Below are positions 1 through 64,000 of a stretch of 64,000 bases of DNA, in pieces. Origin of the DNA: Halichondria panicea (taxonomy: Eukaryota > Porifera > Demospongiae > Suberitida > Halichondriidae). The DNA is taken from assembly GCF_963675165.1 (NCBI RefSeq), contig NC_087389.1, positions 4,462,830 to 4,526,829 of the forward strand. The letters are read 5' to 3'. The position numbers and the translations under genes were made by a program. Positions within the stretch are counted from its first letter, which is position 1. Each line of letters starts with the position of its first letter. The notes under the pieces are model-generated. The model searched no databases. It saw only the letters and a list, made by a program, of their open reading frames with translations, and was not told the origin of the DNA.

Positions 1-102
1 TAGTAAAACCATAACAGAAAACGTATGGGGATTTCATATTAAAGCACCTGACAATGCAATGGTACACATTGTACAGTTAGAAATGAGCCTCAACGTTAAT
101 TA

Positions 103-312
103 TACAGTATTAATTACTAGCAAGTGAAAACCTTTGCGACTAAGCCAAATCAGCAGAAATGTTTACACTTTCGCGATCTGCGTTCTGGCAAGGATCATCA
201 TATCATCGTAATATCTGTATTAAATAGGTTTTTGCGAAGCAATCAAAACTCGCAAAATTCGCGTATGTTTGATGCTCGATGCTCGCAAACATTCTAGTAA
301 TAGTAATTACGG
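103..312. repeat. MITE-like repeat, copy 1
   Basis: About 210 bp bounded by inverted ends that read ACAGTATTAATTACTAG on the left and ATTCTAGTAATAGTAATTAC on the right. The interior (CCTTTGCGA..., CAGCAGAAA..., GATCC TTGCCAGAACGC-like words) recurs in inverted orientation at 3607-3816. It looks like a non-autonomous DNA transposon lying just downstream of, or in the last intron of, the BORCS6-like gene. Ends are approximate. Confidence 0.55.
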
Positions 313-457
313 TGGTTGCACTCAAACTAATGTGGTTAGCCCTTTATTTACATAATTGCACAATGAATCGACAGTCCATAAATTATTATGCCCACTACAA
401 AAACATTCTCTTTACAAAAATGTACATTTCAACCATTCTTTCTATTGACTGACTCAC

Positions 458-2860
458 TGCATGTAGACTGTTCCTGAGGTTATCCATAACGTGGTTGAGG
501 TTGCCAGCTATGACCTTTGCCCTCCTCTCAAGGTCACCCAGGACGTCGGGATCAATGAGGGACACACCCTCCGAGAGCTGGGACAGAGGTAACGTCCAAA
601 TCAGTGAAATAAAAAAAAAATGACATGTAGTGGGCATAACAATTAAAATTAACGTATGGCCTGTGTATACAATAGCTACGTAGCAACTACGTTCTTATAA
701 ATTTTTCAATGCTACATGTAGGACTAAAATTGAGATATTGGCCTCCTCTTCCTATGGTTGATACAGCTGGCACTTGATAAGTAATTAAAAGGTCACGTAC
801 AAGTACAGTGTGTATTGTAAAAACAAATGAATGTGTGTGCAGCTAGAACGAATAGAGCTTACCCCAACTTCGTAGGAGTTCTCTTCAGCGTCTGTACAGT
901 ACATGAACAAAGTCACATCAGAGCATTAGTTAATAATTATGTTATGTTAATTGCAATGTATAAACTTAGTAGTACTTGGACTGAAAGATCACGAGATATA
1001 CTCACTAGCTGTTCCGGATAAAGATCTTTCCCAAGATCTTTCTTTATCATAAACTGAATGTACGTATTAACGATTTAGATACCCACGCATGTAGCCACGC
1101 CCACCTTCACTGTCCTCTCCCTCCACCTCCGCCCCCTCCTCTCCGTCATACTTCTCCAGTACATCAACTGCCACCTCATCAGCCACCAGCTCACTGTGGG
1201 GGGTATTACATGTTTAATTGAAATACTCTAGGGGTACCCTCAGGCTAGAAATACACGCACAAAACCATTGTGGCATCAGAATAAAATGTATTCTGCTGCG
1301 CTATATATACTACAGACCTTAACATAGAGGTAATCTACACCATGATGATCGATGTAAGCTAGGTAGGGTTAGGGTTAGTCCATATAACCTACTTTCATTC
1401 ACATGTTCTAGACCCATACCCCTAACCTGAACCGAAACCCAGCTAGTGTACACCTTATACGAAATGCAAAAACTTTATACTCAATATTTACTGTAAGTAG
1501 CCTCTTGGACATCGATGTATAATTATTTGCACGAGCAAAAAGGAAGTACATTCACACACACCCACACCCACACCCACCCACGCACACACACAAGAACACA
1601 CCTCTTATTATTCTTGCTGGTGGGTCTGGCATAGAGCAAACCAGGGGATTCGAATTCCGTAACCCTGGCAATGTTGCCCTCCTTATTGATCATTAGATAA
1701 GGGGACATTCGTCCACTCTTCTCGCCCCCTGAGGCCACATCTGTTTCCTCAGTACCTGTTCGTCCCACCTCACCACCTGTGGCCAACTGCTCCTCATTAA
1801 CTGATGTGTCTAATAAACAAAATTTGAATATTCGCAGGGATTATCTTCAGAGTGAACAACAACGCACACTATAATTTCGGACATAGTTAAGTATATGAAT
1901 ATGGGGATAATCCACGGGTATAATGGACATGGATGAGACACAATCAAGAGATTTACTATATAGCAAAGGTGAAATAAGTGCATGTATAATAATTATGGTT
2001 GTGGCATACTTCGCACACAGTACAGTACATACAAGTGTGCACACCTTGCTGCTGATTCCGTCGTAATTCTTCAATGGAAGATAAACTTGTTGCAGCATCT
2101 TCTGTTTGTGGCAATGGTGAGGCAGAAACAATGGAGCCTGTTTCAGTTTCAGTGTCCTCTAGGCTCGTAAAACTTGAAGGATCCTGAACACTACTAGACA
2201 GCACCTCTACTGTCTTAGCTGAAGAAGCACAACTCTCTGTGCCTTGACTATTGCTTTGTCCCACCATGGGGAGCGGCTGTGTGGGTGTGGTCTCCGTAAC
2301 GTTGGCCTCAACTTTGAACCAACCGTCTGAAGAGACACTACAGTTGTCAGTCTGAGTATGCTCAGTAGTCTCGGTGGCCACACTAGGATGCTCAGTGTTC
2401 TCGGTGGCCACACTAGGAGGGTGGGGCTGGGTGGTCTGGTCAATTTCATTGTTATCAGAGAAATGACTTGACTCTGATTCAGCACTGGAGAGGGAGACTA
2501 AATCATCATCTGATTGGTCGGATTTAGCGTCCTGGTAACATGTTCTGGTATTGGCGTTCTCTAACAATCCATTATCTGAAAGAAAAAATCCTAATGAACT
2601 ACACAAGTACCTAGACCATCTGTGTGGTACTGGGTACTTTACGGTCATGATTGAATAACACAAACTACAAGCATTAGACAATCTGTATGCAATGAGTTCA
2701 TGTGGTTGGCTTGCTACTGGGTACTGTATGGGTGACGGGTGCATGTAGTCAGTATAGTAGTACATGATCACTACTGTTTTAGCTATTGTGTGCAATTGAT
2801 TGCAAGCCTGATAATGATCTCAAGAGTACACTAAACACAAGGACTTGACTTACCAGACAT
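458..2860 (-). CDS. BORCS6: BORCS6-like subunit of the BORC complex (partial, 3' end outside window)
   Basis: Spliced minus-strand gene reconstructed from GT-AG boundaries: exons 2854-2860 (ATG TCT G), 2045-2575, 1602-1809, 1105-1193, 863-891 and 458-577, joining in frame for exactly 328 codons. The N-terminal half is acidic and Ser/Thr-rich with a near-perfect repeat (PSVATE.TEH twice), typical of disorder. The last visible exon reads LIDPDVLGDLERRAKVIAGN, matching the start of the conserved helical C-terminal region of BORCS6/lyspersin (human IDPEVLRDLERL...). In the family this coiled-coil subunit of BORC recruits ARL8 to lysosomes and drives their outward movement. About 85 residues of the usual C terminus lie left of base 458; a good donor (GCA|GTGAGT) shows that the gene continues. 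The 29-nt exon is the least certain, but it is required by phase. Confidence 0.7.
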
Positions 2861-3092
2861 TATGCAGCCTGTAGATACAGCTAGAGTGTGAGGTTGAGAA
2901 AAAACAGAGAGAAATTTAGTTGAGCTTGTGCTGATCTGATTGCTTGATAGGTGGAGCCTCGTTTTGAGAATTTGGGGGAGGGGCTGCTGCAAGGTGGAGA
3001 TCAGATAATCTCTATAGTGATCGGCACTTCTAACAAAAAGACAGCCCCTCTTGCATTTATATTTGTATGGTGCTTCGGTTGCAGAGCTCAAG
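2861..3092. promoter_or_regulatory. Shared head-to-head promoter region of BORCS6-like gene and IFT122
   Basis: Only about 232 bp separates the two divergent initiator ATGs (2860 minus, 3093 plus). No clear TATA box was seen. The close divergent arrangement implies a bidirectional promoter or overlapping 5' leaders. Inferred from geometry. Confidence 0.5.
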
Positions 3093-6000
3093 ATGCGTTG
3101 TGTGCAAGTCTGGAAAGAGGATGTCAAAGGCAAAGACGGCGAGAGTCTACCGTAAGGGCTCCATTTCTTGTAATACCATCTTGTAAATGGAGTAGATCTG
3201 GCTTGCCACCACCTGGCACGAAGGGTTGGTGTGCACTATATAGATCACTGCCACATCGCTCTATTCCTGCAGAATCTATGACATAGCTTTTCACCCTGAT
3301 GGAAGACGAATGGTCGTGGCTGCTGGGAAGGTGGTCTTGGTGAGTCAAGCACAAGCATAAGCACACTAAACCTACGTACATGTAGTCGGATCACAAATGG
3401 TTATTCGGGATCAATATGAACACAAAATATAATTTCATGGTTGTTAATAATGGTAACAGTAAAGATAATTGTTTAAATGGTGCAGGTGTACAACACAGAG
3501 GATGGTAAGATGGTGGATAACCTGAAGGCTCACAAAGACACAGTCTACACTGTCTCCTACTCCAGAGATGGTAAGGGTCCCTTAACCTCTTCTTATACCG
3601 CTAATCTACCGTATTACTAGAATGTTTTGCGAGCATCAAACATTTGCAAATTTTACGAGGGTTGATCAATAAAATCCGGAAAACCTAAATTATTACTTGT
3701 AAATACACACGATCCTTGCCAGAACGCAATAGTTAGATCGCAAAGGATCAACTTTTCTGCTGATTTGGCTCATTCGCAAAGGTTTTTCACCTGCAAAATA
3801 TTCTAGTAATACAGTAATTGGCGATTTAAAATTTGGCGACCCTCAGATTTGCCAAATACAAATACATGTACTATGGGACTAATTATACATAATTTAATTT
3901 ATTTCTGTTCACTCTTGATGACCCGTCTATTAATCAGCACATGGGAGAAGTAGATGCATAATTATATAGCTTTGAATGAACAAAAGTATTCAACTATTCA
4001 ACCATGCATTACCTTAATGATACATGTAGGAGCCTCTGTGTACCACCTCCACACGTACACAGGTCAGACGTTTGCCTCAGGCAGTGCTGACAAGCAGGTG
4101 GTCCTGTGGAGCAACGATGAGCTCAAGGGCATTCTCAAGTACGGTCACAGTGACCTCATTCAGTCGCTGCAGTACAACCCAGTGTCCCAGCTACTGCTCA
4201 GCTGTACTACCAGCGAAGTTGGTGAGTGTGTGTGAGCAGTGTGGGTGGAGATGTACTCTAAGTGCGGTTTGGTGTGCAATGCACATGAGTGTGCTTCCTT
4301 TTCGAGAATCGCAATTGTGTATGTGTTTGTAAATCAATTGTTCCATGTAGTCCTCGATAGTATAGTGGTAAGTATCTCCGCCTGTCACGCGGAAGACCCG
4401 GGTTCGATTCCCGGTCGGGGAGCTCCTTTTTTGTACTTTTTGCACCTTCCTTCAAAACTGTGGTCCCTGGTATAGCGTTGCTCAGCATTGACTGAATGCG
4501 TGGTCCTCGATAGTATAGTAGTAAGTATCTCCGCCTGTCACGCGGAAGACCCGGGTTCGATTCCCGGTCAGGGAGCTCCTTTTTTTGTACTTTTGCACCT
4601 TCCTTCAAAACTGTGGTCCCTGGTATAGCGTTGCTCAGCATTGGCTGAATGCTTTTAGTGTGTGGTCCTCGATAGTATAGTGGTAAGTATCTCCGCCTGT
4701 CACGCGGAAGACCCGGGTTCGATTCCCGGTCGGGGAGCTCCTTTTTTGTACTTTTTGCACCTTCCTTCAAAACAGTGGTCCCTGCATTGGCTGAATGCTG
4801 TAGTGTGTGGTCCTCGATAGTATAGTGGTAAGTATCTCCGCCTGTCACGCGGAAGACCCGGGTTCGATTCCCGGTCGGGGAGCTCCTTTTTTGTACTTTT
4901 TGCACCTTTCTTCAAAATTGTGGTCCCTGGTATAGCGTTGCTCAGCATTGGCTGAATGCTTGTAGTGTGTGGTCCTCGATAGTATAGTGGTAAGTATCTC
5001 CGCCTGTCACGCGGAAGACCCGGGTTCGATTCCCGGTCGGGGAGTTTCTTTTTTACACCTTCACCGTAAAAATTTGGTCCTGGGGTATAGCGTTGCTCAG
5101 CTTGGCTGGATTCTTGTAGTGTGTGGTCCTCGATAGTATAGTGGTAAGTATCTCCGCCTGTCATGCGGAAGACCCGGGTTCGATTCCCGGTCGTGGAGTT
5201 TCTTTTTTGCACCTTCACCGTAAAACTTTGGTCCTGGGGTATAGCGTTGCTCAGCTTGGCTGGATTCTTGTAGTGTGTGGTCCTCGATAGTATAGTGGTA
5301 AGTATCTCCGCCTGTCACGCGGAAGACCCGGGTTCGATTCCCGGTCGGGGAGTTTCTTTTTTACACCTTCACTGTAAAAATTTGGTCCTGGGGTATAGCG
5401 TTGCTCAGCTTGGCTGGATTCTTGTAGTGTGTGGTCCTCGATAGTATAGTGGTAAGTATCTCCGCCTGTCGTTCGATTCCCGGTCGTGGAGTTTCTTTTT
5501 TGCACCTTCACTGTAAAACTTTGGTCCTGGGGTATAGCGTTGCTCAGCTTGGCTGGATTCTTGTAGTGTGTGGTCCTCGATAGTATAGTGGTAAGTATCT
5601 CCGCCTGTCACGCGGAAAACCCGGGTTCGATTCCCGGTCGGGGAGCTTCTTTTTTGCACCTTCACTGTAAAACTTTGGTCCTGGTATAGCGTTGCTCAGC
5701 ATTGGCTGAATGCTTATAGTGTGTAGTCCTCGATAGTATAGTGGTAAGTATCTCCGCCTGTCACGCGGAACACCCGGATTCGATAGTGTGTAGTCCTCGA
5801 TAGTATAGTGGTAAGTATCTCCGCCTGTCACGCGGAACACCCGGGTTCGATTCCCGGTCAGGGAGCTTCTTTTTTGTATTGGTGAACATGTAATCATGAA
5901 TCATTACCGTACATAAGTGCGTTAACTGGGTCCCTTTCCACTATCATAATGGTCATTGATTCACACACAGGCTAATTAAAGAACAACACTTCTGGCGCCT

Positions 6001-9000
6001 TAGATATTTTCCTGATGATCTTTACCCATTGCAGGACTGTGGTCTCCTGAGCAGAAGTCGGTGATGAAGACCAAAGTTACCTCTAAATGTCTTTGCTGCA
6101 GCTGGACCAATGACGGGCAGTTCTTTGCAGTGGGACACTATAACGGCACTGTTACTATCTGGACAAAGGTGAGCAGACCAACAGTGACTGACACTGGCCT
6201 TATAGCTCATGTATGTAGACCAACACAATGGCTGTAGTACATAGTTGGCATGCTGACTAAGGTTGAAACACATGCTATTCGGAGTGTGATGACAGAAGTA
6301 CCGACTAATTCTAAGTAGCTGGTACAATGAATGAGTTCAGTGTGTTTATATATACAGTAGAACCTCGCTAATCCGGACCCCTTTAATCCGAAACCTCGCA
6401 AATCCGGACAAAATGCAAACTGAAAAAGAGGAGGGGCTGTCAGTAGAATGGACTACTGCGCATGCGCAATCCATATTGCTTTGCTGAATCAGCAATAATA
6501 AACTGCTCAAGACAATGGCCACTGCAAAGAAAACGAAGAAAGAGCTCGCAAGACTCACTGTATTTTAGAGAAAGTTGAGATAAAAGACTATTCTAGCTAG
6601 CAGCTTCCCTTCTGGCCACAATAATATCATAATACATGTATAAAAGTGTCTTCGTTAATGATATTCATAATCAATTAATAACATCTGTTAATCCGGAAAT
6701 TTCATGTATTCGGATGGGGTCTGGTCCCGCTCTATTCGGATTAGCAAGGTTCTACTGTAGTCAATTCGTGATTGAATATTCATGTAAATTACATGAACTA
6801 GTAAGAGTGTGTGACGGTGTGTGTGTGACGGTGTGTGTGATGGCGTGTGTGTGTGACGTGCATGTCCTGACCTCCACTCTTACAGACTGCCGAGAAGAAG
6901 AACACTATAACAAGAGAGGGAGATGCTCCTATATGGACCCTCTCCTGGAACCCTTCGCGGTGAGACTTTTATCACATAATTATAGTGCTAGGAAAAATTC
7001 CCGTTTGAAAATAGTTAATTGTACACTGTCAGGGATGTGTACCCACACAGTGGTGGTTGGTACTAACCCCCTTAGGACTAGTCTACTACATAAAACAGGC
7101 AAATTTGTTTGCTGAATTGAGATTGAGGATTGTACTACTTACAAAAATGTTAGGCACATCCCTGCACTGTTGAATAGGAGTTGAATAGGAAGATTTTACT
7201 AAACTACCTCTGTACATGTAGCTGCTCTAATACATTGTTAGCTTACGTACCTCCATCCCCCCTCCTCTCCTAGGGATGACCATCGTGACAAGTTGACTGT
7301 GTGTGATTGGAACAAGAAACTGAGCTTCTATCAACTCAACGGCAAACAGGTATTATATCGAAATAAGTTATGTGCTACGTTAATTCATATCCCCTGCACT
7401 GCTCATATTTGATTGAGTGCATGCATGTACAGTAACAGTAGTGTACAATAAAAGTAAAGTCAGTGTGTATGTGCACAGGTTGAAACGCATACTGTGCTGC
7501 TTCAACTGGCTGTTAAAAAGAGTAACCTGCTTATACATGTAGAGTAGTCGTAATACAGTGTGTATGTGTTATTCACATTACACATGTGACTGTGTAATAA
7601 ATATGTGTGACTTAATTGTATGTACGCGTATGTGAGCTGTTTATTTCCCCATGGTACAGGTCGGCAAAGATCGTAAACTTGATTATGATCCGACCTGTGT
7701 GTCGTACTTCCCTGGGGGAGACTTCTCAGTCATTGCAGGCTCAAACAGCAAGGTCAGCTATAATCTAGTGATCCATGTGTTGTACTCTTACGTCATTCAG
7801 ATAGTCGAACATGATTGACCAGTGTTATAGAACTTTTACAGCTCCAAAAGAGCTACAGAACTTTATACATTGTATGCTCTATTTTTGAAAGTGAGCTTCC
7901 CTAACTTACGTATAACGAATTGTCTTTGTGCACTGAAATTGTACGTACACTGCACAATGTGTTCTCACTACCCCACCATCCCTAACCCTAACCCTAACCC
8001 TAACCCTAGTCCCACCACCTCCCCTCCTTTAGGCTAGTATATACTCAAAGGACGGGGTGATGCTATCATCAGTCGTGCAGGGAGAGTCTTGGATCTGGTG
8101 TTGCAGGGCCAAGCCGGGCAAGGAGCCTTATCAACTGGTGGGTGGGTGGGTGGGTCGTGATTTCTGTACAATTAAGCTTACATGTTTGTACATCAGTACA
8201 TCAGTGTCTGCATACATTCAATGTAATAGTACTATTATGTGTGCATTGTGAAGTAATGAGCTCGCTACCACAACTATGTATGCGTACACCAGCTAGTGGT
8301 GTGTCTGAAGAGGTGACTATTTGCATTCCTCAATAATATTTGCCTCTTTTATGTAGTAAACAAGGGTAACTAGTAAACTGGTGGTTATTTTTGTCTAGAG
8401 GTGGTTTTAGTACGAACCCCACCACCATCCAGTATTGGCACATTCCTGACATCCTGCCCTTATCGTGGCTTTTGTTTATAGCCTGTACATGTGCAGCTTG
8501 ATAGAGTCTATGTCCCGACATCTACATGCACCTCCCCATTCCCCCACCCCACCCTTCACTGCAGGTTGTTGGTCGTGATGATGGAACACTGTCTCTACAC
8601 CAGCTCACTTTAAACACTGTTCACGGACTCTACAAAGAAAGGTGGGTGGGTCTGTTTGATTGAGATGTGATTCCATATCTTCCCTGGCACTTTGTAGAGT
8701 ACAGTAAAACCTGGCGATTGTAACCTCATAAATAGGCAGGTCACCCTCTATAGTATACAGCGCCAGGTTAATGGACCTCAAAGTCTCCATAGCATGCATA
8801 TGCTGGTACCTGTGTTAGCAGGCTACCTCTTTGTAACAGCCATCGTTGGTCTGCCAATGGTGACTGCTATAAACATGTTTCACTTACAGCACCACAAAAA
8901 GCAAGGATGAATTTCTTACTACAGTACTGATGTGATCTCCTAAACTGTACAATGTGTATTGTCCCTTGTTGCGACCAATGAGATGTGTTAGCAATAATGT

Positions 9001-12000
9001 AATCCCATCATGCAGATATGCGTACCGTGAGCGCCTGACTGATGTGGTAGTGCAGCACCTGCTGACCAACGACAAAGTGACCATCAAGTGTCGGGACATG
9101 GTCAAGAAGATTGCCGTCTATAGGAACAGACTTGCTGTAAGTTAATGTTCATCAGCTCACTCACTATATGTAGCGAGTCAGTTATTTACAAAAGAAGACT
9201 TATGTCCACGTGTACATGCATGATACACTGTACTTGTACCCATTGATCTTCAAACAGCCATAACTTGAGTTAATTCCGATCTCAATGATTTTCTGAAAGC
9301 TCACTGCAAGATCTACCAATCAGGTGGTGTGGCGAATCAAATATGATTTTTTGGGGTCATTTTTGACAGAAAACCATGGCTATACATTTTTTTAAGTGAG
9401 GGAAAAATGCAAAATTGGGCCCCATCAAAATTCGGGGATTAATCTTCCATCTGAAAGGGCTTGGGCTTGGTGTAGCTTTTAGAAATCACAAATTACTGAA
9501 AACAGTCTTTCAAGGTCAACGTGGAGTCACATAATTTAGTACAAATGTACAAAATGTGTTAGTACAAATGTAAAAATGACCGTGCAATTTACATGAATCT
9601 TCTATCACTATGGCAATCCCCCCCTCTCCAGGTCCAGTTGCCCGAGAAGATAGTGGTGTACGAGTTGAGCAGTGGAGACGACAATGACCTCAAGTACACA
9701 CTCAAGGTGAGTGCATGCATGGTGGTGTATAGTTTTAGTCGTGTGTGTTTGGGCAGGCAATGTATGTGACTATAGAGCTAGCACTACAAAAATGTGTTGG
9801 TGGTTTCGTTAGGGAGAGCAAAATCAATAATTTAAGCATTGTAAGGCACTTTTGTAGTCAAGCAACATGAAATGTACTGATTCATTTCCCCTCTCAGGAC
9901 AAGTTTGTGGGTTCTGTTGATTGCAGTCTGCTGGTGGTGTGTAGTCAGCATCTGGTTCTGTGTCAGGAGAGGAAGCTCCTGTGCTACACCTTCAAGGGGG
10001 ACAAGGAGAGGTATGTGTGGAGGGATGGCGGGTAGCTTCGTACCTGCCATCAATTGTACAGTATGTTACCTGTCAGTGAGACTCCTATTTTACCGGGAGA
10101 CTCCTATTGCCAAGTCTCTGGCACTACAAAAATCTTCTGAATGTTACACACACTTTCTTAATTTCAACTTCATATGCAATTTTTAAGCCCTGCTATACAA
10201 GTAGCTATATACTCCACTTGGGGTCTGTATCATAGCAACTAGGTGGGGTTTAACTACCATAAACCCCAGCCCTGGAGCACATTTCTCATAAACTCCATTG
10301 CCTTGAGGGCGCACTGATTTTATACTAGATCTACACAGCCAAAAAGACGCTAGACACTTGCTGACAAGGGCAGGACAGAAGGGTGGGGCTCGCTAAACAC
10401 CAGGAAGGCTGGAGGATGGGCGGGGCTCACTGCTTGGAGCTAGAAACTTAGCACTGGCTTCAAGCTATACGCACAAGCTTTTTGTTCCTTTTTAATAGTT
10501 TTTGAGACTGTTAGCTAGTTGTATCCAAGGTGAGGTAGCTTAGGTAGCAAGTACTTTTCATTCAAGTGGGTATAATTATAACACTTATTGTTCACTACAT
10601 TCGAATTTATGGCAAATGTAAACCATCCTTGGCCTCGGGGCTTCACCCTCGTCCTCGGAGGTTTACTGCCATAAATTCTGATGTAGTGGACAATAAGTAT
10701 AACATATAAATTATGTGTATACATGTAAATCGGACATGTGAATCGGTGAATTTTGGTGAGACATTTATGTATCACCAATGCGACTGTGGCTATAGGGAGT
10801 GGTGTATGTACAATGTACTCTTAAATAACGTTGGTTACATTCTCTGTGCTGCAGAGAGTGGGTGATGGAGGCCCAGATCCGCTACATTAGAGCACTGGGT
10901 GGACCGTCCGGGAGAGAGGGGATTCTGGTCGGACTCAAGAACGGACAAGTGTTCAAGATCTTTATCGATAATTCCTTCCCTATCAGTCTCATCAAGCTCC
11001 AGCTGTCCATTCGCTGTGTCGACCTCAGTGCCAGGTGGGTGTGGGTGGGTGTGTGTGTAGGGGGGGGAAGCATGTTTTGAGGGGATAGTCAGGCCGTACA
11101 ATGTATGTGTACATCAGCTGTGTTTTGTGTCCCTAGGACAGTAACTCTATGCTCAGAAATTCAGGATACAAATGGGGAGGGGGGTCTGATAAGAGCCTGA
11201 GGGGAGGGTAAATATGTGTGTACTGTCATGGTACTTGGTTATAAGTAACCACACACACACACAGTCGTACAAAGCTGGCTGTGGTGGACGAGAACAGCAC
11301 TCTGCTGGTGTACAATCTCAACAACAAGGAGCTGCTCTATCAAGAACCAAACGCTAACAGCGTCTCCTGGAACACTCAGTACGAGGTCAGCTGACAATAA
11401 CGTACATGTAGTATTGAATACGTAGTTGCATCATAGCATTAATAAAGTACGTAAGTGTCAATAAATTATGCACATTTTGTGTGGAATGCACTGGGGATTA
11501 TTCACCCTGTACATACACGTACATAACAATCCCATGTATTTGTGCAGGACATGCTGTGTTTCAGTGGTAACGGGATGTTGAGTATCAAGGCCAGCAACTT
11601 CCCGGCTCACCAGCGAAAGCAGCAGGTACTGACTGTTGCCTACGTTACTCAAGTCTTGAATATCCCCGTTGTACAACTTATCATTTCACAATGGTTGAAA
11701 TCCTTCCATGCCATATTTAATCTTTCTGCAGGGGTTCGTGGTTGGCTTCAGTGGCTCAAAGATTTTCTGTCTGCATTTCTTCACAATGTCAGCCATTGAT
11801 GTACCACAGGTGAGTGAGTGTGCACAGGAACTTTGTATCATGAAATATGTACGTACAGTACATGTACGTGCCTTGAAAATGACCGCCTATTATAGTCACC
11901 TGAGATTATTATTTTGCACATTAATTAACACGTAGATTGACAGCTAACTATAGAATACTTTTTCTCTAAGTTAATCACTCCGGACCTAAGTTAGGAGTAT

Positions 12001-15000
12001 TTGAAGCTTCACTAATAATTACTTGCGTACAAGCTAGTGCACTACAGCAGGTTCTGTACTACGCAACGTTAGCTTGAAATTACCATTGACCCCACCCACT
12101 CCCTCCTCCAGTCGGCCCCGATGGTGCAGTACCTAGAGAGGAAGTTGTATAATGAGGCTCACTCTATTGCCTGCCTCATGGTCACCCAGGAGGACTGGAG
12201 GGTACTAGGTCAGGAGGCTCTAGAGGTGGGCTATCCAGTGCTTGCATTCATCTATTAGAGGGCTTCATGTTGCAGTGTTTCATATTAAGCACGTCATACT
12301 TTTGAATAGCTGTATTGATTTTTCTTTCTCCTAGGGAATGGATTTCAGAGTTGCTAAAAAGGTGAGTACGTTTAGTAGCGTGATTGTGTGGTTACTATGA
12401 CTACCCATCGTCCCCTCGTGTAGGCCTTCGCTCGAGTGAAAGACCTGAGGTTCCTGGAGCTCATTCACGACATCGAGGTATCTATGCAACCATTCGTATT
12501 GACATTTTATTGCACTCTTTCAGGAGCGGAAAAGTCGAGGCGAGAATGACACACAGGATTTTCTTGCTGACATTTTCGCTTACCAGGTATGAACTTTTAT
12601 TGTAGTTTGATTGATTACTGATGTTCTTCTCTTGCACAGGGCAAATTCAATGAGGCAGGTCAGCTATATAAAAAGTGTGGAAAACCAGAAAAAGTGAGTG
12701 TTTAATGAATAAAAAAAAACGTGCACTGACCGGGAATCGAACCCGGGCCTCCCGCGTGGCAGGCGAGAATTCTACCACTGAACCATCAGTGCTTGTTGAT
12801 AGTGGAGAGTGTAAATAGAGTCAATACCACAATGTGCTTCACCACCTTACCGTGTCTTCTCTATAGGCTGTTGAGCTGTTCATGGATCTGCGTCAGTTTG
12901 AGCAGGCTAAAGAGTTTGCAGTGAAGAGTGAGACGCTTGATGTAAAGCACCTCATAGCTAAGGAGGCTGACTGGGCCAAGACCACCAACGATGCACAGTC
13001 TGCCTGGTAGGAGCTGAACTGTATTCATTGATCATGCATTCATGTATATACTTGCAGTGATATGTACTTGGCTGCTGGAGAGTATCTCAAAGCTGTGGAG
13101 TTAATGGGAGACAACGGATGGGTGGAAAAGTGAGTTCTATATTGAGCATGCATTGTGCATGTGTCTCTTTGTGCTTAGCTTTTGTGCATTTTGTTATGTC
13201 TTTTCAACATGTGTAGGGAAAACTTTACCACACAGTGCATGCTCATATTAGCTACTCTGATACGTATAACTAACTTACATGTATGAAGACATTAATGGAA
13301 TTTTAATGTTTGTCCCCGGCTGTAGAATTCTGAACCTGGTGCACGAGGTTGGCAAAGGGGAGACAGAGATCCTGTCATCATGTGCACATCACCTGCGCCG
13401 ACTCACACAGTTCAGTGCAGCTGCTGAGGTATACGAGAAGATGGGCGACACAAATTCACTCATCACCCTCTACGTGGAGACACACCAGTGGGACAATGTG
13501 AGTGTGCAGGGGAGGGGTTAGTGGGGAGACTTCCTCCTAACAGGTATAAGCATTGTACTAATTATTAGCTATGGGAGCACGACTATAGCCAAGACTCATA
13601 ACTTGGGTCGATAGTGTACGTGTACAATGACGTAACTATTGACTTAAATACATGTTACTCTAGATACAAAGGGGACTCGATGGATTAGTGGGTGGTTAGG
13701 CTAGAGGGATTAGTACAGTAGATTAAGTCATAGTCTACTTACTAGTGATATACATGTACATGTATATTAGCAGGAGCTCCTGTCATACATGTACGTGTAG
13801 TCTATACTGTTCCAGTTGTACCTGTACTTCAGAGTGCACCTGAGTATTGTTTGTCTATCACACCCCTACAGGCTTTTGAAGTGGTCAAGGTGAATCCTGA
13901 ATTCAAGGTAAGTCATTGTGTAGTAGCTAGTCTAACCCACTCACCCACCCCTCCCCCCTCCCCCCAGGGCACTGTGTACATGCCCTACGCTGCCTGGTTG
14001 ATGGAGAACGACAGATTCGATGAGGCTCAGGAAGGTAGGGCAAACACACGTACACAGTACCACATGTGCCTACTTACGCCCTGACCACACACACGCTTGT
14101 TGTGCACAATAGAGCTGTATAGCTGCGATCAGTCTCATATCCATTAATGTTTATTTGTACGTATGTACACGTACGTTTGGTTTGTTCTTGTGATAGAGTG
14201 TTGTACTACATGTACAGTGTTTCTAAATATGAAACTACTGTTACTTTACAGCTCTGAAGGAGGCTGGTCAACAAACACAGGCTGTGTTTCTTCTGGAGCA
14301 GCTGGCCGAGAATGCCGTGCACGAGAACAGGTACTGTACATAAATTTGATATTTTTTTATGGCAATAAGACACAAGTGTGTCTAATTAACCATTTTCTGT
14401 ACTGGTATTGCGTGTGCAGATTTAGTGATGGCAGCTATTACTACTGGCTTCTAGCAAAGACTAATCTGGAGGCAGCAAGGAGAGAGTCAGAAGGTACACT
14501 ATATCTAAAAACGTCCATTTAGTGTGAAGATTAGGTCCTCTTTTGAGCTTATTACTATCGTTGTACCACTCAGATCCCGAGGGCAGCTCCCTGATCATTG
14601 CAGATTGCACTGAAAGCTTCTATCGTTTTATGGAGCTAGCTGACACCTACTATGCCTACACCAGCATCCACGCATTCGTTGACCAGCCATTTACTGCACT
14701 GTTACCAGAAGCTCTTCACAACATATCCAGGTTCCTCACTCACAAGATTACAAAGCAGTGTCCTCCTGGAGTGTCAAAAGTGTATCCTCTGTTAAAAAAA
14801 AAAAAATAGAGTGCCAGATCAATAGCAAAACACCTTTGTTTGATAAAAAAAAAACTGCACTGACCGGGAATCGAACCCGGGCCTCCCGCGTGGCAGGCGA
14901 GAATTCTACCACTGAACCATCAGTGCTTGTTGAGTTAGAAGTGCACAGAATAAGACTCAATACCCCAATGTAACATGTGACCCTTGACCATCTCTCTCAA

Positions 15001-17060
15001 GCTCTGTTCTATTCACCTTGGCCAAGCAGAGCAAACAACTAGGGGCCTACAAGCTTGCAAGACATGCTTTTGATAAACTACAGGTGAGTCGGCTTTGCTC
15101 TATGAATATATTTGTTAACTGATTTCAACAGTCACTGCGGATTCCTCCAAACCTTCAAGAAACAGTGGACCTTGCTAGCATTACAATCAGAGCAAAACCA
15201 TTTCAAGACAAGGAGGTAGGTACTTGATATCCACTCACCACATACGTTTGCTTAGCCCTTTAAAGAAACGTATGATTACGTACCTCCTCATATATTTAAC
15301 CCACCCCCTCAAACATATGCACGCCCTCAGGACCTACTCCCAATATGCTACAGATGCTCTAATACCAATCCCCTACTCAACAATGCCGGCAACTTCTGTG
15401 TCAACTGCAGACAATCGTTTGAGTTCTCATTTGTCTCTTTTGGTAAGGACAGTTTTAACTATAGTGATTCAATCCCATTCTACATGTATTTTGACTCAGT
15501 TAGCTGTTACATATTGCTTCACTGACCGTTAAAACATTTATACAGAGGTGCTTCCAGTTGTGGAGTTTGTTACATATTGCTTCACTGACCGTTAAAACAT
15601 TTATACAGAGGTGCTTCCAGTTGTGGAGTTTGTTCTGGAGGAAGGAATCAGGTAGGGATGAGAAACCAACCAAATTAAACCTCCATTATATTTCCACCAC
15701 TGAGCCATTAGTTCTTTCACGTAGTTTGATCTCTACTTTTCCCCATGCAGTGATGAAGAAGCTCTGAAGCTGATCAAGAAAGAACCGTCTGGATCTAGAA
15801 AGAAAGGAGGACAGCAATGGACAGAGATACATGAAGGAAGTATCCTTTTATCACATTTTCATAGCTACGTACGATATTGTATTTGTTATTTGATGGGTTT
15901 CTTCTGCTGAAACTTAATTAAGGTTTCCCTGGCTGATATCATACTTAATTAGAAGTTGATTTCGCGAGAATTGATCTATTTAGAGTTGATTTTGTGATAA
16001 TTGCTCTCATGGCATGACACTGTACAACACAGTCTCACTAGCAGTTTGCCTCCCTTGACTCGTGTAGACACACAAAGTCTCAAACTGGACAACAACGTAA
16101 TGTCGGAAGAGGACAATGAAGAAGATCCTTTCAACAGCACCACTTTTGAGGTTGGTTCTTGAAATAAAGTTACAAATGTACACTGAAGGTGGTAAATTTT
16201 ATGACCTCAATTACAGAAAGTGTGGTTGTTCAGAATTGGTGTACATAATTATAGTTTATTTTTCCTATGGCAAGGTTGGCATGTTTAGAATTTATTTTGT
16301 GAAACCCAAGACCATAGATTTGCTGTGTTTAATTGCTAGCCACACAATTATAAGCTTATCTATGCCCTACAGGGTGATGACTTTGAACCAGTGAAGGTGG
16401 GCAGACGTACACTGGAGTCCATGCACAGACTGGAGGTGCTGGTCAAGCAGTGGGGACCACCCATTGGCAACCAGTACTACAAGTCTATACTACCTGACGT
16501 CTCACTCACTCTTTGTAGCAACTGCAATAAGGTATGCAATGATTGTACGTATCAACCATAATTATAGCTACATACAGTGTTTATAACTACACGATATGTA
16601 CAACAGGAAAAAGTTTTCTTTAGTGGTTACCCTTGTGCGCATATACCAACATGGCTGTAATAAATTAAAACACACACTATGAAGACTTTGTGGCCAGTTA
16701 ACTTGAACGACACTCACTCAACATATTAGAGGGAGAACGATTCGAGTGTTTTATATCACGACGACCCCTTACCAAATTATACCTCCAGGCTATGCGACCG
16801 TGCAATAAAATATGGAAGGGACTGTATGATCTGACTTTCATTACACAAAAAATATGTATAGGTCGTCTGCATGTGTACAAGATGTGTAGAGTCTTATGTG
16901 TGTATATTGAACCTATATACTGTATATGACGTAGCATGACTCAACACCACCCCTCCCCGTTCTACAGATGTTCCATGCTGATGACTATGAGCTACAGGCT
17001 CTCTCTAAAGGACACTGCCCGTTCTGTAGAAAATCTTCAGACTCTGTGACTCTCAAATAA
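3093..17060 (+). CDS. IFT122: Intraflagellar transport protein 122 (IFT-A complex)
   Basis: Complete spliced gene of 38 exons whose lengths sum to exactly 3,600 nt (1,199 aa); human IFT122 is about 1,240 aa. Exon 1 (3093-3151) starts [13 protein letters not shown], like human MRAVLTW. Exons to about 8.6 kb encode WD40 repeats ([35 protein letters not shown]), followed by a second beta-propeller and hinge ([16 protein letters not shown] at 9016-9136, [17 protein letters not shown] at 10855-11034, [10 protein letters not shown]...). Exons 12112-15215 give the TPR-like helical solenoid. The C terminus has paired Cys motifs ([34 protein letters not shown]). IFT-A drives retrograde transport in cilia and carries membrane cargo into them. 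The insert between the propellers is shorter than in human. Introns host tRNA genes, MITEs and a telomere-like tract. Stop TAA is at 17058-17060. Confidence 0.95.
3607..3816. repeat. MITE-like repeat, copy 2, in an IFT122 intron
   Basis: Terminal inverted repeats TACCGTATTACTAGAATG and ATATTCTAGTAATACAGTA enclose about 170 bp related, in opposite orientation, to bases 103-312. It lies in the intron 3571-4062. TA-rich ends suggest a Tc1/mariner-like non-autonomous element. Confidence 0.6.
4351..4422 (+). tRNA. tRNA-Asp(GTC) copy 1
   Basis: 72 nt with consensus A box (TAGTATAGTGGTAAGTA), anticodon GTC in CCTGTCACG, T arm GGTTCGATTCC, discriminator G, and a downstream TTTTTT terminator. It folds as a standard cloverleaf. 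Confidence 0.96.
4504..4575 (+). tRNA. tRNA-Asp(GTC) copy 2, slightly degraded
   Basis: Same as copy 1, but G to A in the D loop (ATAGTAGTA) and an acceptor-stem G to A (TCAGGGAG) that creates a C-A mismatch. It may be weakly functional. Confidence 0.85.
4666..4737 (+). tRNA. tRNA-Asp(GTC) copy 3
   Basis: Matches the array consensus, with an intact acceptor stem (TCCTCGA/TCGGGGA) and anticodon GTC. T run follows at 4742. Confidence 0.95.
4811..4882 (+). tRNA. tRNA-Asp(GTC) copy 4
   Basis: Consensus copy with anticodon GTC and an intact T arm and acceptor stem. T run follows. Confidence 0.95.
4973..5044 (+). tRNA. tRNA-Asp(GTC) copy 5
   Basis: Consensus tRNA body. The first unit with the TTTCTTTTTTACACC spacer subtype. 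Confidence 0.95.
5127..5198 (+). tRNA. tRNA-Asp(GTC) copy 6, variant
   Basis: Anticodon GTC is kept. C to T after the anticodon loop (TCATGCGG) and an acceptor-stem change (TCGTGGAG) make one mismatch. Confidence 0.85.
5281..5352 (+). tRNA. tRNA-Asp(GTC) copy 7
   Basis: Consensus copy with all stems paired and anticodon GTC. Confidence 0.95.
5435..5491 (+). pseudogene. tRNA-Asp copy 8, deleted
   Basis: The sequence jumps from CCGCCTGTC straight to GTTCGATTCC, losing 15 nt that hold the 3' side of the anticodon stem and the variable loop. It cannot fold as a tRNA. Confidence 0.92.
5574..5645 (+). tRNA. tRNA-Asp(GTC) copy 9
   Basis: Full length with anticodon GTC. One variable-loop change (GGAAAACCC for GGAAGACCC). 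Acceptor stem intact. Confidence 0.92.
5727..5784 (+). pseudogene. tRNA-Asp copy 10, truncated
   Basis: Starts like the others but stops after CACCCGGATTCGAT, where the next unit begins (TAGTGTGTAGTCCTCGA). The T arm and 3' acceptor strand are missing, consistent with slippage or unequal exchange within the array. Confidence 0.9.
5794..5865 (+). tRNA. tRNA-Asp(GTC) copy 11, slightly degraded
   Basis: Full length with anticodon GTC. It carries GGAACACCC in the variable region and the TCAGGGAG acceptor mismatch also seen in copy 2. T run follows. Confidence 0.85.
6355..6757. mobile_element. pogo/Tc1-like MITE in an IFT122 intron
   Basis: 403 bp with terminal inverted repeats CAGTAGAACCTCGCTAATCC and GGATTAGCAAGGTTCTACTG, flanked by TA on both sides. 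There is no transposase. These ends resemble pogo/Tigger-type elements. It lies in the intron 6169-6885. Confidence 0.85.
7981..8009. repeat. Interstitial telomere-like (CCCTAA)n tract
   Basis: Four and a half perfect copies of CCCTAA just upstream of the IFT122 exon at 8033. Shorter GGGTTAGGGTTAG words occur at about 1366. CCCTAA is the animal telomere repeat. Confidence 0.9.
10576..10705. repeat. Foldback element in an IFT122 intron
   Basis: Two arms of about 47 bp (left begins TTATAACACTTATTGTTCAC, right ends GTGGACAATAAGTATAACATA) enclose a short GC-rich loop region. The arms match with several mismatches. It lies in the intron 10011-10854. Confidence 0.75.
12722..12792 (-). tRNA. tRNA-Gly(GCC) copy 1, antisense in an IFT122 intron
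   Basis: 71 nt on the minus strand. It starts GCACTGATGGTTCAGTGG, has anticodon GCC in CCTGCCACG, T arm GGTTCGATTCC, fully paired 7-bp acceptor stem and discriminator A. A run of T (A run on plus at 12710-12719) follows as Pol III terminator. It lies between exons 12640-12693 and 12867-13006. Confidence 0.96.
14856..14926 (-). tRNA. tRNA-Gly(GCC) copy 2, antisense in an IFT122 intron
   Basis: Identical tRNA body to the copy at 12722-12792, in the intron 14782-15001. The flanks also match (A run on one side, GCTTGTTGA and a CTCAATACCCCAATGT-like tract on the other), so a whole unit was duplicated between introns. Confidence 0.96.
15507..15632 (+). repeat. 63-bp tandem duplication spanning an IFT122 splice acceptor
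   Basis: Two head-to-tail copies (15507-15569 and 15570-15632) each hold TTTATACAG and the exon start AGGTGCTTCCAGTTGTGG. Only the second copy continues into the full exon (15609-15651). Use of the first acceptor reads into TAA within the second copy. Confidence 0.92.
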
Positions 17061-17220
17061 TTTCCTTTTCTTGTTAGTGTACGTAGTAATGGCAATGTAT
17101 ATAATCACTTAAAATGTTACTTAATGTGTACGTATTTGCAATGTGTATACATAATTAAAAACGAAGTATTACAAGGTGTGCAGCTATAAATAATATTATG
17201 GGGATCAAATATACAATTCA
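17061..17220. other. IFT122 3' flank, no gene
   Basis: AT-rich sequence after the IFT122 stop, with AATAATTA-like words but no single clear AATAAA signal. The convergent NLR relic begins just beyond. Confidence 0.6.
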
Positions 17221-17227
17221 ACCTCAA

Positions 17228-18180
17228 TCAGAGATGGGGGGCTTCTCTCAATTTTCGTAAGTGAGCATGGTCGGTAAATACAACCTCCACTTTTTTACCG
17301 TCATCTCGACCAACATTGAGTGAGTCACAGATTTAATTTCTTGGAGCATTTTTTCCTCTTTTGAAACATGAGTTCTCTATATAGATCTCAAGGGTGCATA
17401 ATCATAATAAATTCTGTGTTACGTGGTGGTATAGCCTCGAGAAGCATGACCACCACATGCACCGGGGGACATTAAACCCCTTACCCCCACATTAAGCTCC
17501 TTATAATTATATAGTCTCATGAATCAGCCGCACCTTTGGACACCAAAGGTGCAGCTGATTCATGAGACTAATAATTATATACCCCCCACTGATTTGGCAA
17601 GGGTTCGTCATATGATTGTTTATGCAATTCAATGCAGCTCGCATAACACGTACAGCTTTAACACTTCTGGATGTATTCTGCTGAAGAGCGTGCACGTGTC
17701 TAAGAATTTTGGCTCCTTTGTCATCTATCTGGTTGCATCCTATAGTCCATAATTTGAGCAGAAAAAATTAATAATCATGCATGCATTATAATCTTATATC
17801 TCATTTCACTTACTGAATCCCAGTGAGTGTCTGTGTGGTATGTGTGACTCCGAACAGAGTGACTAGTTTTTCGAATCCTTTTTGGTGATGTAATCCCACA
17901 GCCAAAAACTCTAATACGTACAGTACAACAATTATACTTCATGCAGAGATTGCATAATGTCCCAACTTCACAAGTGAGCTTGTCTGCTTGGCAATCAGTG
18001 CATCTAGAATTTTGTGGAATTCTTGGTCTCCTATTGGAATCTTAGACAAGCTGCATACATGCAAAGGAGTGGATGTGAAAATTAAACATTTTTGTTAAAA
18101 TTTTAGTGGTTGATTTGCCACTGCAATTAAGGTACGCATGCACGAGACTAGTGGGAACTCGATATTTCCAAGCATGGTGA
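17228..18180 (-). pseudogene. Relic of an NLR 3' end (last LRR exons)
   Basis: Minus-strand sequence closely parallel to the 3' part of NLR-2 (31015-31810). It holds a terminal exon, an LRR exon (GCNQIDDKGAKIL at about 17660-17740) and another at about 17965-18050 ending in the same acceptor. The terminal exon has a 5-nt insertion (CAGATTTAATTTCTTGG against CAGATTTCTTGG in NLR-2) that breaks the frame. No NACHT or death-fold exon is present, so this is a truncated, non-functional copy. It also carries a 59-bp palindromic insertion. Confidence 0.8.
17512..17570. mobile_element. TAG...CTA palindrome, 59 bp, with 9-bp target duplication
   Basis: Two 28-bp arms starting TAGTCTCATGAATCAGC (one mismatch) around a 3-nt loop. 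Flanked exactly by ATAATTATA at 17503-17511 and 17571-17579. Lies inside the NLR relic, at a place where NLR-2 has no such sequence. Confidence 0.85.
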
Positions 18181-18212
18181 AGTATATAGGGTAAGCCATT
18201 GTATATACCATA

Positions 18213-18305
18213 CTTAACCGTCGAACCGCCTATATGTTTTGATAGCTACATTTAGGCTAAACAAGGGGTGGGCGGATATTTGATATGGGCGGTTCGACGG
18301 TTAAG
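18213..18305. mobile_element. 93-bp MITE with TA target
   Basis: Inverted ends CTTAACCGTCGAACCGCC and GGCGGTTCGACGGTTAAG, flanked by TA. The middle is about 55 bp with no coding. Probably Tc1/mariner-type. Confidence 0.82.
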
Positions 18306-18439
18306 TACGTTATAATTATATGTTCCTTGATAAGTGCTTATCATACAGAAATCATGCTACAACACTTGGAGACATAAGAATTTTGCTCTAGACCTTTCAT
18401 ATATAATCCGGCGAGAGCATGAAAGGGCATATGAAGATA

Positions 18440-18485
18440 TAGTTGGGCGGAGTCCAACCAAAGTTGGTTGGACTCCGCCCAACTA
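18440..18485. mobile_element. TAG...CTA palindrome, 46 bp, with 9-bp target duplication
   Basis: Perfect arms starting TAGTTGGGCGGAGTCC around a 2-nt centre. Flanked by ATGAAGATA at 18431-18439 and 18486-18494. The arm start equals the termini of the 2.2-kb element at 55653-57820. Confidence 0.9.
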
Positions 18486-18723
18486 ATGAAGATATACGCT
18501 TGTCTATAGGTATCGGCGTGAACTTCACTTACTTTGTCAACTATTTACTTTTGTCACTGCATGTGTTCAGACATTTAGAGAGCACAGAGAAGCTACAAAA
18601 ACTTTACACCGGCTTGCTACTTGTGTATAGTGCATTGTTTCTTCCTTCTGTATTACACAGATATCATAAACTAACTATATACAGTATACTGTTACTAGAT
18701 CTAAAGGCGACTTAGATTCCTGC

Positions 18724-18795
18724 TAGACTCGCAAGCCGTCACTGTTGTGCAGGCGAACAGTACTATACTGTTCGCCTGCAACAGTGACGGCTTGC
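18724..18795. mobile_element. Degenerate palindrome of the same kind
   Basis: Starts TAGACTCGCAAGCCGTCACT and folds on itself through GCAGGCGAACAGTA, with a 2-nt bulge. The right arm lacks the last 7 nt. Flanks GATTCCTGC and CAATCCTGC are imperfect duplicates. Probably a decayed member. Confidence 0.6.
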
Positions 18796-19030
18796 AATCC
18801 TGCTGGGGCATCCGAACAACAATTCTACGTGTAAGAAAATGCACTGAAAATCACAGTGACGTGCTTTATATTATGCTAATTCCCAAAATTCGCCTTTTTT
18901 AGCGGCCGGCCGCTGGGGCTAATGCCCCCATATTTTGTTCCATTTGGCTGGAGAAGTTGGCACCTATGATTCTTACATTGTATTTTGTATTTACATTAAA
19001 CAGTTACCTGAACTCCCCCACATTTTTGTA

Positions 19031-19042
19031 GGGGAGTTTCCC
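19031..19042 (+). promoter_or_regulatory. kappa-B-like site upstream of NLR-1
   Basis: GGGGAGTTTCCC, about 70 bp before the NLR-1 start codon. Fits the NF-kB consensus GGGRNNYYCC. Comparable sites precede the other intact NLRs. Confidence 0.55.
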
Positions 19043-19112
19043 TACTTTCAGTTTGTTTGGCTAGCTTTGTGGTAGATTGTGTACACAGATCTAACTAACT
19101 GCTAGAGTAGTT

Positions 19113-22100
19113 ATGGCTACTACTACTAAACGTTTTTTTATGGTCCATCATGATGACTTTGAAAATCTTTTAAACCTGAATGAACTAGTCCCATTTCTAA
19201 ACAAGCAACAGCTTCTGACAAGTGGTGAAATGGAACAATTGATGTCGCTGAGTCGAACTAGACAAGATAAGATACGGGACCTAGTTAATATCATGTGCAT
19301 AAAAGGGGATCAAGCTCCCTCATTATTCATAAAGTGTGTTCGTGACGCAACAGAACACATTGCTCATTTTGATCTGACAAAAAAATTGGAGAGTTGGCTT
19401 CTAAAGAATTCTAAAACTGACACGTTAATTACAAGTTCTGGTTCTGAACCTACCTCCAGTACTCAACAACCTTCAAGTGAGCAGCAACCTAAATCTAGAG
19501 CCACCACAATCCAAGGTGATTGTAAGTGTCTATCTATATTAATGGAGTAAATATAAATTTAATGTGAATATATTCATAGTGCAAATCATCCAGTTACGAA
19601 TCTGATAGAAACCACTACAATGAAAGAAGCTTATACTGTATGGTAGAAATGTGAGTGGAAACGCGTAGCTGATTTAACTCATTTTATCATGGCAGTTTGA
19701 AACAGAATTCGAATTGAAGCTTGCAGGGTGGTGATCCAGGCGCTCTATCACTTTATTATAGGGTAGAGTATGGGTTTTATAATGCTTACATACAGCTGTG
19801 GTCAAGGTATAGAGATGTTAAATTCAACCTAAGTATACTGATTTCTGTTTTTACAGCTTTGAAAAGACAACAACACAATTCTGGCCAAAGTTTCGATTCG
19901 CTTTCTAAACGGCCGCGACTCTCCACTCGAAATGAAATGGTGGCTGAGGAAACTCCACTAGTACCTATTGAAGATCAGACATCATCCAGTAGCCTCCCTC
20001 AGGTTATCGATGTTCACCAAAGCCTAGGGGCAAATACCGCAGTAGCTGTCAGTACTTGTCAGCAAGAGAGCACACATCTGACTGTATTACAGGATTCCAT
20101 AGAGCAGGGAAAAATGATAAGTATCTCCTCAGGTACACACCAGATGGATGAAGAGGAGAGAACTTCATCAACTATTGGTGAGTATTTGATATAGCTAAAT
20201 ACATAAGTAGACATAAAATTTATGGATACGGAAAGCTTTTTAGCAATACTTTGTGTAGATATCACTTACCGTATATACTGGTGGATGTTTTAATTTGGCG
20301 ATTTGATTTACCGTTTATCGCCAAATTAAAAACTGTCAAATCAAAGTTTTCCGGTGGACACAATATCATTGTTGTAGTATAGTCACTCCTGAGACGCCAA
20401 ATTAAAAAACGCCGAGTTGTTTCAAATGATCCAAATATAAAATACCCGCCAAATTTTCCAGTTATACGGTATGTTATATCTCATGCAGGGAAAGAGACCA
20501 GATGTGGAAACTGACTGCATGTATACGTATTATTATGCATGCAGCTAGTTTATTAATTGAGCCTTTCTTACGTAAGTATACGTCTCTGTGTACTATAATA
20601 TGAGATTGCAAAATGTAGCTCACGAAAAAATACGTCATTTGGCATAAGTAAGTTTCTCGGAGACCTCTTGGTACAAACTTTTCATGATATTCTGCACTCA
20701 CTTTCCACACGACTAACTATATAGACTATAAATATGTTACTAGATCTACCCGGGGGAATAAAGCCAAAAACACCATCAAATAACTGTTTGGCTCTAAAGT
20801 ATGAAACATAATGGAGAAGTCAGATTCATTATGAAATACAGCCAATTCTTACACTCATCTAAGCAAAGAAATCCAGCGAATTAATGAAAGACCAAGCCTA
20901 GACAAGATTCTACAAAACAGTTTGTTATGTGGTGTATATCTAATGTGTGTGGTTAACTCGAGGCACACCGCCACGACCTGGGTTATAGTAGTCGGTCAGT
21001 CCGTGTTTCTGTTCGACTGTCGTTCTGTGTATTCTAAGGAGCACTGTGTTTGTATCATGGATAGCCTCAACACCACAAGGTATAAATTTGGAAGATCTTG
21101 ATTTAAAACTTTGCTTAATAAGCGAGCAAAAGCCGCTAAGAAGCTAAAAAGCTCGAACCTGCACGTTGGCCTAGATGTACACGCGGCTTTGACTCGAGGC
21201 TGTATACAGACTACGACTAAACCCAAAATTAAGGCCGAGGATTTGCACCAGTGCTCTAGTTCTAAAAATGAATTCCAAATAGTTCAGGGTCATAAGAGTA
21301 AACATCTAGGCCACAGACCACTTAGCAACCACTTAGCAGGTGGGAGTATAGCCTGCATTTAAAAGGTATCTCAGTAATTATGATCTACTATTATTTTAAT
21401 TAGCTTAAAATAGCTTTACGATAAACCGTTTATAATAATTATGAGCTAGATAAGCAGATATATAGAATGAGCTGGAAGTCCAGCTGAAACGCAGTAGTCA
21501 TTTCATGGCTCCAATATATTATACTGGATAGCTTTGGTACAGTCTACTGTAGTTCAACTATATTATATGCAGAGCCACTCGAAGATATATTACCGCCCCG
21601 ATCTTAACGTATGGAGAAATGGAAACTGCAATTTGTGGTATTAGCCGCCGCCTCCTCTAAAAATAACTATAGCGTCATAATTATTAAGTGCAGCAATGGT
21701 ATACATAATACGTATAGCTATGCACATAACCAATGTCCTGACATCAGTGCTTAAAAAAAAGCTTCTGAAAGCTCACAAGAGGCTGTTTTCCTAGCTCTGA
21801 CCGTACATATATCGATAGGCTTATTTTGTGAGAGTTTCTCGACCTGAAAAAAAACACTTCAAATAGCCCTCCAGTAAGAAGCATCGTATAAGAGCAAAAA
21901 CAAATGCAGAGCTAGAAATTATGAGTTTAGAGCAGTTTTAACTTGATGATCGCTCAAAGCTTTGAAGATTGATGACATTCAAATCACTATAGTTATCATT
22001 ATGCTTCAAACTGGCATTTATAGTTTCACAAAAATCATTACATGAGCAAACAGTTTACCGTAACCTTATAAATAGCAAGTCAAAATCAAGTTCATAGTAT

Positions 22101-25100
22101 AGGATGGAGTTATGCTTTTTGTAAGTTTTGCTCAAATTTGCAATTTACTTTCACAAGGCAGAGATTATCTCTCTGGCTCCACTTCTCCTATCTATACAGT
22201 GTACCAAAACAATTCTTCCATTATAACTTCTTCGTGCATGCGCAGTAACGTTAATAGCTCGTGGCTGCTTATGAGATAGCATAGGCCACGCCTGAGACAC
22301 CAAATTAAAAATTAAAAGTCGTTTAAATGGCTCATTCACTATATATTGCTAAATATAATACCCGCCAAATTTTTCAATTATTAATTATACGGTATAGTTT
22401 AATTAGCAGACCCCAAAATAAGGTCTAGCCAATTTCACCATACATAGTTGTATTGACCACGCCACAAATAGTGGTGCTATAAGTAGCTGATACTGTATAT
22501 AGTGGGTATATAAATGAAAGGTATAAATGTTCGTTGTTTTCGCGGATTAAGCATGTACCGCGAACATTTATACCCACAAATTTAATTTCGCATGCATACA
22601 TGCTGCAGAAAGGTGCTATTCCACGAAAATTAAATGTGCGAAAACCTTTCTAACGGTCATTCCGCGAAAGCTTATACCCTAGAAATACAGTGGAACCTCT
22701 CTATAACGGACACCTTTGGGGAACAATGTTTTGGCCTTTTTACAGAGGTGGCCTTTGTTGAGAGGTTGTTTTGTACACAAACTGTTCATTTGGGACCTGG
22801 GTGCCTGGCCGTTATATAGCAGCTGGCCTTTATTCGGAGGTGGTTGTTAACAGAGGTTCCACTGTATACCCGCTATACGGCCAGTGTTTTGAGTTTTGAA
22901 ACTGCACATCATGCAGCTGCAACTTGCTAGCTACAATAATTATAATTTGCAAATGTAATTACGGTATAACTGGTAATTTCCGGGCAAAATATTTTGTGGG
23001 TTTCGTGGTTGAACACTGGACCACGAATATTTTAACCACGATGAAGCGACCTTGACTACCTTTACCTACAGTGCAAGCAGCAACCACGAAAATAATATCC
23101 ACAACTGACTAAACTTAGAGCACTAAAGTGCACACCCTCGGCCGGCTGGTGACATGATTAAGAAACGATATAATGCACATGTAGTGATGTATGACTGAAC
23201 TTCATGCACAGTAACTCAGGGGCAATAAAACAGATGGCTGAGTTTTAGTGGTACATAGATATATGCACTGTGGATCACAGCAATGAAGCTTGCAGTCTCA
23301 GAGAAGTATGGCTCCTGGAGTAGGACCTAGCAGTCTGCTACAGAGACAGCACGCCAGACACAGTTCTAGCTTTCGATTTTAGCGACCCTTTTCCATTGTT
23401 CCTGGTACGGGATCACTTCAGCTGTAAATACATAGGGTGCCTCGAATAAAGGCTGTGTGTAGTTAGCTAGCTGCCAACGTGTAAGTTCAAGATTTTTAGC
23501 TTTCGCTCGTTTTTATTCGACAATGAAGCTTTAAAATCAAAATTTAAAACTACTACCTTGTTGTGTTTGAGGCTATCCATGGCATAAACACAGTGCTATC
23601 GCATCCAGGTGAGTAGACTCAGAATACACAGACAGACAGACAGACAGACTGACTGACTACTATAACCCGTGGCGCTGCGGCGCGCCTCGGGTTAATAATT
23701 ATTGCTCAACCACAAATATTTTTCCCCAAAAAATTACGATATGTATGTTATTTCACACATTGTTCCTCTAACCAATAGTCACCTACAGACTGTTTACAGA
23801 CTGTTTACACATACACAAGGTAGTGTATGTGCAATTTGCCAGATGCTTCCTCCCATATGAAACATTACACTTTCTTTATACAGGTTCTAGAACCGAAGAA
23901 AGCGATCGCTCACCAGAACAACCAAGCACCTCTCAATCTAACCTGCAATTTCGTCAGCCCCCACACGAATTTGGTCGGCAATACATACCTCCGTCACGTG
24001 ATGATCAAAGTCATTATTCATCACCCTTAGTACGTTCTAGTTCCACTAGCTCAGAACGACATTCAATAGATGAATCTCCTCTTCAATTATTTATTGAAAC
24101 TTTGAGAACCTCTTATGCAGATGAAAAGTTTTTCAAAAAATCTGCTGGTCTTAACAAACGAAAGATCGAATTCATTAATCTAGCACTTATCAAGAAGAAA
24201 GGAGTGAGCCCTGCAGATGCAGAGAATGATAAATTTCTGCAGAGCACATTACACGGCTCTATAGATGACATCATTAAGAAGAAGGAGGATATTGATTTGC
24301 AAGAAATTTTCAATTACGGCAAAAAAGGATCGAGGAAGCTCGTACTAGTCGAAGGGGCTCCTGGTGTTGGAAAGACAATGCTTGCTTTAAAAATATGTCA
24401 ACTATGGGCCAATAAAAATCTGCTAGATGAATACGATATGGTGCTCTTGGTAACCCTCAGAAGATTCCAGGGAAAATCGTTAGTGGAGTTGAGTGATCTG
24501 CTCATATACCTGCAAGGCCCCCTCCGTGCTGAGGCTACCAACGAGTTATTCAGATCACAAGGTGATAGAACTTTGTTCATTCTCGAAGGCTGGGACGAGT
24601 TGCCTCCTAAGCTACACAGAGAAGGCTCGATCTTTTTTGACATTGTCGATGGCAGTGTGTTACCGAAAGCTTCTGTGCTCGTAACTTCTCGTCCCACAGT
24701 GACCTCTGGCCTCTATGACTACATGGATGAACGGCATATTGAAGTGTTGGGTTTTAGCGCAAAGGAAATCACACAGTACGTACAACTTCATGGCGAAGAA
24801 ATGTCTGAAACGATTCACAGCCATCTCAACAAGTTTCCAAACCTCAAAGCATTGGCTCACATTCCGCTCACACTTTCCATAATTTGCCATGTGGCTAGAA
24901 AAGATTTAGCTTTGCCACATACCCTCACAAAGCTTTATAACCAGCACATCTGCAACACTCTTTTCCTAACCTTGAAGAAGTATTCGAGGTTCAGCTCCCT
25001 CCCTGGAGTTTCTTGCTTGGAAGAACTACCGGTTGAAGTTAGGGAAGTTTTCAATTCCCTTTGTACTTTGGCTCTGGACGGCTTCAAAGAGAAGAAGTTC

Positions 25101-28100
25101 GTGTACAGCAAAGAAGATTTGCAGGCTGTTGGTCTCGAACCAACTGCCTTTGACGGCTACGGCCTATTAAATGCACCTGTTATGGCCGTCGCAGCAGGAT
25201 TCGAGCAGATTTATCAGTTCAATCATCTCTCAATTCAAGAATTTCTTGCAGCCTATGAAATTCAACATCTGGTTAATGATCAACGAGTTTCCCTTCTCAG
25301 AGAGTTCCGAAATGACAAGCAGTTTCAAAACATTTGGAAATTTTTCTCGGGGATTACAAAGCTTGAGAATGAATATTTCAAAGAATTAATCATATCTGAA
25401 ACTGGGAAAGCCAATCGAGATCAAACCTTTCTTTTACACTGTTTGTACGAAGCCGACAACCCTGCTATCAGCAAGAAAGCTGCGGAAAAGATGTTCTATG
25501 TTCTAAACCTTGGTAACATGCTTCTCAACACTACCGACTGTCTCTGTGCTGCTCACATGATCACATCGGCCGGGGGGGAGTGGCTGGTCGAGTTGAGGGG
25601 GTGCAATATGGGGGACGATGGACTGAGGATATTCAAGACGTCTCTTTTGACCCACATTGAGGCCCATGGAGTACTCGGATTCACCATCAAGAGATTGGAG
25701 TGAGTGCATGTAATTGGACAAAGTATTACACGGAAGCCTTTGAAAATAATAATAATGGTGCGTATATAGATTTGAAACTACTCTATGCCATGTCATATAT
25801 TGGGTTCAAATGTGTATAGTTAATCATTTGCGAATAACACTGACCCTATATTGCGTTAAGTGTACATGTGTGACTCCTTTCTGTCATTTGTTTGCAATTT
25901 GCAATCAAAAGAACTTCGCATTTGAAACACGATATAATTATGTAACTTATAATTATTATGAACACTTCTTTCCGTCTTATTGACAACACTGTATTCGTCT
26001 TTTACTGCCCATGCATTACAGCTTGACTCAAAACCGGATACTAGCAAGATCTGTTAAGCACCTAGCAGACATGATCAACAGCAAGATGCAGCTGCACTCA
26101 CTCATGTGAGTTAACAAGTGTCTGTATGGTGGATGGTACTTACAATTGATTTCTTAATGGCACTGTTATTTTCTGCATTACATGCATATAGTGCATGTTT
26201 TTAGTTTCCCAATTAACAAAGGACATGCAGCCTCTCTTACTAACAAGTTACTCCACTGCATGCATGTACATACATAATTATATACATGCCACTTGATGCA
26301 ATAATTCTTTTGTCTCCACTTAAATAATATCCTCTACAGATTGTCGTCCAATCCGTTTGGAGACGAGGGCATGAGGACTCTAACAGGAGCTCTCAAGCAG
26401 CCTCACGCAACAACCAAGTCACTCCAGTACGTTACTTGTTTGAGACCTAGCCCATGCAAACCGGTCACCTATACTTTTCATTGCAATTGATAGTGTTCTG
26501 TTTGTATTTTCCATGCCATGGTGACTGAATTTATAGCCAGCCATGCATGCAGGCACAATGTACGTAAATACAGTGCTTATACGTATGACATTGAATGTGG
26601 TCTTTATCGATCATGATGTTGAGTTTGATAATGTGCAGTTTCTCAAGCTGTGAGCTGACTATGGATTGTACTTTTGAACTAGCTGATGTCTTGAAAACAA
26701 ACAGCACAATAAATGAACTCTAGTAAGTTTCAGTAATTCAAAAGCTTCCTTATTATGTTGCTATACTCACAACTTTTGTCAATACAGTATCGGATTTGAG
26801 CCACTTGGTGACAGCGTTAAAAATATAGTGCAGGCACTGGACAATAAAGACAACAATACGCTCACTGAATTATCGTAAATAATGAATCCATGTATACATG
26901 CATGTGTAAGGTTTATGCATGCTCTATATAATTATGTGCAGACTGATGAACACAGATATGACTTCAACGGGACTTACTGCTCTAGCCCAAATGGCTCCCG
27001 TCAACCAAACTCTTGAAATCCTAAGGTATATATTATACGTACACTTGCTCATACGCTCAGAATACGTATTTATCATTCTGTATTTCACTAGACTTGATCG
27101 GAATAAATTAAAAGCTGATAACTGTCATCTGGTGGCTACTATTATTGAGAAGAGCAGCAGTCTTACTCTGATAGAGTAAGCTTAGTCATGAAAAGTTATG
27201 CGTTTAATTACACCACCATGCCTGCATTTGGTGTCATGCAGTTTGTCAAAGAATCCAATTGGAGATGCTGGCTTTGAGCGAGTACTTGAAGCACTGATTG
27301 CTAAACCTAAAGGCTCTCTCAAAAAGTTGGGGTAGGTACAGACATTAGTGTTGATCACTCGTTACTCTGATCCGTTGTCTGAATTCAGGGTGTTTGGATG
27401 TGATGTCACACCAAAGGGACTCAAGAAACTCATGGAATTATTCTCAGTCACGGAAACATTTGTCGGAATTCAGTAAATGACCCAAAGCTATTATAATTAT
27501 GCGCAATTTTGGCATGTCTATATATATATATATACCATGTATATAGCTATTATAATTTTAGTGACTATAATATAATTGTAAATTAATATATCATTATAAC
27601 TGCATGTCAGTCTGGTTTCATGAATTTGAGCCATGCAGCTTTGAAATAAAGAAGCCAGCCGAGATAATTGTATTAATATTAGTTGTTGCTTCACAGACTG
27701 GGGGGCAATCATCTCGGAGACGAGGGTGCTGAACTAGTGGGAGAGGCTTTGAAAAGAAACAGCTCCAAATCAGTTAACCAAGTTTTGTAAGTATAAAACC
27801 ATCCATTTTGTATGATTTAGTGTTGCATGCATAATTATGTTGGCTATAATTAATTACTGAGCAAAATCCACCGTAAAATTGTAAGTGAATTATATACCTA
27901 TTATACTATAATTATATCTACTATACTTCTTTGTGTTCAATTTTATAAATTGTAAAATTTGCCGAGATAAGTGAAAACAATGTATTTCATGCAGAATGGA
28001 GGCTACAAAGGTGACTGACGAAGGAAAGAAGAAGCTCCAGGAGATCTGTGACTTCATCAACTCTGGGAGAGATACAGAGAACAAGTTAGATCTCAACTAC

Positions 28101-28160
28101 AAGCATCACTCCGAAGTGGTGCAGAAGAGAAACTCCACCAACTATCTATACTTTCTGTAA
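19113..28160 (+). CDS. NLR-1: death-fold + NACHT + LRR receptor
   Basis: Thirteen exons total 3,480 nt (1,159 aa). Exon 1 (19113-19515) encodes a helical CARD/death-like domain of about 100 aa (KRFFMVHHDDF...KLESWL). Exon 2 (19857-20177) is a low-complexity linker with SLPQVIDVHQSLG. Exon 3 (23884-25699) holds the NACHT: Walker A GAPGVGKT, Walker B-like FILEGWDEL, sensor VLVTSRP, and helical HLSIQEFLAAY. Ten further exons follow (26022-28160); most carry one LRR of 84-90 nt in phase 2 (LSSNPFGDEGMRTL..., LGGNHLGDEGAELV), and the last (27995-28160) is a unique tail ending YFL. NACHT-LRR proteins are cytoplasmic sensors that oligomerise on ligand. Intron 2 (3.7 kb) carries transposons. Orientation is opposite to the other NLRs. 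The ligand is unknown. Confidence 0.9.
20269..20469. mobile_element. 201-bp MITE in NLR-1 intron 2
   Basis: Ends CCGTATATACTGG and CCAGTTATACGG, flanked by TA. The interior holds CGCCAAATTAAAAA motifs in both orientations. A one-sided relative lies at about 22285-22395. Confidence 0.75.
22493..22880. mobile_element. CCGTATAGCGG-type MITE with nested insertion
   Basis: The left end CTGTATATAGTGGGTATA with GGTATAAATGTTCG, and the right end TATACCCGCTATACGG, match the element at 50561-50999. A second MITE (22688-22864) split it near the right end. Confidence 0.7.
22688..22864. mobile_element. pogo-like MITE nested in another MITE
   Basis: 177 bp bounded by CAGTGGAACCTCTCTATAAC and GTTAACAGAGGTTCCACTG, flanked by TA. 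It interrupts the element 22493-22880, so it is the younger of the two. Confidence 0.8.
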
Positions 28161-28435
28161 AAGCAATGTACATATTAATTAATTTGCCTGTGGTTTTATG
28201 TACAATCATAATTATGTGTATAACTATATACTTTCTTTTGTGAGAAACTCCATTGTGTACATGTATAATGTTGGTAGGCTAGCCATTGCATGTGTTGTAG
28301 CTATAATTATACAATTCAGTTTTCAGTTCAAATGAATGAAAATCAATCTATAAATTACGTACTACTGATGTTCCAACTATTCACTAAATAATAAACGTTT
28401 TGGCTTAATGTTAACTAACACGACGTCACTGTTCC
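28161..28435. other. NLR-1 3' flank
   Basis: AT-rich downstream sequence shared with the duplicated segment at 61321-61735. No gene seen. Confidence 0.6.
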
Positions 28436-28444
28436 CCTGGTCTC

Positions 28445-28800
28445 CTAAACTCGGTTGTACTTGCCTTGATCTATCATCACTTGAGCCACTATGAACCTGG
28501 ATGATGCAGCGACTTTGTTTCCTGTCGCCACGAGTGGAAAGTTATCAGGATCCCCGGTTTCTGTGGCAACCAGATACTTTCCGTTGCTAGCTTTCAGATT
28601 AATCACTGTAGGACCATTGGTTAGCACAGTAAATTTGCTCGTTAATTCAATTGTATCGCCTGAAACCACAATTTTGTCGATACTACTCTCGTGATTAACG
28701 TACACTCCGCTTATCTGCTTTAAAGGAGTAGCTATCGTCAGAGTTTGAAACCACTGTCAACTCGCAAAATTCGTCAGCTACCATCTTGACAACCACTTTT
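28445..28800 (-). pseudogene. Fascin-like beta-trefoil fragment, frameshifted (copy 1)
   Basis: Minus-strand reading VINLKASNGKYLVATETGD...SSRFIVAQ resembles a repeat of fascin-like beta-trefoil domains (compare RITLRASNGKFV in fascin). The upstream part (MVADEFCELTVVSNSDDSYS) is in a different frame because one extra A sits in GCAGATAAGCGGAGTG (about 28703-28718). No splice sites explain the shift. A sister copy at 61756-62105 is broken at a different place. Too short to be a whole fascin; family assignment is tentative. Confidence 0.5.
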
Positions 28801-29299
28801 TGGTCCACTTTTTCCGCATGCAGACACTCATTGAACCTCTCTAGGCATGCCCCCCATCAAACGTAATTTACATGATATGTATATATATACAGTCAGTGAA
28901 GCATTCTTGAAATGTATTTGCATTAAATACATGTACATTAACTACTAGGCTTTTCAAGAATGCTAGTATCATACGTAAGTATCCACTCTTGTAGGTATCT
29001 ATGAGTGAGACTATGACGAGGAGCCCCTCTTGGACTTTAGGTTTAACATTCTGTAGAGCTCATACCTATATACGTTCAGGAATAAGCATGCAGAGGTTCA
29101 ATGAGATTCTGCTAAAATATCATTTCAGTAATAAAAGTGCAAGCTAAGCTAAAATATTTGTATTTGCTGTACATTGACTACTAATAGGCTAAGTCTTAGA
29201 ATGGAAGTTCATATCTGGTGGTTTTGCTGCATGTTTGGCAATTTTCTGTTGCAAGTTGCACTGCAATCCACTGCATGTAACAGAGAACCATAAGATGTA

Positions 29300-30529
29300 A
29301 CCACCGAACGAAACAGAGAGAGATCTGTTTGCCCTCGCTGCGAGGCTAGGCGGTTTAGGCATTATTATTCCCTCACAACAGTTGGATCAAGAGTTCAAGT
29401 CCTCCATGCTGGTCACTGCTCCCAGGGAGCTAACCCACTCACAAGACCCTGCATATCCCTACGAAGCTCTAACAAACCAGATATCAGCTAAAGCAGAGAT
29501 CCAGCGAGAAAGACACCAAAACGCAGATTTGAATGCCAATCGCCTCAGAGAGGTGCTAACACCTACTCTCAAGAAAGCCATGGATCTAGCAAAGGAAAAG
29601 GGCTCCTCAAGCTGGTTGACGACGTTGCCTCTGGAGGAGCATGGGTTCTGCCTACACAAAGACGCGTTTGTAGACGCTCTGGCCCTGAGATATGGATGGT
29701 GTCCGCCAAACACTGCTACAAACTGTGTCTGTGGTGCAAACTTCACTATCGAACATGCTCTCTCCTGCCCAAGAGGTGGATTCCCGTCGATATGCCATAA
29801 CGAGATCAGAGATCTAACTGCCACCCTAATGACGGAAGTCTGCAATGATGTGTGTGTGGAACCGAATCTTCAACCACTCCCCTTGGAGACCATGGCAAGA
29901 CGCACCGCCATTACCACCGATAACGCCCGACTAGACATCGCGGCAAACGGCTTCTGGGGAGGAAGACTGGAGAGAACCTTCGTAGATGTCAGAGTGTTTA
30001 ACCCTCACGCACCATCGAACAGGAACACAAGCCTGGAGCAGTGCTTCAGAAAACACGAACTAGAGAAGAAAAGAGCCTATGAGCAAAGAGTCAGGGAGGT
30101 GGAACATGCGTCCTTCACCCCCTTAGTGCTCTCCGCAAGTGGGGGACTAGGAAAAGAAGCAACAGTGTTCTATAAAAGATTGGCTTCCCTCCTAGCTGAG
30201 AAATGGGACCAACCATACCACCAGGTCATAAACTGGCTAAGATGCTCCCTATCATATAGTCTGCTCAGATCTGCAATACAATGTGTGCGAGGCTCCCGGT
30301 CCTCCCCCGTGGTCGCACCATCAAGACCATCCTACCAATGGATTTGGTGTCGGCCGAGGCACACTTGTGCCAAATGGACTAACAAGTATATTATATTTCC
30401 TTTTTGTATATTTTTCCTTTTTGTACTCTTTATTATTTATTTTGTCTAGATCAGTACCCTACATGTGTAACTTTATTTGTTGTATTTGAAAAGAAAGAAA
30501 AAATGTGTCCATGAAAAAAAAAAAAAAAA
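29300..30529 (+). mobile_element. 5'-truncated retroelement with poly(A) tail
   Basis: One open reading frame enters from about 29301 (ARLGGLGIIIPSQQLDQEF) and runs to 30449, with no ATG at its beginning. It contains a Cys/His cluster (NCVCGANFTIEHALSCPRGG) and DxxxxxF/FVDVRVFNP patterns reminiscent of a restriction-like nuclease fold. This resembles the C-terminal part of reverse-transcriptase polyproteins common in invertebrate genomes. It ends in a run of A at 30513-30529. Flanks AGATGTAAC (29294-29302) and AGATGTTAC (from about 30529) look like an imperfect target duplication. Features fit target-primed, non-LTR-type insertion; the clade was not identified. Confidence 0.7.
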
Positions 30530-31014
30530 GATGTTACATAAAGGTGTTAATTGTTGTATTTTGACCTCTGAGATCAAAGGAATAGCTTCTAGTAGATAAT
30601 GATCCTCGGGCCTTTATAGCTTTAATTGATATTTTTGCACATGATCTCAACTTCCTTCCAACCTCCTCTGACAATCTACTACAGGCCAATAAACAGCTTA
30701 ATTGTGGCACTCATACAGCCATGCATGTAATAACTATTACATATTGAGCCTATACTGTATTTACCGGCCCTCCATTATCCGGAACCTCAATTATCCGGCT
30801 TGCCAATTTTCTTTTTAATAATTCAGAAAATGGGCGGGTTCCTTAAATGTGCATGCGCGTTGCAGCTGTTACTATGGAGACAGGCCTGCTTATATCTTCT
30901 GCGCATGTACGTGTGTATACATAATTAAATACAAAACACGTTGTGTATAGTTATTATTATTACAAGGTGTGCATAACATCAGCTATAAAATGATAAAATA
31001 CAATTCAACCTCAA
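30530..31014. other. Repeat-derived spacer
   Basis: Contains a segment (30565-30725) with words shared with 32757-32840 (CTCTGAGATC, AATAAACAGCTT, GTGGCACTCAT) and a one-sided pogo-like end (CCATTATCCGGAACCTCAAT at 30772). No gene seen. Confidence 0.5.
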
Positions 31015-34000
31015 TCAGAGATGGGGGGCTTCTCTCAATTTTCGTAAATGAGCATGGTCGGTAAACACAACCTCCACTTTTTGACCGTCATCTCGACCAA
31101 CATTGAGTGAGTCACAGATTTCTTGGAGCATTTTTTTCCCGTCTTCTGAAACACGAGTTCTCTCAAGGCTGCATAATCGTAATAAATTTTGTGTTATAAT
31201 TAATTTTTATTACACAGTCGCTAGCCTCGAGAAGCATGATTTGGCAAGGGGTCATCATGATATAAAACAAAGCGAAGCTTCAGGTTTATGTAATTATACA
31301 GGCAACTCGCATGCTTGCATTGTGCCTGTATAATTATATTATATATTGCTCCTACTAACAATGCAACTCACATTACAGCTTTAACACTTCTGGATGTATT
31401 CTGCTGAAGAGCGTGTCCAAGCAATTTGGCTCCTTCGTCATCTATCTGGTTGCATCCTAGTCTGTAATTTGAGCAGAAAGATTATAATTACAATCATGAA
31501 TATTATTATTACTTATATCTCTTCACTTACTGAATCCGAGTGAGTGTCTGTGTGACTCCGAATAGAGTGACTAGTTTTTCGATTCCTTTCGGTGATGCAA
31601 TCCCACAGCCAAAAACTCTAATGTATTGATACGTAAAGTACAACAATTATGATCCAGTATTCAAGTTACATGATGCCAATACTTACCCCAACTTCACAAG
31701 TGAGCTTGTCGGCTTGGCAATCAGTGCATCTAGAATTTTGTGGAATCCTTGGTTTGCTATTGGAATCTTGGACAAGCTGCGTACATGCAAAGGAGTGCAT
31801 GCATGTGGACATTAACCATTTTTGTGGAGATTTTATAGGGTCAATTTTCTGCTGCAAGGCATGCATGCATGCGTATACACGAGATCAGTGGTAACTCTCT
31901 CCAAGATAACATTAATTACCGTGTGTGGAACACCTACGCACGTGAACACAACACTTACTCCAGCAGTTTCAGACTGTTGTTTCTCTCAATGATATTGGCA
32001 ATTAGTTCAGAATCCCTGGGTTGAAGGTTGTTGCGGTCAATCCTACAATGCACAATGTCATGTCAACATTCACAAAATCATGAATGCTAGATCTTTACCT
32101 TAAAGTCTCTAATGTTCTGTTGATTGCAGCCATATTTGACAATGCGGTGAGTCCAACAGAAGTCATCCCAACATCTGACAATCTATAGAGTTTTGTGGTG
32201 TCCCATTATGTAGTTTGTAAATTCTAATGATTTACGTTATTTCTGTAATTGTACTGTTTTTCTCCAGAGCAAGTGCTATTCTCTCAACTGCTTCATCACC
32301 AATTTTGTCATGTCGAAAACTGCATGCAATTAATAGTATATATATGTACTGACTCATTTTGATGCAATTGACTTACTGTATCTCTTTGATTGACTTGTTT
32401 AGACCTTCTAGAATATTCGCTATCTTAGCAACTCCAACGTTTGTTATTTCACATTCGTTGAACCTGTTTGAGTACAAATTAATCACATGCACAGTGTCAT
32501 ACATTGATTCAGATCGAACTTACTGTAGTACAGTAACAGTCGTGTTAGACTCAAGAGCTGTTGCTAGATTTCCAATTCCCTCGTCTCCAATAGGATTGTA
32601 AGACAATCTAAATGTAAAAGTAAAAACGTTCATTCCTATCTTAAAAGTAAGGCTCAATTTTGAAAACTGGTTGCTAACGCTGTGAGGAAGTTCGAACAAG
32701 TTCGAAAGAGTCAAACCAAACTACTAAGTAAGAATGAATTGTGTATAATTATTTTACCTCTGAGATCAGGCCTGGCATATATAATGATCTCGGGCCTACC
32801 GGGTCAATAAACAGCTTGTGGCACTCATAGCCATGTAATGAAATTAATACCCGCGAAAATATGTCACCTAAGGTAATACATAAAATGTCAGTTAGATACA
32901 CTTATTTTAAACGTAGGTCTATATAGTCTTGAAGCATGCGGCAAAGAATATAGGGAATGTATAACAAGCCATCGTACAATTTGAGTTATAGTTACAGTTT
33001 ATAATTATACGTACGCAAGACCCTCCAATTGAATATTGCAAGACAGAATTTCGACTAGATGGGAGATTGCTGAAGCTGTGATTCGATTATGCGTTAGACT
33101 GCAAATGAGAAATTATCACATACATCATAATGTATACAGTACATGCACTCCATTGAACTTAACTTGAAAGATGTTATCTTGAAGTCGTGAACACTATTGG
33201 TCTCGGCAAATCTAACTAGTGACATTTTTAGGATACTTAGCCCATTGTCTCCAATGTTACAGCCTCTAAAGTCCAGCGTCCACCCCCCGCCAGCCGATGT
33301 AACCATGTGAGCAGCACACAGGCAATCAGTCGTATTGAGAAACATGTTGCTCAAATTGAGCACACGATAAAATTTTTCAGCTGCTTTCTCACTCACAGCT
33401 TGATTGTTGGCCTCGTAAACGCAGTGAAGAAGGAAAATTTGAGCTCGGTTGGCCTTACCAGTTTCAGTGATCATGATCTTTTGAAAATTTTTATCAATTA
33501 ACTTGGTAATTCCAGAAAAGAACTTCCAAACATTTCGAAATTGCAAGTCATCGCGAAATTTTCTGAGAAGACGAACTTGTTCCGATCGATCTAGTTTTTG
33601 AATTCCATACGCCGCAAGGAACTCTTGAATGGAGAGATGGTGGAATTGGTAGACAATATCAAAGCCAGCAACGGCAGAGTTATTGGGGGTGTTTAAGAGA
33701 CCATAGCCATCAAATCGTTTCTGATTATCTGAATTTAGACCAACTCGTTGCAAATCTTCTCTGCTATACACAAATTTCTTCTGTTTAAAGCTGTCCATCG
33801 CTAAAATACACAATAGGTTGAAGACACTTTTAATTTCGGGAGGAAGCTTGCTTAAGCTGGTAATTCCATTAATAGAATTCAGTGCTGGATTCGATTGTTT
33901 CTTACAGTTTTGGTAGAGGGTATTGCAGATGTATTGTTCGTATAACTCGGTAAGAGTGTGTGGTAAGGCAGCCATACGAGCCACGTGGCAGATAATGGAA

Positions 34001-35737
34001 AGTGTGAGCGGGATGTGGGCCAACGCTTTGAGGTTTGGAAACTTGTTGAGATGACTGAGAATTGTTTCAGACATTTCCCCACCATGAAGTTGTACGTATT
34101 GTGTGATTTGCTCAGTGTCAAATCCTAACACCTCGATATGTCGTTCATCCATGTAGTCATAGAGATCAGCTGTTACTGATGGACGAGAAGTGACTAGCAC
34201 TGAAGCTTTCGGAAGCTTATTGCCCTCGACAATATCAAAGAAAAATGAGCTTTCTTCGCGTAGCTCCGGCGGTAACTCATCCCAGCCTTCAAGGATAATC
34301 AACATCCTGTCACCTTGAGAACAAAAAGCCTGCTCAACAGCCTTGTCACGTATATCACCTTCTAAATAAATGTTTATTATGTCTTTTAGCGTGACCACAG
34401 ACTTTTTTTGGAATCTCCGAAGAGTAACCAAAACCAAAAGGTAATATTCTTCATTAAGAAACTCTCCTTTGGCCCAGAGCCGACACATTTCAAGTGCTAG
34501 CATTGTCTTTCCTATACCAGGAGCTCCTTCAACTAGTACTAACTTTCTTGGCTGATCTTCACCGTATGCAAAAACTCGATCCAGTTGAATTTGCTCTTTT
34601 TTCTTGATGATATCGTCGGCTGAATCGTGCAAAGTGCTTTTGAGAAATTTATCTTGCTCTCTGTCTATGTGATTGGCTTTCTGTTTCTTGATAAGAGCTA
34701 AACTTATATACTGCATTTTTTTGGATGCAGGTCCTGCAGCCCTCCTGAAAAATTTAGCTTGTGTGTAAGTGGTACGTAGATTGTCCGCAAAGACTTGAAG
34801 AGGGCTAGTAATGCATTGTCGGGAGAAATCCGAGCATGACTGGGGATCTGGACTGGAGGTTCGCGTTCGCTTAGAAGGTTCGCCGGAACTTTGGTCAGAA
34901 TTGTGTTGTCTTTTCAAACCTGTAGAAGCAGAAATGGATCAGTATATTACCTGTGACCACAACTGTTGTACAAATTGATGCATCACAGATTCAACTGTAT
35001 AATTATAGATCTAGTCTATATATAAATATAATTATCATTATATGCTATATAAAAAATTATACCAGCTATATATATATACATTTCCATAGCGTCCAGTATT
35101 TATACCCTATTATAGCTACTCTTATCCAGATTCGTAACTTCACTATGAATAATATTCAGTGTCAATTTAATAATTAGTTATATAATTATACTGATTCACA
35201 GCAGAATGATTCATGCATAATTTTGATACAATGACCTAGCCATGCAGGCGAATTAAAACAATGACCTATAGCCAGGCTTTGCCTATAGCTAACACAATGG
35301 GATCTTGGATTAATTGTATTGTCTCTAGGTGCGGGTTGCTTCTCACTTGACGGTTTGCTGGGTTGTGGAGAATGAGAGGTAGGTTCAGAACCAGAACTTG
35401 TAGCTAACGTGTCGGTTAATCCGGTTGCAGACTGATTATTTATAAGCCAATTCTCCAATTTATCTGCCAGATCAGAATGAGGCAAGTGTTCTGCTGCATC
35501 ACGAACACACTTTACAAATAATGAAGGCGCTCGATCTCCTTTTATGCACATGATTTTAACTAGTTCACATGTCTTTTCTTGTCTAGTTTGACTGGGCAAC
35601 ATCAATTTGTCCATTTCATCACTGGTCAGAAGCTGCTGCTTGTTTAGGTGTGGTAGTAGCTCTTCCAGGTTTAGATAGCTATTAAAGTCAACATGATGGT
35701 CCATAAAAAATCTTTTACATGTAGTAGATCTAGCCAT
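31015..35737 (-). CDS. NLR-2: death-fold + NACHT + LRR receptor
   Basis: Twelve minus-strand exons sum to 3,126 nt (1,041 aa). Exon 1 (35296-35737) is the CARD/death-like domain (KRFFMDHHVDF...KLENWLINN). Exon 2 (33164-34919) carries linker and NACHT in one exon: Walker A GAPGIGKT, Walker B-like IILEGWDEL, VLVTSRPSV, HLSIQEFLAAY. Nine LRR exons follow (33015-33098, 32524-32607, 32377-32463, 32236-32319, 32099-32182, 31959-32042, 31687-31776, 31531-31617, 31372-31461), then a tail exon (31015-31168) ending EAPHL. It is the most divergent of the intact NLRs and lacks the separate linker exon of NLR-3 and NLR-4. The usual exon 1 donor (CAAG|GT) is mutated to CAAGAT, so the next GT seems to be used. 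Probably an intracellular immune sensor. Confidence 0.88.
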
Positions 35738-35821
35738 AGCAAGTTGTTTCTACTTAGTAGTCTCATAGTAAATAGTACGTAGTTGTATACGCCCTAAATC
35801 CACCGCAAAACCGAAAGTAGA

Positions 35822-35848
35822 TTTATATAGGGGTGGGGAAAGTCCCCC
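35822..35848 (-). promoter_or_regulatory. kappa-B-like site and TATA-like box upstream of NLR-2
   Basis: On the minus strand GGGGGACTTTCCCC (35835-35848) contains the canonical kappa-B decamer GGGACTTTCC. It is followed by CACCCC and TATATAAA, about 100 and 90 bp before the start codon at 35737. Confidence 0.65.
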
Positions 35849-36063
35849 ACAATTCCCCTTACATGCATGTACACATTTCCATCCACATTATAGTATAGAG
35901 CTAGCTGCACTTGTACTTGTCAGTGCAGTAGAATATAAATTATATCCACCTGATTGAGTTGTAAAATAATATAAAATGGGACAAAAATATACTATTGAAT
36001 GGGGGTGGTCTTTCACACATGTTCACAGGAGAAAAGGTTACACGTGGTATATACACATAACTA
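35849..36063. other. NLR-2/NLR-3 spacer
   Basis: The NLR-2 start and the NLR-3 stop are only 326 bp apart. Apart from the promoter motif above, this is AT-rich sequence without genes. Confidence 0.6.
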
Positions 36064-39000
36064 TCACAGATAATTGGTGGAGTTTCTTTTCTGCACCACT
36101 TGAGAGTGATGCTTGTAGTTGAGGTCTAACTTGTTCTCTGTGTCTCTCCCAGAGTTGATGGAGTCACAGATCTCTTGGAGCTTCTTCTTTCCTTCGTCAG
36201 TCACCTTTGTAGCCTCCATTCTGCATGAAACAATTACTTTAATTATTTCCGCAAATTTCACCAGACTACGTACTCATGTAATATGCAAACTTTTAAAGGA
36301 CTATACTCACTGTGACTGTACTGTAGTGTCCCCTTAAGCGTACACATGTACATGGAACTTAGCCTTTGAAAAGAGCCACGCAGCAATGTAAACTATAGCT
36401 ATTACTAGCATGCAAAGTAGACTGGAAACCACTCCCCTTCTCTCGGGAGAAAGGGACTGGCAAGCTGCCGTGTTGAGAGTTGTCCCAGTGCGTGAAGAAT
36501 GTCACGCTGCCACAAGAATGTAAACGTCACAATAGTCATGTGCCACCGCCCACACGCTATAACTATCACTGCACAAAATGTTATCGGCCTCAAGTATAAA
36601 GTACATCACCGGCGGTCTGTCATCGAGGTTGAAATAATATCACCCACGCATTACGCATTTTGTGGTTTGTTCTAATTTGCATTCCAACGGGACAACTCTC
36701 AACACGGCAACTTGCCAGTCCCCAGAGCCGGAGTGGTTTCCAGTCTACATGCAAAGTACGTATACGGTATACTCACAGAACTTGCTTGACTGAATTGGAG
36801 CTGTTCCTTTTCAAAGCCTCTCCCACTAGTTCAGCACCCTCGTCTCCGAGATGATTGCACCCCAGTCTGTGAGGAAAAACAACCAAATATTGACTCCACT
36901 GGCTTCTTTGATTTCAAAGCTAGGGTGCATAATGGAAGCACAGCAGTGGACTGTTGTACAGTTTGCTACCCAGTACCTTGACACCGTACGTATTAGTGTC
37001 TCTAAAATGTATAAGTTCATGGTCATCACGCAGACCTCGGTATGTGGTATGCTATAATTATTATAATTGTGGCCGCTTACTGAATTCCGACAAAAGTTTC
37101 TGTGACTGAAAACAGTTCCATGAGTTTCTTGAGCCCCTTTGGTGTGACATCACATCCAAACACCCTGTACAAAGTTTTAATTGACCAAAATAATTATGAT
37201 GAGTCATCAATTCATGCAGTTTCTACACTTTATAAGCCTTTACTTATTTAACTTTACTTACCCCAACTTTTTGAGAGATCCTTTACGTTTGACGATCAGT
37301 GCTTCAAGTACTCGTACAAAACCAACATCTCCAATTGGATTCTTTGACAAACTGCATGACACCAAAATAATGGTGGCTGCAATGATAATGAAACAGTTCA
37401 CGGCTTACTCTATCAGAATAAGGCTGCTGCTCTTCTCAATAATAGTAGCCACCAGATGACAGTCATCAGCTACCAAATCATTCCGATCAAGTCTAGAGTG
37501 CGTGGCAAATGAACATTAATCCAAGAAAAAATATAATCACGTACTCAGAAAGTTTGAGTGGGTGTACGTACAAATTACCTTAGTACTTCAAGAGTTTGGT
37601 TGACGGGAGCCATTTGGGCTAGAGCAGTAAGACCGACTGAAGTCATATCTGTTTTCGTCAGTCTACGTATAGACGAAGTAATTAAATAACATGAATTATA
37701 CATGATAAATCACTTACGATAATTCAGTGAGAGCCTTGTTGTATCTGTTGTCTAGTGCCTGCGCTATCCTCGTAACACCATGGCAACCAAATTGTTCAAA
37801 TCCGATGCTGTATAGACACAATTTGTGAGTAGACATACCTATAGAAGAATGCTTTCCAAATCATGATAGTTACGGAAACTTACTAGAGTTCTTCTATTGT
37901 GCTGTTTGCTCTCAAGACATCAGCTAGTTCAAAAGCACCATCTTTAGTCAGCTCACAGCTTGAGAAACTGTTATAAACATACTCGATATAATTATAGACC
38001 ATATTCACCGGCTTAAAGAAAACAGATAAAAGTACATGTATAATTATACTTACATATTCACTGTGCATCATAAATGCCTGGCTGATATAAAATTATTATA
38101 ACTAACTAATAGCACTTAACGTACTGAAGTGATTTGGTTGTTGCATGCGACTGCTTAAGAGCTCTTGTTAGAGTCCTCATGCCCTCGTCTCCAAACGGAT
38201 TGGACGACAATCTGTAGAGGATATTATCAGTGACTATGGTTATTATTATACATTCGCTGATCTGGAATTTAAATACTTACATGTAGTATAGACATAAATT
38301 TGCTAGCTGGACGAGGCATATGTGTATAGTGAACTTCTCAATAAGGACAGTTTGCAATTGGAAACAGTCAGTTTGTCCTAATGTATAGAGACGAGGTCCT
38401 TTATTAAGAGGCTAAATCTCTATAGTAGCTGTCCAATAGAGAGGGTGTCCCTAGCTTGCTTGTAAGGTTTACTACAATTAATACACATGCACACATAAGC
38501 TCACATGAGTGAGTGTAGCTGCATCTTGCTGTTGATCATTTCCGCTAGGTGGCAGACAGACACGGCTCGTATCCGGTTCTGAGTCAAACTGCATGCACGT
38601 AAAAGGTAAATTTAAAAAGGATCACAGTTGAATACAATGCATTGTCTTGATAAAGTACACGAGTGTCGCAGCTACATTTATTGCCATACTACTAAATTGT
38701 GTCAGGATACAATTTTGAGTAGCAAACATAAACCATTCACATCATTACACTACGGACTACGGACTGGCTAATAATTATCCACTCACTCCAATCTCTTGAT
38801 GGTGAATCCGAGTACTCCATGGGCCTCAATGTGGGTCAAAAGAGACGTCTTGAATATCCTCAGTCCATCGTCCCCCATATTGCACCCCCTCAACTCGACC
38901 TGCCAATCCCCCCCGGCCGATGTGATCATGTGAGCAGCACAGAGACAGTCGGTTGTGTTGAGAAGCATATTACCGAGGTTTAGAACATAGAACATCTTTT

Positions 39001-41416
39001 CTGCAGCTTTCTTGCTGATAGCAGGGTTGTCGGCTTCGTACAAACAGTGTAAAAGAAAGATTTGATCTCGATTGGCCTTCCCAGTTCCAGATATGATTAA
39101 TTCTTTGAAATATTCATTCTCGAGTCTTGTAATCCCCGAGAAAAATTTCCAAATGTTTTGAAACTGCTTGTCATTTCGGAACTCTCTGAGAAGGGAAACT
39201 CGTTGATCATTAACCAGATGTTGAATTCCATAGGCTGCGAGAAACTCTTGAATTGAGAGATGATTGAACTGATAAATCTGCTCGAATCCTGCTGCAACAG
39301 TCATAACAGGTGCATTCAATAGGCCGTAGCCGTCAAAGGCATTTGGTTTGAGACCAACTCTCTGCAAATCTTCTTTGCTGTACACAAACTTCTTTTCTTT
39401 GAAGCCGTCCAGAGCCAAAGTACAGAGGGAATTGATCACGCTTCTAACTTTGACTGGTAGTTCTTCCAAGCAAGAAACTCCAGAGAGGGACTTGAACGTT
39501 ACGTGCTTCTTCAAGGTTAGGAAAAGAGTGTTGCAGATGTGCTGACGATAAAGCTCTGTGAGGGTATGCGGCAAAGCTAAATCTTTTCGAGCCACGTGGC
39601 AGATAATGGAAAGAGTGAGCGGGATGTGGGCCAATGCTTTGAGGTTCGGAAACTTGTTGAGATGGCTAAGAACCGTTTCAGACATATCCCCGCCATGAAA
39701 TTGTACGTATTGTGTGATTTCTTTAGTGCTGAAGCCCAATACCTCGATATGTCGTTCATCCATGTATTCATAAAGGTCAGAGGTCACTGTGGGACGAGAG
39801 GTTACAAGTACAGATGCTTTCGGTAAAATATTGCCCTCAACAATGTCAAAAAAGAATGAACCTTCTTCACGTAACGTAGGAGACAACTCGTCCCAGCCTT
39901 CGAGAATGAATAAAGTTCTTTCCCCTTGAGATCTCAATAACTTTTCGGTAGCCTCAGCAAGGAGGGGGCCTTGCAGGTATATGAGCAGATCACTCAACTC
40001 CACTAACGGTTTTCGCTGGTATCTTCTGAGGGTTACTAAGAGCACCATATCGTATTCATCTAGCAGATCTTTATTGGCCCATAGTTGACACATGTGTAGG
40101 GCAAGCATTGTCTTTCCAACACCAGGAGCCCCTTCGACTAGTACGAGCTTCCTCGATCCTTCTTTACCGTAAGTGAAAATTCCTTGCAAATTAATGTCTT
40201 CCTTTTTCTTCTTGATGATGTCATCCACAGAGCCGTGTAATGTACTTTGCAGAAATTCATCATTCTCTGCATCTGCAGCACTTATTCCTTTCTTCTTGAC
40301 GAGTGCTAGATTAATAAATTTGATAGTTCCTTTGTTAATACCAGCAGATTTCTTGAAGAACTTTTCATCTGCATAAGAGGTTCTCAAAGTTTTAATGAGC
40401 ACTTGAAGAGGAGATTCATCTATTGAATGTCGTTCTGAGCGAGTGGAACTAGAACGTACTAAGGGTGATGAATAACGACTTTGATCATCACCTGACGGAG
40501 GTATGTATTGCCGGCCAAATTCGTGTGGGGGCTGACGAAATTGCAGGTTAGATTGAGAGGTGCTTGATTGTTCTGGTAAGCGATCGCTTTCTTCCGTTCT
40601 AGAACCTGTATATAATATTGAGGTGTATAGATAATTGAAGTATATTATGCGTACATCACATGTAATGAAAATGGTGATTCGTATAGAATGTTTATACCTA
40701 TTAGCTTGTCATGTGATCTGTCAGGTCTAGGCCGGCGGAGAGGGGGAGGTTGAAGATCTGTTGACATGGTGACGTCAGATTGAGCCCCTCTTTTAACTCC
40801 TATTGTGAGCAATTGTGAGCAATAGTAAAAAGAGTTTCATGTAAAAACATACACACAGTGTACATATAGTCTATACTTCATGCACCCACAAATTTACAGA
40901 AAAAAATTTTTGCAGGCGGCGCGACACCTTATCCCTTCAGAAACCCCTTTGATTAATGTCTAGCTACGCCCCTGCTCAGCAGAATTATTCATGCATATTG
41001 ATACAATGACCTTGGATTGTGTTGTCTCCAGGTGCGGGTTGCTTCTCACTTGACAGTTTGTTGGGTTGTTGAGAACGAGAGGTAAGTTCAGAACCAGAAC
41101 TTGTAGCTAACGTGACAGTTGCAGAATTATTTATAAGCCAATTCTCCAATTTATCCGCCAGATCGGAATGAGGCAAGTGTTCCGCTGCATCACGAACACT
41201 CTTTGTGAATAATGAAGGAGCTCGATCTCCTTTTATGCACATGATTTTAACTAGTTCCAGTATCTTCTCTTTTCTAGTTAGACTCTTCATCATCAATTTT
41301 TCCATTTCATCACTGGTCAGAAGCTGCTGCTCGTTTAGGTGCGGTAGTAGCTCCTTTAGGTTTAGATCCCTATTAAAGTCAACATGATGGACCATAAAAA
41401 ATCTGTTAGTAGCCAT
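36064..41416 (-). CDS. NLR-3: death-fold + NACHT + LRR receptor
   Basis: Thirteen exons total 3,261 nt (1,086 aa). Exon 1 (41011-41416) is the CARD/death-like domain (KSLTRKEKILELVKIMCIKG). Exon 2 (40698-40799) is a basic, Pro/Arg-rich linker (QPPPLRRPRPDRSHDK). Exon 3 (38787-40605) has a Ser-rich lead, then NACHT with GAPGVGKT, FILEGWDEL, VLVTSRPTV and HLSIQEFLAAY. Nine phase-2 LRR exons follow (38505-38588, 38125-38211, 37884-37967, 37718-37807, 37579-37662, 37409-37492, 37262-37351, 37081-37164, 36777-36866). The tail exon (36064-36220) ends STNYL. Close paralogue of NLR-4 and NLR-5, pointing to recent tandem duplication. All exons join in frame. Confidence 0.9.
38333..38460. repeat. Old pogo-like MITE remnant shared by NLR introns
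   Basis: Words such as AGAGACGAGGTCCTTTATTA and GTCCAATAGAGAGGGTGTCC recur at the same intron position in NLR-4 (about 43690-43830) and NLR-5 (about 50520-51285). The insertion therefore predates duplication of the three genes. Confidence 0.6.
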
Positions 41417-41538
41417 TATATAGCGAATTACTTAGTCAGAGTATATGTATATACGCCCTTGGCCTTGTTACGTACTTGTACTTGTAGCTGTAATCTTGAA
41501 ACCGCAAACCGAAAGTTAGTTTACAGCAATATAGGGGT

Positions 41539-41560
41539 GGGGAAAATCCCGGAATTCCCC
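41539..41560 (-). promoter_or_regulatory. Paired kappa-B-like sites upstream of NLR-3
   Basis: The minus strand reads GGGGAATTCC (41551-41560) directly followed by GGGATTTTCCCC (41539-41550). Both fit GGGRNNYYCC. They lie about 125 bp before the start codon at 41416. Confidence 0.62.
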
Positions 41561-41768
41561 TTACAAATTAGGAGTGGAGAGAATCAATTAACTGAAGTAC
41601 AATAATAGCTGCACTTGCCTATTCATAACAAGTAGAATAATTGTTGAGTTGCAAAAATTAACACAGAATTTAGTTTCACAAAAACATCGTGAGCTGAATA
41701 TAAAAGTACCAATGAATGGGGTGGTCTTCACAGGAAAAAAGGTTACACGTGGTACATACACATAACTA

Positions 41769-44700
41769 TCACAGATAATTGGTGGAGTTTCTTTTCTGCA
41801 CTACTTGAGAGTTTTGCTTGTAGTTGAGATCTAACTTGTTCTCTGCATCTCTCTCAGAGTTGATGGAGTCACAGATCTCCTGGAGCTTCTTCTTTCCTTT
41901 GTCAGTCACCTTTGTAGCCTCCATTCTGCATGAAATTATTTCGGCAAATTTCACTAGACTGCGTACTATATAGCATTAATCATGCAATATGCAAATTAAA
42001 GGACCATGCATGCACTGAACTGTATAATAGTGTCACCTTAAATGTCACATGTACATGGACCTCGGCCAATAATAGCTTTGAAAAGAGCTACACAGCATCG
42101 TAAACTAGCTATTACTAGTATACAAAGTACGTATACTGTATACTCACAGAACTTGCTTGACTGATTTGGAGCTGTTTCTTTTCAAAGCCTCTCCCACTAG
42201 TTCAGCACCCTCGTCTCCGAGATGATTGCACCCCAGACTGTGAAGAATAACAATAAAATATTGATACAGGAACTCATCATCGGCTCGGCTGGCTTCTTTT
42301 TTCATAGCTAGTTCAATACAGTGTGCACAAATATGGAAGCACAGCAGTACAGTTTGCTACGTATACATAGTCAGTGACATTGTAAGTTAAATGTGTCTCC
42401 TAGAATGCATAAAGGCATGGTCACCATGTAGGTATACACATGCATGTGGTACCATAATACCAATTATAATTGTGGCCGCTTACTGAATTCCGACAAAAGT
42501 TTCTGTGACTGAAAATAGTTCCACGAGTTTCTTGAGCCCCTTTGGTGTGACATCACATCCAAACACCCTGCATTAACACAGACGACAAATTGACCAAAAT
42601 ATGACGACAAGTCATCAACATACGCTTTAATAAGCCCTTACCCCAACTTTTTGAGAGAGCTTTTAGGTTTGGCAATCAGTGCTTCAAGTACTCGCTCAAA
42701 ACCAGCATCTCCAATTGGATTTTTTGACAAACTGCATGACACCCAACATTTGGTAGTTTCAATAATCAATGAAACTTTTCACGACTTACTCTATCAGAGT
42801 AAGGCTGCTGCTCTTCTCAATAATAGTAGCCACCAGATGACAGTCATCAGATCCCAAATCATTCCGATCAAGTCTGGAGTGAAAATACAAAATGGCAAAT
42901 GAATCACGTATTCAGAAAGTTTGAATGGGTGTACGTTACCTTAGTACTTCAAGAGTTTGGTTGACGGGAGCCATTTGGGCTAGAGCAGTAAGACCGGCTG
43001 TAGTCATATCTGTTTTCGTCAGTCTACATGCATAACGGAGTAAATTAGAAGTTAAAAGAATACACACGCGTGAATGTAGGACTTACGATAGTTCAGTGAG
43101 TGTCTTGTTGTATCTGTTGTCTAGTGCTTGCGCTATACTCTTAACGCCATGGCAACCAAATGGTTCAAATCCGATGCTGTATAGACACAATTTGTGAGTA
43201 GACATACCTATAGAAGAATGCTTTCCAAATCATGATAGTTACGGAAACATACTGGAGTTCTTTTATTGTGCTGTTTGCTCTCAAGACATCAGCTAGTTCA
43301 AAAGCACCATCTGTAGTCAGCTCACAGCTTAAGAAACTGTAAGTTGATGATTATGATTATATACCACTAGAGGTTTACCGGAAAAACGGAAATAAAAGTA
43401 CATTACGTACATATTCGTGGTTTTACAATGTGCAATAAATGCTTGGCTGATATAATGTAGCATTTAACGTACCGAAGTGACTTGGTTGTTGCGTGCGGCT
43501 GCTTGAGACCTGCTGCGATAGTCCTCATACCCTCGTCTCCAAACGGATTGGACGACAATCTGTAGAGGGTATTATCAATTACTATACATTCTGAGTATGG
43601 TTATCATACACTCGTTCACTGATCTGGAATTGAAATACATAGTACTTTACATAAATTTTCTAGCTGGATGAGGCACATTATGTATAACAGAGAGTCAAAA
43701 TAAAGGACGGTTTGGAAACAAGCAGTCACCTTGTCTTATAGAGAAACGAGGTCCTTTACTAAGAGGCTAAAACTCTATAGTAGTTCACATGCCATTAAGA
43801 CTGTCCAATAGAGAGGGTGTCCTTTGCTTGTACAATTAATACACACACAAGCTCACATGAGTGAATGCAGCTGCATCTTGCTGTCGATCATGTCCGCGAG
43901 GTGGCCAACAGACCTTGCTTGTATCCGGTTCTGAGTCAAACTGCACGTAAAAGGTATATACCATACCTTAAGGTATGTGACATATTTTCACAGGCAGATA
44001 ATTAAGTTAGCTCATTTTGCTCCTATACTCAAGTTGTGAAATTAATGTTATTCATAGCGTTTCTAATTACTCGCAAGTGGTTATATATTCATTGGATTTT
44101 CCGAAGCTATGCTCTTTAATTGACACATGCTACATATTAAGCAGATGCAGTACGTAGACATAAAACCATTCACATCATTACACCACCACCGACTGCCTAA
44201 AAAGTCTATACACTCACTCCAATCTCTTGATGGTGAATCCGAGTACTCCATGGGTCTCAATGTGGGTCAAAAGAGACGTCTTGAATATCCTCAGTCCATC
44301 GTCCCCCATATTGCACCCCCTCAACTCGACCTGCCACTCCCCCCCAGCCGATGTGATCATGTGAGCAGCACAGAGACAGTCGGTTGTGCTGAGAAGCATG
44401 TTACCAAGGTTTAGAACATGGAACATCTTTTTCGCAGCTTTCTTGCTGATAGCAGGGTTGTCAGCTTCGTACAAGCAGTGTAGAAGAAAGATTTGATCTC
44501 GATTGGCCTTCCCAGTTTCAGATATGATCAATTCTTTGAAATATTCGTTCTCGAGCCTTGTAATCCCCGAGAAAAATTTCCAAATGTTTTGAAACTGCTT
44601 GTCATTTCGAAACTCTCTGAGAAGTGAAACTCGTTGATCATTAACCAGATGTTGAATTCCATAGGCTGCGAGAAACTCTTGAATTGAGAGATGATTGAAC

Positions 44701-47700
44701 TGATAAATCTGCTCGAATCCTGCTGCAACGGCCATAACAGGTGCATTCAATAGGCCGTAGCCATCAAAGGCATTTGGTTTGAGACCAACTCTCTGCAAAT
44801 CCTCTTTACTGTACACAAACTTCTTCTCTTTGAAGCCGTCCAGAGCCAAAGTACATAGAGAATTGATCACGCTTCTAACTTCGACCGGTAGTTCTTCCAA
44901 GCAAGAAATTCCAGAGAGGGACTTGAACGTTATGTGCCTCTTCAAGGTTAGGAAAAGAGTGTTACAGATGTGCTGACGATAAAGCTCTGTGAGGGTATGC
45001 GGCAAAGCTGAATCTTTTCGAGCCACGTGGCAGATAATGGAAAGAGTGAGCGGGATGTGGGCCAACGCTTTGAGGTTCGGAAACTTGTTGAGATGGCTAA
45101 GAACCGTTTCAGACATATCCCCGCCATGAAGTTGTACGTACTGTGTGATTTCCTTAGTGCTGAAGCCCAATACCTCGATATGTCGTTCATCCATGTATTC
45201 ATAGAGGTCAGAGGTCACTGTGGGACGAGAGGTTACAAGTACAGATGCTTTCGGTAAAATATTGCCCTCGACAATGTCAAAAAAGAATGAACCTTCTTCA
45301 CGTAACGTAGGAGGCAACTCGTCCCAGCCTTCGAGAATGAACAAACTTCTTTCCCCTTGAGATCTCAATAACTCTTCGGTAGCATCATCGAGAAGAGAGC
45401 CTTGCAGGTATATGAGCAGATCACTCAAATCCACTGACGGTTTTCGCTGGTATCTTCTGAGGGTTACCAAGAGCACCATATCGTATTCATCTAGCAGATC
45501 TTTATTGGCCCATAGTTGACACATGTGTAGGGCAAGCATTGTCTTTCCAACACCAGGAGCCCCTTCGACTAGTACGAGCTTCCTCGATCCTTTTTTACCG
45601 TAAGTGAAAATTCCTTGCAACTTAATGTCTTCCTTTTTCTTCTTGATGATGTCATCCACAGAGCCGTGTAATGTACTTTGCAGAAATTCATCATTCTCTG
45701 CATCTGCAGCACTTATTCCTTTCTTCTTGACGAGTGCTAGATTAATAAATTTGATAGTTCCTTTGTTAATACCAGCAGATTTGTTGAAGAACTTTTCATC
45801 TGCATAAGAGGTTCTCAAAGTTTTAATGAGCACTTGAAGAGGAGATTCATCTGTTGAATGTCCTTCTGAGCGAGTGGAACTAGAACGTACTAAGGGTGAT
45901 GAATAACGACTTTGATCATCACCTGACGGAGGTATGTATTGCCGGCCAAATTCGTGTGGGGGCTGACGAAATTGCAGGTTAGATTGAGAGGTGCTTGGTT
46001 GTTCTGGTAAGCGATCGTTTTCTTCCGTTCTAGAACCTGTATAAAGAAAGTATAATATTGAAGGTGTATAGATAATTGAAGTATATTATGCGTACATCAT
46101 GAAATGAAAATGTTGATTCGTATACAATGTTTATACCTGTTAGCTTGTCATGTGATCTGTCATGTCTAGGCCGGCGGAGAGGGGGTGGTTGGAGATCTGT
46201 TGGCATGGTAACGTCAGATTGAGCCCTTCTTTTAACTCCTATCGTGAGCAATAGTAAAAAGAGATTCATATAAAACATACACATAGTGTACTAAACCTAA
46301 ACGTGGAGTTAGCAGAAATGAATCAGTATTACGACCACAACTGTTGTACAAAAGTACACTTTATGGATTGTTTATCGCATCTATGTATAATTATATTCAT
46401 TGTGTTAAATGCCAGCTACCGTACTTCTTCTAAAAGAGGCGCCCTTCTAACTAGTGTTCAAGCTTGCGCTGTGCTAATGCCTCTCGCCATGTTTTTGCTT
46501 TTGCTCAAAAGTAGTTTCTATAATGAATTTTATATTAAAGTTAGCGTATCTATATAAAGTCACTGAGAAGAAAAGACTTATTTACATGCATCTATTGTTG
46601 TTATTTATTGTATTATGTGGCTTACCAGGACCTCAAGAAAGAAGAAAATTGATTCTTCCAGGATCTGTAGTTCAGTGTATATAATATCTAACCTGTGTAC
46701 ATGCATATTGTTATCTATATTGTTATATGGTAGTGTTTTGTGGCTTACCAGGCCCTCAAGACAAAGATGATTCTGCCAGGAGGATCTGGATCTGGATCTT
46801 GGATACTATTTTCTCACACATGGGGAATGAGCGCGCATGCGCATTACATCCACAGGAATAATTAAAGACAAAGAGATCAATTTCACAAATGGCTACTGCT
46901 AGCTAGCTGTTTTAACAGATATTTTCTGAGTATTGTAGCTAACAAAAAGCTAGCGCTTTAGTGCAAGGCCAACTCATATGTTGAAAGATTCTGAAGACTA
47001 GAGACTGCAACAGCCTTCAATGTGAGTCAAACTAGCCATAACTCGAGAAAGAAGCTTTAGTTTGCTAATCCACGAATCAAAATCCAAGAGAACGTGGCTA
47101 GAAGCCTATAGAAGCTGTTAGCTTTCGTCGCATTGCAACTGTTGAGCAGTTACAGCTGGAACAGACACACACAGTCAGCTTTACCGTATCCCTCGTGCGG
47201 CTACGCCTCAAGGCATAATTATGCGCCAGGACTGAAAAGTAATTTTGAGTCTCCATAATTATTATAATACACAAGGCTCAGCAGAATTATTCATGCAATG
47301 ACCTATAGCCAGGCTTTGCCTAACCTCGAGACCAGTATTTTAATCGGCCTGGATTCGAGGCTAGGCTTCGCCTAGCTAACACAATGACCTTGAATTGTGT
47401 TGTCTCTAGGTGCGGGTTGCTTCTCACTTGACGATTTGCTGGGTTGTGGAAAACGAGACATAGGTTCAGAACCAGAACTTGTACCTAACGTGTCGGTTGC
47501 AGAATTATTTATATTAAGCCAATCCTCCAATTTATCTGCCAGATCGGAATGAGGCAAGTGTTCCGCTGCATCACGAACACACTTTGTGAATAATGAAGGA
47601 GCTCGATCTCCTTTTATGCACATGATTTTAACTAGTTCCAGTATCTTCTCTTGTCTAGTTAGACTCTTCAACATCAATTTTTCCATTTCATTACTGGTCA

Positions 47701-47803
47701 GAAGCTGCTGATCGTTTAGATGTGGTAGTAGCTCTTCCAGGTTAAGATAGCTATTAAAGTCAACATGATGGACCATAAAAAATCTTTTAGTAGATCTAGC
47801 CAT
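41769..47803 (-). CDS. NLR-4: death-fold + NACHT + LRR receptor
   Basis: Same plan as NLR-3. Exon 1 (47389-47803) is the CARD/death-like domain, exon 2 (46137-46238) the Pro/Arg linker, and exon 3 (44218-46036) Ser-rich lead plus NACHT (GAPGVGKT, FILEGWDELPP, VLVTSRPTV, HLSIQEFLAAY). LRR exons follow near 43853-43940, 43470-43558, 43255-43340, 43088-43180, 42940-43025, 42790-42875, 42643-42735, 42485-42570 and 42147-42238, with a tail exon (41769-41925) ending STNYL. I found no stop or frameshift; expected length is about 1,090 aa. Protein identity with NLR-3 exon 3 is very high by eye. A 43-bp palindromic insertion sits across the 3' end of exon 1 and its donor region (47321-47363 is just inside the intron). 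Confidence 0.88.
46560..46860. repeat. Diverged direct repeat in NLR-4 intron 1
   Basis: Two stretches share GTGGCTTACCAGG, CCTCAAGA and GATTCTGCCAGGA/GATTCTTCCAGGA (about 46617-46672 and 46738-46795). No coding function recognised. Confidence 0.5.
46930..47250. repeat. Left arm of an inverted repeat pair around NLR-4 exon 1
   Basis: Reverse-complement words of this stretch (TTCTATAGGCTTCTAG, TCTTGGATTTT, GATTCGTGGATT, CTCGAGTTATG) recur in order at about 48090-48175. The pair brackets NLR-4 exon 1 and its promoter. Confidence 0.65.
47321..47363. mobile_element. TAG-type palindrome, 43 bp, with 9-bp target duplication and an empty site
   Basis: Reads TAACCTCGA...TCGAGGCTA, with decayed central arms. 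Flanked by GGCTTTGCC (47312-47320) and GGCTTCGCC (47364-47372). The paralogous site in NLR-2 (about 35272-35290) reads GGCTTTGCCTATAGCTAACAC with no insertion and a single copy of the 9-mer. Confidence 0.88.
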
Positions 47804-47894
47804 AGCAAGTTTTTACTTAGCGAGTCTCATAGTAAATAGTAGTTGTATACGCCCTCTAGCTAATCGATCCACCGCAAACGATTTATATAGGGGT

Positions 47895-47908
47895 GGGGAA
47901 AATCCCCC
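47895..47908 (-). promoter_or_regulatory. kappa-B-like site upstream of NLR-4
   Basis: Minus strand GGGGGATTTTCCCC, followed by CACCCC and TATATAAA at 47882-47889, about 95 bp before the start codon at 47803. Same arrangement as NLR-2. Confidence 0.65.
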
Positions 47909-47969
47909 ACAATCCGCTGTGCTCAACATTAATTATTGTATAGCTGCTTGTCAGTCATTATGCCTCGGT

Positions 47970-48530
47970 GCGCATGCGCAAGCGAGGTATACGGTAGTGT
48001 GTTTGTGTGTCTGTCTGTCTGTGTGCGTGTCTGTGTGTGTGTGTAGACTGCTACAGCTGCACAAGGATCAATGAAGTGCAAGTAAGAGTTTCTATAGGCT
48101 TCTAGTCATGTTTTCTTGGATTTTAATTCGTGGATTTGCAAAATAAAGCTTCGTTCTCGAGTTATGCCTAGTTTTTCTTACTTGGAATGCCATTGCAGCC
48201 TTTTCAGAAGAGTCCGTAGCAAAACTTGTTCACCGAATGTTGCTACTGTACTTAGTAGTTAGCTCTGCACTAGAACGCTAGCTCCGCAAGAGTGAGAAGA
48301 GAGCTGCAAGGCTCTGCTGACTTGTAGCCATTAGTTTTAGACTTAAACTTTTGGCATCGATCGTTTTTAACAACAATCACGGTCGATTATTACCCACTAT
48401 TTGAGTTTCCTGCGATTACATGTACAATGCAGCAAAATTAGATCATCATGATAATTATAATCAATGTGTGTATAAAAGCTAGCTAGTAGTTTTATGTTAT
48501 GTAGCTTTGGCACCTCCACCGAGGCATCAG
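47970..48530. mobile_element. Repeat element between NLR-4 and NLR-5
   Basis: Begins TGCCTCGGTGCGCATGCGC and ends CACCGAGGCA, giving 10-bp inverted ends. It includes a GT/CTGT microsatellite (47997-48045) and the sequence that pairs with 46930-47250. No coding sequence seen. Its boundaries are my estimate. Confidence 0.5.
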
Positions 48531-50560
48531 CACCCGCGGTGCTTTCATTAGAATATGCACCTGATTAAGTTGTAAAATATAAAAATATGTAAAATATAAA
48601 AATATACTATACACAATGAATGGGGTGGTCTTTCACACATAGAAGAAAAGGTTACACGTGGTACATACACATAACTATCACAGATAATTGGTGGAGTTTC
48701 TCTTCTGCATCACTTGAGAGTGGTGCTTGTAGTTGAGGTCTAACTTGTTCTCTGTGTCTCTCCCAGAGTTGATGGAGTCACAGATCCTCTTGGAGCTTCT
48801 TCTTTCCTTCGTCAGTCACCTTTGTAGCCTCCATTCTGCATGAAACAATTACCTTAATTATTTCCGCAAATTTCACCAGACTATGTACTCATGCAATATG
48901 CAAACTTTTTAAGGACCATGCACTCACTGTGACTGTACTGTAGTGTCCCCTTAAGCGTACACATGCATACGGAACTTGGCCAATAATAGCTTTGAAAAGA
49001 GCCACACAGCATTGAAAACTGGCATGCAAAGTACGTATACGTGTACTGTATACTCACAGAACTTGATTGACTGAATTGGAGCTGTTCCTTTTCAAAGCCT
49101 CTCCCACTAGTTCAGCACCCTCCGATATGATTGCACCCCAGTCTGTGAGGAACAACAACCAAATATTGATAAGGAACTCATCAATCGGCTCCGCTGGCTT
49201 CTTTGATTTCAAAGCTAGCGTGCATATATGGAAGCATAGTAGTGGACTGTTATGGTATGATTATACTATAATTATAATTGTGGCCGCTTACTGAATTCCG
49301 ACAAAAGTTTCTGTGACTGAAACAGTTCCACGAGTTTCTTGAGCCCCTTTGGTGTGACATCACATCCAAACACCCTGTACAAAGTTTTAATAGACCAATT
49401 ATGACGAGTCATCAATTCATGCAGTTACTACACTTCACAAGCCCTTAACTTACATAACTTTACTTACCCCAACTTTTTGAGAGATCGTTCAGGTTTAGCG
49501 ATCAATGCTTCAAGTACTCGCACAAAATCAGCATCTCCAATCGGATTCTTTGACAAACTGCATGACACCAAAATAATGGTGGTTGCAATGATAAATGAAA
49601 CAGTCACGACTTTATCAGAATAAGACTACTGCTCTTCTCAATAATAGTAGCCACCAGATGACAGTCATCAGCTCCCAAATCATTCCGATCAAGTCTAGAG
49701 TGAAAATATAACGTGGCAAATGAACATAAATCCAAGAAAAAATATAATCGCATACTCAAAAAGTTTGAGTGACGTTACCTTAGTACTTCAAGAGTTTGGT
49801 TGACGGGAGCCATTTGGGCTAGAGCAGTAAGACCGGCTGAAGTCATATCTGTTTTCGTCAGTCTACATATAGACGAAGTAATTAAATAACATGAATTATA
49901 AATGTATAAATCACTTACGATAATTCAGTGAGAGTCTTGTTGTATCTGTTGTCTAGTGCCTGCGCTATCCTCGTAACACCATGGCAACCAAATTGTTCAA
50001 ATCCGATGCTGTATGGACGAATTGTGTGAGTAGAAACGTACCTATAGAAGAATGCTTTCCAAATCATGATATAGTTATGGAACCTTACTAGAGTTCTTTT
50101 ATTGTGATGTTTGCTCTCAAGACATCAGCTAGTTCAAAAGCACCATCTTTAGTCAGCTCACAGCTTGAGAAACTGTTAAAAACAAGTGATAATTATATAG
50201 ACTATTACCGGCTTAAAGAAAACGGATAGAAGTACACATATTCGTGGTTTTACATTGTACAACATATGTAAATTCCTGGCTGATATAAAATTAATTAATG
50301 TAGCGTACTGGAGTGACTTGGTTGTTGCGTGCGGCTGTTTGAGACCTGCTGTGAGAGTCCTCATGCCCTCGTCTCCAAACGGATTGGACGACAAACTGTA
50401 GAGGGTATTATCGTGACTATAATATGGTTATTAAACATTCACTGATCTGGAATAGATTTACATATACATGTAAAGTAGTAAGTATTTCAAATTTGCTAGC
50501 TAGACGAGGCACACATGTATAGTGAAACCTCTCAATAAAGGACACTTTACACTTACTATA

Positions 50561-50999
50561 CCGTATAGCGGGTATATTTCGAGGGTATAAATGTTCGCGG
50601 TTTTCGCGGATTGAGCCTGTACTGCGAAAATTTATACCCACGAAATGTATGAATAGTAGGCGTGTTCAGTATTATTGACCACACCTATCGACACAAAAAG
50701 GAATCAAGAGACAAGGACGCCGGTATAGCCAGCTAGATTGCTCTATTATACGTCTACGTCCAGATTGTTTTGTACTGGTGGTATCCGCTGACCATGGCCT
50801 GCACAGCAAACGTTCTGCTAGAGGTGGAGGACATAGTGCCTCACCGATTCTATTTTATACAGGCTAGGCCTGGATTCGAGGCTAACGGTGTGGAGGTACA
50901 GCTGCATGTTGATGTGCGCATGCGCCAAAAAGCTGGAACTCAGACCACGAAAATAAAATCCGGGAAAATGTACACCCTCGAAATATACCCGCTATACGG
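50561..50999. mobile_element. 439-bp CCGTATAGCGG MITE in NLR-5
   Basis: Inverted ends CCGTATAGCGGGTATATTTC and GAAATATACCCGCTATACGG, flanked by TA. Absent from the matching introns of NLR-3 and NLR-4, so it inserted after duplication. Confidence 0.88.
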
Positions 51000-51041
51000 T
51001 ATATAGAGAGACGAGGTCCTTTATTAGCTAAAACTCTAGTA

Positions 51042-51244
51042 CTGTATAGCTGGTTATTTTCGAGGCATGAAATTTTTACCCATAAACACGAAAATTTAGT
51101 GTCGCGAAAATTGGTTTACATCGGTATTAGTGTAGGGGTGTGGTCATTTGAACCCGCTATCCTCGAAAATAAACTCCCTAAAAATGTTCTGTTTGGGCAA
51201 TCTGCAGTGAAAATTTAGTGCCTCGAAAATAAACCGCTATACGG
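51042..51244. mobile_element. 203-bp MITE in NLR-5
   Basis: Ends CTGTATAGCTGGTTATTTTC and AAATAAACCGCTATACGG, flanked by TA. NLR-4 keeps the empty site (CTCTATAGTAGTTCACATG at about 43773). Confidence 0.85.
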
Positions 51245-53756
51245 TAGTTCACATGACTGTCATTAAAATAGAGAGGGTGTCGTACTACAATTAATACACA
51301 CACAAGCTCACATGAGTGAGTGCAGCTGCATCTTGCTGTTGATCATGTCCGCTAGGTGGCAAACAGACATGGCTCGTATCCGGTTCTGAGTCAAACTGTA
51401 GGTAAAAGGTAGCTATAGTAAAAGAGGATCACAGATGAATACAATGTACAGACAATGATGTACATGTAAGAGTGTCGAAGCTACATTGACATACTACTTT
51501 AATTGTGTCCAATTTTAAGGATTCACTTTGGGTATAGTAACATAAACCATTCACATCATTACACCACCACTGACTACCTAATAAGTCTATACACTCACTC
51601 CAATCTCTTGATGGTGAATCCGAGTACTCCATGGGCCTCAATGTGGGTCAAAAGAGACGTCTTGAATATCCTCAGTCCATCGTCCCCCATATTGCACCCC
51701 CTCAACTCGACATGCCAATCCCCCCCGGCCGATGTGATCATGTGAGCAGCACAGAGACAGTCGGTTGTGCTGAGAAGCATGTTACCAAGGTTTAGAACAT
51801 GGAACATCTTTTCCGCAACTTTCTTGCTGATAGCAGGGTTGTCAGCTTCGTACAAACAGTGTAGAAGAAAGATTTGATCTCGATTGGCCTTCCCAGTTTC
51901 AGATATGATCAATTCTTTGAAAAATTCGTTCTCGAGCCTTGTAATCCCTGAGAAAAATTTCCAAATGTTTTGAAACTGCTAATCATTTCGGAACTCTCTC
52001 AGAAGTGAAACTCGTTTATTATCAACCAGATTTTGAATTCCATAGGCTGCGAGAAACTCTTGAATTGAGAGATGATTGAACTGATAAATCTGCTCGAATC
52101 CTGCTGCAACGGCCATAACAGGTGCATTCAATAGGCCGTAGCCATCAAAGGCATTTGAATCGAGACCAACAGCCTGCAAATCTTCTTTGCTGTACACGAA
52201 CTTCTTCTCTTTGAAGCCGTCCAGAGCCAAAGTACAAAGGGAATTGATCACGCTTCTAACTTCGACCGGTAGTTCTTCCAAGCAAGAAACTCCAGAGAGG
52301 GACTTGAACGTTACGTGCTTCTTCAAGGTTAGGAAAAGAGTGTTGCAGATGTGCTGACGATAAAGCTCTGTGAGGGTATGCGGCAAAGCTAAATCTTTTC
52401 GAGCCACGTGGCAGATAATGGAAAGAGTGAGCGGGATGTGGGCCAACGCTTTGAGGTTCGGAAACTTGTTGAGATGGCTAAGAACAGTTTCAGACATATC
52501 CCCGCCATGAAGTTGTACGTACTGTGTGATTTCTTTAGTACTGAAGCCCAATACCTCGATATGTCGTTCATCCATGTAATCATAGAGGTCAGAGGTCACT
52601 GTGGGACGAGAGGTTACAAGTACAGATGCTTTCGGTAAAATATTGCCCTCGACAATGTCAAAAAAGAATGAACCTTCTTCACGTAACGTAGGAGGCAACT
52701 CGTCCCAGCCTTCGAGAATGAACAAACTTCTTTCCCCTTGAGATCTCAATAACTCTTCGGTAGCCTCAGCAAGGAGGGGGCCTTGCAGGTATATGAGCAG
52801 ATCACTCAACTCCACTGACGGTTTTCGCTGGTATCTTCTGAGGGTTACCAAGAGCACCATATCGTATTCATCTAGCAGATCGTTATTGGCCCATAGTTGA
52901 CACATGTGTAGGGCAAGCATTGTCTTTCCAACACCAGGAGCCCCTTCGACTAGTACGAGCTTCCTCGATCCTTCTTTACCGTAAGTGAAAATTCCTTGCA
53001 AATTAATGTCTTCCTTTTTCTTCTTGATGATGTCATCCACAGAGCCGTGTAATGTACTTTGCAGAAATTCATCATTCTCTGCGTCTGCAGCACTTATTCC
53101 TTTCTTCTTGACGAGTGCTAGATTAATAAATTTGATAGTTCCTTTGTTAATACCAGGAGATTTGTTAAAGAACTTTTCATCTGCGTAAGAGGTTCTCAAA
53201 GTTTTAATGAGCACTTGAAGAGGAGATTCATCTATTGAATGTCGTTCTGAGCGAGTGAAACTAGAACGTACTAAGGGTGATGAATAATGACTTTGATCAT
53301 CACGTGACGGAGGTATGTATTGCCGGCCAAATTCGTGTGGGGGCTGACAAAATTGCAGGTTAGATTGAGAGGTGCTTAGTTGTTCTGGTGAGCGATCGCT
53401 TTCTTCCATTCTAGAACCTGTGTAAAGAAAGTGTAATATTGAAGGTGCATAGATAATTGAAGTATATTATGCGTACATCGTGAAATGAAAATGTTGATTC
53501 GTATAGAATGTTTATACCTATTAGCTTGTCATGTGATCTGTCAGGTCTAGGCCGGCGGAGAGGGGGAGGTTGGAGATCTGTTGGCACAGTGACGTTAGAT
53601 TGAGCCCCTCTTTTAACTCCTATTGTGAGCAATAATAAAAGAAATTCATATAAAAACACACACACAGTGTACCTGCACCCACAAATTTACAGGGTATAAT
53701 TTAGGGTTACATATTAATTATGCATCTGCCCCATGAATAACAAGCATATCTATATC

Positions 53757-53788
53757 TAGCCCGATTCCAGGCCCTGGAATCGAGGCTA
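53757..53788. mobile_element. TAG...CTA palindrome, 32 bp, with 9-bp target duplication
   Basis: TAGCCCGATTCCAGG joined to CCTGGAATCGAGGCTA; arms match except for one missing base. Flanked by ATCTATATC (53748-53756) and ATCTATATT (53789-53797). Lies in the NLR-5 intron about 20 nt beyond the exon end at 53808. Confidence 0.8.
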
Positions 53789-55665
53789 ATCTATATTAAA
53801 TACTCACCAAAAGTTGACAAAGGTCCTTCCTCTTCGTCCATCTGCTCCGTACTTGAGGAAATACTTCGATCGCAAATCATTCTCCTCTTGCTGTACACCT
53901 CCTCGATACGCACCTGGCTTCTTTCCATATACTCCAGTTTGATAGAACTCAGTGTGGGATCTGAATCGAGTCTCGTCCTAATTTCGTCTACACCGAATAC
54001 ACTAAGTGACTGCTTCAGAAAGGCAGCAGGTATCTTCCATACTAAGACAATGGAGCCATGTCGGGTGGAAGCAAGACTAAAGGTGTGTCTCTGAATCGAG
54101 AGAACTCCAGCAATCATATCTTTAACCACGAACGCCTCTCCAAGAGTCATATCAGGGTTGCTATGTAATGTCAAGAGGAGATGGTGAGTTTGGGTAGATG
54201 TGGAGTTGTACTGGCAGGTTAGAGCTTGATTGCTCATGATATGATCGGCATACTCGAGAGCAAGAGAGTGCAATTCCTGTAGTCCCAATACATGGAGAAG
54301 CCTACAGAGTAAGTCAATGTCTGATTCGTGGCACAATCCAAGCTGACGAATATGCACACACAGAGAGCCAAAATCCCTCACTTCTTCCTGCTGAATAGTA
54401 ATGCCCATGTGACCATCATGTAGAATCCTGTTTAGTTCAACAATGACGCTGTCAATTGAAACATCATTTGTCGCCATATGAGAAGATATTCTCTGCACCA
54501 AGTGTGCATAATCTGGTGCAACTTGATTCAATGGGGAGGGGAGATCATCGGCAAAACTAGATGGACTGTTCTGATAAAGCAATGAGTTTGTGGTCTGCTC
54601 TTGAATTAGCACCTGTGCTTGCTGCACCAAACGTGGAGTTTCCTCTGCCATTGTTCCTAACAAAATGTTCTGTTCAAATCAAGATTCGAAGTTTGATAGA
54701 TTACTCTCTATGGTATCGGTCGGATTTTGATGACTTGTACTGACAGTTACTGCATTATTCGCCTTTAAGCCATAGGGAACATTGATCACTTGAGGGAGGC
54801 TACTGGCTGATATTTGTTCATCAACTGTTACTTGCATTTGTCGCACTAAACATGGAGTTTGCTCCGCCATTGTTAGTGGCAAAAGTCCCTGTTCGAATTG
54901 AGATTCAAAGGTACTAACTGTTGATCTCTGTAATGAGTTTGGATTTGTGTTGTCCTGCTGACGAGAACTGACGGTTTCTGCAGTATTCACCCCTAGGCCA
55001 TGGGGAACGGCATCGATTACTTGAGGGAGGCTACTGACTGATATTTGTTCTTCAATCGGTACTTGTAGAGTTTGCTCGACCATTATATCAGTCGACGCAG
55101 TGTGGTTTGATACGGTATCAACTGTCGAAACATCTTGTGCATTTGTGCTGTCCTGTTCATCACTACACAGCTGGTACAGGGTTTGTCCTCACGACTTGGG
55201 GGACATTGTAATTACTAGGTTGCGAATTGTTCGTTGCTAGTGCCTGATTCTGAGCAAATGCTGAACGAATAGGGGGCGTGTGTGCTGGACGATCTTGAAG
55301 CCATTTCTCCATTTTATCCGCTAGTTCAGGATGGGGAAAGTGCTCCTTTGCATTTTGAACACACTCGATGAACAAGAAGGGAGCTTGATCTCCTTTTATG
55401 CATATAATTTTAACAAGGTGTTTAATTTTCTTCTTTCGGGTTGTAAGTGAGTCCAGTGTTTCCATCTCATCTATATCTAGAGTCAGTAATTGCTTGCTTA
55501 GTAAGGGAATCACTTCATCGATGTTCAGATAATCTTCAAAATCTTTGAGATGAGCCATAAAAAACCTTTTAGTAGAGTAACCTGCAGCCATTGTGTAGCT
55601 GTAGAGCTAGCTAGCTGGCTTTCTCTGGCTTTTATACAGTGCAGTGTCTCGGTAGTTGGGCGGAG

Positions 55666-55693
55666 CCCGACCGTCCCTGACGGGAGGTCGGGG
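55666..55693. other. Hairpin inside the left terminal repeat
   Basis: CCCGACCGTCCC, loop TGA, CGGGAGGTCGGG folds into a near-perfect stem. The right terminal repeat has a hairpin at the same place (57778-57807) built from different bases. Confidence 0.75.
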
Positions 55694-55857
55694 GACACGC
55701 TTATATAGGATTTGTACTTGTGTATTATGTAATACTGCTTGGAGCATCATGAATATAATCATTTTAAGTGGGTGTTAAACGCAATATGCACCGCACTGCA
55801 CCACACTGGCTGGCACTGAAAACAACATGACTTTGCTACTAAATTAAAAGAGCAAGA

Positions 55858-56103
55858 ATGGCCCAAGTGCTACAATGTTTTGGATGTGAGGATGAGCTAT
55901 CAAGGCCTGGTAACAGGAGAGCTCTTGATGGTCCAGCTGGAAAGGAAGTGTTGGACCTGTGGACAATGCTACTGGAGAATGAGGAAGAACAGATGTGTGC
56001 TGATGTCGACATTAACAGTATTGTAAATGGCAGTGATAAAAACAGATTGCCCAAAATGTGCAGGAAATGTTTCGGTAGATATAGCAGCTTTCTTGAAGCA
56101 CAG
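55858..56103 (+). CDS. First exon of a transposon Cys-rich (ZAD-like) protein
   Basis: Opens with ATG at 55858 and runs 82 codons to a good donor (GAAGCACAG|GTAATA). It has paired cysteines near both ends (CFGCEDEL and MCRKCFGRYSSFLEAQ), about 60 residues apart, the spacing of a ZAD- or treble-clef-like zinc-binding unit. It starts 205 bp inside the left end of the 2.2-kb element and points inward. No downstream exon follows before the helicase, so the rest was probably lost by internal deletion. It could be the N-terminal DNA-binding part of the missing transposase; this is inference. Confidence 0.5.
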
Positions 56104-56129
56104 GTAATAATGAAAATAAAATTTGTAAT

Positions 56130-57639
56130 TAGCTGAAAGAAGTAACTAAGTCTTAGGTCACATTGTCCACATAAACATGACTTAGAACAAATATCACAGC
56201 ACAAGCAATTGAAACCGAGATCAACATGTTTGTAATTGTCAATATTTCGGAAAAGACTATCCCTTCTACAATCTGTAGTGTTGAAGTTTGAAGCATATTC
56301 TTTAATCTCATTATTAACTTGATGGTAAATTCTTGCCTTTAAAAGGGTTACACGTGATGGTTTACCATCTCGACCTGCTCTACCAGTCTCTTGTACATAG
56401 CTACTGATATCGTCTGACAGGCCAACATGAATGATTTACCGAATGTTGGGACAATCAACACCCATACCAAATGCCATAGTAGCTACAACAATGCGAAGAT
56501 TGCCATCACCCTTAAATAAACGAATGATTTCAGATTTATGGGCTGGATCAGTGACACTTGTAAACATGTCCACGGGGCGAAATTCAGGAAGATCAGGTGC
56601 ATCATCAGGATTTGTGAATGCAGCTCCAAGGTAATCCTTAAAGAAGAGGTACATGTCACCACACACTCCAAAAGAACGTCCATATATGATTGTTTTGGGA
56701 AACTTGTTTCTCTCGATTACCAATTTCTGGGCCAAGTTTTGGAATGTCTCTGGTATACTTTTGAACAATCCAACAGCAAATTTGGGATTACTGGGACTCT
56801 CGTAATGACAAATGGGTTTCTTAGGCCAACAATACGAGAAATAAATGAAATGTCACTTCGGGTAGCTGTTGCTGTTAGCGCCATCACATGAACTGATGTT
56901 GGAATGAGGCTGCGCACTTCTCTAATTCTCAACAGCATTTGCCTGAAAGTCTCACCCCTGCAATAATATTATTGGTACACATGTTAATGTTAATAAAAAA
57001 CAATGAGTCAAATACATACCATTTCTTCACACAATGAGCTTCATCGATTATCAAAGCCTTGAGTCTATTAGCATACATATCTCCCCCCAGAAGTCTTCTC
57101 CAATGCTTCTTGCTGATGATCATTTCAGGTGTAAAGAATACTAGCTGATACTTTCCATGGAAGATCGCATCCATTGTAGCTGCATCAGACATCTCGCCCG
57201 AGACATATGTGCTAGAGATGCCTTTAGAACAATAGATGGCTACCTATATATAGAATAAAAGCATCCAGCTTAGAATGATCTAGTTACGTGTAAACAGCTC
57301 ATATGCACATGTACGTATAATTATATGTATGTTCTATCTAGCCTTACATACCTGATCATGAATGATGGCCAGCAGAGGAGTGACTACTACTACAATAGAA
57401 TAACCTTTCTCCTTCTCCAATATTTTGTCAAATGCTGCAGGCAAACAAGCATAGCAAAGGCTCTTTCAAAATTCAGTAGGCAATACAGCAAGACATCTCT
57501 GCCTCTCAGAAAAGAAGTGACTACTTCCAAGTAGTCTCGAATACCCGCCTCAACCTAAAATTTAGGTTGAGGCGGGTATTCGAGACTAACTTCCAAGCTC
57601 ATTAGCAGCTTCTGTGACAGCTTGTGTAACTTTCTCCAT
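56130..57639 (-). pseudogene. RecQ-type DNA helicase, broken, inside the transposon
   Basis: Minus strand, start MEKVTQAVTEAANELG at 57639. RecQ motifs are in order: motif I LPTEF(stop)KSLCYACLPAA, Ia VVTPLLAIIHDQ, II LIIDEAHCV, III ALTATAT, V VVATMAFGMGVDCPNI, VI YVQETGRAGRDGKPS, then a Cys-rich end (CDICSKSCLCGQC) like the RecQ zinc-binding region. Exons join near 57360/57180 and 57015/56955. Lesions: TGA replaces the Walker A glycine before KS (about 57450); a frameshift near 56800; TAA between motifs V and VI (about 56435); and a 57-bp insertion at 57532. RecQ helicases unwind DNA 3' to 5' and could have helped transposition. This copy cannot make protein. Confidence 0.85.
57532..57588. 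mobile_element. TAG...CTA perfect palindrome, 57 bp, nested in the helicase
   Basis: Two perfect 28-bp arms (TAGTCTCGAATACCCGCC...) around a single A. Flanked by ACTTCCAAG at 57523-57531 and 57589-57597. Removing it with one flank restores a continuous reading frame across the helicase first exon at this point. Confidence 0.93.
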
Positions 57640-57777
57640 TTTGCTCAAGGCAGCTCCGCCCAGCTGCACACCCACCTAGCTAAGTGGGTGTTAACCAACC
57701 ACTTGCAATACTGCAATCTGATTGGGCTGCACTCCTCAGTGCAGCAGTACAAATCCTATACATGTATAAGCGTGTCA

Positions 57778-57807
57778 CCCGGCCACCCGTTGGGAACGGG
57801 TGCCGGG
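57778..57807. other. Hairpin inside the right terminal repeat
   Basis: CCCGGCCACCCGTT and AACGGGTGCCGGG pair across a short loop. Counterpart of the hairpin at 55666-55693, with different bases but the same fold. Confidence 0.75.
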
Positions 57808-58113
57808 CTCCGCCCAGCTAGTGTCTCGGTATGGGGATCTGGGGGGGGGAAACCCTGGTTTTTCCCCTCTGCGCATGAAGCGCATGCACAGTGGATCAAT
57901 TGTATATGGTGGGGAAATGGCCTGATGAGACTCAAACTCAGACTGCTTTGCGAGGGATGTAGAGTGGCTGAAAGATTAGGAGAGAAGCTGGGAACATGTG
58001 GTGGAACTAGACTATGTAGACTGCAAGCACTGAAAAGCCAATGTGGTATAGGTATGTATGAGCAGGTATGAGAGAAACAACCAACTAAATAGGCGACTCT
58101 ACACCGTCTCTAC

Positions 58114-58404
58114 TAGCTGGGCGTGGCTCGACCGTCTCCTGACGGGAGGTCGGGTTGCAAGCCTATCTGGGATTTGTTCTAGCACCACTATAGTGGCGCC
58201 CTATCAGATTGCAGCATTTTTCACGTGCTTGGCTACACTTCCGTTTGCATCTAGTTGCGAAACGGCATGCAGTATGCTGTGGTTTATCCACGTCATCATG
58301 TCGGTTAACACCCATGGCAGTGTTACATAATGCTGCAGAACAAATCCCAGATAGGCTTGCAACCCGACCTCCCGTCAGGGAGACGGTCGGGCCACGCCCA
58401 ACTA
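58114..58404. mobile_element. 291-bp foldback member of the TAG...CTA family
   Basis: Left arm TAGCTGGGCGTGGCTCGACC and right arm in reverse complement TAGTTGGGCGTGGCCCGACC, each about 68 bp including the same CCTGACGGGAGGTCGGG hairpin and ATCTGGGATTTGTTCT. Flanked by perfect CGTCTCTAC at 58105-58113 and 58405-58413. No coding sequence. Only about 285 bp from the 2.2-kb element. Confidence 0.92.
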
Positions 58405-58603
58405 CGTCTCTACTTCGTACTATCTATGGTTGTATACAATAATAGCACGAGATGATTGAAGTGCCTACTGCAATGGAGTCTTGTAAGCAATGGTGACAAT
58501 TCCAAGCGGCTTCTGATTGAGTGTGGCTGTTTGGTTTGTGCTTTACACTGTGTTGGTATGAGTGCATGTTTCATACCATTCAATGGCTTCCTCTCTCCTA
58601 CAG

Positions 58604-58934
58604 TTGATGATGAGACAAGAAGAGGCACTGAGAATGGAGGTACAGGTATGATGTGTGTTTCCCTGTAATGTATTGAAGGTGTGCAATGTACCCCCTCCCA
58701 CACACACGCACACCTTTAGGCCTACTATGCTGCTAAGAGAGGGGCCTCGCGTAAACTGGCCACTCAGACGCTAACTAACCTCAGCAGTATGGAAAAGGGT
58801 CTGTTATCAGAGACTAAAACTTACATACAGCCCACCTCCATGCAGTCTGGTGAGCAGCCTATAAGCAGTGAGGGACAGTCTGAAGACATGGGTCCATGGA
58901 CAGGGGCTACTGAGGAACCTTCATCAAGAACAAG
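58604..58934 (+). CDS. Two exons of an unidentified spliced gene
   Basis: Exon 58604-58645 (LMMRQEEALRMEVQ) joins exon 58720-58934 (AYYAAKRGASRKLATQTLTN...) in frame, with clean acceptors (TCCTACAG, CACCTTTAG) and donors (CAG|GTATGA, AAG|GTACGT). The joined peptide is charged and helical at first, then polar with Met, Ser and Thr (STMEKGLLSE-like), ending EEPSSRTR in phase 2. I do not recognise the family. An earlier open stretch at about 57930-58050 with CEGC and CGGTRLC may be an upstream exon, and the stretch 60090-60270 a later one, but the phases do not connect directly. The 291-bp foldback would then lie in an intron. Confidence 0.45.
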
Positions 58935-60089
58935 GTACGTGTGTATAATGTGTAGTTATGCAGTGCAATGAGTCGACTGTGTACTATTGAAAGTATAGTG
59001 CAAAGAATGAAAACATAGCATGCTTCAATGTATTTAGGTGTGTACAGGGAAACGTATGGGTCATTCCATATCAATTCAATGAAATTTAAAACGTGACGTC
59101 TTCAGAATTCCACGAAACTTGGTACATGTGTGAGGAATGGTATGGTAACATATCAGAAAAAATTTTGGGTTTGTAAACAATATGGCTTCTGAGATTGAGT
59201 TAATTAAAAAATGCAGAAATTCTCCACTTTTAGAAAATGGCTGCTGTTAGTTAAACTGTAACTTTCTAACCATTAACATTCAAGACTAAGAATGTATATC
59301 ATGTTGTTGCCTAAGAAATTCCGCATCATTTGGTATGTTGTACGGCTTCACTTAATAAATTTTAGGTATTACATCTAATTAGTATCCTTCGAACTCTGAC
59401 TTCTCGAAAAGCGCTGTTTTTTTCCCTGTAATTTTTTGTGTATCATGTTCCTCATACCATTCTCTTGAAGTGTGACAAGTTTGGTTTTGGGATTCCAATG
59501 GGATCATGAGATATGTTGTGGGATGTAGTGTGATTTGGGCAATATTTGTGGTTTCAGAGAATAAACAGTCCTTCTTTGTTGTGTAATGTACCTAAAACAT
59601 GTGTGCTAACTTTCCTGAACTTATGTTATCACAAGGAAAAATTCGAACTTTCGGCCGAGTGACATTTTCAGCCGAGGAACTGTAAAACGACTGATAGCTA
59701 AAATAAGTTTACAGCGACCATACGAGAAGCAAAATAATACTGACACCACGCCAGCTATATTGATTGAGCGGCGACAAGCATACCAGCCATTTGAGTACTG
59801 CACTACAGAGGACTATGAGAGAGAGCAGCATCATCTTGAACAATAATTTCTTGTTTTCTCAAACGATTCTAGACACATGCAAACTACACACATCATAAAT
59901 TATTTGAACCATCTCTAGCTACTGATACAGTATAGTACTGCAGGCAGAAGATGGACACTGAGTAATCTCAGTAGAAACTGAAATGCCACCAGAGAATATT
60001 AACAATATTAGCATAGCAACATAACACTGTCCTAGTAACACAATATAAACAGAACTCTAGACACAGCTCCATCTCTTCTCTCTTCTAGA
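58935..60089. other. Non-coding or intronic region
   Basis: Long AT-rich stretch, including GGGTCATTCCATATCAATTC at about 59058, that reads like an old repeat. No exon could be supported. Confidence 0.4.
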
Positions 60090-60272
60090 CGCCAGTATCT
60101 GCAGCGTATAAGATTGGCATGACCGACGAACGGCTTGACACAAAATTGTTGGAGTTTCAACTGAAATCTGCAAAACAGCCCCACCCCACTTCTGGTGCTG
60201 CAAAACAGCCCCGCCCCACTTACTGCTGCAAAGAAACAGCCCCACCCCACTACTCAGTGAATACATAGCTGC
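60090..60272 (+). other. Possible exon with short Pro-rich repeats
   Basis: After a pyrimidine-rich acceptor (CTCTTCTAG at 60081-60089) the sequence is open as TPVSAAYKIGMTDERLD, then repeated AKQPHPT, AKQPRPT and related units, ending in TAG. The repeats reflect a DNA repeat (CAAAACAGCCCCACCCCACT). It may be the 3' end of the gene at 58604-58934 or chance. Confidence 0.3.
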
Positions 60273-60594
60273 TGGTCTACGCTCGGCCTCATAACCAAGC
60301 CAAGAAAGCTCGCTTCTACACTGCTGCAAAACAGCTCATGCCCCCAGCAAAAAGAGCCACTTCTAGTGCTACGGTGAAGCAGAATTGACATGCATCACGA
60401 TGTCGAGGACTAGGTCGATCTAGGAACACAGAATCTTCCACAAAATGAATCTTGGACAATTTTAAAACCTGCATGGTTGCAAGAAGAAACTCCAGCAGTG
60501 CTGAACATTCATTCCTGCATGACTGGACATACTTTGATACTTGTTATTTCTCATGCGTATTAATTTAATTTTAATTTAATTGTCTGTCTAATTG

Positions 60595-60690
60595 CCAGAG
60601 GGGCGTTTTGAGGTCAGTGCAATATGACTTTGCGGTCAGTGCAATATGACTTTCAGCAGTGCAATATGCTTCATATTGCACTTGGCAACA
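60595..60690. repeat. Short direct repeats of CAGTGCAATATGAC
   Basis: Three copies of (T)CAGTGCAATATG within 60 bp, the last forming an inverted pair (GTGCAATATG and CATATTGCAC). Lies immediately before the duplicated NLR segment. Confidence 0.8.
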
Positions 60691-60871
60691 ACGTAGCAAC
60701 GGGATATAAAGCTATTATAATTTTAGTGACTACATTTGTATAATATAATTGTAAATTAATATATCATTATAACTGCATGTCAGTCTGGTTTCATGAATTT
60801 GAGCCATGCAGCTTTGAAATAAAGAAGCCAGCCGAGATAATTGTATTAATATTGGTTGTTGCTTCACAGAC

Positions 60872-61320
60872 TAGGGGGCAATCATCTCGGAGACGAGGGT
60901 GCTGAACTAGTGGGAGAGGCTTTGAAAAGAAACAGCTCCAAATCAGTCAACCAAGTTTTGTAAGTATAAAACCATCCATTTTGTATGATTTTATGTTACA
61001 GTGTTGCATGCATAATTATGTTGGCTATAATTTACTGAGCAAAATCCACCGTAATACCTATTATACTATAATTATATCTACTATACTTCTTTGTGTTCAA
61101 TTTTATAAATTGTAAAATTTGCCGAGATAAGTGAAAACAATGTATTTCATGCAGAATGGAGGCTACAAAGGTGACTGACAAAGGAAAGAAGAAGCTCCAG
61201 GAGATCTGTGACTTCATCAACTCTGGGAGAGATACAGAGAACAAGTTAGATCTCAACTACAAGCATCACTCCGAAGTGGTGCAGAAGAGAAACTCCACCA
61301 ACTATCTATACTTTCTGTAA
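60872..61320 (+). pseudogene. Orphan 3' exons of an NLR
   Basis: Exon 60872-60961 (LGGNHLGDEGAELV-like LRR, beginning CTAGGGGGC) and tail exon 61155-61320 (VTDKGKKKLQEICDFINSG...YFL) are intact and nearly identical to 27697-27786 and 27995-28160. There is no upstream death-fold or NACHT, so no NLR protein is made from this piece alone. Confidence 0.85.
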
Positions 61321-61755
61321 AAGCAATAATTATACATATTTGCCTGTGGTTTTATGTACAATCATAATTATGTGTATAACTATATACTTTCTCTTGTGAG
61401 AGACTCCATTGTGTACATGTATAATGTTGGTAGACTAGCCATTGCATGTGTTTTGTAGCTATAATTATACAATTCAGTTTTCAGTTCATGAAATGAATTA
61501 ATGAAAATCAATCTATAAATTACGTACTACTACTGATGTTCCAACTATTCACTAATAGCGGAGACACGGTTCGAGTGCGAATAGACTATACATGTATATA
61601 TACCCAAAGTCTCACAAATCTTTAGAACTCTAAATACGTACATGTTTATTTTTTCTAACTGTCCTTCCACATTATAATTTTGACTATATTCACTAATAAT
61701 CATACGTTTTGGCTTTTAAGGTTAACTAATACGACGTCACTGTTCCCTTGGTCTC

Positions 61756-62105
61756 CTAAACTCGGTTGTACTTGCCTTGAGCTATCATCACTTGAGCAAC
61801 TATGAACCTGGATGATGGGGCAGCGACTTTGTTTCCTGTCGCCATGAGTGGATAATTATCAGGATCCCCGGTTTCTGTGGTAACCAGATACTTTCCGTTG
61901 CTAGCTTTCAGATTAATCACTGCTGGACCATTGGTTAGCACAGTAAATTTACTCGTTGATTCAATCGTATCGTCTGAAACCACAATTTTGTCAGTGCTGC
62001 TCTCGTGATTAACGTACACTCCGCTGTCTGCTTTGAAGGAGTATAACTACCGTCAGAGTTTGAAACAACTGTCAACTCGCAAAATTCGTCAGCCACCATC
62101 TTGGG
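61756..62105 (-). pseudogene. Fascin-like beta-trefoil fragment, frameshifted (copy 2)
   Basis: Sister of 28445-28800 (VINLKASNGKYLVTTETGD...). Its frame break is elsewhere: two extra bases in GGTAGTTATACTCC (about 62041-62053), against GATAGCTACTCC in copy 1. Same tentative family call. Confidence 0.5.
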
Positions 62106-62324
62106 CTCGCCCACGTGCACTAAATTTGCACTGCTGTTTATCAATTAAGTGGGTGGATCAAGGCGTAGTTTATCCATTCGATTATCTGAGTGTCTGGATA
62201 ACCGAGGTTCTACTGCAGTATAGTTGATCGCCTAAACTCTAATGTATTGATACGTAAAGTACAACAATTATGATCCAGTATTCATGCAGAACTGTTGCAT
62301 GCATAATGTCAATATACTTACCAC

Positions 62325-62415
62325 AACTTCACAAGTGAGCTTGTCGGCTTGGCAATCAGTGCATCTAAAATTTTGTGGAATCCTTGGTTTCCTATTGGAA
62401 TCTTGGACAAGCTGC
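62325..62415 (-). pseudogene. Orphan NLR LRR exon relic
   Basis: Minus-strand match to the NLR-2 LRR exon 31687-31776 and its flanks (CTTCACAAGTGAGCTTGTCGG, GATTCTTGGACAAGC-type words). The donor context reads CTTACCACAAC instead of CTTACCCCAAC. Not part of a gene here. Confidence 0.7.
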
Positions 62416-62872
62416 GTACATATGGGGCGCCAAATGTGCTAAAATTACATTTTTGATGCTCACATCACTTTTTCAAAAATGTTTCTCTCTCCTTCTATAT
62501 ACAGTGTCCCCCTCTTCCTAAATCAGACATCCTATTTACTAAATCGTTGGAACCTCCATTTACTAAATCAGACTAATTTACAAACCCCCCATTTCTGTGA
62601 CCCCCGGTCTCTGGATCCATCTGAAGCCAAATAGCGAAAATTTGCACTCGCGAAAATTTCCCGCTATACGGTAGTTCATAGATTTAAGCTTAAATAGCTC
62701 ACGGTTTAGAGACTGAATGAATCGTTTTACTTGCCTACTAGCTAGCCTGCTAGCTAGCTAACTAAAGCTAGGTGACGAGACTAAACGAAATTTTACTCAC
62801 CATTTCTCGAGTTGAACGAATTAAAAAAAATACCTCTGTTGATTTGAGCCAGTATGGCAGTTGTTTTAGTTA

Positions 62873-63154
62873 CCGTATGGCGGGTAATTTCCGGGGGACA
62901 AAATATTCACGGTTCAGCAATATTGAGACATTTTGTGGGTAATATTTTCGTGGTTAGAGCTTGCACTGCAAGGTAAAAAATTCGTTCAACTCGAGAAACG
63001 GTGGTTTTCGTAAATAAAATTTTGTTTAGTCTCGTTGCCTGCACTGCATTCCTACGTTCCGGTAAGCCACGCCTACGTTAACATTTCGTAGAGGTCAGCT
63101 TGCCCACGGAAAAATAACGAATATTTTACCCCACGAAAATTACCGGCTATACGG
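62873..63154. mobile_element. 282-bp MITE
   Basis: Inverted ends CCGTATGGCGGGTAATTTCC and GAAAATTACCGGCTATACGG, flanked by TA. A one-sided relative is at about 22962-23030. Confidence 0.85.
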
Positions 63155-64000
63155 TAATTAACACAGACAACGCCCATTATACTGTGTGCAATGACAAGCA
63201 ACTTACACAGTACTCTTATAATTATGTATTGTAATGTTGTTGATTTTGCACCCATAATTTTGTTGTACGAGACGTGAGAGAATGCAGAGGAAAAGAACGA
63301 CTGTAATCAGTGGACTGGACTACTGGACTGGACTTTGACCTGACTATTGCAACACCAATTACATTCCTTTTCCTCATAACAAGACCACAATAACAAATTA
63401 ATGATTGTAAAAACTTAACACATGTACATATAGCTACATTACAAAACACCTACTGTGGCAAGAACAAAAATTAATGCTTGTCTTTAGGTTTGCATGATGG
63501 AATTAGCTTTCTGTATAGGAGGACAGGTAACTGGCCTAGCTGGTTAATAGGGACCATGATGCATTCTTGCTTAATTGAACTACAATTGGAGCATCTATAT
63601 AGAACTGTTGTTTTTAGGCTCAAACGTAGGTTAAATTGAAAATGGTACATTGATTGTCTGTACATTGTTGTCCGTGGAGAGTGAATATTTGCCATCTTTC
63701 ATAGTGTACGAAAATCGAGTCTATGTGCATGCTCTGTGTGCATACTCCTGTCGTACTTTTCATGAAGCCGTTGCACATACACACTTATCTTTTCTAGTAA
63801 ACTATAAACCACAAACAAGACGGATGAGCATACCCCCCCCTGCTATTTGTATCAGATCCGGTCGTAGTAGATACAAAGGATGTTATCCTGTACAAGGAAA
63901 ATCACTTGAAAAAGGTGCTGTTTCAGGAGGGATTTGAAAAAAGGGCATGAATGTTTAGAGACACACTTGGGAACTGTTTACTCACTGTAGATCTACCTGT
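63155..64000. other. Right edge, no supported gene
   Basis: Open stretches exist (for example 63650-63937 plus), but I see no family, splice pattern or composition that supports them. May be part of a gene continuing right of the window. Confidence 0.4.

What the first reader, a model, noticed from the sequence alone, without database searches (positions are those of the whole stretch)
17503..58413. A family of TAG...CTA insertions with 9-bp target duplications, down to 32-bp perfect or near-perfect palindromes
Seven insertions in the window share TAG(T/C/A) starts, ACTA/GCTA ends and 9-bp flanking duplicates: 17512-17570, 18440-18485, 47321-47363 (starts TAA, decayed), 53757-53788, 55653-57820, 57532-57588 and 58114-58404; an eighth (18724-18795) is decayed. 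Five are bare palindromes of 32-59 bp, far smaller than normal MITEs. The arm of the 46-bp copy (TAGTTGGGCGGAG) equals the terminus of the 2.2-kb element, so the palindromes may be end-plus-inverted-end products of one transposition system. I know of no named family with this structure; MULE-type elements have 8-10 bp duplications, but their usual ends differ.
Basis: partly seen in the sequence, partly recalled or inferred. Interest (0 to 1): 0.88.

Follow-up and report, generated by a model that had tools for sequence, protein, structure and literature searches.

The report
Palindromic scars of excised DNA transposons
Tiny mirror-image insertions scattered through this animal genome look like scars left where a little-studied class of jumping gene cut itself out, and their size suggests an unusually long staggered cut.

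Summary
Genome-wide, one pattern alone finds 1022 short palindromes against 1 for the reversed control. Homologous sites without the insertion exist for three window copies.

The system is probably not a MULE. Elements of 5.3-5.6 kb with the same kind of ends and exact 9-bp duplications contain DUF6589 and RecQ-helicase exons. This fits AcademH, reported to make 9-10 bp duplications and carry a helicase.

The 32-67 bp palindromes are best read as excision or in-situ loss scars, not tiny transposons. In two families, paired ends lie 49-67 bp or at least 303 bp apart (27 and 42 of 69 pairs). Of 39 tiny copies measured, none keeps more than 36 nt of an end. Junctions vary and use microhomology or filler. 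The anatomy matches P-element end-joining products, with about 33-36 nt in place of 17. In one tandem array, 3 of 11 copies of one insertion site have lost the element, leaving a stub of 34-42 nt. Mobile 58-bp units are not excluded.

The parts
17503..17579 (.). 59-bp palindrome 17512-17570 with 9-bp duplication ATAATTATA; family of the 317-bp MITE (TAGTCTCATGAATCAGC ends), junction 28+33 nt with CC microhomology (one mismatch allowed)
18431..18494 (.). 46-bp palindrome 18440-18485 with duplication ATGAAGATA; TAGTTGGGCGGAGTCC family, for which no larger reference was found
18724..18795 (.). decayed palindrome, TAGACTCGC family, arms about 37-39 nt, 3' end missing; stated 9-bp duplication not found
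   Evidence: arms read by eye
36409..36756 (.).
47312..47372 (.). 43-bp imperfect palindrome 47321-47363, duplication 8/9, empty paralogous site near 35.3 kb
53748..53797 (.). 32-bp imperfect palindrome 53757-53788, duplication 8/9, TAGCCTCGATTCCAGG-like ends
55644..57829 (.). 2168-bp element with duplication GTGTCTCGG; non-autonomous relative of the coding elements, with pieces of a RecQ-like helicase (- strand) and a cysteine-rich first exon (+ strand); 22 other places align from position 1 to at least 1860 at 95-98% identity
57523..57597 (.). 57-bp palindrome 57532-57588 nested in the 2168-bp element; duplication ACTTCCAAG; absent from 4 of 4 other copies of that element fetched for the test
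58105..58413 (.). 291-bp MITE 58114-58404 with duplication CGTCTCTAC; 40 of 315 first-look candidates were scored in the genome

Best explanation
The insertions belong to one cut-and-paste DNA transposon system whose coding members (5.3-5.6 kb, ends TAG...CTA, 9-bp duplication) carry a DUF6589 protein, the likely transposase, and a RecQ-type helicase on the opposite strand. It matches AcademH in duplication length and helicase. It also seems to mobilise MITEs of about 300-620 bp and 2.2 kb.

The 32-67 bp palindromes are mostly donor-site scars. When an element is cut out, the strand not joined to the target is cut about 33-36 nt inside each end (inferred). Each flank then keeps its 9-bp duplication plus a single-stranded tail of that length. 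The two tails are trimmed and joined by end joining at 0-6 bp of microhomology or with filler, giving 'duplication + end + inverted end + duplication'. Shown: the shared ends, the duplications, the coding content, the size gap, the arm limit, the varied junctions and same-site loss. Inferred: that DUF6589 is the transposase, the staggered cut, and excision as the cause.
For: Coding elements: L057 769-6117 (5349 bp, 69-bp identical ends, duplication TCTAGTGCT) and L060 577-6219 (5643 bp, GTGTTTACC) contain DUF6589 and helicase exons. The ends of two further copies of the L038 element have exact duplications GGTATAGCC and GTACCGTAG (read by eye). The L060 helicase matches WRN at 4e-29. Size gap: 18 of 35 end pairs at 49-67 bp and 17 at 303-319 in one family; 9 of 34 at 53-67 and 25 at 472-6029 in another; none at 71-300 (from the first 100 rows listed; 30 and 32 unpaired ends left out). 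Arm limit: in 39 tiny copies of 5 end families the longest retained arm is 36 nt, although the ends of the reference elements agree for 50, 55 and 69 nt in three families. Junctions: in the window 57-mer's family 10 of 10 have exact duplications, with 9 different sequences and overlaps from -5 to +6. The same anatomy, including recurrent identical junctions (14 isolates at a 2-nt AT), is published for P-element end joining. The 58-mer junction at CG recurs with several different arm types. Same site: of 11 tandem copies, L149 and L151 keep 34 nt of the left end joined at GCCT to the 3' duplication, L150 keeps 41-42 nt, and 8 still run on into the element; in 5 of 5 of those whose right side was fetched the right end and the same 3' flank are present.
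Against: No excision was seen. The same-site losses are one-ended stubs, not palindromes; L149 and L151 may be one event, and other deletions are possible in a tandem array. The arm limit is not strict: 41-42 nt in L150 and about 37-39 nt in window 18724-18795. Identical 58-mers sit at 13 independent sites with different exact duplications and another 58-mer at 5 sites, which is also what mobile tiny elements would give. Many small copies lack a good duplication: 5 of 13, 7 of 18 with 7/9 or less. The fold of DUF6589 could not be predicted (pLDDT 41), so its being a transposase rests on context. Some DUF6589 matches hold a stop, so the copies at hand need not be active.
Confidence: 0.62

Rival explanations
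1. In-situ internal deletion without a fixed long cut. Larger elements inserted and later lost their interior by aborted gap repair after excision, or by replication slippage or hairpin cleavage at the inverted repeats, leaving the ends.
For: Junction microhomology and filler fit any end joining. Stubs of up to 42 nt and one-ended losses exist. P-element ends are often repaired by partial copying before joining.
Against: Partial copying should leave many intermediate sizes, but no pair lies at 71-300 bp among 69. In three families breaks fall well inside the end repeats (reference ends identical for 50, 55 and 69 nt), not at their inner edge.
Confidence: 0.2
2. Micro-transposons. The 30-67 bp palindromes are themselves excised and inserted by the transposase, two back-to-back ends being enough.
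For: Twenty identical 58-mers lie at 15 independent sites, 13 of them with different exact 9-bp duplications. Another 58-mer sits at 5 sites with unrelated adjoining flanks. A 59-mer junction recurs at 5 sites, the window included.
Against: In the window 57-mer's family 10 copies have 9 different junctions. Recurrent junctions sit on microhomology and recur with different arm types. The identical 31-33-mers, 41-mers, 46-mers and 50-mers that were fetched in several copies proved to share flanks.
Confidence: 0.15
3. Mutator-like (MULE) elements with foldback ends.
For: MULEs make 8-10 bp duplications and can have palindromic ends (Muta1 of Aedes, passages read).
Against: The coding elements with these ends carry DUF6589 and RecQ helicase, and no MULE domain was reported in the exons scanned. 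Muta1 excision is about 90% precise with duplications present; without them up to 13 bp of an end was occasionally left.
Confidence: 0.02

Closest known systems
AcademH DNA transposons (Kojima 2020, Mob DNA 11:15; paper not held, known here only through passages of PMC10045372 and PMC10799480)
   Same: 9- or 10-bp duplications and an encoded helicase; described from animals and fungi (title of the paper).
   Different: Whether its transposase is DUF6589, whether its ends are TAG...CTA and whether it leaves palindromic scars could not be checked. My paper searches listed nothing of this kind by title and abstract.
Drosophila P element and its excision products (PMC7776569 passages; PMC2895639 section 7 with Table 1)
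   Same: Scar = duplication + end stub + microhomology or filler + inverted end stub + duplication; arms limited to the staggered-cut length; identical junctions recur.
   Different: P cuts 17 nt inside a 31-bp repeat and makes 8-bp duplications; here arms reach 33-36 nt, duplications are 9 bp, and no P-type domain was reported in the exons scanned.
MITEs
   Same: 291-, 317-, 600- and 623-bp elements with inverted ends and duplications, in many copies.
   Different: The 32-67 bp palindromes are smaller and, in the families examined closely, often have locus-specific junctions.

Membership tests
AcademH | 9- or 10-bp target site duplication | tested here: met
   Exact 9 bp in L057, L060 and two copies of the L038 element; 69 of 106 short loci
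AcademH | encodes a helicase | tested here: met
   DEAD, Helicase_C and RecQ_Zn_bind; WRN 4e-29
AcademH | Academ-type transposase | tested here: inconclusive
   DUF6589 found; no Academ reference sequence held and 0 papers in the library name DUF6589. That DUF6589 is the Academ transposase is a recalled guess.
AcademH | terminal sequence typical of AcademH | not testable with these tools
   Defining paper not held
P superfamily | 8-bp duplication | tested here: not met
   9 bp; 0 of 106 with an exact 8-bp repeat at the ends
P superfamily | P/THAP9-type transposase | tested here: not met
   No such domain reported in the exons scanned
P superfamily | long staggered cut inside the ends | tested here: inconclusive
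   Inferred from arm lengths, not measured
MULE (MuDR) | 8-10 bp duplication | tested here: met
   9 bp
MULE (MuDR) | MULE transposase domain | tested here: not met
   Not reported in the exons scanned of L038, L057 and L060
MITE (for the 32-67 bp palindromes) | amplified as a unit by transposition | tested here: inconclusive
   Independent identical 58-mers against varied junctions

The most novel reading that the evidence does not exclude
Two 29-30 nt transposon ends placed back to back still transpose: the 58-bp palindromes, present at many independent sites with their own 9-bp duplications, are re-mobilised scars and would be among the smallest mobile DNA elements.
Probability: 0.15. Interest if true: 0.85.

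Novelty: new variant of a known kind. Interest (0 to 1): 0.62.

Why it matters
If the scar reading is right, the genome keeps a countable record of past excisions: over a thousand short palindromes in 131 Mb, although part of them are copies carried along in larger repeats. Their arm lengths would give evidence on how an AcademH-like transposase cuts, and would mean that very long staggered cuts are not confined to P elements. It also gives a role to look for in the encoded RecQ helicase, such as opening the ends or promoting gap repair that restores the donor copy, and it predicts that DUF6589, of unknown function in Pfam, is a transposase. Short TAG...CTA palindromes with 9-bp repeats would then be a cheap marker for the system in other genomes.

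Tried and rejected
Rejected: MULE (no domain reported). Rejected: 'identical tiny copies prove tiny transposition'. The fetched identical 50-mers (8 loci), 41-mers (3) and 46-mers (3) share flanks, as do the 31-33-mers fetched in more than one copy and six of the twenty 58-mers. Rejected: L007 1235-2672 as a long parent of the 58-mers; other copies match only its inner 1.37 kb, so it is a 58-mer split by an unrelated repeat. L108 (5071 bp between ends) was not a clean coding element: its left end is itself a small palindrome and only one frame of 110 aa or more was found. DUF6589 fold prediction gave pLDDT 41 and was not used. L059 (1732-aa ORF with DUF6589, no helicase domain reported) has other ends and was set aside; its C-terminal part gave only weak hits in the PDB search. 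Literature: AcademH in 7 papers of the library, DUF6589 in 0; searches for palindromic excision footprints and short MITEs listed nothing with this structure by title and abstract.
Full report
What is there. Five have identical 9-bp flanks and two have 8/9. The eighth does not hold at its stated boundary. One further good copy, 36418-36747, was missed. Exact duplications of this kind are rare in shuffled sequence (7 against 0-1 in each of 20 shuffles), and the best compact palindromes of the window, found with no assumption about ends, are three of these copies. A sample of 16 stretches of 10 kb gave four more TAG...CTA places with inverted ends and exact 9-bp repeats (41, 763, 1326 and 1438 bp). 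Two of these need care: the repeat beside the 1326-bp one resembles its own end sequence, and the 1438-bp one is a 58-mer split by another repeat. Genome-wide pattern counts are 1022 against 1, 47 against 0 and 64 against 0 for reversed controls. Empty sites exist for 57532-57588 (4 of 4 fetched copies of the host element), and for 36418-36747 and 47321-47363 (paralogous gene copies in the window).

What system it is. The 2168-bp window element carries pieces of a DEAD/Helicase_C protein, and 22 other places align from position 1 to at least 1860 at 95-98% identity. Following its ends and a cysteine-rich exon led to larger elements. L038 has matching ends (69 bp at 98.6%), a RecQ-type helicase on one strand and, on the other, exons that joined together score 6e-51 for DUF6589. 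L038 itself has no duplication, but the ends of two further copies have exact 9-bp ones. L057 (5349 bp) and L060 (5643 bp) have TAGCCTCGA ends, exact 9-bp duplications, DUF6589 and the helicase. DUF6589 has 92 matches in this genome and none in 14 control genomes; some matches hold a stop. PMC10045372 (passages) states that AcademH makes 9- or 10-bp duplications and links this to its helicase. The defining paper was not held, so membership is likely but not proved. For the TAGTTGGGCGGAGTCC and TAGACTCGC families no coding element with those very ends was found; they are placed in the system by their TAG...CTA ends and 9-bp duplications.

What the small palindromes are. I first thought that they were very small transposons, because five identical 58-mers sit at five sites with different duplications (four exact, one 8/9) and unrelated adjoining flanks, and 83 places match another 58-mer within 3 mismatches. 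Of 20 identical copies of the latter, six share flanks; of the 15 independent sites 13 have exact and different duplications. Three results turned the reading. First, end pairs of two window families are either 49-67 bp or at least 303 bp apart, none between (first 100 rows of 249 and 205 matches, unpaired ends left out). In a third family the listed pairs are 58 bp or at least 355 bp (read by eye, first 100 of 332 rows). Second, with the 623-, 317- and 600-bp MITEs and L038 and L057 as references, 39 small copies keep at most 36 nt of an end, although the reference ends agree for 50, 55 and 69 nt in three of the five families (32 and 12 nt in the others). Overlaps of 0-6 nt or short filler mark the junctions, and in the 57-mer family 10 copies show 9 junctions, all with exact duplications. 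At least six of the 39 have arm lengths that are too short because single differences stop the exact match (L128, L131, L142, L144, L044 and the window 59-mer; compare). Third, this is the published anatomy of P-element end joining: 8-bp duplication, up to 17 nt of one end, microhomology or insertion, up to 17 nt of the other end, duplication, with one such junction recovered 14 times (PMC2895639 section 7 read; 17-nt staggered cut in PMC7776569 passages). Recurrence of identical junctions therefore needs no transposition of the small form; here the CG junction recurs with several different arm types.

Same-site evidence. Eleven tandem copies of one insertion site on contig C3 share the 5' flank and duplication AGCCTTTTA. 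Eight continue into the MITE. In 5 of 5 of these whose right side was fetched, the element's right end is followed by the same 3' flank; the duplication is exact in three of the five and altered in two, and in four of the five about 23 extra bases lie between the recognisable end and the flank. L149 and L151 keep 34 nt of the left end joined at GCCT to the 3' duplication copy, and may be duplicates of one event. L150 keeps 41-42 nt. So elements were lost in place, leaving a stub near the expected length. These stubs are one-ended, and 41-42 nt exceeds the 36-nt limit seen in the 39 palindromes; the decayed window copy 18724-18795, with arms of about 37-39 nt, exceeds it too.

Limits. Pattern searches list only their first rows, so size spectra are samples. 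Minimum sizes are set by the patterns; the upper limit and the gap are not. The claim of a staggered cut about 33-36 nt inside the ends is inference from scars. DUF6589 as transposase rests on its presence within these ends in the three coding elements studied (L038, L057, L060); its fold could not be predicted.

Verdict. A real and abundant system, probably AcademH-like, whose tiny palindromes are most likely excision scars that point to an unusually long staggered cut.

Noticed in passing
window 4351-5865 (+), 12722-12792 and 14856-14926 (-): Nine tRNA genes in a tandem array (repeat of about 154 bp), plus two further tRNA genes with equal scores on the other strand.
   Followed up: no
window 23823-25703 (+), 33094-34917, 38783-40402, 44214-45833, 51979-53409 (-): Array of related NACHT-type open frames (NLR-like); only the first was scanned: NACHT and NOD2 winged helix. 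Their duplication supplied empty sites.
   Followed up: partly
L059 1495-6690 (G000 C9): A 1732-aa open frame with DUF6589, no helicase domain reported and different short inverted ends (CTGTGCAAAAA); possibly the nuclease-bearing Academ branch, not tested further.
   Followed up: partly
L079 (G000 C8:5737116-5737170): A 23-bp palindrome TAGCCTCGATTGAATCGAGGCTA alternates with GTAGTACGG as a 32-bp tandem repeat: element plus duplication multiplied as a unit.
   Followed up: no
L007 1235-2672: A 58-mer-type palindrome split near its centre by an unrelated 1.37-kb high-copy repeat (1136 first-look candidates, 40 scored).
   Followed up: partly
L038 and window 18724-18795: The L038 transposon abuts an end of the TAGACTCGC family, the same family as the decayed window copy: these elements seem to nest in each other.
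   Followed up: no
window 7980-8008: Short run of CCCTAA repeats, 4.8 copies.
   Followed up: no
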